DNA from: Onchidella celtica
Taxonomy: Eukaryota; Mollusca; Gastropoda; Systellommatophora; Onchidiidae
Direction of reading: 5' to 3'
Assembly (NCBI GenBank): GCA_963931925.1
Contig: OZ007571.1
Coordinates: 35,692,233 to 35,756,232, forward strand
Length of the DNA: 64,000 bases
Shown: in pieces, positions 1 to 64,000 of the stretch
Position numbering within the stretch: position 1 is the stretch's first letter
Layout: each line of letters opens with the position of its first letter
Notes under the pieces: model-generated
Database searches by the model: none
Seen by the model: the letters and a program-made list of their open reading frames with translations, nothing else
Told to the model about the DNA's origin: nothing
Made by a program: the position numbers and the translations under genes

Positions 1-386
1 CATCTCAAAGCCAGCCTTGCGTAAACACTCTCTTTCCAATACTATGGAACGTTGTGGAATGTCCCACAATTAACAAAACAGGTCAGACAGATCAACACAC
101 CGCCAAGCATCATCAACAACAAAAAAAGGAGAAAAAACTCCCGACAAGACAGGTCGCCGAGTGCTGGCGAAGGAAGAAGGGAAGGTGTAGACAAAACGAG
201 CTACGCTCACCCTATGATGAAGCACATAACGGCTGGAAGGAGGAAAGGGGGGGGGTAGCCTGCAAGCCACCGTTCAACCCCGTACGCAGGGGAATGCCGA
301 TAGGGTAGTCCCTAAGTCCAGAGCAGATCTAGAGGCCCATGGTCAAGCCAGTGGCGTGCCAGTGTTTTGACTGGCAGCCCACGCCA
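1..386. other. No gene or recognised repeat
   Basis: Purine-rich, GC-richer than average, with overlapping short ORFs that have no family resemblance. Presumed MYT1 intron. Confidence 0.4.
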
Positions 387-905
387 GTGAATCACGGGTC
401 GGAATCACAAAGACTAAGCTTGCAAAGGCTCTCCCCACACTATCAAAAGGTGTAGCAAAGGTATGCGAATTATTGCTCAACACATTTGCAATATTACCTC
501 ATCATCTGCACTTGCCTATGTCTAAGAACCAATCAGAAACAAGCTCTGAAATGACCGTCGCCCCAAATGCCCATGTTGGTTCATTAATATGTGCTAATCT
601 GGATGAAGCTATTGTTTAGCGCTTGGAGGGGATGGAGCGTGGCGAGTTATCATGCTTCATTCTCAAGAAAATTACAGCTGTCAGTATCATAATTCAGATT
701 TCATAATTTAACTTACAGACAAAGGTTAATTCATTATCAAGCCTGATAAGGCATATCTGGGAGTGGTTTCATACGGATCAGATAAAAACCACGTGCCCAG
801 TGGTAATGTGTTAATCGGCAAGGGTCAGTGCGACCCAGATAAGATTCCCTGTGAGTAAAGTTGCTGATACGGTCAGTGGGCTTGACCAGTAGCACAGGCT
901 GTTGT
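387..905 (+). mobile_element. Diverged family A copy (A1)
   Basis: Shares the core GGTCGGAATCACAAAGACTA, GGCTCTCCCCACACT, AGAACCAATCAGAAACAAGC and the GATAAGGCAT..CATACGGATCA region with A2-A4 but is clearly older. No TTAA or intact terminal repeat remains at either end. The MYT1 upstream intron lies around it. Confidence 0.8.
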
Positions 906-1328
906 GAATTCTGAAAACGACTCATATAATCAATCAGTTCTTTCCTTTGGAAACAGAAAGAGCAGTGATAATGACATCAGCCAAGCTGAGTGTTGATATC
1001 ACTTATCAGGAGTCTGTTTTTGGATTTTGGAAAGTTGGCAGCTGTATTGTTTGGCATTTTAGTCACGATTAAGTTGGAGTTCACACTGAGTCTTGGCTCA
1101 GGGCCCAGAGGAATATGCAAAGTGTTTCTGAAGTACCAGTGAAGGTTTTTAGTTTTTTAGCCACGCATTATTTGGGTGGGAGCTTAATTTGGCATTGCAA
1201 GAAACATGAAGATTTCACAAATAAACAGTGAACTTGTGCAAAGGACTACTAGCTGTATGATACAGATGTAAAATGTCTCGTTCAAACTGACTTCAGAAGA
1301 CTAACCTGTCTTTGTTTTTCTCTTTCAG
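906..1328. other. MYT1 intron, nothing recognised
   Basis: AT-rich sequence between the diverged family A copy and the 28-nt exon. It ends in a good polypyrimidine tract and acceptor. Confidence 0.5.
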
Positions 1329-1356
1329 CCTTGCTGCGCAGTGAGAACAGTTTGAG
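1329..1356 (+). CDS. MYT1-like: MYT1 exon w1 (28-nt microexon)
   Basis: Acceptor tctttcag ends at 1328 and donor gtaagg starts at 1357. It reads LLRSENSL plus two bases of an Arg codon completed by the next exon (R just before the first finger Cys). The frame agrees with the downstream exons. Support is splice signals plus frame only, because the exon is too short for family recognition. Confidence 0.7.
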
Positions 1357-4300
1357 GTAAGGCTGCTGTATCAATTATGAACAGCCTGTTTCATTCTTTG
1401 TATGTCCATGCATTGGCATTGAGAACTTATCAGTGGTGACAGAACATATTTAGGCCAAACAGTATGGAATATATATAGGGGATATTTGGGAGTGCCATTT
1501 TGCTCTGATTTCATTCTTGATGAGATGATCATCCCACCAAGTCCCCATTATTTTCTTGATCATTTAAAGAGGGTGATGTCTGATCTGTACAGATTTAGAA
1601 GGACATCACTAGCACCTGCATTTATGTATTAATATGCCTTTCATCCACAGATGCCCCACACCAGGCTGTAATGGTCGGGGCCACATCAACAACAATAGGA
1701 GCACACATAGAAGGTGAGATATCAAGCACAAAAAGATCTCATCAGACTCTTTGATGGGGGGGGGGGGGGTGTATTTCTGTTGTATAAAAATTTGTACAGT
1801 GCATTTCCCATGTTGTTATAACCTCCCACTACCCAGTTGTTTTTTCATTTGGACCATTATCTTGTAAGCCAAAGCAACCGCCTATTTGCTGTCCATCTTC
1901 TTGAACTTTATACCTGGTAAGTGTCTGACACTTTTCAGTGCAAACAGCTGCACCATTCCCAATTTTTGTTATGATCCACCGTGTTATTCAGGTATTTTTT
2001 CTGATTCTGATTTCTGTTTTTCTTCCCTGATACAGTTTATCAGGGTGCCCACTGGCAGCTATGACCAGACTGATGTCTCAACAGGCAAGTGGAAGCAAAT
2101 CTGGTAAGTGTAAACATGTACAGTGGAATCTGCTTAATTCGAAGTGGTTGGGACATCTGTACAGAGAAAAATAACCATTATTAGGCTGTTTACTCCATAC
2201 GATGCATGTAATTACATCCCTTCTTGCAGACAACCCGCTCCAGCACACAGGTCTACACAGGCGCTTGTATGAGACCTGTGATTATTTTTTTTTTTTTCTT
2301 TTAGAACCAACCTTTCTGTATTCCCATCAAAATCATTTACATGGATGAGAAAAAGTGGTCTACTCAGGTGGGGAAATTAGTTACTCTATCATTTGGACAA
2401 AAAGACTTGACATGATCACAGATTAAGGGGGTTACAGAGCTTGACAGCTGAGGTTGAATGAATTAGAATAGGAGAGATTCAGACTTATATAATGCTGTGT
2501 TTTTTTTCCCTATTTTAACTCTCTTTAGCCATGCATGTTGTGGTCTTGCCAAAAACTGATGACCCTACTAAAGCTATGATTGCCACTTGCTCTGAGGAAG
2601 ATCTCATCAAATTAGCAGCAAAGGAGATTACACCAGGTGAGAGTCACATTCTTAATTATCATATACACCTAAAATCACCAGCAGAGTGAACGGAGAACAC
2701 AGTATCGTGCTGAATGTTGTGTACAGTAGCATGAACGCTGCCCTGATCATTTTAAATAAATCTGTTTTACTGAGAATCGTGAACTCATAACTGCAGCAGT
2801 GTAATTTCATGACAGTTTTCTCATAAGCATATGCAATGGGCTGTTTATTTTGGTTAATTATCTCTATTGGTTTGACATGCTCATTGTGGCATTGTTTCAA
2901 AATCATCCACGATCATGCATCATGAATCCCATGCTGAATAGAACACATACATCTACATTGTTAAAAGCCTCCAAATTATGTTTTTATGAGACTTCCCAAT
3001 TTCTGATCAGTTGTGCTGAAATTACAGTAGACAACAGTTAAACCAAAATCGGCAGGACCACGGGCTTGTTTTCGGTTTAGCGATAGGAGGATTGAAAAAT
3101 GCCAGTTTCAAGAAAGGCAGCCCAAATGACTATCATAGAGGACAAAGAATGCACAGGCTAAGCGGACTCAACACGTCGTCACTTGCTCTGTGTTTTGTTT
3201 TTTTCACCGAGAATGAAGACGGGCGATTGCCCAGGCCTAGGCACACTCAAAGCATGGATATGCAGGTGAATGAAGACTAACTCTCAAAACAGGAAGATAT
3301 GCGTGTGGACGGACAGTACAGAACCGCCGTCCCGCTGATCTCGTTACCCTTACCGCACACGATGCCATGAAATGCGCCGTCCGCGATAACTAGTGTTGTC
3401 TCTCTGATGTCACACATTTTACATGAAAGGTCAGTGGCCATGTGCCAAACATAACGTCTGCTGCCGTCTGACTTCGGACCCGTGAGTTTATGGGCCTCCC
3501 TCCCTCTCCCCCATCCTGTAGTGCTGCCACTTCCATGTAGGCCTATACTGCCGGACAGAACAAAGCATGCTTTCCTCTTATTTTTCGAGTGGGGGGGGAC
3601 GTGTAGTGGGGTGATACAGTGACTTGACTCGATGTATGGCAAATCACAGCGGACTGGCCACTGAATCCAGCAATTTTCTTTTCGGTTTAACCATAGGATT
3701 ATTTCGGTTTAGCACTAGTTTGTTAACAAAGATAAAGGGGGAAAATCGGGGATTCTTATTTCCTTTCGGTTTAGGGCTAGTTTCAGTTTAACCATTTTCA
3801 GTTTAACCGTTCTCCACTGTATTTTAATTGTTATGTACATGTGTATGCAGTAATTCAGTGAATCTTTCCATTCAGAAAGCAACCAATTGGGCTCTCAAGT
3901 TAAAAAAACATTTGCAAACTGTCATGTCATTGAACTTTTTCATCCTCTCAGGAAATGGACGCTCATTTTTTAATTTCCTTTGAAATGTCAGTACTACAGT
4001 TCACTATTCAGGGGATAAAAATGTGTCCTCCAATTAATGACCACGTTAAATAGTACTTAGTCATTTTCATTGGCTGGCCGTCAGATTTGAAGGAATTATA
4101 AGATTTATAGGGTTATAGTTACAGGAATAGCTGAAGGAAGGAGAATGAACTGAATGTGTTAGAAATTCATAAAGGAGTGAGTAGTTGCAGTTGCTCTGTT
4201 CCCAAGATGTGAACAGATTTCAAGATGAACTAAAATCCAACAGCTACCAGCAAATGGATTTTTGAGGTACAATTGTTCTTAAGGGGGTATTTTATTTTTA

Positions 4301-7300
4301 ACTTACACGTTTTGACTTTTATTCACAGCAGGATCTGACCGTGTCCTCCGTCCCATGATCCTGACTAAACAACTGGAGCCCACAGGTAGCAAGACTGTGA
4401 CACCTCGGGGTAATTTAGCAAGAGAATTGGAAAAATATAGCAGACCAGAGTTGATGAGTAATGTGTCTTCTCCAGAGGTCAAACAAGAGCCTGTAGTAGA
4501 GCAGGAGAAACCTGCAGCACCCAACCCAGTCCAACCATCCCGTCATGCTCCAGAGAGACCTAATATTCTGTCACGTAGACCACATATGAGGCATAAGCCC
4601 AGTATGTTGAGCCGAGCCCGGTTTGGAACTAAACCTTGCAAACCTGATGGATCTGTGAGAAGCTCCAGTCCCAGTTCAGTTACATCTTCCTCATCTCTTT
4701 CATCACCAGCATCATCAGTGAGTGCAGCAAGGCCAGGGCACCAGCTTTCACATCATTCAGGGATGGGGTAGGTCATTTTAACTTTGTTGGACAAATTGTT
4801 GGACTCGCCCATTCCTTTCACCATACACATTCTTTCTAGTTTGGTTTTGTATTCAGGTTCATTCACACATTCAGTGCAGCTTTCAGTGTGGAGAACTTGC
4901 TGTTAAGCCAGTTTAATTCTTCATCTTTGAAACTAGTATTATTTTTGTAAATTGATGAAATGAAATATTGAATATTTTGATTGTGGGGGGGGGGGGGGGG
5001 GGGGGGGGGAGATGAAATTTTATATAAAAAAAACTTGCAAAACTTTATTCTTATTTCGATCATGTATTCATTCTGTAAGGTTGAGCCTTCAGTCATTGTA
5101 CTTCTGATTTTATTTCAGTCTCCATCATGTGTCCATTCTGTAAGGTTGAGCCTTCAGTCATTGTACTTCTGATTTTATTTCAGTCTCCATCATGTGTCCA
5201 TTCTGTAAGGTTGAGCCTTTAGTTATACTACTTCATTACTTCATCCTGTGATTACAATTGTATGTCTACTGAAGAGCTTTGACAGTATCTTATATGTCTG
5301 AAAATCACTTGAATCAGTGTTCAGACCAGAAATATTTTTCTGGAAGAAAAATGGCTTTCATTGTACAGGAGTTTGTTATACTTTGTTCAGATTTACTATC
5401 TTCATTTTATCATTAGAGATCTTGTACTTTATGTTCTTGATGAATAAATTACTGATTCTACTCGGTTGATGGCTTTGAAGGCTGATAAGATCAATTATAC
5501 TTATATACTGTATTTGTGAATTGAATATAAATCAATCTCAGTCAGATTACTAGTTAATAAATTTATAATGAATTGAGAATGGAAACTGTCAATTACATAA
5601 TCATCCTCATCTCCAGGTGCTATCTGACATGTATCTGTGTGCTTGAAGGTTCATCATTGTATTTAGTCACGATTCATGGCACATTTTTATTTCTAGCTGT
5701 GAGGATTACATAGACATGTGCCTGGAGCACACATACATGCAGACGAATATTTGTAGTGACAATACATTGTATTTCTTACATCATTTGTAGCTGGTCCTGC
5801 AGGCACTGGGCATTATGCTATTATGTACAATTCTTTCTCTGTCAGTAGGCTACATCTGGCATTGCATAGAAGTTAATTGTCAAACCTTTAGCTATAGATC
5901 TGTCTCTTATTGAATAGAAACTGTTAGTGTAATGTGAGGTGCATTATTTGAGAATCCCTGTGTTGGTGTCTGTAAGACAGAAGCTTATATCAGTATTGCC
6001 GTGTCACTTGTCCGTAATCATGTTCCCAAACTGTGTATTGATACTCAAGTTTGTCATGATATTTTCAGATCAGTTACTCATCTCACACTTTCCATCCACT
6101 TCCAGTCACATCTACAGATAGTTATCCAAATGCATTCATTTTTTACTTCATCGTTTTATCATATTGTGTTCATGAATTTGATTTCACATGTCTATTCCTG
6201 TCACCGTGTTCGGTATCTGAAATAAATTTTTGTCAGTTAGATCAGGTTGATTTGTAGTTTGCTTATTCTTACATGTGCTGTCTACCTTCTCCAAGAACAG
6301 ACCTTGATTCCTGCAGGAAAATTGAATGAGTTGGTTTTGTTTGTTCAGTCTCATAGCACTAGAACACCAGAGTAACTAAACCATTCTCTAATGGTAAATG
6401 GTATTTGACAGCTGGTATATGATATCATTTTTTTGGGGAGCACTGCATGGTTGGCTTTTGTACCAAATCCTAAATAAAGCAGAAGGTGATAGTCGCCAGC
6501 ATAACTCGTGCACGTGTGAAATTGTTGACCATTTTGAGTGACGCTTTATAGATCCACAGAACCAGAACACTGAACCAACAGGCAGTGAATTAACTTTTAA
6601 ATCAGCCTTCTTATTGTGATTACGAAATACATTGTCTTCATGGATCTGGCAAGTTTAGGCCCTTCCCTTGACCAGATTGTGGCCTCAGAACTTTTTCACA
6701 CATTTTATTCTGTTGACGAACATTTACAATGAATATGGACAGGTTAGGTCATGCTGCACTTTTACCACCTACTCGCATCTCTATACAGGTTAGGTACTCT
6801 TTCTGTTGACCACTATCTACTTCTGCTGCACATAGGGCAAAATGGTAGAAATTGCTTATCTACCTCAGTTTGTTCATGGTCTCTTTCTTGCCCACGGTTT
6901 ATTTAAAAAATGGTTTGAATGGCCTTTTCTGCAGCATGCCATGTTTCCAAAGGCATGTTCTTCACTACATAAAATCTGCTGTATTGCTTCAAAGTTTTTC
7001 ACCACAGCAGTAAACTAACATGAATATCAAACATTATACGCATAGCCTGTTATGACAGTGACATGTTTTTATTGAATACCGCAAAAGTTAGCACTTCACC
7101 CTCCTTGGAAGTAACACTGTTGTTCAGGTGTAGTGTGACAGAATGATGGAAAGATACACTGAGTGTGGATGGCAAAGCCAAAGAAAAATGCTGGTCAGTT
7201 AAATCTCCATTGTGTATATTTCTATTTATGTAATCAGAAATGATATTTCCTTAATGCTTTGGTCCTGTTTTGTGTGACTCATGAGATTTAGATGGGCATG

Positions 7301-10300
7301 ATGTGTGCAGGTGTATGTGGAGAGGGAGGTGCTGATGTCTTTATGTAGTCCATTTTCTTTCATCTGTTGGATCCTTGGTCGCGTCGGCATCAAGAGAAAC
7401 GAGAAGGCGGACGCCCTTGCCAAAGAAGCGCTGAAGCGGCCGCCAGAACAGCTGAGAATCCCACATATTGATTTTAAGCTGGCGATAAAGAACTGCATCA
7501 AAACAAGATGGGATGAACAGACAACGAACAAACTACACTCGAAGACCAACTGCGACAGTGGACTGATGTCTCTCATCAAAATCGGAGAAATGATGTTCTT
7601 AGTAGACTCCGTCTGGGTCATACCCACCTCACACATAGCTTTTAACTCAAGGGGGGAGATTAAGATCCCCCAAATGTATAAGGGGGATGGGAGGCTGCCA
7701 GCTAACTGTCAAATGTGTGAATTTTGCGTATATCTGAAGAAAGCATTGTGCCTGTGGATCCATGAAAGAATAGTTATTTCTAATGTGGACCTGCAGAGCA
7801 TCTTGTCATTCTTGGAGATATCCGTCCAGGTTAATCATGCACACACACACACACTAATTGGGAAGTTACTGATTTACTATTTTCAGTATTGATTAAATAC
7901 AAAGTGTTCCATATCTTTATATTCCATAATATTTTGTGACAGAGCAGAGATGTTAATCACAGTCTTGAAAAGTTAACTTGATTGGAAAGTGTTATATTGT
8001 GTCATGTATGATTGATTGATTACAAGTAGAAGTTAGAAAAGCATTTGGACAATGCAGATGTGCATTAGTCTTTCTTGTTGTTGTGGGAATGTTCTAACTA
8101 GCATGCCTTGCTTCTCTCCCATTGTCTGCTGCTGGGGCCAGGTCAAACATGAACAGCGAAGATGAAGAGGGAGATTTAGGAGAAGAAGAAGAGGAGGGGG
8201 ATCTTGAAGACAACAATGATGAAAATGCCAGCAGCATGAGTGATGGAACAGTGTCCAGTCGTTCCCCCTCCCCTGTTACCCCTTCATCCCTCAGCTCTTG
8301 TAAACCTTCCCCCTTGCCTGAGCCTTTGTTAGGTCTGCTGGGGCCTAGGCTGACTTCTCGTCAGAAGTCTGAGGCCTCCTGTCCTACTCCAGGCTGTGAT
8401 GGTTCTGGCCATGTGACTGGCAACTACACGTCCCATCGCAGCTTGTCTGGCTGTCCATTGGCTGACCGAGCCACTGTCCAGGCCAATCAGGTGGAGCAGA
8501 AGTGAGTTTGACCTTGACCATTGTCAGCATGGCATCCTCTTGTGCTGTTTGCTCTATGAGTCGTCTGCTTATAGTCATCTCAGTTTTGCTTAGTGGTCGT
8601 TTTTATTTGTCACTGATTTTTTGTTTCTTTCACAGATATGCAGATGGGCACTTTTGTTTCTTTTTGTGGCAGCTACATTGTACTGTCCTATCATACTGTC
8701 AGCATGCTTTATATCTTCGTCAGCTTTCATTCATGTTGTTCTTGAGTTTTGTGCTCCTGCAATTTTTTTACTCTTTTTTTGGTGAGTGCTTTTTTTTTTC
8801 TTTTTTTTTTTAAATTTCAATTTTGTTCATTGTTTTTCTATCCATCCTGTAAAAAAAATATATAGTGGTGATAGGACATAGTTCATTTTTTTTTTTCACC
8901 TTTAGCAAACACCTTTCGAACAGGACAAAATTGAAGCAAAAGATGCAAAGGGTGGTGTCAATTAACGGAAAAATCACTGGCCCATTTCTTTCAATTGCAC
9001 ACCATTCTATCTCAGGTCGCTTATTTTGTAGAAGTCCTCATTCTCTTATACCTTTTATTTTTTATGCTATTGCCTATCCCCCAATGATAGTCAGATAGGC
9101 ATCATTGTTAAACATTATTCAGCTTGCATCTGAATCTTCAAAGATTTCCACTTTTCAGTCTTATTTGTCATCTGACAGTTTATAACAAAGACAATTTTGA
9201 TGATCAAATGTCATGAGTTTCAGTACAGTGATTAATGTACATCTGCTACTCAGGCTAGTGTTGGCCTCTCTTTCAGTAATCACACTGGGTTGTACCTGGT
9301 TTTGTTAGGTATGTAATCACTTAAGATTGAAGGGGGAAGGGAATGAAAGGGAAATTCAGTTTTAACTGGCACACTGTCTTTTATTCATTGGCTTAAGTGA
9401 TATTGAACATTGGGACTCTGAGGCTGATCTTTTTATATATATGCACGTTGGTTTTGTTAATTATTAGATGTTGTCACCGTGTTGTGCTCTCAATTTTATA
9501 GAAATTATTGGCATGAGTTCTGGTCCTTAAAGTGTGCGGTTGGTGCATTACGAATTTTTTGCATTTTTCCATAAGGGCCTTGGGTAGATTCGAGAACCTG
9601 TTAGTTCAAGATGAAGACTGAACAAACAATTGCAACTCATTCAGTGGAAATCTGTTAATAATATTAATAGATTGACTGTAATCACCAGTTTGCTGGTGGT
9701 GAAAGAATGTCTTCAGAGGTTTCATTGGTAAATGATGCGGCATTGATGGCACAGAATAATGTGGTTCTGATCATAACAAATGTATCCATCAATTTTATCT
9801 GAAATGCGAGGAGAAATACTAATGAACATTACACTAGCAGTAGTTACATGATACACTCAGTCCAGTAAAAGGACAGGAGGTGAGGACACTCTTTGTCTCT
9901 CTCTTAGAGAGAGCTTTTTGATACCATGCATGCACGATGCCAGCTATTTTTGGTTTGTCAACATGGGTGAAATCCAGTTTCACAACACTAGAAAACCTTG
10001 GGTTTATCATTGTAGACAAAACTCAAATACATACACAGACACTAATGAGAACACCAGTGCTTCAGCTAACATGTCTTATTCACAAGAACTCCTCAAGGAA
10101 TCTTGTTTCACAAGGCCAGCAACTACACAATATTTATTTCGGCATTTTATGTGCATTTTTTAAAAAATACATATAGTTTGTTGGGTGATTTGATGAAAAA
10201 TTTCACTGTTAGCAGTAAAAACAAATTGGTCTTGTTTGCAGGAAAGAACTAACATTTTAAAAAAAAAATCTAAACAGAGGATTAGAAATTAAAAATCTCA

Positions 10301-13300
10301 CTAGACAAATCTATCTTGGACAGGAAAGAAAATCACTGCAAGTTGGTATATTTATTTTTTAAAACAAAGTCATCTCATTGAAGGTGGCTAGTGCCTTTTC
10401 AAAATTCAATTACATTAGTCTTGTTGCAGTTTCACATGAGAATAAAATATCTCGCATGTCCAACATTAACTTTCACTCTATATTCTCAGCTGCACTAAAT
10501 CAAAATAAAATTTCAGATTTAGTGCAGCTGAGAATATAGAGTGAAAGTTAATGTTGTTTTGCATCCATAGCAGAAAACCATAAACACAGACATGTCTCCC
10601 AGGATTTAGTACCAAAACAGGATGAAAAAATGGCCTTTATACATGTACCAATTTTTGGACACGGTTAAGAATACTAAGCATTCAGAGGAGACATGTTGTG
10701 CCCAGGGGAAGAAAATTGCAAAGTCATTGTGACATGTTTCTCATTCATTTGGGCTCCTGTATTAGATGTTTTCTGAAAATGACACATTCAAGTATTTTGT
10801 AAAATAATCATACATCCTAATTTTGTGAAGATGTATTTTTTCACCACTTTATTTCAGTAGTACAGCAAATTTTAAAGCAAGACACATTACAATTGTTTTT
10901 TATTGAGAATAACGGCTAAAATGCCAAAACCGTTGCAAGATAAGAGTTTCTGTATTGTGCAATGTATTTGAATAGTGGCATGATTTTAAGCACAAAATTA
11001 TTAATGCATGGATCTGTCACTAGTGTCAGGATTTTAATTATTTAGTGAAATGTTCATTTGGCATAATGATCGTCTGCTATGCTTTAGCAGAGAGGACAGA
11101 CTCAGTCGAGTATGAGAAAATCTATTTCATGAGTGAGGTACAGTTTTTGAAATTGCATCACTGTCATGAAAACAACAAAACATTGCTAGTTCTACAGTAT
11201 GAGCCCCAGAATGAGAGAATGATGTAAAGGCCCTGGGGAGAACAAAAGAAATATTTCATGCCAAAAACTGATAAGGATGTTAAGTCATATGATATCCATA
11301 TGGATATAGGGAGACCGACACAAATAAGATTGGCAGTGAGGACTTTGTCAGATCCACCACAGTCATTGCCAAACAGTTGTATCTTATTATCAGTCATCAA
11401 GGTCAACCATGGTCAAAGTTCCTGCTAATGTATAATATTTTGTTGATACATAAAAAATGTGTACTGAAAGAGTCATGAAGTCACCCAAAACATTTATTAC
11501 ACACTTGAAAGACTGGATGAAAACAAAAGGAGTAGAAACATGCCAGTGTTTGCCTATGTTAGAAACACAAGGGTGTCTTGGACACATGCAACAGCTTGGC
11601 ACAAGGTTGGCTCTGAGATGCTAGATGCACCAGGTGAGGCAAACATTGGGAGAACCGACCATTAAAACCTGCATCTAGCCACACTCAGGGAAATTGGAGG
11701 GCAGATACAGCGATGTGGCAAGTACCAGTTAAAATCAACCAGTCAGGTCTTCTTTGTGACCGTTCTTAGCAGGTAAGTGAAACTTACTGGAGACAGGTAA
11801 ATTTGGACATTGTGACAGCATGTTCAGAATTTTCTTGATCTGTAATTTTTTTATGTGTATTTATTTGGTGGCTTTTTCCTCTAATTTGACTTCCTGTTCC
11901 TTCTTCTTCTTCTCCCTTTAAAAAAATGTTTGGTAATTCTTTTATACGCTGCTTAGCCTGGCGTCACTGAAAAGAAAATCTTGGTTTCAGAAATTAGTCC
12001 CCATTTCACTGTTAATTCGTATAAGTGGACACCCCGTAATCAAAAAGTTTCACAAGCAGCTAAAGTTAAGAATTAACATCAGTAACCACTTGTATTAAAT
12101 GCATTGAGTGACAATGAAGATTATTGTTAATTTTCTAACATATTCACATTTTGTTTCTCTGTGGAGATACATTTAGATTGCACAAAACTACAATAAAGCT
12201 AAGAAGTTGTTGTTTTACATCACAATTAACACTGCAGCCCTCAGTCACTGAGTCAGAGAAAATTCCACTCAAGGTTACAATCCTACAAAACAATTCTTTA
12301 TCTTTCGGAAGTGACTCAAGACTGTCTTTCTTGTGATTGTACTCGTTCGCCCCTTAAGCCAATGTCCCTGCCGTTTTCTAGTCTCACTTTACCTCTCTTT
12401 TGTTAGATGTCCGACACCTGGCTGTGATGGTTCAGGTCATGTGACAGGAAACTATGCCTCACATCGCAGTTTGTCAGGGTGTCCCCGGGCTGCAAGAATC
12501 AAGAAGATCCTCATGAAGGAAGGAGAGAAGAAAGAATCTGAGGATCCTTTACGGTAAGTTTAGTCTGTAACGGATTAGCAACTGCTGCTTGTAGGTACAG
12601 CACGACAAAGCTTGCTTTGACTTGAAAATTCCATCTCAGTGTCTAAGCCCAGCTATTCCCCCAAAGAGTATATGCACATGAAAGCTGATTTCTTTAACTC
12701 AGCAACACAGTGTTGAAAAATTTAGCTGATTTAATTATTATAGGCAGTAGTACGGTTAAGCCAGTTCTGGAACCAATGTCAGTGAGCAATGCAAAGAGTT
12801 TTAAATTTGATTTGTGTTTCCCTGTGTACTTCTTGGAATGTCTCATTGGAAGAACTGCCTACTCCATTTTAATGTAGCCAGTTTTTCAATCTGTACGTGG
12901 TTTGTCAGATAAGAAGTAAAGGAGTAATGAAGTCCCTAGCTAAAATTGAACTAACCAGTGTCTATAGTTCAAGTTCTATACTAACCTTGTGTCTACAAAT
13001 AGCTGTCCCGTGCCTGGATGCGATGGATCTGGTCATGTGACAGGAAAATATTTGTCACACCGAAGGTATTTCTACTATAATGTGTGCATGGTCAAAGTTT
13101 GGTGGATCTTCATCGCTATTGCTGTCGTCGTTCCGTTTACGTTGCCGTTGAATTGCACTGTAAAACTTGATTGTCCAACATTTATTCTCCTCTGTTCAGA
13201 CAGGGAGAAATAAGTTTAAAATCTTTTGCTTTGTCAGTAGATTTGTTTTCAGCAGCAAATCAGTATGCTCTTGTGTCTTCAATAGACTGAGAGGAATGGG

Positions 13301-16300
13301 TTTAAATTTTGATCTTATACAAACATTTGGTAAATGTTTGGATTAAGACTTTGCTAGACTATCTACTATACACAACTGAGTTGTCAATTCTGACCAGTAT
13401 ACAATTTGACAGACTTGATGCTGGCAGCTGTTTTTGTTGGGGTTTTCGTTAGGCATCATTTTCTTCTTTGCGGTGACATTGATTAAAGAAATTGATATGT
13501 TCCATTTTATCTGTAAAGGTCAAAAATAATTGCTGGAAGTGGAAGACCCAGTGACACATAACTAGGTGATGACAAAATTTTGCTCATCATGAACTACTAT
13601 TATGAACCTATAATCCTAACATTTTTCGTGAACACTTTGCTGTCAAAAACATAGGATTGGGATAGGGAAGGATAGCTGATATGAATTCAGAGTTATTAAA
13701 ATATTTTTTCTTATATAACTGCAGTATATTGTCATGTGCACATAGAAGTCCTACTTTTGCCAGTTGCCAGAGCTTGCTTGTCTTGTCTTTAAGTCTTGTT
13801 TTGTTTTATTTAAAAATCTCCACTGTTGTATTGCCAATTGGTTTTGGCTTCAGAAATAGAAATGGATTGCATTGTCAGTGTGAAGTGTTGCCAGTGCTTG
13901 AATGGTCTGTGTGCTAGCCAGAGATTGTTGAGATCTTGAATCTTTTCATCTACAAACACATTTACTGCCTCCATATTAATATTATGTCATGTTCCCACCT
14001 GTTCAGATATTAAATGATTTTTACATTGGCTTATGCTGATTGACTGAGACTTATTGTTCTGTTCACACAATTGCTGCATTTGGTTCTAAGATGTAGAGTG
14101 ACTGCAAGTTTTGTCAAACAAAGGGAAACAGGCGATAAGATAATAGAGACTCGTATCTTTTAAAAGTGCATTCCTCATGCATCAAATAAAAGGACATTGA
14201 AAAAATTGGCACTGTTTGTTTTGGAAAGGGTTGGACGAGCAGATTTTTTTGTGCTGAATTTGTGCAGGGTCTGAGAGCTCAGCATGGAAAACTTTTATTT
14301 TAAAGCATCTTCCTCTTCTCTGAGGATTCATTTTGACCAAAACTATATATACCGGAAGAGATGTGAAAAAATAATCTGAGGGAATTCTCTGTAACTTCAT
14401 GGGAGGCCATTCCGTCCTTTTAAAAACTGTTGGAATCAATGGGAACTGGCATAGTTCTATCTGACCCCATCATGAATCCCCACAAGTACATATCAGTCAC
14501 TTGTTGGAACCTCATTAAAACTAAACTTGAAGGCTGTAAGTAGGGGACCATAGCAGGGTTTCTGCGCACCCCAGGAATTCCAGGGCCCCCTGGAATTTTA
14601 AATTTTTTATAAAAACCCCTGGAAAACCCCTTAAAAAAGTGAATTACCCCTGGAATAGCCCTGAAATTTATATTTTCAACAATTGGATAAGGCATGTAGG
14701 TAATGTATTTTCTGCAAAAGGAATACGAGAAAATTGTATTGTAATACATGTACAAGAGAACAGGAGAGAGCTCCTGTGAGTCAGTGAGTAGTTACCAGTG
14801 GTTTTTTTCTCTTATTTTCCGCCCTTTAAGTAGCCCTGGAATTAAACATTTTACTCCTGGAAAAGCCCTGGAAAATATTTCCAAAAGATGTGCAGGAACC
14901 CTGCCATAGTATTTAACATTGAAAGTTATAGCTGAGCAGTGAACACAACTCAGTATTTTTTCTATAGGCCCATTGCGAATGACATCACGTTTTGTTTTGT
15001 TCTTCTGACACCCAAAGATGGCCGGTGGATCAGCTGATGAGTGTAACTTCAAGATATGTCTAAGCGCTTAAAATGCCTGTTGGTTGCATTGTAGTTGATA
15101 TTGTTATGACAGGGGTGAAAAGGCTGGATCCAAGCTGGTCAGATTCAGGATCATTCCCTACCATCTGTGTAAACAAGGGAAAGGAAGTGAAAGAGTTGAC
15201 GGAACATCTCCCATTGAACATGTACACACATGCCATTGTTTATTGTAGCGAACTACTTTAAGCTCGCTGCCGGTTGGTTCGCGGTGCCTCAAATGCTCAC
15301 AGTGCAAATCAGCTAACGAATCAAAATCAGTGCTACAATCAGCTTGATGATGCGTGGGTCCTTACATCAAAGATGGCCGATATGCGCAATGGGCCTATTT
15401 GGCTTTGTCATGAGATTACACTCCCCCAACAACAGCATTTGATTTTAGTTTGAATGAGTTTCCTGCAGCCAAACAACAATACAATGTATGTAGGAACTTT
15501 AGTTTTCTATTGATTACAGGGGAATACAGCACACATATTTCAAATGTTTATTTATGTGTAACTAAAGTATTTAACTCTTTGTGTGCCAGTCACTGTTACA
15601 TCGGTTCTTCCGCTGGTCACCTTTATGCCAATCACCGATGTATAGGTGCACAAGAATGCCTGGTTATTTTGTTTCGGGAAGAAAGAGAGTCAACTTTCTA
15701 TTAATAGATGCTGCTGTATTAGTCTTCTTTCATCTCCCCCACTATATTCTTCCTGTATCGGCAAACGCGGAAAAATTCATGGCACACAAAGAGTTAAGAT
15801 GCCTAGATAATAGAATTTTTCTTCGTCCTATAAAATCAGGTATGGTTTCATGAAAGAGCAAGAAATATCTCATAACATTACCAAATAAGAGGGATAAATA
15901 ACAAGTGATTGCGGTCATGTGTGCCCAAACACAAAATGACAGAACAATGCATTGAGAGTTAATCAATTAAGAAAAAAAATGGAAACTAAGTCTTCATGCC
16001 AAAGCAGCTGGGAAGCACAGCCACATGATGGAGCCTTTCCAGTGTAGTGCATATTGATGATATTACCACAACTGAATGTTATGGGCATGATTAAACTAAA
16101 AGTTGTTTTTTTTTACTTATAGTTACATGTATTTATCATTACTGGTATATTGTCTTTATTTGTGTGCATGTTGCGTGTAGAAGTTGCATAAAGTCATCTC
16201 ACATCCATTCCTTGTCATGGTCTGTATCCCGATTACTATGAGAGCTGTATTTGTGCAAACAAAAAGAGGGACCATCTGTCTCATAGTGGATGTCAATAAC

Positions 16301-19300
16301 TTGATACATTAATGTTTTAGGTGCAATATTAGCTTTCACAACAACAAAGCCATACACTATAAGCATCCAATGTAATCTGAACCATATTCATAAGGTCTGC
16401 TCCGCTGTTAGTCCACACATCTGAGATGTAAATGGAGGAACACAACACATAAAAGAGAAACAAATATTTTGAAATGCATGCAAATGTATAATGTAACACA
16501 CTCTGGAACTTCTCTGTAAAATTTAACTACCAAAACTACTTTCTTAGTTTTAGCTACATGTAACAGTGTTATAAGAAACACCAATTAATACATGTAACTA
16601 AGCCTGTACCTTAATGCCTTAATTCCTGCTTCAGTTCAGAGGTGGCGAAATATTTACTACAACTCCCAATGTACTAGTGGAATTTCCTGTTTCAGTCATA
16701 CAAATTTAATTTGCCCCAAACTGAAGACTCCACAGTCTAAAACACAGACTGCATCTAGGTCTGTGGTAAAAAATTTGATAAACATTTTCCAGATTTACAG
16801 CTGAATGTTTTAAGTTATTTATTTAAACCAGTAAAGGTGCACATGCATGTCTGTGTTCTCTCCCACAGTCACGACCATTGTTCTCTCAGTACTTTTCCCC
16901 CCCTGGCTTTACTTCCTCCTTTCTTTTGCTGTAAGAGTGTAAAAGTTTGCGCTGGAGTGGACAACCTGAGATATAAAAAACTAATTCTCTGAATTTCCAG
17001 AAAATTTTATTTCAAGCTCACCTTCTGGGGTCCCATAAAACTTTCCATAATCTTATCATGGAAACTGTCATGTGCACATAGAAGTCCTACTTTTGCCAGT
17101 TGCCAGAGCTTGCTTGTCTTGTCTTTAAGTCTTGTTTTTTTTTATTTAAAGATCTCCACTGTTGTATTGCCAATTGGTTTTGGCTTCAGAAATAGAAATG
17201 GATTGCATTGTCAGTGTGAAGTGTTGCCAGTGCTTGTGAATTGTGAATTGTGTACTGCGCCTGGCAGGCTGCGTTACAATTTGCTCTGTAGTTTCTGTGT
17301 ATTTTTAGTATTTCATCACTGGATTTCATTTCTGAAACTTTGTGGACTGTTAGTTCAAGTGGCTGTGATCATTTTGGCATAAAAATTATGAGATTTGGTG
17401 TGAAAACTAGCTGGATTTTCAAGAGTATTTCTTACATGATGGAGTTTTTTATATTGGCCATAGCTATATTCAACCTTTCACGCTTCGTTTGGAGATTCGT
17501 GTTCACTCACGCGCCTATCCCACACACAGACCACACAGGTAACAGGGGAAATCCCCAGTCAAGATTTATTGCCTTGTCACTCTACGGCCAGCGACAGGCA
17601 GAGTTGGAGAATGAAAGGGCTATCTGGTTACAGGACAGTGGGGAAACTAAATTATACCCTGTGCAGAAGGAGTTAACATCTGTGCATATTGTGTACACCA
17701 AAGATCAGTTGAGGAGTGTAAAGAGTCAACGCACACACCCTGTGCCATCAACCCTACTAAATAAACTGTCTATTTTAGGTATCAAAAGACAGCCTTGTTC
17801 GTGTGGAGCAAAGAAGGTTAAGAGAGGAAAACGGGGTTGTAATGACTAACCGTGGAGCGGAGACAGAACAAAAACGGAAGGCTACAATTTCACCTAACTT
17901 GATTACTATTGACACTAGACTGAACACACAAGATCTATCTTCAAATTTAAAAGTTATGTTGCTCAACACTCAGTCTGTCCGAAATAAAACTGCTATTGTC
18001 AGTGATTTGATATGTGAAATGAACGTCGACCTCGCATTTCTTACAGAAACGTGGCTGTTAGCTAGTGGTGATGAAATAGCATTGCATGATCTAACACCCC
18101 AGGGATTTAAAACAACATCATTCCCACGGCTTACAGGCAGAGGAGGAGGAGTATGTTTGATGTACAGAGAGTCCATCCATGTATGTAGTAAGAGAATATC
18201 CCATTATGCCAGTTTTGAATGTATGGAATCGGAAGTTGTCTTGAATAGTCGGCCCTTTACCTTCCTGTGCATCTATCGGCCCCCTCCAAACAGAATGAAC
18301 AAATTTACCACCAAAAACTTTATTGAGGAATTTCAAGACCTAATTGACGCATACATGGGCAGAAAGCATCGACCCATGGTTTTGGGAGACTTCAACATTC
18401 ACTTTGATTCGGAAAGCGACCAGGACGCAATGGCTATGAAAAACATTCTAGCCACTCGAGGAATTATACAAATCATCAACAGCCCCACCCATAACAAGAA
18501 TCACATTCTAGACTGGATTGTTATTGATGAGAACGCTGTTTCAACAAAAAATCTCCAGGTAGCGGACAAAGCCATCAGCGACCATTATGTCATCACGGTA
18601 GAGCTAGACATTGAAAAACCGGGACCGCATAAACGTACTATCACCGGCAGAAATGTAAAAAACATGAACCAATGTCAGTTTCATGCAGACTTGGAAAAGC
18701 TCAGTCCGTCCATACTACAAAGCCCAAACAAAGTCGAACGTTATAATGTTCATATGCGCGAGTTGCTAGACCGACACGCCCCTCTTCGCACCAGGACTGT
18801 TTCAGAACGACCCTCAGCACCATGGATGACGCTAGACATCAAAGCGGCTAAGGCTGAACGACGACAGGCAGAGAGGAAGTGGAGAGTGACAAAACTAACA
18901 GTACACAGACAAATATACAAACAGATGCATCATAGAGTGAAAGAACTGATCTGTGCTGCTAAAAATGAATTTTTTAATTACATGATATCAGATTGTACTT
19001 CAACGAGGAACTTATTTCGATTAAGTAAATTTCTTTGTGGTAAAGCAAAATCAAGCGCATTTCCTCAGTATATCCCACAAAGTGAGATAGCTGACAGTTT
19101 TGGCAAGTATTTTAGTGAAAAAATCTCAGCAATACGATCAAAACTTGATTTGTCTTCCGCCCCACCACCCAAATTTGAATCATTTGCTGGCACTGAAATG
19201 TCACATTTTGACACTGTTTCAGTGGAAACTGTTAAGTCAATTATAAAGTTCTCCCCACCTAAGTCATGCTGCCTGGACCCCATTCCAACACCTGTGTTAA

Positions 19301-22300
19301 TTGACAACATAGATAGTTTTGCTGAGATTGTTACAGTTATTATTAACGAATCGCTCCAGTCAGGAACAGTCCCATCACCTTTTAAACAAGCAATCGTTGC
19401 ACCCCTTTTGAAGAAGAACAATTTGTCCCCAGAAGAATTGAAGAATTTCAGGCCCGTGTCAAATCTTCCATTTGTATCAAAAATTTTAGAAAAAGTAGTT
19501 CTTGGTCAATTGAAGAACCACCTGAGTCAAAATAATTTAAATGAAGTGTATCAATCTGCCTACAGGGAATTCCATAACACAGAGACTGCCCTTCTCAAAG
19601 TTCAAAACGATCTCTTGTGTGCTGCTGATGGAGGGATGGTTTCCATCTTGGCCCTCCTTGACCTTAGTGCAGCTTTTGATACTATTGACCATTCTATCCT
19701 CATTGAGAGGCTAGATAAGACCTTTGGTTTATCTGGGACTGTTCTCAAATGGTTCAAGTCATATCTATGTGACCGTACTCAATCAGTTCTTGTAGATAGA
19801 AATATGTCAACATCTTTCAAACTACATTTTGGTGTGCCCCAAGGATCTGTATTGGGTCCTCTTTTGTACACGCTGTATACACAGCCACTTGGTTCAATCA
19901 TAAGAAAGCATAATGTGAAATATCATATGTACGCTGACGACACCCAGCTGTATATGTCTGTTCCACCCTGTGACATCAAGAAACTAGTTACTTCTATAGA
20001 GTGTTGCACTGATGATGTGAAAAACTGGATGGAATCTAACAAGCTAAAGATGAATGAAGATAAGACTGAAGTGATATTGTGTAACACAAAGAGAGGATGG
20101 AATCCGAGTGATGTAGATCATATCTGCATTGGGAATGAGAACATATCTTTTTCAGAGAAGGCTAGAAATTTGGGGGTATATTTTGACTCAAAGCTTTCCA
20201 TGCATTTCCATGTTCATAATTTGTGTAGAACCATCTACTGTGAGATGCGCAGAGTAGGTCAAATGTCATCTTTTCTAAGCGAAGACTCTGTGAGGGTCTT
20301 GATCTCATCGTTTATATTTTCTCGCTTAGATTACTGCAATTCCCTTCTTGCGAACTTATCCAATGAAACTTTAAACAGACTGCAACGATTTCAAAACCAA
20401 GCTGCTAGAATTGTCTTAAAGAAGAAAAAGAGTGAACACATTACCCCCATGCTTATTAAACTGCACTGGTTACCAGTTAAGTTGCGAATCCAGTACAAAA
20501 TAGCAGTTCTGTGTTACAAGTGCATAAACAAAACTGCACCACCTTACCTTTCCACTCTGGTAGAGCCCTACTCACCACCTCGTTCTTTAAGATCAGGCTA
20601 TCAGGGCCTTCTTAAGATTTTTAACTGCAAGTCAAAGAAACTAGGAGGCAGAGCATTTACACACTGTGCCCCGCACATCTGGAACTCACTGCCAAACTCA
20701 TTGCGGGAAGTATCTACCGAGTCAAAATTCAAAACTGGTCTAAAAACCCACCTTTTTAAAAAACACTTTCAGTTGTGAAGTCTCATTCCCAATCCATTTA
20801 TTTTCTCATTTCACTTTAATTTTGCTGTTTTATCGTTTAATTTCTGTCTTATACTATGTTATGTGTGTGTATCTATGTATACAATGTATGTGTAGCAGAG
20901 AGAGAGCGTGAGAGAGAGAGAGTGAGTTGCAGATGGAGAGAGCACGACTTTCTGTAAAGCGCCTAGAGCAAACAGTTTGGATTGGGCGCTATATAAATGA
21001 TCTTCATTATTATTATTATTATTATGGACATAAGCAAATCTTGAGGCTGCATTTTTCAATTCTCCGATCTGGTTTGAAAGGTTTCATACGATTTTCGTAT
21101 GTCATTATATTCAGTTGTGGTCACCAATTTTCTCAGCTTGTCAGGCACCTGAAGACTATCAACCAGATCAAATCTGTTTGACATTTGTCTTTGCTGTCAG
21201 TAGTTAATCATTCATCATGGTTAGCCATTGACAAGAATAATAGACATGTAACATCTATGGTTCATGCATGTAGATTCTTTGTGTAGACGTCATGGAGTTG
21301 AACTGTTGTACCTAAATCCTCAGTTATTATATCATATTTGCCGGCAGATTATTGTGCTAAATAGGATAATCATATCATGGGTTAAGCCTTCGTAACACTG
21401 TCTTTGCACTTGTGCTATCCTTTTCTCTGTGTTAAATAATTTTTGCTTCATTGCCCCACATACACCAGTTGTGAACATGTGCAGTCTTATGATTCTGCAA
21501 TTGAGTTTCCTTTACGTAGGGCTTTTGTGTTAAGAGTAACTTTGTGCAAAAATTTTTTGTCGGGGGTTAAATTTCTTTTCTTGTTGTGTTTTCCTTTAAA
21601 TTAAGTTTACTCATGCTTTTGGTGTGGTCATTTCATGTATGGTAAAGCACTCATGATGTGTTATAAAAGGAGATATATGTGAACACAGACAATGTTGGCA
21701 GCGATAGGAGGAATAACACAATTGAAATGTTGATCACAATTATTTGGATTCAATGACTGCAGATGGCAGGTCAGTGGTGTCATTGTGTCTTTTGCCTTTA
21801 TTATTATTTAATTACTGTATGCTACTTCAGTGGAGGCACTTCTAATTTCTCTCAGCTCAGGCCAGCTTGTGTACTCAAATCACTAAATAATTTTGGTAAT
21901 CACTGTCATACTCGGTGCCAGTGCAAAATGAGTTCTAATGCTGTTTTTCTGCAGTTCCAAGATCGTGAAACAAACTTCATCTGTGAACATCTTATCACTT
22001 ATTGAATGGGCATAGCTGGAAGGAATGTCTTTTTTTTTTTTTTTTTTTGCAGATTCGTGAACTTGTGCCCTCCATCCACCTTTTTTTTTTTTTTACATTC
22101 CTTGAAAACTCAGATACATATGTATTATCTGTATCTATTAACTACTCTTAAATTTATGGCTGCCATGTGTGTGGAAGAAATCCTGTAAACAGGGCTCATG
22201 CTAAGGACTTTCTATGTTACTTTTATATTCCTTTTTGCATGGTTGTGACATGATTTGATGAGAATTTCACATATCTATTCCTGAGCTCCTTTTTTTTCAC

Positions 22301-25300
22301 AGTGCCTCAGGCTGTCCTTTGGCTAACAAGCAGAGAGGAGCCAGGCAAGCTGGATTAGTGACAGAAAATCAAGATCCAGATTTAACTGCCTGGGATGGCA
22401 GTAAAGCAGAAAACATCTAGTGAGTTGCAGTGCTATAAAAAAAAAATTCAGTATTTCCCGACCACTCAATCTAGACAACCCTATCGCTAACCTTATCCTT
22501 ATCCCAACCTTAAACTTGTCCCTAACATTGTCTTTATCCCAAACCCTAACCCTAATATTATACCCAACCGTACCCCTTATTCTTTCAAGCAGGAAACAAC
22601 AAGAAAATCTGTAAAGAATTGTAAGAGTTGATAGAGGCATATGGAGGTAATAGATCAGGAGAAACCATATCATGCTGAGTTTTTTTTAAAGGCAAAGATT
22701 TGTTTTCATTTTCAATGGGCGAGCAGATTATGAAATATCACCCCAAAAAAGGAATTGTGATAACAGTTCAGGAACAAACTGAAGACCACAAAAGTAGTTG
22801 ATTCGAGACAGCTGCCTTCCACTTTAAAATTGCTTTGGCCCTTTTCTACACTTAAATCAGGACATAGTGATAACAAATAGACAAAAAGGACCATAGTCTC
22901 CATTTATGTGGCATGTTTGGATGAGATATCTTGTTGTTTAATCCATTCTTTAGCAATCAGATAGAATCAAGTAAGTTGTAAGATGCTATGACTGTTGGAA
23001 TAGACATTGTTTCCCTACATTGTGAGACCTTAAAATTGTTTTCTGTACTTTTGCATGGACACTGAATAGTAATCATGTGCTCATGGTCTTCATTGATGTT
23101 TAGTGGGGCAGTTACGTGAGTTTACAATGACATAACTAGTGGTTTCTTCCAATCTTTAACAGTTCTGAAAAATCAAATAAGATACATGTGCCATGACATT
23201 TTTCTTTGCTCTGCTCCAGTTGTCCAATCATGGGCTGTGATGGTTCTGGTCATTCCAGTGGAAGTTTCCAGTCACACCGCAGTGTCTCTGGTTGTCCTCG
23301 GGCCACTGCAGCAATGAAGAGGGCCCAGCTATCCCCCAAAGAGTTAACCTTATTGCAGATGAAGGCCCATGCTGGAGAAGGTAAAGCACTGCTTGTGTGA
23401 CAGAAAATACAGTTACTTTCAGTTGTTTTGTTTTTTTTAATGGAAAATATATGTATTAGAATTAATTTTATATAAACCATGTTTTACTTCTAACCTACTA
23501 GTGAGTTAAAGACCTGAAACATTTCTGTGCAGGCAGTCCTTGACCAACAATAAAATTTTAATTATCTTTGTCGAGTCATCAGCTGTTTAGATGGAAGTAG
23601 AAACTCACAATCTTTATTTGGTTGATGTAGATGAATACTTAGCTGCACTGCAAACAGTGGAAAGTGATGATTTATTAGTGATGGTTTAGGATATTGAAGA
23701 ATTAGTGATGATGGTTAATGAGAATGAGAAACTACAAAGAAAACTTTTTTGTTTTGTTTGCATCCTTGGATTACTTTTCTCAAATTGCCCAGACAATTGC
23801 TGTCTCTTAACTCTCACCCTGCACGCGCCACCGTAACCCTTTGTGTACCACCGACTGCTATAGCGGCCTACAAATTTAGCTGTCGGGATTCACAGTGAGG
23901 TGTTTTTATTTTTCGTAGCGCAAACGACGGGAACTTGTCATATTTACTTCCATTTCTAACGATAATAGAGTGATTTCCCTTTGTGAAAAGCCCAGATATG
24001 GAGCTCTCCAAGATTGGAGAGTATTTTTTCTGAATTTATTTTGTCATTTAGAGCAATGAACACGACGCTTACTAACATAGCAGCAATGTCGGACTCTGGC
24101 GGCGATAGTTCTGATGCTTCAAGCATTAATTGATGTTGAAATGACAGATGTAATTGTTGGTGATGATGGAGATGGGAACATTGATGAGCTTTTGCCACCC
24201 AACCTCGACAACGGGTCGCTTCAATGAGCCTGCTTCTAAAAGCAAAAATCCATTGCAGCTCTGACTATTTCAAGAATAAAAATCAGATAAATTTCAGAAT
24301 CATTCATGTCTCCAGTTTTGTTACTTTAACAGTTTCTGTGTTCATTTTCCTCCATGAAAATATATACTTTGTGTGGTTTATTTCAAGAAACACATTTTAT
24401 GTATTTTTTTTTTGTGAACACAACCTAATATTTGGAACGTTTGTTCCGGGGGAGGGGTAGTTTGAACTGCCATCATGGTCAGGTGGGTGGCACACAAAGG
24501 ATTAAAGTCCGCTGTCCGGTCAGTGACATTACTCACGGAGAATCTTATCTGGGGTCACTGACCCATTGCCGCAGTATATCTTGGTGATCACACATGCTGT
24601 CCACGTGGTTTGGTTTTTATTGATCGGTATGAAAACATTCGCTGCCATGCCTTATCACACTTGATAATGAATTAACCAGCAAAACCTTAGTCTGTCAGTC
24701 TAACCAATGATCTGACTTATGATTCCAAACTGACAGCTGTAGTTTTCGTGAGAACGAAGAACGATAACTAGCCACGCCTTCCCAAGCCCTACACAAATGG
24801 TTTCATCCTGACTGACACATACTAATAAACCAATGTGGGCATTTGGGGCAAAGATTATTTCAGAGCTTGTTTCTGATTGGTTCTTAGATACAGACAACTC
24901 CAGATGGCGGTCAGCTTGTGAGAAAATGAGATAATATTGCAAATTTGTTGAGCAACAGTTCGCATGTCGATGTTACATCTTTTGAAAGTGTGGGGAGAGC
25001 CTTTGAAAGCTTAGTCTTTGTGATTCCGACCAGTGGTTCACTGGTTAACATGTCCATGTCACAATGCCTTTGATTTAGAAGAGATACAGTGAACAATAAC
25101 ACGGTGGTTACTTCTCAAAAAGGTCAGTGACCTGATGCGTGAAAATACGGGTGGTGCGTTCAGCTTGACCTTGCCGACTTTTGCCACCCGTGTGGGGTGA
25201 ACTCTTGGGAAGCATGGGCGGCATTTGATGCCTTGCGCAGGGTGAGGGTTAACTTTATACAGAAAAAGGCTGGTTTCTCATGTCAATTGGCAGAACAGCG

Positions 25301-25768
25301 TTATATACACATGTACATTTCCTTTGTCCTGATTCTTCAGAATAGTAAGTCATTTTTTTTTTCTTCTAATCAGATGTGGAGGAGGATGTAGAGCTACAGC
25401 GATTGGACCAGGAAATAGAGGAACTAAAAGCTGCCAATGCCGAGTTAGAAGCTCGTGTCTCTTCACAAAGGAGCCAAGTCAGTGCACGAGAGCTGGAATT
25501 AATCCAGATGGTCTATCAGAATGAAGCTGCAGAGACCCGAGTATCTGAACTGAAAGAAAACTTGGCTTCGGTCCAAGAACAACTCATTCAGGCCTTACAG
25601 CCAGTCTTCAGTCAGTATCCAGAGCTAGGGGACAGCAGTCAATTGACGCAAGACTCACTTGGAGACTTGGTGGGAAAACTCGAGCAATGGTGTAGTCAGC
25701 AGAAAGGTGACAAAGACTTCATACTTACTGCCCTCCAGTCTGCTGTAGCCGAAGTCACAGTGAATTAG
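1329..25768 (+). CDS. MYT1-like: MYT1/MYT1L/ST18-family C2H2C zinc-finger transcription factor, 3' part (11 coding exons)
   Basis: DNA-binding nuclear factor of the myelin transcription factor 1 family, known for neural differentiation. Exons: 1329-1356, 1651-1713, 2036-2103, 2529-2636, 4329-4767, 8142-8501, 12407-12553, 13003-13065, 22303-22419, 23220-23380, 25374-25768. Their total, 1949 nt, leaves one uninterrupted frame (two bases finishing an upstream codon, then 649 codons including TAG). Five fingers of the form CPxxGCxGxGH..HRSxSGCP are visible, followed by a coiled coil rich in Leu/Glu, the order found in vertebrate MYT1/MYT1L. A block containing [10 protein letters not shown] in the fifth exon matches the conserved MYT1-domain segment between the first and second fingers. 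The N-terminus lies upstream of the window. Introns hold LINEs and MITEs; the largest (13,066-22,302) contains an intact LINE. Assignment to MYT1 versus ST18 is not possible, and one invertebrate orthologue is expected. Confidence 0.95.
1651..1713 (+). CDS. MYT1-like: MYT1 exon w2: first part of finger 1
   Basis: Encodes [20 protein letters not shown] plus the first two bases of the next Ser codon. Acceptor catccacag, donor gtgaga. The GRGH..N.NR.THR spelling is the variant seen in the most N-terminal fingers of the family. The intron splits the finger between HR and SLSGC. Confidence 0.93.
2036..2103 (+). CDS. MYT1-like: MYT1 exon w3: end of finger 1
   Basis: Completes the finger with [17 protein letters not shown] and a short Ser/Gly/Lys tail. 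Acceptor tgatacag, donor gtaagt. Cys at 2046-2048 is the last metal ligand. It ends one base into a codon. Confidence 0.93.
2529..2636 (+). CDS. MYT1-like: MYT1 exon w4: finger 1 to conserved-block linker
   Basis: Acceptor ctctttag, donor gtgaga. In phase with both neighbours it reads [20 protein letters not shown] and onward, with acidic and Leu/Lys residues ([14 protein letters not shown]). No stop occurs in the joined frame. It is a linker without motif recognition; support is frame and splice signals. Confidence 0.8.
3025..3819. mobile_element. Non-autonomous pogo/Tigger-like element, 795 bp
   Basis: Flanked by TA (3,023-3,024; 3,820-3,821). Inverted ends CAGTAGACAACAGTTAAAC and CAGTGGAGAACGGTTAAAC. 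CAGTGGA..GGTTAA termini with TA targets are characteristic of pogo/Tigger. The right part repeats a GGTTTAACC/CGGTTTAG motif several times. Small ORFs inside are not recognisable as transposase. MYT1 intron w4. Confidence 0.75.
4329..4767 (+). CDS. MYT1-like: MYT1 exon w5: conserved MYT1 segment and Ser/Pro-rich linker
   Basis: Reads [18 protein letters not shown], then [14 protein letters not shown], which matches the conserved segment that follows the first finger in vertebrate MYT1/MYT1L. A Pro/Arg-rich stretch and a long Ser run follow ([19 protein letters not shown]). The acceptor is a NAGNAG (attcacagcag), so the start may be 4329 or 4332, one residue apart. The donor gtaggt begins at 4768; reading past it gives an immediate stop. 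Confidence 0.93.
4985..5009 (+). repeat. 25-bp poly(G) tract
   Basis: Uninterrupted run of G. Length in an assembly is unreliable for such tracts. A shorter G14 run occurs at 1,756-1,769. Confidence 0.95.
5052..5221 (+). repeat. 65-bp tandem repeat, about 2.5 copies
   Basis: TTCTGTAAGGTTGAGCCTT recurs at 5,071, 5,136 and 5,201, a 65-bp period. The unit contains TTTTATTTCAG, a splice-acceptor-like motif. It follows a 25-bp poly(G) run. Confidence 0.9.
7358..7830 (+). pseudogene. Decayed LINE RNase H domain remnant
   Basis: [20 protein letters not shown] is the C-terminal RNase H motif (Asp in [10 protein letters not shown]) of LINEs that carry this domain. The next part reads in one frame to about 7,575, then the homologous sequence ([19 protein letters not shown]) continues in another frame. 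Later fragments DPPKC and [13 protein letters not shown] fit the same protein tail. Frameshifted, stop-containing, no RT nearby; it lies in a MYT1 intron. Confidence 0.75.
8142..8501 (+). CDS. MYT1-like: MYT1 exon w6: acidic region and finger 2
   Basis: Opens with [20 protein letters not shown], a strongly acidic stretch, then a Ser/Pro-rich linker, then finger [20 protein letters not shown] with SLSGCPLAD at 8380-8454. It ends EQK, where the last Lys codon is split (AA|A). Acceptor ggggccag, donor gtgagt. An ATG at 8122 upstream of the acceptor is intronic. Confidence 0.95.
8502..12406. other. MYT1 intron between exons w6 and w7
   Basis: T-rich directly after exon w6. Apart from the perfect 41-bp inverted repeat at 10.46-10.56 kb, no mobile element or exon was recognised. 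Confidence 0.7.
10461..10556. repeat. Perfect 41-bp inverted repeat with 14-nt loop
   Basis: Arms 10,461-10,501 and 10,516-10,556 are exact reverse complements. The loop is AAAATAAAATTTCA. Either transcript would fold into a 41-bp hairpin. It lies in the MYT1 intron between exons w6 and w7. No terminal motif or target duplication. Confidence 0.95.
12407..12553 (+). CDS. MYT1-like: MYT1 exon w7: finger 3
   Basis: Complete finger at 12,408-12,482 ([20 protein letters not shown], then SLSGCPRA), followed by a basic linker ([19 protein letters not shown]). Together with finger 4 this is the tandem finger pair typical of the family. Acceptor ttttgttag, donor gtaagt. Confidence 0.95.
12554..13002. 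other. MYT1 intron between exons w7 and w8
   Basis: 449 bp, AT-rich, no repeat recognised. Confidence 0.8.
13003..13065 (+). CDS. MYT1-like: MYT1 exon w8: first part of finger 4
   Basis: Reads [20 protein letters not shown] plus two bases of Ser. CPVPGC with GKY is diagnostic of this particular finger in the family. The donor is gtattt. The following 9.2-kb intron interrupts the finger at the same codon as in finger 1. Confidence 0.95.
13730..13899 (+). repeat. Upstream copy of the 169-bp duplicate
   Basis: Nearly identical to 17,068-17,236, with a few differences inside a T-run. After the shared part it continues AATGGTCTGTG instead of the LINE head. Confidence 0.85.
14554..14903. mobile_element. 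hAT-like MITE, 350 bp
   Basis: Inverted ends CAGGGTTTCTGCGCA and, on the other strand, CAGGGTTCCTGCACA. Identical hexamers CCATAG flank both sides (14,548-14,553; 14,904-14,909). Many CCCTGGAA motifs lie inside both ends. CAGGG termini with repeated CCTGGAAA are common in hAT MITEs, though hAT duplications are normally 8 bp. Confidence 0.65.
14964..15398. mobile_element. Short inverted-repeat element, 435 bp
   Basis: Ends ATAGGCCCATTGCG and CGCAATGGGCCTAT are perfect 14-bp inverted repeats. AAAGATGGCCG occurs inside near the right end and AAAGATGGCCGG near the centre-left. No clear target duplication, so the superfamily is undetermined. MYT1 intron w8. Confidence 0.6.
15571..15797. mobile_element. 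TTAA-flanked MITE, family C, 219 bp
   Basis: TTAA at 15,571-15,574 and 15,794-15,797. Nearly perfect terminal inverted repeats: CTCTTTGTGTGCCA and TGGCACACAAAGAG. An inner inverted pair TACATCGGT and ACCGATGTA lies inside. Related at the termini to family B. MYT1 intron w8. Confidence 0.85.
15799..17067. other. MYT1 intron, unique AT-rich sequence
   Basis: Between the family C element and the 169-bp duplicate. No ORF or repeat recognised. Confidence 0.5.
17068..17234 (+). repeat. 169-bp duplicate of 13,730-13,899, abutting the LINE head
   Basis: Shares about 170 bp of nearly identical sequence with 13,730-13,899 (starts TGTCATGTGCACATAGAAG, ends GTGTTGCCAGTGCTTG). The match stops exactly where the LINE head begins. 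Confidence 0.85.
17340..17849 (+). CDS. LINE upstream ORF (169 codons), overlapping ORF2
   Basis: Open frame ending in TAA at 17,847-17,849, 47 bp inside the ORF2 frame. The C-terminal part is basic with a Cys pair ([17 protein letters not shown]), reminiscent of the basic leader peptides that precede ORF2 in some L2/CR1-type LINEs. The N-terminal half looks like non-coding leader, so the true start may be downstream. No RRM, zinc knuckle or coiled coil was recognised. Possible ORF1 remnant or leader. Confidence 0.45.
   Translation: MWTVSSSGCDHFGIKIMRFGVKTSWIFKSISYMMEFFILAIAIFNLSRFVWRFVFTHAPIPHTDHTGNRGNPQSRFIALSLYGQRQAELENERAIWLQDSGETKLYPVQKELTSVHIVYTKDQLRSVKSQRTHPVPSTLLNKLSILGIKRQPCSCGAKKVKRGKRGCND
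17803..20778 (+). CDS. LINE ORF2: endonuclease plus reverse transcriptase, intact
   Basis: 991 codons without stop or frameshift. The N-terminal APE-type endonuclease shows [10 protein letters not shown] (about residue 53), [31 protein letters not shown] and [12 protein letters not shown] (catalytic Ser-Asp-His). The RT shows [15 protein letters not shown] (about 617), [16 protein letters not shown] and YADDTQLY (about 709). The C-terminal domain has WNSLPNSLR and [14 protein letters not shown], typical of L2/CR1-like elements. It nicks target DNA and copies element RNA at the nick. An in-frame ATG at 17,842 overlaps the upstream ORF's stop, so translation may start there (978 aa). An intact frame suggests recent mobility. 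Confidence 0.92.
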   Translation: MEQRRLREENGVVMTNRGAETEQKRKATISPNLITIDTRLNTQDLSSNLKVMLLNTQSVRNKTAIVSDLICEMNVDLAFLTETWLLASGDEIALHDLTPQGFKTTSFPRLTGRGGGVCLMYRESIHVCSKRISHYASFECMESEVVLNSRPFTFLCIYRPPPNRMNKFTTKNFIEEFQDLIDAYMGRKHRPMVLGDFNIHFDSESDQDAMAMKNILATRGIIQIINSPTHNKNHILDWIVIDENAVSTKNLQVADKAISDHYVITVELDIEKPGPHKRTITGRNVKNMNQCQFHADLEKLSPSILQSPNKVERYNVHMRELLDRHAPLRTRTVSERPSAPWMTLDIKAAKAERRQAERKWRVTKLTVHRQIYKQMHHRVKELICAAKNEFFNYMISDCTSTRNLFRLSKFLCGKAKSSAFPQYIPQSEIADSFGKYFSEKISAIRSKLDLSSAPPPKFESFAGTEMSHFDTVSVETVKSIIKFSPPKSCCLDPIPTPVLIDNIDSFAEIVTVIINESLQSGTVPSPFKQAIVAPLLKKNNLSPEELKNFRPVSNLPFVSKILEKVVLGQLKNHLSQNNLNEVYQSAYREFHNTETALLKVQNDLLCAADGGMVSILALLDLSAAFDTIDHSILIERLDKTFGLSGTVLKWFKSYLCDRTQSVLVDRNMSTSFKLHFGVPQGSVLGPLLYTLYTQPLGSIIRKHNVKYHMYADDTQLYMSVPPCDIKKLVTSIECCTDDVKNWMESNKLKMNEDKTEVILCNTKRGWNPSDVDHICIGNENISFSEKARNLGVYFDSKLSMHFHVHNLCRTIYCEMRRVGQMSSFLSEDSVRVLISSFIFSRLDYCNSLLANLSNETLNRLQRFQNQAARIVLKKKKSEHITPMLIKLHWLPVKLRIQYKIAVLCYKCINKTAPPYLSTLVEPYSPPRSLRSGYQGLLKIFNCKSKKLGGRAFTHCAPHIWNSLPNSLREVSTESKFKTGLKTHLFKKHFQL
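21026..22302. other. MYT1 intron downstream of the LINE
   Basis: AT-rich with two long T runs (22,028-22,046; 22,081-22,094). No exon candidate fits the finger frame before 22,303. Confidence 0.6.
22303..22419 (+). CDS. MYT1-like: MYT1 exon w9: end of finger 4
   Basis: Reads [18 protein letters not shown] and a linker ending AENI plus two bases (TA) of Tyr. The donor gtgagt starts at 22,420. Without splicing, the next codon would be TAG, so the TA|GTGAGT donor removes an apparent stop. Acceptor tttttttcacag. Confidence 0.92.
22420..23219. other. MYT1 intron between exons w9 and w10
   Basis: Contains the telomere-like tract; otherwise nothing recognised. Confidence 0.7.
22477..22567 (+). repeat. 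Degenerate telomere-like CCCTAA tract
   Basis: Irregular CCCTAAC, CCTTATCC and CCCAACC units with two adjacent canonical ones (AAACCCTAACCCTAA). It lies in the MYT1 intron after exon w9. Confidence 0.7.
23220..23380 (+). CDS. MYT1-like: MYT1 exon w10: finger 5
   Basis: Finger at 23,221-23,295: [20 protein letters not shown], then [18 protein letters not shown]. PRATxAMK(K/R)A and GSF mark it as the last finger of the family. It continues [15 protein letters not shown] into the coiled-coil exon. Acceptor ctgctccag, donor gtaaag. Confidence 0.95.
23807..25252 (-). mobile_element. TTAA-flanked MITE, family A, copy A4, interrupted by element B
   Basis: Minus-strand family A copy with TTAA at 25,249-25,252 (left end) and 23,807-23,810 (right end). 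The right 23 bp (rc TTACGGTGGCGCGTGCAGGG) are separated from the rest by element B. Removing B leaves about 770 bp, the length of A2. MYT1 intron between exons w10 and w11. Confidence 0.85.
23834..24505 (-). mobile_element. TTAA-flanked MITE, family B, nested in A4
   Basis: Ends: TTAATCCTTTGTGTGCCACC (rc, from 24,505) and GTAACCCTTTGTGTACCACC (from 23,833). TTAA at 24,502-24,505 and a mutated GTAA at 23,833-23,836 are its target duplication. Length about 670 bp. The terminal motif CYTTTGTGTRCCA is shared with family C. No transposase is recognised. Confidence 0.8.
25374..25768 (+). CDS. MYT1-like: MYT1 exon w11: C-terminal coiled coil and stop
   Basis: Begins [20 protein letters not shown] and continues as a long Glu/Leu/Gln-rich heptad region, then a Gln/Leu segment ([12 protein letters not shown]) and a conserved tail ending in TAG at 25,766-25,768. 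The family's C-terminal coiled coil mediates dimerisation or partner binding. The acceptor is ttctaatcag. An ATG at 25,376 inside the exon is out of the family frame context and is not a start. Confidence 0.95.
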
Positions 25769-28700
25769 AATTTGTTTCTTTCTTGAGATGCGGCACAGTC
25801 ATTATCAGAAAGAGAGATATTTGCCTCTATTGATATTGATTTTAAGATTATCAGGATTTAAAAGTGCTAAGTACAATGGGATGTGGATAATCGTCACATC
25901 ATTACAACATTAACAAAATCATCCCAATTCTTCAGGCTATCCTTTCTCAGACCTGATCGCTTGCCTGTTCTCAGAAGATAATAAAGAGAGGTTAGGTTCT
26001 TGGTTCCACCAAATCATTTTACTTTTATCTGCATCATGTGTTTATGTCTGTTTCCAACTTTGCCCCTATTGGCAAAAAATGAACTGATCTATTCCAATAA
26101 ACTGCTCTGACTAGTTCATAAAAAAACGTTCAAACAGCGCTTAAAAATCACACTGAGAAACGCTCTTTGTTAGACAACACTTGAGGATTTTGTTTTGCTG
26201 TATATCTGATGCTCCCACGCAGATTTATTATTGATCAGAATATTCAGAAAGGGCAGCACAAGGGCTATTATTCTAAGAAAACGGGCTTGAAGAGAAGAAT
26301 GTATAGTGGCCCTTTCCCTCAGAAATGCCCATCTCACAACTACTCTTACAGCTATTGCAAAACAAAGGCTTTGATAATGCCAATGAGCTAGCAGCCTGGC
26401 CGAGCAATTTTTATCCATAATTCTAGTTCAATTCAATCACAATTCAAAAAAGTCGTCCATAAATAGTGTGAGTAAGTTTGTTTTGCTCATTTTTATTCTT
26501 CAGTGAGATGGACTCGGTCCAGTATTTTTCCAGCATGAGATTTCAAAATAAAAGGCAAAACTGATTTCTGCGATGGACTTGCCTAAAACTTTGGTATTGA
26601 GCATAGCGTTTCTATACAAAATGTACAAAGCATAATGTTTCAGAGCTGTGGTATCATGTGCCATTCATTTAATACCTCAACTGGAGATTGTAGTATTATA
26701 GTTAAATAAGTCAGTTGCTAATTCATTCCACTCTACATTTTTGTATATGTATTTTTGTATCATTATTTTACATTTTCAGCATTTTGCTGGTTTGTTTTTA
26801 TTTTGTTGTTGCATTTCAGTTGAGCTCAATTATTCTATCTTATCTCACAATTTTGTGTTAAGTGATATCAGTGCAATAGTCCTTATTTATATTAAGTTTA
26901 CACATTCCAAGTTTGGAATTTTTTGTTTCCAGTATATCTACAAGTATTCTGAGATGCTGGAGTCAAACATGTTTTTGTTGCACGTGTTATCCATTTTTTG
27001 TAAATGCTTTAATATATATTTATTGATCAGCAGGTGTATCATGTTCACATCCTCATTCAAGAAAATTAGTGAAATGTCATAAAAGTAGGTCTGGCTCCCA
27101 TTCCGTTACAGTACTATGTGTTTATTATGTGGCCAGCCTAGCTTTCATATATAAGCATTTAACACCTCATTAATTTTATCAGTGCATGGAGATAAACATA
27201 CATGTATACAATTTCAAAGCTTATAAAATGCTAAATTGCATTCCATATATTTAACACCAATTTAATAATTCCTCAAAATGCATGCAGTTTCAGACTGAAG
27301 TAACTTGATGCTACAAATGTAGTAATATGGTTTTGTATCAAGTGCAGTCAGTTTGGAACTTTTTACTGTAACTGTAGAATATAAACAAAGCATTTGAACC
27401 CTGTATGTTTGTAACTTATAATTTACTAGCTGAGTTCCCGGCCCTGCCCGGGATAAATCGATTTATTAGTTTCAGTTCTGGGTGATTATTACGGACCTGC
27501 TTCATTTTGCCTGTTCCTTTAGCTTTATTTTATTTTTGTTTGTTTTTAGATACGTTTTACTGCTCTCCTTTTGCGCGTTGACGTCCTGCGTGTCCTGCCG
27601 TCAAATGGCTACGATTTGCGCACGTTTTGTTTGTTTGCACATCGCAGGAAGTGATAACGTCATGTGTTAATGGAAAAGAAATATGATATTTTCCTAGGAA
27701 TAATATTGAAAACACAAACCTGTACTTTTGGCCCAGCAGCGTCAATCTCCCAATTCCAGACCCTTTCTTTTTCCCAGTCTAGGCACATTGAGAACACACA
27801 AAGTTTTATACTTGATAGTCTTAGAACTCAATTCATCATTCAAACCAGTCCTAACTGGAAGTTGTTTTGTGAGTGATACAGTCTATACCGGAACCAATCT
27901 TATTTACATTAATTTGCCGAAAAAATAGACCGAACGCCAATGTGTCACAACCTAGAAACTAATACAAACGTTCTGCGAGTTATTAATTTTTATTTTTTTT
28001 TCTGTGCCGGGGGACACGACGACAGTCTATACTAAGCATTTTATAAAATCTGAGGGCCACCGAATCAGCATTAACAGAGGAGTAGCAAAAGGCAGGCTGC
28101 AATTGTCGTAAGGTTTCACTTTTTATTAATATAGATAATATATGAATATTGGATGTCCTGTTATGAGCATTCTGGGAGTGTCTTTATATAACATACATTA
28201 TTTCAGATTATCCCCAAATTTGTGAGTTGAGACTTTTAAAAATGTAGTAAATTGAAGAAGTTAGACCATCAAGTGCAAATAATGGCATGTGTTTTCATAT
28301 ATTTACTTCCCTTTAATGCTGTCTGTTATTTTTAATTTCTCAGTTCAGAAATGTCAATGGATGTTGAGAATGTTATTGGTAATTATGAACTTTTTTTTTT
28401 TAAAGCTATTTAAAGATCATATTGCCAGTTTGGCATATTTTCTACTATCATTTCCTGAATTTGCAACAGGCAAGGGATGTGAACAATGACCACACGATAT
28501 CTTACATATTTCACATACATTTACACTTACTATTGTCAAATGATTGATTTGAAACAGAACAATGTGTATAGATTTATGCCACTGTAAAATGAGAAATTGG
28601 CATTGGTCATGAAGTTTATTTGGGGTTATTTTGTTGGAGTATTCATAGGATCTTGTTCATATTGCCATTTACTATCACATTGTTTTCAGTTTACTTTATG

Positions 28701-28997
28701 TGCAATATTGTCATACTTTACAATAAGTTAATTATATTGCTTGCATGTATTTCCACTCTCGTCTTTTGACGATCAGTGGCTGGGCAAGTCATAAAATCAT
28801 ATCATATGTAATTTGAATGTTGTACTGTCTTGTGTTGTGTGGTCATTTCAGTAATGGTTTATAACAGTGCGCCAGTCTTTATTCTTGCATTCATATTGTC
28901 GGTGATGCTATGTGTTGTATTCTATTGTTAGCTGAACATTCCTAAAATTTCTGTGTCAAGTCCATTTCACTAAGAAATAAACATAAGGCATAACAAT
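25769..28997 (+). other. Probable MYT1 3' UTR with poly(A) signal
   Basis: AT-rich sequence after the MYT1 stop with no further family exon. AATAAA at 28,976-28,981 is followed within about 25-45 nt by a T/GT-rich stretch (ttcttgttcttgttgtgtctcc), a good cleavage context. A dispersed repeat interrupts it at 27.4-28.1 kb. Cleavage near 29.0 kb is an inference, and earlier sites are possible. Confidence 0.5.
27427..28136 (+). repeat. Unclassified dispersed repeat, about 0.7 kb
   Basis: Starts ACTAGCTGAGTTCCCGGCCC and ends TTTTTATTAATATAGAT. Heads of this ctagctg/cccgg type with an attaatatagat end recur as dispersed repeats in many invertebrate genomes; that comparison is from memory. It is GC-richer than its flanks and has no recognisable protein. 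Within the MYT1 3' UTR region. Confidence 0.5.
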
Positions 28998-31900
28998 CAT
29001 GTTTCATTCTTGTTCTTGTTGTGTCTCCTCGTGGGTTGGTTTTCTGAGAAAATGTTAAATTTCGTTAGACCCTGCAAATAAAGTGTGTAAAAAATTAAGT
29101 CAGACAGCCCCAAATAATGCATATTCATTTTATTACAAGTAATTGCTTCCAAATTGGTGACACTGCCAAGAAAAAGGAATTTTCTAGTATGAACATAAAA
29201 ACCAGCCCACTTAGCCGAACACAGTAAAAGGTCCGGTGCCGGAGGTTCCCTACTGACAGCCGCTGGGTGGCAGGTGGTACTGGAAGCAGTTCATGTACAC
29301 AATTGGTCACCCAAATTAGGTAATGGATATACACACTGTACATAAAGTGTCATTTGATCTTTAGATCTATTTCAGATGATATTTCTTCATCGTTTTCAAC
29401 AAAATGCTGCTAATACTCACAGACTTTTACTTTTGATAAATTTTCTGTTTTCAGACTGTCTACCTCACCCTCAAAAGAAATAAAAGATGCTGCTATATTT
29501 TAGCCTGCCATTGTTACTGTATTTGACAAATGTTAATTCATGACTTCACTTTAAAAAAAAAGGATACATAACATATTCTCACCTATAAAAGGAGTGGGCC
29601 TGCAGAATGATCTCAAACATTCATGTTAATAGCTCTAGTAATACTAACAGTATTCATTGGAAACCTGTTTTATTTAAAAATCATCATTTAAACAAAAAAA
29701 AAATTATATACCAACACCAATAGAAACATGTACAGAATCTGTGCCTATTCAGCCAGCTGTCAACACCAAACCTCAGACACACTTGACAAACCCAGCAAGC
29801 AAAAAAACAAACAAAAATGAAACTGCAAATCCAGTGCATCTGGAGTAGAACAAAATGGAATAATCTCAACCTCACAGAGCTGAAAAAAATTTTAAAAATC
29901 AGACATCCCATGGGCTTTTGTCTATATGCAAACTTAATAATATCTTTGCACAGTGTGATTTTCTAGTTAGCTCTTATTTGCAGCCAATGGGTTCCAATTT
30001 CTCATTCACAAATTGATGACACAACAGACAACATAGAGTGAATAGAACACTGGTACCCTTGCCATCTTTTTCTTGACTACAGCATTCCACTTCATCTATA
30101 ATAATAAAGACTTGCTTATCCTTGATTACAAATTGTTCTGTGACATGATGTGGGGCCTCACTGAATGAAAAAAAAAAAAAAAAATCTTTACTTTCAGGAT
30201 AGGGTGAAGAGAAGTTTGAATGGGAGATATGGATCGTGTTACTTTACTTAAGGAAAATGTCTCCAGCTCATATTATACACTATAAAATATACAAATCTTT
30301 GACAAATCCCTGTACATGTACAGATCCGCTGGCCGTCACTCAGATCCGCTGGCCGTCACTCATCACTTCATCTTGGTGAAGGAGAAGAGGCTAGCCCGGG
30401 TCGTAAGGACTCCAGAGACAAACTGACAGATCCATCTTAGTCCTTTAGCTTCTTGTATTTAAGGGCATAATTTAATTGTCAGTTAACTTCTGATCGAACA
30501 AAAAGAATGAGTGCTGGGAGGGAGGGTTCAAATGGAGAATTACAAGTATGCTGACAGAGAATGACATTTGGGGACATGGTGCTAGCTTTTAATTTTAAAG
30601 AGTTGAAAAACTGTACCATTAGTGACATAACATGTATTCCCTGACATCACAATTACAATAGACTGCTAACCATTTCTAAATACAAAGCACTTGACATACA
30701 TGGACAGCTGTGCTTCTTAATCACCCTTTCCAAATAATTTCCACATGAAAAGATTTTGGCAGAGAAATTCATCACCTACACATACAGGCATTTTTGACTG
30801 AGTATGTTTTGCACATTTTAATCACTGTATTGTAAAATCCTTTATGCTGACAACCATCTTCTGAACAGTCAACACCTTAATCTGCATTTCAATCAACACA
30901 AGTCAAACTTGAACAACCAGGTGATTCAGTGACCCATTTGAAGACTGAGCCTGCTTCGTATGACAAGATAAACCACAATATGTTTGTACTGTTAGCAAGG
31001 AAAAGTTGACGACTTGAACCCGTTCCCATGTGAGACCTGTCTTAAACTAAAGATTTGACTTCAGTCTCAACATTTCCTCATTCTCTACACTGACTTTGAG
31101 ATGTCTCTATGCCCTATCCTACTCCTTGAAAATCATCCGTAACACACAGCAGATGCATGTAAGTAAATGATTTGAGCTGCTCAACAACAGTCGTCAAAGA
31201 AGAAAGTTGCAACTTTTCTGCTCCACCTCAGCATTGACTACATCAATGTTGTCCCATGGATGTTACATAAAATTCGTGTGGAAATTTTAAGAAAAAAATT
31301 CAGTAAAATAAAAACTTGTGCAAACTGTCAATGAACAAAAAACAACTATGATACATGTGGCATACAGATATATAGAGATATATAAATATTTATATGGATG
31401 AATGAAAACACAATCATCAGCGGCTGTGTTTTGTTTCCCGTTTCGGTCTAAGATTTGACATTATAATTATGGTATCAAATAATATGAAAGTGACACAAAA
31501 CACTCCACGAGTTTCAAAGCTAAGGATGGATGTGTCATGTCTCATTTCATCAGCAGGCAGATGTAAAATCTTTCATATGCATTATAATTGTGTTATCAGT
31601 CTGTATTTATAACTGAATTTTGACCAATAAGTGCTTTCCTTGCATTGAGGCGCTTGTTTCCACCAAATTTACAAAAGGCTGTATATATACATCATGCCAT
31701 GCCCATTATTTCAGCCACAAATACCCAAGTGTATAACAGATCTTATGGTTCCTGAAATGTAATGAAGCTGAGAAACAAGAAAGCTTTGGGTGTGTGTCTG
31801 TAAGCAAAGACATTCTTTTTCAATCCCCAATACCAGTTTTAGATTACAATCAACATTTATTTCAAGAACTTTGACAGGGTGAAAAAAGTGCATTAGTACA

Positions 31901-34900
31901 TTATGATGAAACTGATACATCCCAATTGTTTGGCTGAGAATATGAGCGTCCAACTTGAAAGCAACAAAGCAGCATACGTGTACATACCAGGTTTAGTATT
32001 ACTGAACTTAACTTCAGCTGGAGGTCAACATTCCAGACTGCAGCAACTGCTTCCTAGAGCAAACATATGCTGACAACAGCCAACAATAAAGAATCACATA
32101 CCTTTTTGAATGTTGATATGGGGGATATGGAACTGAATCTAACAATAAGAAAAAAAATTATACAGGATCAAACACAAATGGATGCATGTTCCATATCTTA
32201 CGCATTCTGGTAAAATTAATATTATCACTTCACTCAGAGCGAACTGCTCTTTCTTCCGACCTGCTGCAGAATGATTGCAATTTTGTCTTTTGATGATATT
32301 ACAACAAACAGTTGTATGGACACAAAAACGCAGACATTTCAGCAATGTGACATTGCAGGGTGGATACTCATGAAGTAATCGAACATTTTCTCTTGATATG
32401 CTGCTATACTGGGCTAAAATTGCATTTTGTAAGAAGTTGAATGGACTCACACTGGAACAATTTAACAAGTCTGTTCTGTGTCTACTGCAAAAAAATTATG
32501 ATTTATTCCATGTAAACAAAGCTTCCTCCAATCGTACCACCACTATTAGTCTGACATCCACAAAAGATAGTATCTTTATGTGTTGGTCATGAAATTTGCT
32601 TAAACACAGAAATAACGTTTGAATAGCACTCATTAAATTTAAATCTCACTGGTATTGCAAATACTATTATTAAAGACAAGTTACCAGAGCTGTGATTACC
32701 ACAAGGCAGCAAATGGAAACAGCATGCATGCAAGGCAGAAACTGACAAATGAAAGAAAGGTTACACGGTCAGGTCAAAAGTTTGGTGGAAACAAGCTCAA
32801 AAGGACCTATTCAGTAGCACGGACTCATTATCTTTTCACTAGTAAAATCTTCAATAAGTGATGGATATATGTACGCATCATTTTGGTGAGAACAAGCATC
32901 AGTAGCTTGCAAAGATCTAATTGCTGGGATGGATACAGCCAACAGTGACATTTTGCTAGGGACTGACTTCAATGTTCTCACTCTTAAATTATGTTTTCTT
33001 CTGAAAAAAGAAACTGAGAAAATCCATATGAAATCACTCTCTTCTGGGATACAGATGTGAAATTACACAACATTAAGGAAATAAAAAGAGCAAAGAATGG
33101 ACATCCATGGGTGCTCCAATACTGAACTTCGCCACTTGCATGTACTCACTAGATCTCACATAGCTTTCGGATGCACATAGATTTTCTGAATAGTGTAATA
33201 ATTATCAACTTACTGGAGGATATAAATTTCCATACTGGGTTTTTTTGTTTTCTTCCTTTTTTATGTACTTTGTTTTAATTTTCCTGCAAAACTGATCAGA
33301 GTGAAGTTACCATAAATGAGCATCCAACCCGCCTGTGAAAAGTAAATGTAATCAATCAATGCAAGTATATTACAATATATCAGTGGCAGAAGCAGCTTCT
33401 CCAAGCCTTATCCTACAGTGATGAATCTGGGGTAAGGAGTCCAGCTCTTCAACTTGCTGAAAACCCATCCCTGGTCCATACAGTATTCATTTTACAAATG
33501 GATCACTTCATCTCTTTTTTGCATGTTCACAATCAACAAACAAATTACCCATGTACTCTCCATATTTTAGACAGTGCCTATATTTATACACCATTGACAT
33601 TTTTTTTAAACGAATGTGACAGAACAGAGATGGACATTTTAAGATTGCAATCAGAATTACAAGTGTAATGCATATTAAGCCACAACTGTCTTTCTTTAGC
33701 AAAATATCATAAACAATCACTTTATACGATACAATGTGGCACTATTTTTTTCAAAGCTGACAAGCAACAGTGACAGCTATTTAGAAATTAGCCACTTCCT
33801 GTTTGAACCTCTGATTTCTTCAATTCTACAATCTCACATCTTTGTGCTATGATGATGACAGTTGATGACAATGAAATAATGCTGAAAAAGACCTACAAGT
33901 GAAGAATATGTCCAAATCAAAACTGATCAGCTTACAACCATATTCATAAATGCACATTTCAGGGTCACTTCAATTTTCGAGAGTCTGAAAGACAACACTG
34001 CATTTTTTACTCTTTCTGATAATTCATAAAATTTTATTCTGTATCATGTTTTATAAACTTGCCATAAAATCAAGCTGTAACTGTGCAAGGCTGCTGAAGA
34101 TTAAGTTTCCAGGAAATGTCATGTGAAATATAAAAGAAAGGCACTATCCAAAAGTATGTCACTAAATATCTGACATTTGCAACCAAAAAGTCATGAACAA
34201 ACCACATGCTGACAACAATATCTACTGTCAATGTTATATTTGTAGGCAATATTCCCACACATCAGTGGTCAACATCACACGAATGGTCAAGACATAATGT
34301 AATGTAAAGTAGTCAGTAGTGCTCAAAACAAAATGCAACAAAGAATTACTGCTTGTAAAATAAATGTACATGAACATGTTGACTTGAGGACAGGCAAAAA
34401 AACATCTGGTGTTAGGTTCAATAGCTAGCAGTTAGCTGGGAATAATCTAAGAAATAAAACAAAGATGACACAGGAACAGTACATTTCTCCTGTTCCTTGA
34501 TGTGTAACATATCATCCACCAATCATTCAGCACCAAGTTGACTCACACACACACATATAACAGCATGTTCCTCTCCATTCAACCATACAGTGAAACAGTG
34601 TAGTGTGACAAATATACACAACTGTAGGCAATAGAAATGATGGTTGGCAAAAACTATGAACATCATTAACACATTTAAACCCAAAGCAGCACTGATGTCA
34701 GAGCTTTCTCCTAGACAAGATGTAGACACAGGGATTTTAGCACATGGCTTGAGTGCAGGTTAAGCTAGCAGGCTCTTGTAAAACACAAAGCAAACTGACA
34801 ATGACTACACCTGACAACTACCAGATCACACTTGTACTTAGGTCCTGTCAGATATATGATCCAACAGTTGATTGTTACATAATAGGACAGTTGGAGATGT

Positions 34901-36758
34901 CAGATGTTAACACAAGTTCATATCCCTTTAAATATTCACACATTTGCAAGTCTAAGAATTGATGTAGTGGCTTGACAAGTCAGCTGAGCCAACTATCTCA
35001 ACACTGTGACAGTACATCACAATCAAATCTTCTATCGGAATATATGAGACAAATATACCGGCCATGATTTGTGTCACATTTGATTACCAGAGTTTTCCAT
35101 GGCCTCCAATGGCCAGAATCAGAGGTGCTGAACTATGCGTTTCACAAATCTTTTTTTCTAGGTCATTACATCTGTTAATAATATCTACACACCCATTCCT
35201 AAATAACTTACATGAAAAATGGACTTCTCTGTTTACTTCATCAAACGCTGATTTCTGATGCAGAATTTTTCCAATGAAGGATCATCATCTTCATTCACAA
35301 AAATAGGAGGTCCTTATGCTAGAGACCAATGTTACAGTTAATGCCTGAGGGACAGAGTTATCCAGAAGTCAAGATTAAGCCTCAACAATAGAGCTGTTCA
35401 CTTTTCAATACAACCCTTGTAACTACCTGATCATACTCACCCTCAAAAATCAGCTTTAAATGCACCAATTTCTGAAACTAAAGCCCATCAGTACATGATA
35501 AGATGCCAAATTATACACAGTGATACTGCCCACCAGAAAGTTATCAGCCGACTGGCTCACGACTCTCAGGCTCTTCTTACAACTACAAAGAAAGATCACA
35601 TGCTAACTCCTTTTTTCTGATCACTAAGTAGAAGGAAACTGGAAAAGAACAGAAAACTGAGAGAAGAATAGTACAATGAGTGACCTATATTCCAATTTGT
35701 TGGTATGGTTATCCCATCCACACTGCATCTACAATGGGTGCAAAGTAGCCCAACCGAATGATTTGAGATCTTATTCTTAATCCAAGGAGTTGTGGACACA
35801 GATCTGATGCATTCTACTTCCTACTCTTTTAACAGTTAAAGAATGTATCTGATGCAAATAATACAATTTCCTCAGGATACATTTACACAATGACTAGAAC
35901 CAATAGAAACTACTTTCTCTTGACATGTATAGATAGGTGGATTACAGAAAGAGGTAGCTGGATATTTAAATGGAAGTTGCCAATCTGATACTGCTCAGTG
36001 TTCATTTTCTTCATTTCAGGGCAGGGAAGGAAGTGGTAACCTAATGCAGCTTATGCCCCATCTGCAATACTACTGATGTTGAATATATTTCATTGTTAAT
36101 GTTATAGACTGGGACATGCTTCCCCAACACAGTGCAGGTGACCAAATCCTACAAAAGCAATCTCACTAATCCCACATTCATCCCTCTGCTAAGCAACTCT
36201 GTTTTACATAATCACAGGTGTGCCACAATTCAAACAAGAGAAGAAACAAAAATTAAGAGAATTGGGCTGACAGTCAAAGACTGATCACAGACACATATTT
36301 TATTTAAAAACTCCCAGGTGGAAAGGTTCTCCACAGATGTATTTGAAACAAAACTTATTACTTCAGTCTTGATAAATGAAATAACAAAACTCCAGAAAGG
36401 TTTGGAATATTCAACATGAAAGTTTTATAAATTTTCTTACATGTGCTCATTACTTCTGTGTATGTGAATCTGTGGTTATATTTATAACCAAACACCAAAT
36501 TGCATAAATGAAACAAATTCCATATTAGAGATTTAAATTATCCAATCTCTCTGGACAGCACATGTCTGGTGACAATCTTTCTTATTCACCATGCTAAGCA
36601 CTAATCTACCAGATAAAGACCTACAAGTGATGTCTAAAAGTAAGAAAAACTGAAGAAAAGGGGGAGACAGGCAGGAGAGAGAAAGAGAGAGAGAGAGGCG
36701 AGACGACAAGAAAAGGTGAAGTTTGGTGCCATGTCCTTCATGCAAACAAACACACACA
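28998..36758. other. Region between convergent MYT1 and RAB10 coding ends
   Basis: About 7.8 kb, AT-rich, without recognised transposons or long ORFs. Part is probably RAB10 3' UTR. A minus-strand AATAAA (29,134-29,129) followed by GT-rich sequence is the most distal candidate end, but many closer ones exist. Contains the 20-bp duplication, an A18 run near 30,167 and a GA microsatellite near 36,670-36,700. Confidence 0.4.
30321..30360 (+). repeat. 20-bp direct tandem duplication
   Basis: CAGATCCGCTGGCCGTCACT is present twice with no spacer. GC-rich relative to the surrounding AT-rich DNA. Confidence 0.95.
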
Positions 36759-36833
36759 TCAACAGCAGCGCTTGGAGCTGGTCTCCTGTGGGCTCATGTT
36801 GACTCCACTGGGCTCTGCTATTCTACCAGGTGT
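36759..36833 (-). CDS. RAB10: RAB10 exon 6 (hypervariable tail, CC prenylation site)
   Basis: Encodes [20 protein letters not shown] then KRCC and TGA (36,761-36,759). The terminal Cys-Cys is the geranylgeranylation site. The acceptor is tatatttcag. Confidence 0.95.
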   Translation of the reverse strand, partial: TPGRIAEPSGVNMSPQETSSKRCC

Positions 36834-39800
36834 CTGAAATATAGTGGATTGTACAATCACACAAAGGTCCAAACAAACTCAGTGGGAACATCACATTAGG
36901 TTTATTTGTCTTAGATCTAAACTTTTTTTAAAAATTAATGGCATACATATATGTTTAGTCACAAGTGAGATTTCCTGCTAATTTTGTTGCGTTTTTTTTT
37001 ATAATGATACTGATTATGAGACTAATTTCAGTTTAACAGCCGTAACGTTTGCCTCCAGCACAACTGATAAACAAAATCCCACTTCAAGGTGATTGTCTTA
37101 ACACAATGGTAAAGGTTATGATCTGGAAAGAAACGTATGGCTGAATTTTTTTTCAATGGCATGTAATTTTTGGGTTCAGTGTAGTCACTGTTCCTATCAA
37201 CATTCCCTCAACCTAATAATTTACTGTTCCCCAATAGGTGTGCCAGAACATTTTGAGCATATGAATTGATGTTGGAATCATTCCATTAATGATTTTTGGA
37301 AACATGAATACAAGAGGAGACATACATATGCGCTGTTCAAAGTAAGTGGACATCCATATCATCACTGCCAAAATTTCTTACTGAACTTACATGACATACA
37401 TCTTCCATCCCTATCTCATTATTTACCCTGGTTCCAACAGAGTTTTATATGATGACAGTAAGTAACAGATAGCTGATACTATGACAATCAGATCTCATAT
37501 ATTATATATTTGTTCCAAACTTTATAACAACAGCACAAATGGCCTGTTGACTAAACAAACCAGCAATAGCAAATAATGAAATGGTGTGAATGGAAAAAGG
37601 ATTAACACCTGCCTACATGAATGTTATTGTTGGAGGAAACTGATCCCCCACCTTTCCTTATGGATACCTACCTTTCTAAGGATAGCCTGAGCCAAGTTCA
37701 TGAAAGCCTTTTCTACATTGATGTTTGCTTTAGCACTAGTTTCCAGGAATGGTATGTTATGTTCTCTTGCAATCTGAATGACAAAAGCAAAGGGTCTGTA
37801 TAAGTCACAAATTCAAATTTTCTTAACCCTCACCCTGCGAGGGGCGGCAATTGTCGGTATTGACTTGCAAGCGCTCACGCCGCACAGGCGGCAAAAGTCG
37901 GCAAGGTCAAGCTGACCGCGCCATGCGCAAGCCGTATTTTCACGCATCAGGTCACTGACCCTTTTGAGACGTAACCACCGTGTTATTGTTCACTGTATCT
38001 CTTCTAAATCAAAGGCATTGTGACATGGACATGTTAACCAGTGAACCACTGGTCGGAATCACAAAGACTAAGCTTTCAAAGGCTCTCCCCACACTTTCAA
38101 AAGATGTAACATCGACATGCGAACTGTTGCTCAACAAATTTGCAATATTATCTCATTTTCTCACAAGCTGACCACCATCTGGAGTTGTCTGTATCTAAGA
38201 ACCAATCAGAAACAAGCTCTGAAATAATCTTTGCCCCAAATGCCCACATTGGTTTATTTGTATGTGTCAATCAGGATGAAACCATTTGTGTAGGGCTTGG
38301 GAGGGCATGGCTAGTTATCATGCTTCATTCTCACGAAAACTACAGCTATCAGTTTGGAATCATAAGTCAGATCATTGGTTAGAGACTGATAGACTAAGGT
38401 TTTGCTGCTTAATTCATTATCAAGCGTGATAAGGCATAACAGCGAATGTTTTCATACCGATCAATAAAAACCGAACCACGCGGACAGCGTATGTGGTCAT
38501 CGTCTAGCGGCACGGGTCAGTGACCCCAGATAAGATTCTCCGTGAGTAATGTCACTGACTGGGCAGCCGGCTTTACGGGTAACGCGCAGGGTGAGCGTTA
38601 ATATGCTCTAAATCAAGTTCGATGTTGATGATATGTGAAAAGCTCTTTCCCTGTTAGATTTAAAATAGTTTCTGACAATTGACATCAACAGAATAAAATA
38701 ACTGAAAGAATGCAATCCCTGAGGTTGGACAAAACTGTCATTTTCCACATATACAGCAATTAAGTGATATTAAGTTCTGAATTTCTGAAGATACAAACAG
38801 CCAGATCTATGGGCATAAAGTGTCTTTAGCCATATGCAGTTCACAAAAACTTTTAAATATGCCTAATGTTGCCCAACCCATTGCTTCTATCTTCCTCAAA
38901 ACTCACAGCTTCTCCTCTCGCAGTGGGCACTTGTCTCTTGTCATCCATGTCACACTTGTTTCCCAAGATCATCTTCTCCACATCTTCATTGGCATGCTGG
39001 ATAAATTATGCACACATACATTAATAAGCCTGGAAATCAGCAATATACTGAGCTTAAATTTCTACCCGGTAACCAAAACTGACACACTTCTACTTTGAAA
39101 GGAATCTGTCATTCATTAAATCCTCAGACACAAAATTCTCACATGTAGCTTTATTCAGCTGAAGTTATGACTTCTCAACAATCAGCTCAAACCACTGGTA
39201 CAAACATCATTGAAAACAAAACAAAATCTTTAAAAACTGGTAAGGCACAAAAAGTTCACAGACTACCACATTTTCTCCTTTACACTAAATTACAGTTGTA
39301 TTCCAAAAATATAGTCCAGCTTACTTCATTCAAAGTCCATGGGACAGTGCTGTAAACGATATCTAAACACAATTGACAAATACCCCACCAAGATGTGAGA
39401 AAGGAGATTAAAATTAAACTTGCCTTTTAATAATCATTTCCATTACTGTGTTCCCATGGAGTGATCAAAAGTGATGCATACAAGATCAGACATTAAATGC
39501 ACAAATATTCTCTCACATACTGGATTGCATGCAGTATGGTTTACTGCTCAGATGCCATAGATACCTCATTATTCAGTCCCAATGAACAGAATGAGAAATA
39601 CTGTATTTTAATTTAAGGGGGTATGCGGGTCCTGAAGACGATTTTTGTTATTATGAGAAATAGACAATTTTAACTATTATAATCAAATTCAGGATGTCTG
39701 AATTTGCAGGAAAAAAATGCAAACAAATTTGTTTGTCATATTGTTGCCATGGCAGCATCTTGGATTTTGAGTCCCCAAAAAGTACCAAATTCAATATAGA

Positions 39801-42800
39801 TAGGCTTCGCCAAATTTTTACTGGATTTATTTGAAACTTCTCTTATGTCTTATTCAATCCAATTAAAAACTTTATACAGAAGGGAATTTTGATACCTCTG
39901 CGGATCTTTTGTTATAAATTTTTGAAAATGGTATGTAGCGGAATTCCATTTTTTCTTATTTTCTATAAAAAAAAAATTCAACCAAAAAAAAAATGAAAAG
40001 TTAAACAAATTTCCTGCTGTATGAATTTTTTTATTTGTTCAAACATGTTGTTAGCCAAATTTTATACCAATTGGTCAATAAATAAAAAACTAGTTCACAG
40101 ATCACTGATCAAAAGTGCAATTTCGAGAAAATCGCATTTGAAAGTTTTTTTCAATAAAAATGTTATTGAAACGTGTTACACATGGCTAAAGTCATCATTA
40201 CTGGTGTGCTAAGCCTCAACAATGATTTCCAAACCACCAAAGGCTTATGACAGATGTGTACGGAGGAGTAGGGGTTTTGATAGCGACACTAAGATGTTAT
40301 TTAGGGCTAATTTTGCAGCCCAATGGCATGATTCTTGTGCCTTTTTCTTGACCCCCCACCTCACTAAAAGGCATATTTCAGGGTTATAAACATTCAAAAT
40401 TGACATTTGGTTAGTAAAATAGTGTTCCTAAATGGATAAACTAACCGGAAAGTACAAAATCGCGATATCGGTATTTTTAAGCCTAATTTCGATTTCAGGA
40501 CCCGCGCCCCCCTTTAACATCATGTCCTGAAATTTACCAATGCCAGTAATTTCTCAATGCATATCTACAAAATGTTGCCACTGTCTAGACCACCCACATC
40601 TTCAAAACTGCCAATTATTACCTCATCAATGTTTCTGAGCCACTTGGAAATGTTGTCAAAAGTTTTGACATTGGTGATGTCGTACACCAACATGATGCCC
40701 ATTGAACCACGGTAGTAAGAGGTGGTTATGGTGTGAAATCTCTCTTGCCCTGCTGTGTCCCTGCAGCAATTAAAAAACAATTTTGCATCACATTTACATA
40801 ATATGATATAATGGATATATTTCTCACAAAGAAAATCAATTTTTCTCTTTCAATCAGTTAGGTTGCATGGTGATAAAAATTTTCGTCTACATAACTAAAA
40901 AATGGTGTCTGAACAATCTTCAAGCATTCTGTCTTAATACCTCTAGATCTATGTCAAGCATATCTTCAAGTTTTCAGTATTAACACCTCCAAAAGTCAAG
41001 CAAGTTTTCAAGTATTCAGCCTTTACACCCCCAAAGGTCAATCAAGTCTTCAGGTATTCTGTCTTATGACCTCAAAATGTCAGGAAAGTCTTCAAGCATC
41101 CTGTCTTAACACCTACAAACGTCAAGAACATCTCCATGCATTCTGTCTCAAAGCCTCTTAGGGACAAAGGACTTGAAATACAATGCACAAACAGATTTGT
41201 CAAACTTGACCGCTCCCCTTCATTTTTTCTTTCCTCTCTTCTCATTTGCCATGAGCTTCTCACTTACAAGCCAAAAATATCTGTCAACAGACAAATGATC
41301 CAACTGTTCTAAGAGAAAAAAAAAACAAAAACAAAACACAATTATGGGAATGAACCATCCACATCCGTAAATACCAAAAAACATGATCATTTCAAAATCT
41401 ATATTCTCAACAAGTTTAGTGCATACTATTTCTTATGTTTTTGCTTACCATATTTGAAGTTTTATCTTTTTCCCCTCCAATTCTACAGTCTTGATCTTGA
41501 AGTCTATGCCTGAAAAGGAAACAATATACCACTTGATATAAAATAAAGTGAGAACAGACTACAAACACATCAGAAAACTGAGCAATTAAGAATAAAACAG
41601 GCTTGTCCTGAACTGTGGAATTAAATAAATACTATACATTCCCTCCTCAACTCCTTCCCTTCTGCACACCTGATTGTCCTCTCACTCACTTCATCTCCCT
41701 GCGAAATGTTGTCCTTGCCTAACTATCCTTACATCCACTTGTTATTCTCCATTCTATTTTGTTCCTGGCTTGTTCCCTGCCCACCGGCAACACTAGTGTG
41801 ATTTATAAACCATGTCAATCAGACACACAAACTAAAAACACACACATGTTCCCTGGCTGACACTCTCAGCCCAAACTTGTTTATAGCCCATTATGTAAAT
41901 TGGGATGGATTAACGAATCCGGTTATCACCAGAAAACACACTAAAGCCCCTTGCTTAGTGGGGAAAGAGTGAGAAAAAATATTAAAATGCCTAAACTTGA
42001 AAGATATTATATTACTAACTACATCCCCAATCCCAAACCTATCTAAATTAAACCTGCCATAACCCTCATCATGTCCGCAATTGTATCCCTAAACATCAAT
42101 ACAACCTGGTACCATAATCATTGATCCTTCGGCAAATTCTTATCTACGCTATTAATAATAATAATGGATGGCATTTATACAGCACATATCCATTTAAAAT
42201 GCTCTATGTGCTTTACAGAAGCAACATGTCAACCACAGAGCAGAATGGAGCGCCTGCGAAGCGCTCAACATACTACGCTGCTGCTTTCTCTCTCCCTGTC
42301 TCACTCACACTCTCTCTCTACCTCTCTCTATCTCAGAGCAAATTGTAACGCAGCCTATTAGGCGCAGTTCACAACTCACAACTCAAATAATATTTAAATA
42401 TTTATTAATAATAATATATATTTAATAATGAATAATAAATTTTGTTGTTGCTGGTGGGGGATGATATGGATAAATTTTAATCTATTAATTTCAATTTTGC
42501 CCGGGCAGTGGCCTGTTCGGCCGGCTCTTTACGATTTCCAACTGCCAAGGTATCTTTAAAGTGCGCAACCTGCACACGGGTCCTCCGAATTTTTCGTCCT
42601 TATCCGAGAAGACTAGGTACTCGATCCTACCCCCCCCCCACCAATAGGATCAGAGACATGAAAATATGAGAAAAAAAAAACAATTTCCAACATGCCTGCA
42701 CTGCAAACCCGGGACTCGTGGCATGAGAGGCGAGCACCTTGCCTCTAGACCACCTTAGTCACTGTGAGTTTAAAAATTAAACTACGCCCCACTTTCACCT

Positions 42801-45800
42801 GATTCACTAACATTGTGACTGTAAATACAATTTCTTCAAGATTCATGACAACTTATTTCATAATGCTGATAATGATGTATCTCAATAAAAAAATATTTAA
42901 AAAACAGGAAAGCCCCCCCCCCCCCCCCCATTGAACGGGACGTTGCTAATTAGAAATATAAATGTAAATCAAATTTAAAACATGTAAAAATGTAAATGAT
43001 TTCTTTTAGTCAGTGTGAACTGAACAGCTCATCTCTCTCTACGGTCTCTGTATTTACTGAAAATATATTTTGGGGGTTTATTACTTTTTTGTTTGCATGG
43101 AGGTTAGTTCATTTTTAATTGTCTGTCTGACTTTCTCTGTGATCCACAAAATTGGCTAATAATTCATCTTTAAAAAAAAAGCCTAGTCACAATTTTATCC
43201 TCTGGAGCAAAGCAACGATGATCAGTCGGAGGGGAAGCAGAAAAAAAGTAACAAAAAAAAAAAGTCACCTCTTGCGGAGATTCAAATCCCCCCTTACCAA
43301 CTTGGCAGGCGATTTTACTTAGCATGCCACCGGGGAACCTGAGTAAAAGCGTTACTAAGCAGGGTCTCTCCAATGCTACTGAGGACATGATAACTGATAA
43401 GTATCGCTAAAAATAAAAGACAACCTGTGCATTATTATTGTAAGAAACACAATGTGTTACTCCGAATCGAGGCATCTTACCTTGTGAAGAGCCTAATTAT
43501 TCAACAAAAAAAGCCACAATTGTGAACTAAAGGAACTCTTCCTTAACAAAAATCACAAAACCAAAAATCCATCTCGCAAATAAGCGTGGCCTTTTTCTTT
43601 TCACCATTCCTGACACTAGCTAGCTCTATATTATCCTCAGGCTACTGTTATTTACATAGATTTCAAACTTTATTCACTACTAATATTATGAATGCACCTG
43701 CTGGGCACCCACACACTATAAATTCACTGCTCACTGTGTATTTTTCAAATGTCACGCCAAAGGAAAACTCATTTAAAAAGCATGAGGAGATGGATTGGAA
43801 GGGGTCTGTTTGCAATCAGCAAACTCTCTTACATATTTACAGGCAGTTTTCTTAACCCTCACCCTGCGAGGGGCGGCAATTGTCGGTATTTACTTGCAAG
43901 CGCTCACGCCGCACAAACACGTTGGCAATTGTCGGTATTTACTTGCAAGCGCTCACGCCGCACGGGCGGCAAAAGTTGGGAAGGTCAAGCTGACCGCACC
44001 ATGCGCAAGCCGTATTTTCACGCATCAGGTCACTGACCTTTTTGAGACGTAACCACCGTGTTATTGTTCACTGTATCTCTTCTAAATCAAAGGCATTGTG
44101 ACATGGACATGTTAACCAGTGAACCACTGGTCGGAATCACAAAGACTAAACTTTCAAAGGCTCTCCCCACACTTTCAAAAGATGTAACATCGACATGCGA
44201 ACTGTTGCTCAACAAATTTGCAATATTATCTCATTTTCTCACAAGCTGACCACCATCTGGAGTTGTTAGTATCTAAGAACCAATCAGAAACAAGCTCTGA
44301 AATAATCTTTGCCCCAAATGCCCACATTGGTTTATTAGTATGTGTCAATCAGGATGAAACCATTTATGTAGGGCTTGGGAGGGCGTGGCTAGTTATCATG
44401 CTTCGTTCTCACGAAAACCACAGCTGTCAGTTCGGAATCATGTCAGATCACTGGTTAGAGACTGACAGGCTAATATTTTGCTGGTTAATTTATAATCAAG
44501 AATGATAAGGCATAGCAGCGAATGTTTTCATACCGATCAATAAAAACCGAACCACGTGGACAGCATTTGTGGTCATCGCATAGCGGCGCGGGTCAGTGAC
44601 CCCAGATAAGATTCTTCGTGAGTAAGGTCACTGACCGTGCAGCGGGCTTTACAGGTAGCGCGCGGGGTATGGGTTAATAAGCAACAACTCGGAAGGAGTT
44701 CCGAATGCGTTACATGCTAAAGAGGGTTTATTTTGAGGGGGTTGAAAAAAAAAGGGGCTAGGTATTTTTGGGGGGTTTACTAAAGAAATAGAAACAAATA
44801 TTTCGTGGCATGTTTCGCTTTCTCTTATGTGTCTCTCTCCCCTCTCTATCTCGCTTCTGTTTCATCTCGATTTCTCTGCATTAGAATCATCTGAAAGAGA
44901 ACACATACATAATAATCATAAATCATGACAATACTCGGATCCGCACTCACACCCTTTCGCTCCTAAATCACACGTCTTAACCATTTCGCCATGCAGGTGA
45001 GTTAACAGATTGTCGGTAAAAATTTACTTATACTCACAGTCAGTACCTTGACCTAAATTACGGAAAGTTACCAACCTTGTTAATTTGCATACTTTTATAA
45101 AATTATGAATCGGCTTAGTAGCGAAACAATCCGATTTCAGCTGCTCAGAGATTGCATGATCTGAGCTAATGAGGGCCTGCTTGAGTGTACATCGATCGCC
45201 AGTGGCTACCCCAGCCCCTTTTCGCCCAATTAGTCAATCTGACTACCGCCCATTGATACAAACTGACTAGACCCTCATGCCCCCAGGTGCATCTGACCAT
45301 TCCATGTGTTGTGAGTTTAAATTCGTGAACACTATACCAAGTTTTGGTTCAGTAAACCTTCTCCAGCCGCGCTTTTTGGTAAATTCTGTTACTCTTACTG
45401 TGACCTCTCCCCAGCAAGTTTCAAAATGGCAACTGTTTTCGGATTTTGTCTCACTTCAGACTTTTTTCTTGGATTATACTATTTTTCTTAGCAAGTATGT
45501 TACAAATGTTATTGTGAATATGAAGTGATAATTGGTCATACAGTCTGGAACAATGTGTAACAGTGAGCTTTACTCAATAACGGTAAAAATTTCATGTAAC
45601 GCATAGTGGCATACGGAACTCCTCCCAACAACTCAGCTCAGAAATAACTCTGAACATTTGTTTCGGTGTCTTAGTTGGTTCATCATGAGACAGGCCTAAT
45701 CCTATGACTAAACCAACTAGACTAGTCTCTAGATCAGATCTGGATCTACAATACATGGTCTTTCTCATTGATGCTGCCAGGTTAAATAAAAAACAACAAA

Positions 45801-45943
45801 AGACCAAAACACAAACCTATAGTAGAGATGAACGTCGTATTGAAAGCGTCATCAGAAAACCTAAAAAGCAGGCACGTCTTCCCCACGCCAGAATCACCAA
45901 TTAACAATAATTTGAACAGTAAATCGTATGTTTTCTTTGCCAT
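36759..45943 (-). CDS. RAB10: RAB10 small GTPase, complete, six exons
   Basis: Ras-superfamily GTPase of the Rab8/10/13 branch that directs exocytic and endosomal recycling traffic on membranes. Exons (transcript order): 45943-45817, 41509-41449, 40760-40622, 38996-38907, 37773-37672, 36833-36759; 594 nt, 197 aa. Start [20 protein letters not shown]. Motifs: P-loop GDSGVGKT (residues 16-23), switch [15 protein letters not shown] with catalytic Gln68, NKCD (122-125), ETSAK (150-154), and C-terminal RCC for double prenylation. [11 protein letters not shown] and [14 protein letters not shown] are RAB10 rather than RAB8 spellings. All junctions are GT-AG and in phase. The hypervariable tail (exon 6) is shortened and diverged from the vertebrate one. 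Introns carry family A and F TTAA elements, a LINE-derived short element and a minisatellite. Confidence 0.97.
37672..37773 (-). CDS. RAB10: RAB10 exon 5 (SAK motif)
   Basis: Thirty-four codons beginning [20 protein letters not shown] and ending AILRK. Acceptor tgtcattcag, donor gtaggt. A family A TTAA element terminates about 50 bp upstream of this acceptor. Confidence 0.97.
37823..38601 (+). mobile_element. TTAA-flanked MITE, family A, copy A2 (piggyBac-like)
   Basis: TTAA at 37,823-37,826 and 38,598-38,601; body 771 bp. Ends are inverted: CCCTCACCCTGCG at the left and CGCAGGGTGAGCG at the right. TTAA duplication plus C-rich ends starting CCC is the piggyBac signature. Subterminal palindromes GGTCACTGACC and GGGTCAGTGACCC lie near the two ends. 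No transposase is present. It is in the RAB10 intron between exons 4 and 5, with its left end 50 bp from the exon 5 acceptor. Confidence 0.85.
38907..38996 (-). CDS. RAB10: RAB10 exon 4 (NKCD motif)
   Basis: Thirty codons beginning [20 protein letters not shown] and ending RGEA, phase 0 at both ends. Acceptor atttatccag, donor gtgagt. NKCD is the guanine-specificity motif. Confidence 0.97.
39613..40517. mobile_element. TTAA/TTTAA-flanked element, family F, about 0.9 kb
   Basis: Inverted ends GGGGGTATGCGGGTCCTGAA and, on the other strand, AGGGGGGCGCGGGTCCTGAA, between TTTAA pentamers (39,612-39,616; 40,513-40,517). Interior is AT-rich with no ORF of note. The target may be TTAA or TTTAA. It lies in the RAB10 intron between exons 3 and 4, 105 bp from the exon 3 donor. 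Confidence 0.75.
40622..40760 (-). CDS. RAB10: RAB10 exon 3 (switch II)
   Basis: Encodes [18 protein letters not shown] and on to [11 protein letters not shown]. Acceptor ttaattgctgcag, donor gtaata. The family F TTAA element ends only about 105 bp into the following intron. Confidence 0.97.
40915..41160 (-). repeat. Degenerate minisatellite, period about 42-46 bp, in RAB10 intron 2
   Basis: Units resemble TCTTCAAGCATTCTGTCTTA plus ACACCTCCAAAAGTCAAG; five to six diverged copies occur. It lies between RAB10 exons 2 and 3. Confidence 0.8.
41449..41509 (-). CDS. RAB10: RAB10 exon 2
   Basis: Encodes (G)[19 protein letters not shown] and the first two bases of Trp63. Acceptor ttccttttcag, donor gtaagc. 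It spans the interswitch region. Confidence 0.97.
42150..42387 (-). mobile_element. Short LINE-derived element (head plus tail of the 17-21 kb LINE)
   Basis: On the minus strand it begins GAGTTGTGAGTTGTGAACTG and continues with GCTGCGTTACAATTTGCTCT, matching the LINE head at 17,235-17,287. It then has a GA-rich stretch and ends with a diverged gtaaagcacatagagca and ctgtataaatg tail plus ATT repeats, matching the LINE's 3' end. It looks like a SINE or internally deleted LINE mobilised in trans by the LINE. It lies in RAB10 intron 1, sense to the gene. Confidence 0.75.
42705..42768 (-). repeat. tRNA-like relic followed by T-run
   Basis: The minus strand reads GGTGGTCTAGAGGCAAGGTG and CTCGCCTCTCATGCC, then GAGTCCCGGGTTTGCAG, like tRNA A and B boxes, with a T10 run soon after (42,671-42,680). 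The cloverleaf is incomplete. Confidence 0.45.
42913..42929 (+). repeat. 17-bp poly(C) tract
   Basis: Uninterrupted run of C in RAB10 intron 1. Confidence 0.95.
43266..43345 (-). repeat. tRNA-like relic followed by T11
   Basis: The minus strand reads CCGGTGGCATGCTAAGT, then GGGGATTTGAATCTCCGC (B-box like), then GTGAC and an 11-nt T run. Degenerate; no closed acceptor stem. Confidence 0.45.
43852..44677 (+). mobile_element. TTAA-flanked MITE, family A, copy A3
   Basis: TTAA at 43,852-43,855 and 44,674-44,677; body 818 bp, near-identical to A2 along its length. The extra 47 bp come from a tandem duplication near the left end (GGCAATTGTCGGTATTTACT and following, 43,874-43,963). The right terminal repeat has mutated (GCGGGGTATGGG). 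RAB10 intron 1. Confidence 0.85.
44938..45003 (-). repeat. tRNA-Ser/Leu-like relic
   Basis: The minus strand reads CATGGCGAAATGGTTAAGAC, similar to the A-box/D-loop of tRNA-Ser/Leu, then a long arm and GCGGATCCGAG. The B box is degenerate and no T-run follows. Confidence 0.35.
45193..45285 (-). repeat. Copy of the core of the 52.4-52.9 kb element
   Basis: Reverse complement of 52,591-52,685 with few mismatches (AGTCAGTTTGTATCAATGGG, GGGGCTGGGGTAGCC, GGCGATCGA). The terminal GGCCGAATACGGCC repeats are absent here, so this is either a fragment or an independent repeat that the 52-kb element captured. Confidence 0.75.
45817..45943 (-). CDS. RAB10: RAB10 exon 1 (start, P-loop, switch I)
   Basis: ATG at 45,943-45,941 in context gcggaagATGG. 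Encodes residues 1-42 plus one base: the P-loop GDSGVGKTC and the effector loop ending STI(G). The donor is gtttgt. Confidence 0.97.
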
Positions 45944-48440
45944 CTTCCGCGTTTACAATGATAACGACGTCTGTGACTGCAACACTAAAAATAGCGTCGC
46001 CTTATTCTGTTCTTCTGAGCACCTTTAACGACAGCTTCGGTTAGTAGGACTACCAGATACAATGTATAAAACGCTCCCGTTCATTATTTAATACAGCTGC
46101 ATGATCAATCGAAACTGTTTACTGTAATTTTGAATGAACTTTGTAATGTCACAAGATTTTCACTCTCAGCTTCTTGTTGGCTGTGTTATACTCTCCTGAC
46201 GTCATTTCCTATTCCGGGATGAGTTCATTTTTCAACTTTACACCTTCGTTGCCTGACGTTTTCATTTATTTCGATGTAATGTCGATTAATTTTATTTTTT
46301 ACCCCATTTCATTCACGAAGATAATGATTTAAGGAGTGAGGGCGAACCAAATCGCCTTCAGGAGCGAAGGGGTAGGAAGCACCTTCAGGAGACAATGGGT
46401 TAAAGCAATATATTCGTTACCCTTGATCCAGATCATTAGAAGTATGATTATTAACGACTAGACTTATTTAGACAGATTTTGAATTAGAATTAGTGTTTGG
46501 GTTAGGTCTTAGTATTATAGAGTACACAGTCTGTTGAACCATGATATGAAAGAAAAAGGTAAACAAAGGAAGAATGGGCCAATAAACTTTGTAAACAAGA
46601 GGGTTAAAACTATTATTTATATCAAGCTGTCTTTTAAACTGAATTAGCTACTGTTAATTGGCTGAGCGCCCTGAATGCATGCGAAATATCAACGCAGTGA
46701 CAGCATGGGCTGGGCCACAGGGGCGGTTGCCTCGGGAGGAAAATTTTTAGGAGCGCATCATTTGAAGAGACAAACATAAAGTAGTAATAATAATCGTTTA
46801 TTAAGAGAACGCTGCCCCCTTCCCCACCAGCAAAATAAGGACGTGCTTAGGTAGTAACATTTTACATTTTTCTCTGTAATTACAGACATACTTTGCTTAA
46901 TCCTTATCGATGAATTATATGATGCACATTAAGATATCAATACATGTACTGACTAATGTCAACTTGCATAAAATATCATAAAAATTTATAATTTCAACGA
47001 CTTGAACCGGGCGCCTAGATAGCCTCCCTCCTCCTTCCCCACCCACCTCGTTTCTGTGATGTGTGTGTGACACTGATAGTTGTGCTGGGTAATTTTTACC
47101 CCCCCCCCTTCCCCACACGCTTAAAATAATCCTTAAAATAATATGCGTATATCACATTTTCTTTTCAGAATGCACCTCTGCAAGTATTTGCAGAAACTTG
47201 TGTTACATGTTGTATTTATATGACATGCTGTGGCCTCCGTTAATTGTGCATGTGGCGACAATCCGATCGCTATATTAAGATCTGTCAAAATCTCGAAATA
47301 CCGTCACCAGTAATGTTCCTGCCAATTCAGTATTCCAACTATACACATACTCTCTGTTCCATGTGCTGGGGGGGGGGGGGGAGGGGCTGGGGGCAGAAGG
47401 CAGGGGTAATGACAAGGCAGTCTTAACATGATTATGAGCCCCTGGGCACAGTAATAGGATTTTCTTTCCCATTTCAAAAACCAATATCAATTTGCATACA
47501 TGCTCCCCCTAAACCCTTGTGGGTGCAATCAGAAACCTCTGGCCAGTCTGGGTGCAATACTTGCCATGTCCGGGATATTGGCAACCCAAGCTACGCACTG
47601 ATCCCAAGTTTGCAGAGTACACGTTTGAAACAAGTTTTTCGTTGAAAATGCCATGAAGTGGCTGTTGTACATAATTCACTGACAGAACTGGACACATTAA
47701 CATCTGAATCACTGAATGTGTTGTTGAAAAGACATCACCGACGACGTGACTCATAAAATCAGTCGTGGCACAAACTCTGTTAACGGTCATGACATTGTAC
47801 TGCCTTGATGTATTTATTGGTAGTTATAGCTGTCTTTGTGATAATGATGCATTATGTATGTCTGATATCAGGAAAATGAAATGGTCAGCAAGAGAATTAT
47901 AGGCGCCAACTTGAAACAGATTAAATTATAACAAATTACAGACCGACATACATTCATTAATTTTCTCACTTTGAATGTCTTCAACGTTTATTTTCTCTTC
48001 AAATCAAATGAAAGAATACATGTAGTTCAAATAAATGGTAACTGATTACCCATATATCAGTTTCCGATTAACCTTTTTTTTTCTTTATTGTTTTCTATCT
48101 GGTTGGATGAAAGAGACAAAGAGTTATATGCGGAACTGCAATATTGTTTCAAAATGTATCCACGTTTCCTCCTAAAATGCATATGTATTATTATCAAAGA
48201 TATGAGATAAGGAGCTCAAAATCATTTATGATTTTTCCATGTTATATAACAACAACTTAAAAATAAAAGCATAACCTTTTAAGAATTCTCTGTACCTCTC
48301 TCTCTCTCTCTCTAAGAGGGTCGGGAAGAAAAATTATGCCAGGTTACGGGTTAGGGTGATACCGCTACACGACAAAACAAGCGCGAGTCGGATATCACAC
48401 TAAATATGTTGAATTTGAAAGATCCCCACCAAATGAGTTA
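45944..48440. other. Intergenic region, RAB10 5' side
   Basis: Contains the CRE/ETS pair, polyC/G tracts (47,100; 47,367) and a CT microsatellite at 48,294-48,314. Short ORFs (for example 47,509-47,790 minus) show no family resemblance. Confidence 0.5.
46190..46220 (-). promoter_or_regulatory. Candidate RAB10 proximal promoter: CRE plus ETS motifs
   Basis: A perfect CRE (TGACGTCA) lies at 46,197-46,204. It directly abuts two ETS-type cores, TTTCCT and TTCCGGG (CCGGAA on the gene strand), about 250 bp upstream of the RAB10 ATG. Spacing and motif type fit a TATA-less housekeeping promoter. The assignment is inference. Confidence 0.45.
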
Positions 48441-48520
48441 TCTACTTCCGCCGTTGCTATAATTTGGTCACGTGACAAACAATCACACAAAATAGCAACA
48501 GCAATATGGCGGCGAGCAGA
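48440..48520 (+). promoter_or_regulatory. Candidate promoter for the MAK/CILK1-type kinase gene
   Basis: Within 75 bp there is an ETS core ACTTCCG (48,444-48,450), an E-box palindrome GGTCACGTGAC (48,466-48,476) and ATGGCGGC (48,506-48,513, YY1-like). Such clusters mark TATA-less transcription starts. GTTGCTAT and ATAGCAAC flank the E-box as an inverted pair that resembles separated halves of a ciliary RFX X-box. The kinase's first coding exon is 5 kb downstream, so a non-coding first exon would be required. Confidence 0.35.
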
Positions 48521-48756
48521 AATATGCGATACGGTACATGACAGTGTAAACGTATTCAGTAGGTGTTGTATTTCATACCCAGACTAAGTATGGTTCAAAA
48601 GTTGTATGCAATGCCCATGTATAACATCATCTACACAACACTAATCAGAGACTCAGATATCTAATTTAGATCCAGACTAGATCTAATTTGTCTCAGATGT
48701 AAATTCGTTGAATTCCAAGCTGCCTTTCGGGACAAGAATCAAGTCTTGAACGCGCG

Positions 48757-49036
48757 GTTTAGATCTAGATCTAGATCTAGATCTTGATCTATTAAGATAA
48801 TCGCACAAGGTTTTTGGCTGTACCATGCATTATTAACGTTATAAATTTGCGTTAAATTTTAATACCGTGACTCCGACGTCTCCGTCATTAAATTAAGATT
48901 AATATTTAAGACAATGCTAGATTCTGGCTAGATCTAGACCTAGACTCTTAGACTAGCTAGATATCTAGAGTCTAGATCTAGACCTAGACTCTTCGACTAG
49001 CTAGATCTAGATCTAGATATAGATCTAGAGGGGTCT
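48757..49036. repeat. AGATCT/CTAG-rich simple-sequence region
   Basis: Runs of (TAGATC)n at 48,763-48,786 and repeated CTAGATCTAGACCTAGACTC modules at 48,929-49,030. Self-complementary throughout (AGATCT, CTAG), so it can extrude hairpins. Downstream of the candidate kinase promoter. Confidence 0.85.
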
Positions 49037-50767
49037 TTATCTAGATCTATTCAATCACTTAAACATATGACATTCTGAAAAATAGCCCACCTGGCTGGAC
49101 ACTGGGCGATTTTTGCCACCAGTCTATAGAATCTAGGTCTGTGTTAACCAATGGAGAATGCAGATCTGAATTCCTACACCTACAGTTTTCAGACAGAACT
49201 TACAGTAGGCCCCACATGGAGCCAAAGTGAAAGTACACATAGTCATCTAGGCCTACATGAATAAATTGAGCATAGATCCATGAAAAGTCACTTTAGCTGG
49301 GAAATAAGAATTAAGGGAGAACTTCCAAATGCGTTTCATGGTCATATTTTCTTAAAATAATGAAAATTGATAGAATATTTTGTTCTTACCTTTCACTACT
49401 TTCAGTTTTTTATAAAATGGTATTATCAAATCAAAGTGTTTATCTGCCGATACTGTCTGATAAAATTTCCCCTAGGATTTATTTTTATCCGCCAACATAA
49501 ATTCTGTATTTGCGAGTGATTGCCCCTGATTCAAACTTTTCTCCGTTTTGCTCCTTTGGACATTCAACCCAATCAACATTTGTGTAGCAGTCTGCGAAAA
49601 TTGGGAATATGTTGGCAACTCAATAACCGAGATATAGGCTAAAAAAATAGGTGCTGGGGTCACCCGAGGTCAAAATTGAGACTTAGGCTTTGGGGGATTC
49701 CCGGACATCTTAAATATATATTTACGAAAGCTTTTGTCCGAAAAAACGTCTAGAAATATTTTATTTTGATTTTTTTATAACCTGTGTCACTTTCCAAAAT
49801 GGACAAAAATGCCAAGAATTGTCAAAAATTGAGCAATATCGGGTGAGGTACTTTGGACTTTTTTCTCATGGGTCTATATTAAGAACCTATGCATGTTACA
49901 TTCCTACTTCAGTGTTTTTTTCCGCTGATTTCAATGGTGGAGAGTGCGCATAAATATCTGCTACCCAAAGCTTCTGCGCATCTAATATTTAAAGTAGTTC
50001 CGTTTGTTCACTCCTGCTTCCTTCGCTTCCAGATTTTCCTTGATTTTTTCCCTTAATATTTCTTCCAGTGATCAAATACACCTACATCATAATAAATTTT
50101 AATTATTATCTTAATTTAGAGCATCAGCAGTTTTGAAGTGGTATAATTCATTTAAAGTTCACGTTTTATTCGTCAAAAAACTGTTGGTGACCTGTGCTAC
50201 GAGCCTTGTAGTCAAGGTGAACAAGAAGGCTGATGCTACAAAAGAGCAAGAAATTGCTAGATCTAAGCAGTCTTGCAGACTTCGGGATGTCTGCTTGGCT
50301 TCAGAGGACTTTCTGTTACAGTAATCACTGATTACTTTAATGAGAGGGATGAGGAGAGTGAAGAAGAGGAAGAGTCAGGTGAAGAACATGGCAATTTGTA
50401 TCTAGATCTGGATCTATCTCAACGCATGGACCTGATTTTCTCATTTTTTGTGTTTTGTCACTTCAAATGTCTATATCTCAGCTTCTAGAAATGATAAATC
50501 AAAACTTTAAAAAGCAGCATCACCAGAAACATCTCCTCTTACCACACATACCAAAAAGTCAGAATCAAAAATTTTGGAGACATTCCCAATTATCGCAAAC
50601 CACTACACATTTGTATTGCACACATGTTGAAAATGATGGCATGATTGAAATTGGGGAGGCTTTGCTGAATAAAAATGGAATTTTATTGATTAAATGGATA
50701 CATACGAAGGTTTCTCTGTTTAGTCATGCTTATTTAGTAAGAATTCGCTCACAATTACTCGGGGTTG
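49037..50767. other. Upstream of kinase coding start, nothing recognised
   Basis: AT-rich. Two short ORFs near 50.13-50.49 kb include an acidic run (EESEEEEESGEEHG) but no domain. Possibly intron 1 of the kinase 5' UTR. Confidence 0.4.
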
Positions 50768-50940
50768 TCAGTAGTGTAGTGGTTAGCATCTTTGTTGTCA
50801 GGCAGGGGATGGTGGTTTGATTCTCAGCATGGCAGTTTTTTTTTTCTTATGAAAGTCTTTTCATTAGGTATCAATTTTCTTTTTAAATAAAATCCAAGAA
50901 CAATAATAGGTAATAAATCCAGTTGTTTTTTTTGTTGAAA
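50768..50940 (+). repeat. tRNA-like (Asp/Glu-type) unit followed by oligo-T, SINE-like
   Basis: GTAGTGTAGTGGTTAGCATC resembles a Pol III A box region of tRNA-Asp/Glu and GTGGTTTGATTCTCAG resembles a B box. A T11 run follows. The acceptor stem does not pair, so it is not a functional tRNA. A related unit follows at 50,951. Confidence 0.6.
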
Positions 50941-50950
50941 ACTTCACCTG

Positions 50951-51112
50951 TCAGTCGGGGGACAGTGGTTCGATTCTCAGCATGGTAAGTTTTTGTTCTT
51001 CTTTTCTTATAAAAGTCTTTCTATCAGTAGCCAATCTATTTTGGAATTTTGTTGTTTTTTTTAATCCAACAACATTAGGGAATAAATCCAGTTTGTTTGT
51101 TTCTTTGTAATT
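50951..51112 (+). repeat. Second, A-box-less copy of the 50.77-kb unit
   Basis: Repeats GTCAG, GACAGTGGTTCGATTCTCAG and the downstream T-rich tail (cttataaaagtctttc, aataaatccagtt) of the preceding unit. The 5' A-box part is missing. Confidence 0.65.
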
Positions 51113-51119
51113 AGTCAAC

Positions 51120-51390
51120 ACCAATATCTGCGGATAAACCCAAGCTTTATCCGCCGATACTGTTGGCCCCCCAAAATCTGCCGATAGTGTTGGCAGATAA
51201 ATCCAAGCAGTATCCGCCGATAATTAAACCTGGGCAGTATCTGCTGATAATATTGCCGGCCAATAATGTTGGTGGATGAACCCGGGCAGTATCCGCGGAT
51301 AATGTTGCCGGCCCAGGGCTGCACCTGCTGATAGTGTTGGCGGCCCAGGCAGTATCTGCCAATAATGTTGATGGATAAACCTGGGCAGTA
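51120..51390 (+). repeat. Minisatellite of hairpin-forming units, array 1
   Basis: Degenerate units of roughly 35-50 bp built on GGGCAGTATCCGCCGATAAT and GTTGGCGGATAAACCT. TATCCGCC and GGCGGATA within a unit are inverted, so each can pair. Continues as array 2 after an inserted block. Confidence 0.8.
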
Positions 51391-51907
51391 ATAATAATAA
51401 TGATAATGATAAATATAATTTCTGTAGCGCATTTCTAATAAAATTATTACTCAGTGCGCTGTACATTGCATCAATGATTCATGATGCATACTTTCCAAAT
51501 CTCATACTAAAATACATCCATACACACTCTCAGTTTCACACACATAGACGCTCTTAGTCATATAGCAGTAGGTTATATAATCAATCATAACATCAAAGTA
51601 CAGAATAGAATTTTGAAAATTTAACAGTTTCGGAGGAAAAGTGATGTTTTATGCTTTTCTTAAAGCTTTCAAGATTCGGTGATTCACGAATGTTCAAGGG
51701 TATCTGGTTCTAGACAAAAGGTCCAAAATAATTGAAAGATCTATGGCCTATAGTTGTATAGTTTTTAGATGGGATTCTTAAGATTGTTTTGTCACTTGAT
51801 GATCTTAGTGAACGAGATGGTGTGTAGACTTGTAAAGAATTTTTGAGATAGCTGGGTGGTGTGTTATTTAAACATTTGTAGCAAAAAACAGCAATTTTGT
51901 ATGTAAT
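51391..51907 (-). repeat. Dispersed repeat inserted in the minisatellite
   Basis: Non-repetitive block bounded by minisatellite on both sides. It starts with (TAA)n and contains tgtagcgcatttctaat and cagtgcgctgtacattg, like inverted 3' tails of invertebrate LINE/SINE elements (ATT repeats on the minus strand). Remaining sequence unrecognised. Probably a 3' fragment of a retroelement on the minus strand. Confidence 0.5.
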
Positions 51908-52112
51908 TCAGTATCCGCCAATATTATCGGTGGATAAACCTGGGCAATATCTGCCAATAATGTTGGCAGGCAATGGCAGTCTTATTTTTGTAAACATTTG
52001 TAGCAAAAAACAGCAATTTTGTATGTAATTCAGTATCCGCCAATATTATCGGTGGATAAACATGGGCAGTATCTGCCAATAATGTTGGCAGGCAATGGCA
52101 GTCTTATCAAAT
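51880..52112 (+). repeat. Two tandem copies (about 115 bp) of minisatellite plus insert end, array 2
   Basis: The segment GTAGCAAAAAACAGCAATTT through GGCAATGGCAGTCTTAT is present twice, almost identical. It joins the last bases of the inserted block to minisatellite units, so the duplication occurred after the insertion. Confidence 0.85.
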
Positions 52113-52438
52113 ATACTCCACACTGGAATAAATGATGAGTTGAAAAATCTTCAAATAAATAATGTTTGTTGCAGTTTTGATGCAACCTAAATTTCATCGC
52201 CTATGGCAATAAAATCAGAAGTAATCATGAGATTTGTTATATACAGTAAGAATTAACACAATCACAGAATGTGTATAAGGTGCATATATATAATATCTAT
52301 GATGTGACTGAACTCCTTCATTGCGATAAAATTCCTATCCAACTGAAATCATTTGTTTGTCCAATGATCCAGTTTACTAAATCAAATTTGTATCATGATG
52401 TCAGAAAATCAGAAAACAACAGCACCTGATTGATTTAA

Positions 52439-52923
52439 GGAAGTGTATATTTAGGCCGAATACGGCCTATACAACCCGGTACTGTGCTATTTGGGCCGAA
52501 GGTATTTTAGGCAAGGGAGTGTCAATTGCCACCGCAGAATATGTTGTCCATTGTGGATTCAAGTGTGCATTGGAATGGTCAGATGGACCTGGAGGCGTGA
52601 GGGTCTAGTCAGTTTGTATCAATGGGCGGTAGTCAGATTGACTAGTCAGGCGAATAGGGGCTGGGGTAGCCATTGGCGATCGACGTACCGTCAATAGCCA
52701 CCGCAAAATGCGGTAGTATTAGTAATTGACGCTACCGGCTACTGGAAAATGCGGTGGTGATTGACGCTACTTTTAGGCAATATTGTACGTACACAAATTC
52801 TGTTTTCAAAAAAAAAAAAAAAATCAGAACAGTGCAAACTGCAAACTCGCATTATCGGCCCAAATAACTCGGAACCAGGGTTTTGTGCTATTTAGGCCGT
52901 ATTCGGCCCAAATATACCTAGCC
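52439..52923. mobile_element. Short inverted-repeat element with 9-bp target duplication (MULE-like?)
   Basis: TTGATTTAA occurs at 52,430-52,438 and 52,924-52,932, directly flanking inverted ends that share TATATTT and GGCCGAATACGGCC over about 29 bp. A 9-bp duplication fits Mutator-like elements. Inside, 52,591-52,685 is the reverse complement of 45,193-45,285, and GTCAAT/ACCGC/GCGGT modules repeat. Confidence 0.75.
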
Positions 52924-53575
52924 TTGATTTAAACCAAATGATGTAAATGTAGGCAATCTGACTTAAATATGGAAACCCACATGATTTTGGAAGTGAAATT
53001 TGTTGAATTCCATTCCCACACCCAAATTACATTTTGTGACGAAAATTTAAGTCTTGAATGCATGGTTTTTAGATCTTGATCTAGAAAAATAAACTGGCCG
53101 TGCCATGCTTGAGTAATGTGATTAGTTTGCACTACATTTTGATATGGGGACTCTTTCTTTGATGCTGTTCTTGGTGTGTTTATATTCTAATTTGTTTGTC
53201 TCAAGGTGTGACATCCAGACACTCCAAAGGGAAATCAGCTGCTTAACTTTAACTACCTTTGTTTGTGCTCAGACTGTGCAGGATAGCCGATTTAGCTGGT
53301 TTCATGATTGTGCATAATTTGTATTGAAATGTTCATGATTGTGCGTAAATTGTGTTGAGTGAATATCGGCTATGGTATTGGTGTGATGTTTGCCGGCCAA
53401 GTCTTGACATGTTAAGACCAAACTACTCTCACATACAGGTAGATGATACACCTGTGTTTTTTGTGGTTACTCCCAGTGTGTGGGCCACCAAGTTAGTCAT
53501 CCTGAACTTTATTTTATGGACAAATTCATACTTTCTTAAGACATTTCAAAACTGTGACTTCCTGCATAAACAGAC

Positions 53576-53676
53576 ATGAATCGCTATCAGATTTCCAAAC
53601 AGTTGGGAGATGGAACATATGGCAGTGTCTTGCTTGCCACCACCGTGGAAAATAATGAGAAGGTGGCCATCAAAAA
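53576..53676 (+). CDS. MAK/CILK1-like: Kinase exon 1 (start, Gly-rich loop, VAIKK)
   Basis: ATG in context cagacATGA. Residues 1-33 plus two bases, including GDGTYGSV and the ATP-anchoring Lys33. Donor gtaagt. Confidence 0.95.
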
Positions 53677-56600
53677 GTAAGTATTCATCTATATATATCT
53701 ATATGAGTATAAAAATGTTGGAAGTAGTCCCTTTATCTTGGAATTAAGGCTCAGGAACAAATTGCGTATGTTATATATCACATGTACCCCTGTGTCCTAG
53801 GTTAGCACCTATTTGTTTCCAAGCTCTGCTTATTCAGTTGCTGTCATCATTTCTAATAAATAGAATGTGATGTTTTTTAATATTAATATCAAAATTTATT
53901 TGTGTTTTTTGAGTGAAGGACTGTGATTATGAATGACAAATTCAGGCTCATATGACATAGGAAAAGGATTTGAAGGGAGAGGAGAGTGCTTGGCCTTTTT
54001 TTTTTTTTTTTTTCATCAATAATACATTTTAGGTGATGTAGAAAACATTCAACTTTGCAGCAATCATACAATTTCAGGGTACATGATATTTATAAATTCA
54101 TGTCTTCATCAGGTATCAGGGTTGTAGGAAATTTAATTCCATAACATTATCTCATGTTATAAATGCAAGAATCATCCTTCCCTGTTTCTATGGGACAGTG
54201 AAAACCATCAGATGAATTGATACACTCTTAGAAGTGTTCTGTCAAAGGCGAAAACAACATAAAGTATTGTCATATTGTAAAATTAAAAAGATTTTGTCAG
54301 TGTGTCATTTACCTACCCCACCAAGAAGTTATATTACGCATTTAAATTTTATACACCATATAGAGTGGTATTATTAATCACTTCCTTGCCTTGCCCGGAA
54401 CTGTTCCGGGCTGTCTAATCTCGCTATGCTGCCATGTGCCCGGAACTGTTTCGGGCTTAGTTCGTATGCAATTCTTGAGTGATCATATGGAAACCATTCC
54501 CGAATTATGATTGTTTTGTATTTCCTAGTTAGTTAGCCTACTTACTTGCGTCATTTGCATGTATTTTGAGAGCGTTGGGTTTATGGTGTGTAATTTTGAG
54601 ATTTGCTTCTTTTGTCCCCTATAAAACCCGGCATATGAGTGGAAATCTGTGAGGCAGGCAAGGGGTTAATTATTTCTTTGTGAAACTCAAAGCATTTTAT
54701 ACTATAGGTACTATGAACATAATATATATCGGTGTCGTGGCCAAATCATCTGTCTCAAAGAAACAAAACTTTAACAGGAGAAGGGAAAACTGTTTTATCA
54801 CAAAACTAATTGACAGCCGAGTTGGAAAATATATTTCTTATGGAGGAGCTTGAATGGTGGTGTGTATGTGGCATAACAATTATGCAATCACAGATTGATA
54901 GATTGTGCAAAGTTTCTTGTCAGCTGGTCTGCAGTTTGGCAAAAAAAAATGAAGCCAAGCTCAGTTCATTGCATGACAAGTCACAGGACAAGCGCTTGAA
55001 AAATAAATTAAAGTGTACTGGGCTGCTTTTTCCATCATATCATAGTGCCAGCAGTGGTCATTTTATGAAATATAACCAAAACATGCACTAAGGTAATACA
55101 AATGAGAAACATCATAGGCCAATTTCTAGAGAAGAAAAAAAACATTAAAAAGTAAAAAGAGGGCATAAGATACAACTGGTGGGATGCTCTGTCAGCCCAT
55201 TATGGAATCAGCTGGCCATTGGTCAGTGGCATTTTGTGCATGGTCTTATACAGTTTGTGCACAGCGGAAAATGAATGGGTATGTCAGGTGTGGAATGGGC
55301 ATTAAAAATTTCACCCTATCTCAAAAGTTTACTGTCTGAAGGTTATCTGACAGTGTAGTGGTCGATGTATTTCCACATTCTGACTTGAAAGAACCAAAAA
55401 AGTGAAAATTGAAATTTCCAGAGGTCGACATTTTCGCCATGAAACTGACGATATATGTCTTAAGGTGTATTTTTTTTGCCTATATAGGGGGATAATGCAT
55501 TCTTAACCTTCGCCATATGTCACTTAAAACAATGCATGATATGCGTCATGGTGTCTAATCGACACCAATTCCTAAGGAACAGTTTATTAGATGCCCTGTT
55601 TAAAAGTTTTGTGTCTGTCAGACCCCAGAATATACAAATAGGGATATGACAATAAAATCCTCCTCAGGAGTGTGGTGTATCTGAGGCCCCAAGACGTGAG
55701 ACATAGGATATGGCAATAATCCTACAATAAAATAAAATCCTCTATAAAAGTATGGTGTCTGTGAGACCTCTGGACATATAGGTGGGAATAGTAAAATGCA
55801 TGTGCGGTGGTGAGCACACATGGGCATATTTTATAATTTTAAAACTATGAGAAGCTTGGCAATGATGCCATTAAAGAATTCCTGGAATTTCAAGAAAAAA
55901 TTCCCAGAAAAAAGATAATTGCTTGGGGGTCCATCAGACCCACGATGTATGGAGAAGGTTAAAAAATTGATCTTGTGCAATTGAAGGTGCATTATGCAGC
56001 CTTACAGACATAAGTTGCATCTTCAGTTCCTTCTTCTGTGAGATTAACATAAAAATTAAAGAATGTTGTTAGGGACATATAGTCTGTTGCAAAGCCAGGT
56101 AGAGAAAATACTGTGTTATGTACACTGGGCAGTAGAGGCCTGTAGTGTAAAATACCAGGTGCCCCTGACATCAGCCAAAATTAAATATGAAGAGAAACAA
56201 GCTACCATCATAGATTTAATTTTACAAAGAAGGAAACAGTAGTATGTACTCAGAATCACAAGGAGCACCCTGCATATGTGAGCAAATCTAAGCTGTTTCT
56301 GAGATTCCATGACTTATTGAAGATCAAAGTTTCTGTCATACAGAGAAGTCATTTCAGGTAGTTACATGTAAATGACAAAATTGGACAGGTTATTTGCATG
56401 CCAGTTGTCAGTTTTCATTAAAAATTTATCCAGATGATTTGTTGTGATTTTGTGTGATTATGTGCCTGTTCAACTGTCTGACCATGACTGTTGCACATTT
56501 TTCACCTTCAAGATGACCTCTTTCTCTTTCCTGACCCTTTCCTTTGTCCTTGTCACAGTTTACAGATTTATTTCTCCATGTAATTAGTCAGCGTAGCTAT

Positions 56601-59600
56601 GTATTGTGTCTTGGATTAGTCCCTCCACACACCCACTCATCCAATCCATGCCCACCTAATTACATTACCAGTGCAAGACCCAGTGGAGTGGATAATCCCT
56701 TTGCATACAATGTAGAAGCTAGAATGTGTACATTTCAGTCCAGTGAGTTCAGTTTACCCTAGGGTCACATCACTGAAGCAAAACATCCCATTTAAATCGA
56801 AAAAGAAAAAAAAATAAATCCTGTCACTGATTTTCAAGGACATGTCTGGATAATATAGCGATAAGAAATTTGCCAGCCTTCTCTGAGAGAACTATAAGTA
56901 ACCATTTGCTGGAATACTTATATCTGTTGTTTATTTTGCTTTCAGTGGTTGTTGATGAATTACAGGTACCACTGCTGATTCTCAACGGTTTATTGGTTTC
57001 ATTTGCACCCCCCCCCCCATTTTTTTTCCCTTGCTTAACGTATGTGCATGTATGTGTATGTTTCATATGGTTTTTATGTGGCCTGAAAATCGTATAAATA
57101 GTAAGAAATTTGTAACATTTAAATGTTTTACTTGCTTTTGAATGGGAGCGGGGATCTGTAGCCTAACCTCTCATCTGTTGAAGTCTATCTTTTATCAATA
57201 ATAATATGTAGATAAAGAAATTTTTAAAAAATTAAAATTGGTAAATTTTTGGTTAATAAATTGTAAGTCAAATTGTTATTGATGAATCTGCAGTTGCAGT
57301 TATTTTCCTCTGTGCAGCGCCGGTAAAATTTGCGGATTGTTTTGTTTTCACATAATGCAGGGAAAGAGGGGATGGACAGGGAGGGGAGGGGGGGGGGCGG
57401 CCCCGGACATCAGTTTCTGTCAAGGAGTAGGCCTATAGGCCCTATAGTTGAGTCTTGGGGCATACAGTCTAGGAGTTGGCCGTGGGCATGATGGAGCATC
57501 ACCAAATCTCTTCACGCCACTGACCTTGTACATGTAGTTCTGCCTTATGAATAGTGATAATTATAGCCACAGCTGTTACTGTACCACATCTGTTATGGTC
57601 AGGACATTGAATCTCTTCGCCAGGCGTGCGATATCCCCCCCCCCCTTTTTTTTTTACGATATCCTTCCTTCTCCGCCACACTTTCCCAATGTTATTTGAC
57701 ATCATCCCTCTCCCCCCCCCCCCCTCTCCCATTTTTTTTCCTCTGTCGGGCAGCTTTGTGTGTCGTCATTGCTTATGCCACGGTATTTGACTGGTAGAGA
57801 TTTACGGCAGGATGATGGAAGGATAGCGTGACAGTGGCAACCTTTTCTCGCGCCACACAAAGTATAAAACTGCGGTCGTGCGTGCTACATTCTCGTCAAC
57901 CTTCGAAAAAAAAAAAAAAAGAAAGGATTCAGGTTTTCCTCTCCCCCCGCACTTTCCCGGCTTCAGAATAATATCTCCATGTTTTTAATACCTGTGATCT
58001 GAAATGCTCTGGTTCACAAATGAACAGCGCCGTGCTACCCCCTCCCCCCCCCCCTTTTCTTTTGCTTGAATCCCTAATTGTTTGGCTACGTTCTGATCAA
58101 CAGCCAGCGAGTCATGCGTTGTGAATTGATTGGCTCCAAAAAATCGTTATCAAAAATAGAAAAAAGTAAATTGGACTCCGTGTAAGGACTTGTGCCCATG
58201 GCATGGGAAGCTCGATCGCATTCCAGCGGAAAGTAGCATTGATTTACTGGTATTGAGGTGTGATCCTTGTTATGGTTGCGGTTCCGGACGGGACATAGAT
58301 CTAATAATGACTGCAATGGCCGCAAACCCTTGCCGTATCGCTGCGTCTGAACTCCGCTGCTCGTTTCGTGCTCTTTGTACGGCCACTTTACAGACATAGC
58401 GGTCCACTCAGTTCAGGATTGTTTGGATTGTTCTTTGCCAGCGGTTCTGAAAAGCTAACCCCATTTTTGCCGCTCTGGTAAACGCCGTTTCACCTGACTG
58501 AACTTTGTATTGATTTTTAAGAATTGGGGTCATATACATGTAATTATATTGCGCTGCACAGTTGCGGCCAGATCCCCGGAGTATTCAACACTTCCCATAT
58601 CCCCCTCGCCGAAATTCTCCCCGAATGGCCTAATCAATAATTGTCGGTGATGTCACAATTCAATCAACGAAAGACGGGCCAGGGATTTCCTGACACTGGC
58701 AGGTAAACACCTGATTCAGTGAGTGAGCAACATTTTCTGCGACTAATCTTGACGTTATTGATCACACACTCGCAGCCACAGAAATCTGCGCGGGTGTATC
58801 TTGTACAGTCAACAGCGAGCAATTACACTCGTGCAGTATTTAAAATTTCCAGCATAATGTGCTGCAAGGTTTAAAAGGAGGAATGGCGTAACGGCTGTTA
58901 CGTTTGATTTAGCCTTGAATGAAATACATGTAGGCAGAATGGCGTAACTGCTGTCACCGTTATTTTAGCCTTTAAAAAAACGTCGGCACAGTTGCTGTGT
59001 TATTCACAAGCAAAATAACAATCCTGTGAACTGTTTGTGCTTTTCAGTGCTGCCACGTATTGATGAAGATGGGATGAAAACTATATATACTGTACAAGTA
59101 TATATCCTTGAACATTGAAATTTGCCTGGGTTCTGGGATAGAGATGGATCACAATCTCAATCCTGCAGTGGACCAAAATGATTGCCCAGTATTGCAGACA
59201 GCTAAGAGTGGTGGGCCTCCTTGAAAGAAAAAGCTTCCCATTTTCCTTTCTTCTTTCTTTTTGCCTTTCTTGAGGTCTCATCTGAGAGTGTGCTATTTGG
59301 GGATTACTTTCCTTAATCCCTGTTGTCTATGAACTGGAGTATTCTTGTCTGGGGCTTTTCCCCATATGATGTAGTGGTGTAGCCTATAGCACTTCAGTGG
59401 CACTCTCTTACCCCATTACATTATTCTGCTCATGGTATTTTCCACGTCCCTTCTTCCTTTTTCTGCCAGATCTTTAATGGTAAACATTTAGAGTTTGGTG
59501 CATGGAAATGCTCGCAAATGCTCCCCATACCAAAGATAAGGTGCACTTTGTGCAGAAATTTAAAGTAAATTACATGTGATCATATCTAAAGGAACAAGTT

Positions 59601-62600
59601 AGAATTTGTAAATAAAGCACAGTCTTTACAATTTAAATCCATGTATTGTTAAGCAGCAACTTTCTGTCATTTCAATTTTAGTTTAGACAAGAACATTTGA
59701 ATTTTGCAATAAAAAGCAAGAAAATTTTATGAATCGGTGACAAATTTGCTGCAGATTTTCAGACAGGGAATAATCAGTAGAACAGCAGTCTTCCTTGTGC
59801 ATGTCGTGTACAAGAAAAGGGCCACTGCCAAGTTGAGGAAGCAGCTGGACATATAATTTTTAATTTCTTTCCTCTTTCTTTTGGTTCTTCATTCCTTTTC
59901 ATTCAGTGATGCAAGTGATGTTTTTGAGTATGGTCATTTCCTCATTATTGCCCAGAATATTAGTGTGTTGTTCCTCAGCAGTCCAGCATTGTGCTCTTAC
60001 ACAAAAGATGCACTACAAATTCCTGAAAATTTCCTCATTTTAAGTGATTTTTCCATAGGTCCCATGATATCATTAAAGTGAGATCAAAGGCTTTCACTGC
60101 ACACAGGAATTTCAATATCAGTGTTATATGTATGCTTTATTGTACAGTTACCCGAATTCATCACAATAGTGCGCCAGTTTCATGATGGCATGCAAGCTGC
60201 AGTCAAAAGCAACGGCAGTGTTTCAGAGCCCTTTGCTGTCACAAATGGGGTAAAATAGGGTTGTGTCTTAGCCCCAACTCTGTTCAGCATCATGTTCTCT
60301 GCAATGCTACAAGAAGCCTTTAGCTCTCCTCCTCAAGGGGTAAGCATCAAGTACCGAACTGATGGCAGTCTATTCAACCTCAGGAGACTTCAGGCAAAAA
60401 CCAAAACCAAAAGTACTCAAGTCTGTGACCTACTATTTGCTGATGATTGTGCACTTCTGGCACACGATGAGGATAGCATGCAAAACTGTGTTGATAAGTT
60501 CTCTAGTGCCTGTGACAACTTTGGCCTCACAATAAGCACAAAGAAGACGGAAGTGCTCCATCAGCCTACTCCAGACGACAAGTATCCTGTGACCCCAAAT
60601 ATCAAAGTCCATGACAGTCTTCTGGAGGTGTCGGAGAACTTCACCTATCTTGGCAGTACACTGTCTTCCGCGGCTCGTGTTGATACTGAAATTCTCTCAA
60701 GAATCAGCAAAGCCAGCTCTGCATTTGGCAGGCTTCGAAAGAGAGTATGGGATGTCGCCGGCATTCGCACAGACACTAAGCTGAAAGTGTACAATGCTGT
60801 GGTCCTTCCCACCCTACTCTATGGGGCTGAAACCTGGACAGTGTACCAATCGCATGCCAGAAAGCTAAATCACTTTCATCTGGCCTGCCTTAGAAAGATC
60901 CTAAGGATCAAATGGCAGGATAAAATTCCAGACACTGAGGTCCTCAATCGTGCCAAGGAATTGAGCATCTTCTGCCACCTGAAAAAAATCAGCTACGTTG
61001 GGCAGGACATGTTGTCAGAATGCCCGACTCCAGACTCCCTAAGCAAATCTTCTTCTCTGAGCTCTCCAATGGAACGAGGAATGTTGGGGCCCCAAAGAGA
61101 CGTTACAAAGACACTCTCAAGCAATCACTGAAGGCCTTTGCCATTGATGTGAGTGAGTGGGAAAAGCTCTCGCTTGATCGTGCAAATTGGAGGGCGGCCC
61201 TTACCAGAGGCAGCAAAGCATGGGAAGCTGACAGAGTCCAGCAGGCTATCAAAAAAAGAGAACGGCGCAAGAAAAGGCCCAGTGGTACTGAACCAACGGA
61301 GCACTCTTGTCATTTATGCGGAAGGGTCTGCAGGGCAAAAATAGGACTTATCAGTCACATGAGAAGCCATAAGTCATGAAAGAACAGTCTTTCCATTCTG
61401 TCCTCTGTGTCCTTTAGTTCTCTTTATTGTCCATGTGTTGAAATTCTCAACAATTTCTGTTCTTTCTTCCTCTGGTGTTGTTAAGGTCATCATCATACCT
61501 GATGGACGAACTATTATTATTGTACAGTATCAGTGATACTTCATTGTTCCATTATATTACACATGGTTTCTGGAGAGATAATGAGATGGTGATTGGAGTT
61601 TATCTGAACTCAAAGAACAGGGTGGTCAAACATTTTATTTGTAAGCACAGCCCCTTTTTTCACACTGCAGTGTGTTCGAAGCCCTTGGTAATGCAATGTT
61701 TCTTTATCTCCTCTTAAACTAATGTAAGACTTTTCATTTACATTCTGTATCTGGCAGCCATATACAGTTTGTGATCCTTCCTTTTTTTTTGTGAGCTTGC
61801 TAGTCTGTGTTGGCATTATAGTGCAGGGAGTACATGTATTTGTTAGCTTTTTGCATATTAGTGTGTCAGTATCTGTTTCTCTTACATGTCTGTGGATGAG
61901 ATGGTTCATGGCTAGTATCTAGCTTAATTTTCTCAAAAAGACCAATTATATTAAAGCAAACTTTCTTGCAATTCATCTCCACAGAATGAAGAAGAAATAT
62001 TACTCATGGGATGAATGTCTGAATCTTCGAGAAGTCAAGGTAAGCCAGATCTCATCACAACATATAGATGCACAAATATTGGTCGGGGTTTGGGATTTTT
62101 TGCTATGTATTTTGTCACTTGGGCCTAACACCTTCACACATGATTGTGCATCCACAGGGCAGACAAATACTAAGACATAAGGTCACAGTAATTTTAGATC
62201 TTTACCAAATAAAATTGCACAGTCGGTGATTTCAGTGAATTGGGTAATTAATTTTGTTTTATGCCTTTGGGTCTCATAACTGCATTGATCATCCAACGAC
62301 AGGGCTGAAGATTGCGTGCATACTGTTTTTGCTGCAAAGTCCAAATGAAAATTTAAAGTGCAACTGATGCTTTTCATTTGCCCAAAATATCAGCAGTTAC
62401 ACTTAAGTCCTAATTAGCACATTTTATCCCCAATTGAAGTAAACAATTGGTACTTTTCTGGGTGTTTGTGAAAAGCTGTTTCTGACTGGTAGATCATGCT
62501 GTCCATCGAAAACAACAAGTACCTCCTTCCCAAGCCCACCCAGTTACCACTACCATATAGTGATAATTTGAAATATTCTTGCAAAGCTTATACAGTAAAT

Positions 62601-63792
62601 AACAAAAAATGTCCATTTTTAAAGATTTTTTTTTTTACATACATCCATAATTGTATAGTATTTGTTATTGCCTTTTGAATTCTGATTTAAAATAACATAG
62701 GGGTAAAATCACAAGGTTTCTGTTTAAAACACATGCAGACAGTTATAACATTGATCTTCTATCAACAGTCCCTCCGCAAGCTGAATCATCCAAACATTGT
62801 GAAGTTGAAAGAGGTGATCAGGGAAAATGACATGCTGTACTTTGTCTTTGAGTTTATGAAAGAAAATCTGTATCAGATGATGAAAGACAGGTGAGTGAGT
62901 GCAAAGTTTGCAGAGGATTAAATCTCTGTTGTTGAAGTATATTATAAACCTCTTCTCAGTAAACTATGCAGGGCATTGCATGGTCTTTATCTCGTGACAT
63001 GCCATAAAATCCAGACTCAAATTCAACTTCCATCTCTTATCATGTAACAAGATTAAAAACCGCATTGATGGCAGTATTCATAAAAATAATACATGTATAT
63101 CCAAAGGAATCATTTTTGCAATCTGCGGTATTACAAACTTTGATAAAAAGCTATTGCATACACTATCTTCTGTCAGAGGACAGATAAGAGGTCATATCAA
63201 AATGACTGAGCAGCTCAAAACGAAGAAGGAACACCATTCAGTATAGATTGATTAATGCAATAGCTAGGAAGTGACCTGTAAAGAGACTTGCATGATTTTT
63301 TTAGGACAAAAGAACAGATTCTAAAGTACACATGTTCGTGAATTTATTTTCGTTCACAAAAGATTCAGAAACACTGAATATAGTTCAGGAGTCAATGCTG
63401 ACCTTGTTTGCACTTTTGAAGCAAATAAACAGTTTGAGTGAAAATATATGTTTTATCTATGAAATGCATTGTTACAAACTAGCAGGTCAATTGCTGTGAC
63501 TCATGATCAGTAAATGCAGGTGGCATTGAACTTTACATCATAAAAGTGTGCCCATATCATACTCTGTTCATTACATTTACAAAAAATCAGATAAGCTGAA
63601 TAAAACTAAAGAACATGATCGAGTTCACTGCAACTTTGTGGGAGATGGAAATGGAAGATGATTTGAAGCTGTTGTCATGGCAGTTATGTAATCTGCTATC
63701 TTTCTCATTCAGGGACAAACTATTACCAGAGTCAGTGGTCAGAAACATCACCTACCAAGTATTGCAGGGCTTGTCATTTATGCATAAACATG
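53576..63792 (+). CDS. MAK/CILK1-like: MAK/CILK1 (ICK)-type ciliary serine/threonine kinase, 5' part, cut by window end
   Basis: RCK-family protein kinase that in animals acts at cilia in intraflagellar transport turnaround and cilium length control. Coding exons: 53576-53676, 61985-62039, 62769-62890, 63713-63792; 358 nt, 119 residues so far, one frame. It starts [18 protein letters not shown]: Gly-rich loop GDGTYGSV (11-18), catalytic VAIKK with Lys33, and alpha-C motif [20 protein letters not shown] with Glu50. It then runs through [20 protein letters not shown] to LSFMHKHG, just before the HRD loop, which lies beyond the window. MAK versus CILK1 cannot be separated here; a single invertebrate orthologue is likely. 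Intron 1 (8.3 kb) hosts TTAA elements D and E and a LINE relic. Confidence 0.95.
54374..54669. mobile_element. TTAA-flanked short element, family D, 288 bp
   Basis: TTAA at 54,374-54,377 and 54,666-54,669. Imperfect terminal repeats TTCCTTGCCTTGCC and GGCAGGCAAGGGG (rc CCCCTTGCCTGCC). Two copies of a 17-bp palindrome, CCCGGAACTGTTCCGGG (54,394-54,410) and CCCGGAACTGTTTCGGG (54,439-54,455), sit near the left end. Kinase intron 1. Confidence 0.7.
55503..55962. mobile_element. TTAA-flanked short element, family E, 452 bp
   Basis: TTAA at 55,503-55,506 and 55,959-55,962. Terminal repeats CCTTCGCCATATGTC and, on the other strand, CCTTCTCCATACATC. Contains several small perfect hairpins: GGTGTC-taatc-GACACC, GTCTG-t-CAGAC and GGGTC-catca-GACCC. 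Kinase intron 1. Confidence 0.75.
60148..61379 (+). pseudogene. 5'-truncated LINE reverse transcriptase fragment with stop and frameshift
   Basis: Begins inside the RT ([20 protein letters not shown]). Motifs: [28 protein letters not shown] (catalytic ADD), [25 protein letters not shown] and [22 protein letters not shown]-terminal C2H2 finger ([11 protein letters not shown]) closes the fragment. Damage: a TAG replaces the Gln expected before GCVLAP at about 60,257. An A-run near 60,986-60,992 shifts the frame, and the C-terminal part continues in the other frame to 61,379. The group differs from the intact LINE at 17 kb (different RT spelling, C-terminal finger). Dead copy in kinase intron 1. 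Confidence 0.9.
61985..62039 (+). CDS. MAK/CILK1-like: Kinase exon 2 (alpha-C helix)
   Basis: Completes Lys34 and encodes [18 protein letters not shown]. Acceptor ctccacag, donor gtaagc. YSW(D/E)EC(L/M)NLREVK is diagnostic of the MAK/CILK1 group. Confidence 0.95.
62769..62890 (+). CDS. MAK/CILK1-like: Kinase exon 3 (beta4-beta5, hinge)
   Basis: Encodes [40 protein letters not shown] and two bases of Arg. Acceptor atcaacag, donor gtgagt. Confidence 0.95.
62891..63712. other. Kinase intron 3
   Basis: Unique AT-rich sequence, no repeat recognised. Intron 2 (62,040-62,768) and the start of intron 4 (63,793-64,000) are similar. Confidence 0.7.
63713..63792 (+). CDS. MAK/CILK1-like: Kinase exon 4 (alpha-E helix)
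   Basis: Encodes [20 protein letters not shown] and LSFMHKH plus one base of Gly. Acceptor tcattcag, donor gtatgt. The window ends in the next intron. Confidence 0.95.
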
Positions 63793-64000
63793 GTATGTGA
63801 AATACGAACTCCAGATGTATGAGGCAGAGAACAAAAAAAAATTCCATGAAGTGATGATAAGCAAATATATTTTTAAAAATATGGATAGAATAAAATTATC
63901 TATGCTTTTATTTTAGTGTAACAGTATCAGCATTGATAAAGTAGTTGGGTGTTATGACTCCAAGGAACACTAGTATATGATTCATTTTTTTTTTCTAACA

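Follow-up and report, generated by a model that had tools for sequence, protein, structure and literature searches.

Six families of TTAA-targeting miniature elements in one 64-kb window, with piggyBac-like ends in five families and Kolobok-like ends in the sixth

In this study, we analyzed a stretch of 64,000 nucleotides (the window; 35692233-35756232 on contig C5) and found that its six families or subfamilies of short elements, A to F, are a documented set of TTAA-targeting MITEs, a kind of element that is already known. They are very probably non-autonomous, with A to E moved by piggyBac-type transposases and F by another TTAA-specific transposase, most likely of the Kolobok superfamily. 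Specifically, A to E, whose ends start with CCY or CTC, would be mobilised in trans by piggyBac-type enzymes that cut the ends and join the element to TTAA, leaving one TTAA on each side. This cutting mechanism is established for piggyBac. F, with purine ends that are mostly GGGGG, would require a different enzyme. This short window captures several waves of mini-transposons that target TTAA, in a genome with numerous piggyBac transposases and many open frames, and the end sets of differing apparent age can be used for matching transposases. No paper on a related subject was found with the six end strings searched, judged by titles: four of the strings occurred in none of the papers searched, and the other two in eight papers with titles on unrelated topics.

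The window belongs to a 1.14-Gb assembly of 43 contigs, nearly all of which is held in 18 scaffolds of 38-119 Mb. It holds animal DNA, as indicated by a C2HC zinc-finger exon (Pfam zf-C2HC, 2.9e-16) and a 999-aa endonuclease/reverse-transcriptase frame at 17779-20778; no Rfam families were found in it at gathering thresholds. An earlier note on this DNA had described the six families and stated that no piggyBac transposase is encoded here. We compared the longest frames of 30 piggyBac loci with the window and found no piggyBac transposase; the best match (E 0.005) was not credible and fell within the LINE frame. All six families were found at or near the positions reported before:

37823..38601, plus strand: A, complete copy; TTAA CCCTCACCCTGC at one end and TTAA CGCTCACCCTGC at the other, 771 bp inside
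43852..44677, plus strand: A, complete copy; 49-bp internal duplication, right tip decayed
23807..25252, minus strand: A, complete copy split by B
23837..24501, plus strand: B, inserted within A; GTAA on its left, TTAA on its right; ends CCCTTTGTGTACCA / TCCTTTGTGTGCCA
15571..15797, no strand assigned: C; TTAA CTCTTTGTGTGCCA at both ends
54374..54669, no strand assigned: D; decayed tip on the left; ends common in the family CCCCTTCCCTGC / CCCCTTGCCTGCC
55503..55962, no strand assigned: E; ends CCTTCGCCATATG / CCTTCTCCATACA; apparently old family, with internal repeats
39613..40517, no strand assigned: F; ends GGGGGTATGCGGGTCCTG / AGGGGGGCGCGGGTCCTG; purine-starting and Kolobok-like
384..893, plus strand: A-related core, 73-76% identical; TTAA ends not found

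A to F are short, lack a transposase gene, have a high copy number and carry inverted ends, as MITEs do. The families differ in internal sequence and have TTAA edges in common, as reported before. The tips are also common to B and C, so A to E represent four end types. The four copies of A counted previously came down to three complete ones, and the fourth, which we assume to be the stretch at 384-893, is a core lacking TTAA ends. Likewise, the pattern of TTAA flanks plus inverted ends was inexact at three other places: the left flank of B (GTAA), the left end of D and the right end of the A copy at 43852, which agrees at only 10/14 letters. The left end of D has decayed in the window relative to the D family end, and two 19-bp palindromes lie close to it. 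With these corrections the earlier observation holds and is partly confirmed.

To compare these pairs of ends with chance, we scanned the window for pairs of TTAA sites whose 14-bp inverted ends differ at up to 3 positions. The scan gave 7 matches, against a mean of 0.67 and a maximum of 3 in 30 Markov-shuffled windows, about ten times the expectation. Three of the seven were not among the elements described before; the matches at 7953 and 10160 look like chance, and the match at 10466 forms a perfect palindrome of 41 bp. D and F fell below the 14-bp threshold and were picked up with looser settings. With an A+T filter, 6 of the 6988 TTAA pairs qualified, compared with 77 of 837,298 pairs for the other 4-mers combined. 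One TAGATC simple repeat accounts for at least 19 of these 77 and by itself lifts some 4-mers above the rate of TTAA; after setting this repeat aside, TTAA exceeds the other 4-mers.

Genome-wide, each family is multicopy. A loose first look gave 4543 candidates for A, 2476 for C, 1458 for E, 1138 for F, 936 for D and 125 for B, and the best 40 places per family were scored. In the best-scored copies, the identity to the window copy was 96-97% for A (complete ones), 92-96% for F, 86-90% for C, 84-87% for D, 80-89% for B and 73-80% for E. Judged from these best matches only, the differences suggest successive waves of A to F, in which A and F appear young and E appears old. A subterminal pattern of F occurs exactly 255 times in the genome, and its backward control 0 times. 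Two longer B copies (L108 and L109) were ruled out as parents of B because they carry another insertion, and the resemblance of short readings in B to the N-terminus of piggyBac was too weak for use.

The boundaries of these copies mostly coincide with TTAA. The queries for C, D, E and F reached 20 bp past TTAA, and the query for B held flank letters only. Matches ending within 5 bp of both TTAAs made up 34/39 for C, 29/39 for D, 28/39 for B, 26/39 for F and 7/39 for E. An overrun of TTAA by more than 5 bp was seen at 5 ends for C, 4 each for D and F, and 3 for E, out of 78 in each family. Where edges were read, TTAA stood on both sides in 7/7 copies of A (window copy excluded), 8/8 of B, 9/10 of D, 6/10 of C, 8/10 of F by script and 1/10 of E. 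In the two F copies missed by the script TTAA is present too, accompanied by an extended G run or an additional A. E kept TTAA in 8/20 sampled ends, and several others are one letter off. In the eight other copies of B, TTAA was present at 16/16 ends. Other aligned A copies read GTAA at the spot where B is inserted in the window, and a passage in PMC10813416 lists GTAA among rare target duplications. The GTAA of B stems either from insertion at a non-TTAA site and one later change, or from decay.

We examined the piggyBac transposases of the genome with the PF13843 profile. Out of 1223 candidates, 116 places were scored; all 116 were above the cut-off, and many were without stops. A 595-aa protein at one locus (L018) matched piggyBac 6x67 (2.3e-34), and three aspartates align, which we take to be the catalytic ones. 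TTAA-flanked inverted ends (at least 11/14) were found around the gene in 18/30 fetched loci, and no clear end pair was found within 1.5 kb at the other 12. Five end types were seen at both ends (CCTTTAG, CCCTTTCCCTGCTA, CCCATATYCTAC, CCCRTATTTGCCCA and CYCTCAATCTTC), and all five start with C. End regions were read at 70 of the 116 scored places, 40 of these on one side only (3'). Eleven single-sided candidate ends were chosen for C start or tip likeness and are not independent evidence of the C start; the L157 type among them also turned up independently in a different flank.

The ends of A to E belong to the same class. A passage in PMC10813416 gives CCCTC, CCCTT and CCCAT as motifs of piggyBac terminal inverted repeats. 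A starts with CCCTC at one end and either CACTC or CGCTC at the opposite end, B with CCCTT, C with CTCTT, D with CCCCTT and E with CCTTC; the second end of A and those of C, D and E are variants of these motifs. Like MITEs of the piggyBac superfamily, A to E have a TTAA target, short inverted CCY ends (CTC in C) and no gene, and their own genome has open piggyBac transposase frames. They differ in that their ends are identical to those of no autonomous element read. The full-length piggyBac relatives with the same ends that the earlier note proposed to look for were absent for A to E among the 70 of 116 places read, and no autonomous element with A, B/C, E or F ends was found among the best candidates, which were the ones scored. 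The closest pair was the common left tip of D and the piggyBac element L010, with 12 of the first 13 letters the same as counted by eye. L010 lies inside a pogo-type frame, for which no empty site was found elsewhere, and no TTAA end pair was found at its nearest relative, L207. From target and end class, and not from a matched enzyme, we infer the pairing of A to E with piggyBac-type transposases. The earlier interpretation, that several piggyBac-type transposases have been active, was half right and is partly supported: the genome encodes many, with several TTAA-flanked end types, but the ends of F are not piggyBac-like.

In F, two purines follow TTAA at 20/20 ends of ten copies, giving the form 5'-RR ... 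YY-3', and at most 3/16 tip letters are common to F and the compared piggyBac ends. A passage in PMC9587614 describes TTAA duplications for Kolobok too, but with 5'-RR and YY-3' ends unlike piggyBac. Since Kolobok also takes TTAA, this target is no piggyBac-only signature, contrary to what the earlier note had stated. TTAA alone is unfit for assigning a MITE to piggyBac, and the end letters part piggyBac-like from Kolobok-like families. F also resembles the T2-MITEs and Kolobok elements of Xenopus and others in its TTAA target and RR...YY ends (passages in PMC6004289 and PMC9587614). The T2-MITE motif given there is TTAA plus AGGRR; the G run of F is longer and no transposase is linked to F. 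Among molluscs, Kolobok is almost confined to bivalves, according to a passage in PMC10294476. No Pfam match was found in the three longest F frames. Judged by ends and target, F is probably Kolobok-type.

We considered whether F depends on a TTAA-specific enzyme of neither the piggyBac nor the Kolobok type, such as Sola3, which is TTAA-specific, or an undescribed one. This is unlikely: in its favour, no transposase was found for F in three long F-end pairs (L191, L192 and L193), but the ends of F agree with the Kolobok/T2-MITE rule in the published passages (PMC6004289, PMC9587614). Slightly less likely still, F would be a passenger of an undescribed autonomous TTAA-specific transposase outside piggyBac and Kolobok; if true, at least two unrelated enzymes would use the same TTAA sites in this genome, each inserting at the edges of the other's elements. 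It is more improbable again that all six families, including F, are piggyBac-type MITEs. F takes TTAA as A to E do, but its purine starts stand against the C starts of all five two-sided piggyBac end types, its tips have little in common with the compared piggyBac ends, and the end rule in the passage of PMC9587614 goes against it. The Kolobok-type assignment of F is preferred here. Two of the long F-end pairs, L192 and L193, were rejected as parents of F: one case is a pair of distinct F copies, and another insertion lies within the F copy of the other case.

Empty sites were found for A and F. For the A copy L005, the junction had 31 matches across it, many from one array, and all six host-repeat paralogues fetched were uninterrupted, with the single word TTGA. 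For the A copy L006, five of 7 matches across the junction were fetched; all five were uninterrupted, and each has a single 4-bp word there (TTAT in three, TTCT and TCAT in one each). The surplus in the filled A sites is the element plus one 4-bp word. The empty sites at L005 and L006 never read TTAA, which would fit entry of A into a host copy already mutated to TTAA. F at C2:30523124 sits in an A copy, at the inner TTAA of A; TTAA is present once in four printed empty A copies and twice in the filled one, a TTAA target duplication such as Kolobok makes. The single TTAA that the earlier note had predicted for empty sites was thus seen for F in A, but not for A itself. These sites demonstrate a 4-bp duplication on insertion for A (two insertions) and F (one).

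The same sites bear on the reading that TTAA is part of each inverted end, a palindromic terminus that involves no target duplication. A filled site looks the same under either reading, since TTAA is identical to its reverse complement. We give this reading very little credence, because the empty sites retain one 4-bp word: TTAA once for F in A, and one word once for A in two other repeats. With target duplication as the preferred reading, the TTAA target of piggyBac is indicated by edges and empty sites for A, by edges alone for B, C and D, and weakly for E.

Stacking at shared TTAA edges was observed in three cases: L013 and F, the C copy of L129 and an L157-type end, and B, which lies 26 bp inside A.

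Finally, next to no credence attaches to F being an internally deleted form of L191, a large transposon whose N-terminal domain is RAG1-like. L191 (6.2 kb) is bounded by F ends on each side, and the 5.3 kb in between contain coding frames. Against this, no F sequence is present in its relative L194, which has a 991-aa open frame, and the inner element carries CAC...GTG-like ends of its own together with duplications of 4 bp (TGCA in L194, CCCT in L191). L191 was ruled out as the autonomous parent of F and represents a Chapaev transposon inserted in an F copy. The inner part of L191 matches the RAG1 importin-binding domain PF12560 at 25.2 bits (cut-off 23.3), and L194 matches PF12560 at 26.8 bits and DUF1280 at 60.5 bits. 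CAC...GTG ends with 4-bp duplications are given as marks of Chapaev in a passage of PMC4079192, and its Chapa domain is described in a passage of PMC4411706. L191 and L194 have CAC/GTG ends, with one L191 tip changed, and duplications within the 3-4 bp of Chapaev; they also have its RAG1-importin-binding-like N-terminus and CxxC motif (passages in PMC4079192 and PMC4411706). Unlike F, this element is not a TTAA element, and it is not a relative of F, sitting inside one F copy. Chapaev relatives are abundant in the genome: 677 candidates yielded 121 matches, and open frames of 991 aa contain 14 of these.

We found two regions of the Onchidella celtica genome in which the piggyBac transposase places (PF13843 matches) all lie on one strand. 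On contig C7, 14 of 14 places within 37181548-37895132 share a strand, and on contig C10 the same holds for 7 of 7 within 34880106-35199749, both counts being among the places listed and within borders set post hoc. The clustered places belong to several lineages, and one piggyBac of these pile-ups sits nested within a pogo frame. By analogy, the arrangement on C7 and C10 may be said to resemble a unistrand piRNA cluster. A Chapaev match at C7:37273267, inside the C7 pile-up, lies on the opposite strand. Genome-wide, 991-aa open frames hold 14 of the 121 Chapaev matches, and two fetched loci carry the transposon:

L191:308-5575, Chapaev transposon inserted in a copy of family F, with a RAG1-N-terminus-like domain and CAC/GTG ends
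L194:1628-5709, Chapaev transposon related to that of L191, without F sequence, with a RAG1-N-terminus-like domain and CAC/GTG ends

Elements were also found stacked edge to edge at a common TTAA. At L013:3888-3901, one TTAA is common to a piggyBac copy and an F copy. At L129:1731-1760, a copy of family C and a piggyBac end of the L157 type likewise have one TTAA in common.

Within the window, 10461-10556 forms a perfect inverted repeat of 41 bp with a 14-nt loop. Its TTAA lies within the arms, and it is therefore a palindrome and not a TTAA-flanked element. An Rfam search of the window at gathering thresholds gave no match for it.

A 171-bp repeat occurs at 13730-13900 and 17066-17236 (99% identity), and the latter copy is directly upstream of a 999-aa LINE frame. 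The repeat is probably a second LINE fragment. Furthermore, a 124-bp repeat is present in opposite orientations at 45181-45304 and 52571-52694 (91% identity). By eye, this unit also appears to belong to the insertions in L108 and L109, two longer copies of family B.

Elsewhere in the genome, at C6:63487757-63488145, seven more partial matches to the left subterminal part of family D, spaced by about 45 bp, adjoin a D copy, a possible satellite arising from a MITE. On contig C12 (7444241-8061118), a 180-bp repeat occurs 12 times on a single strand with 52-63 kb spacing, among the places listed; these spaced repeats are a very large tandem array.
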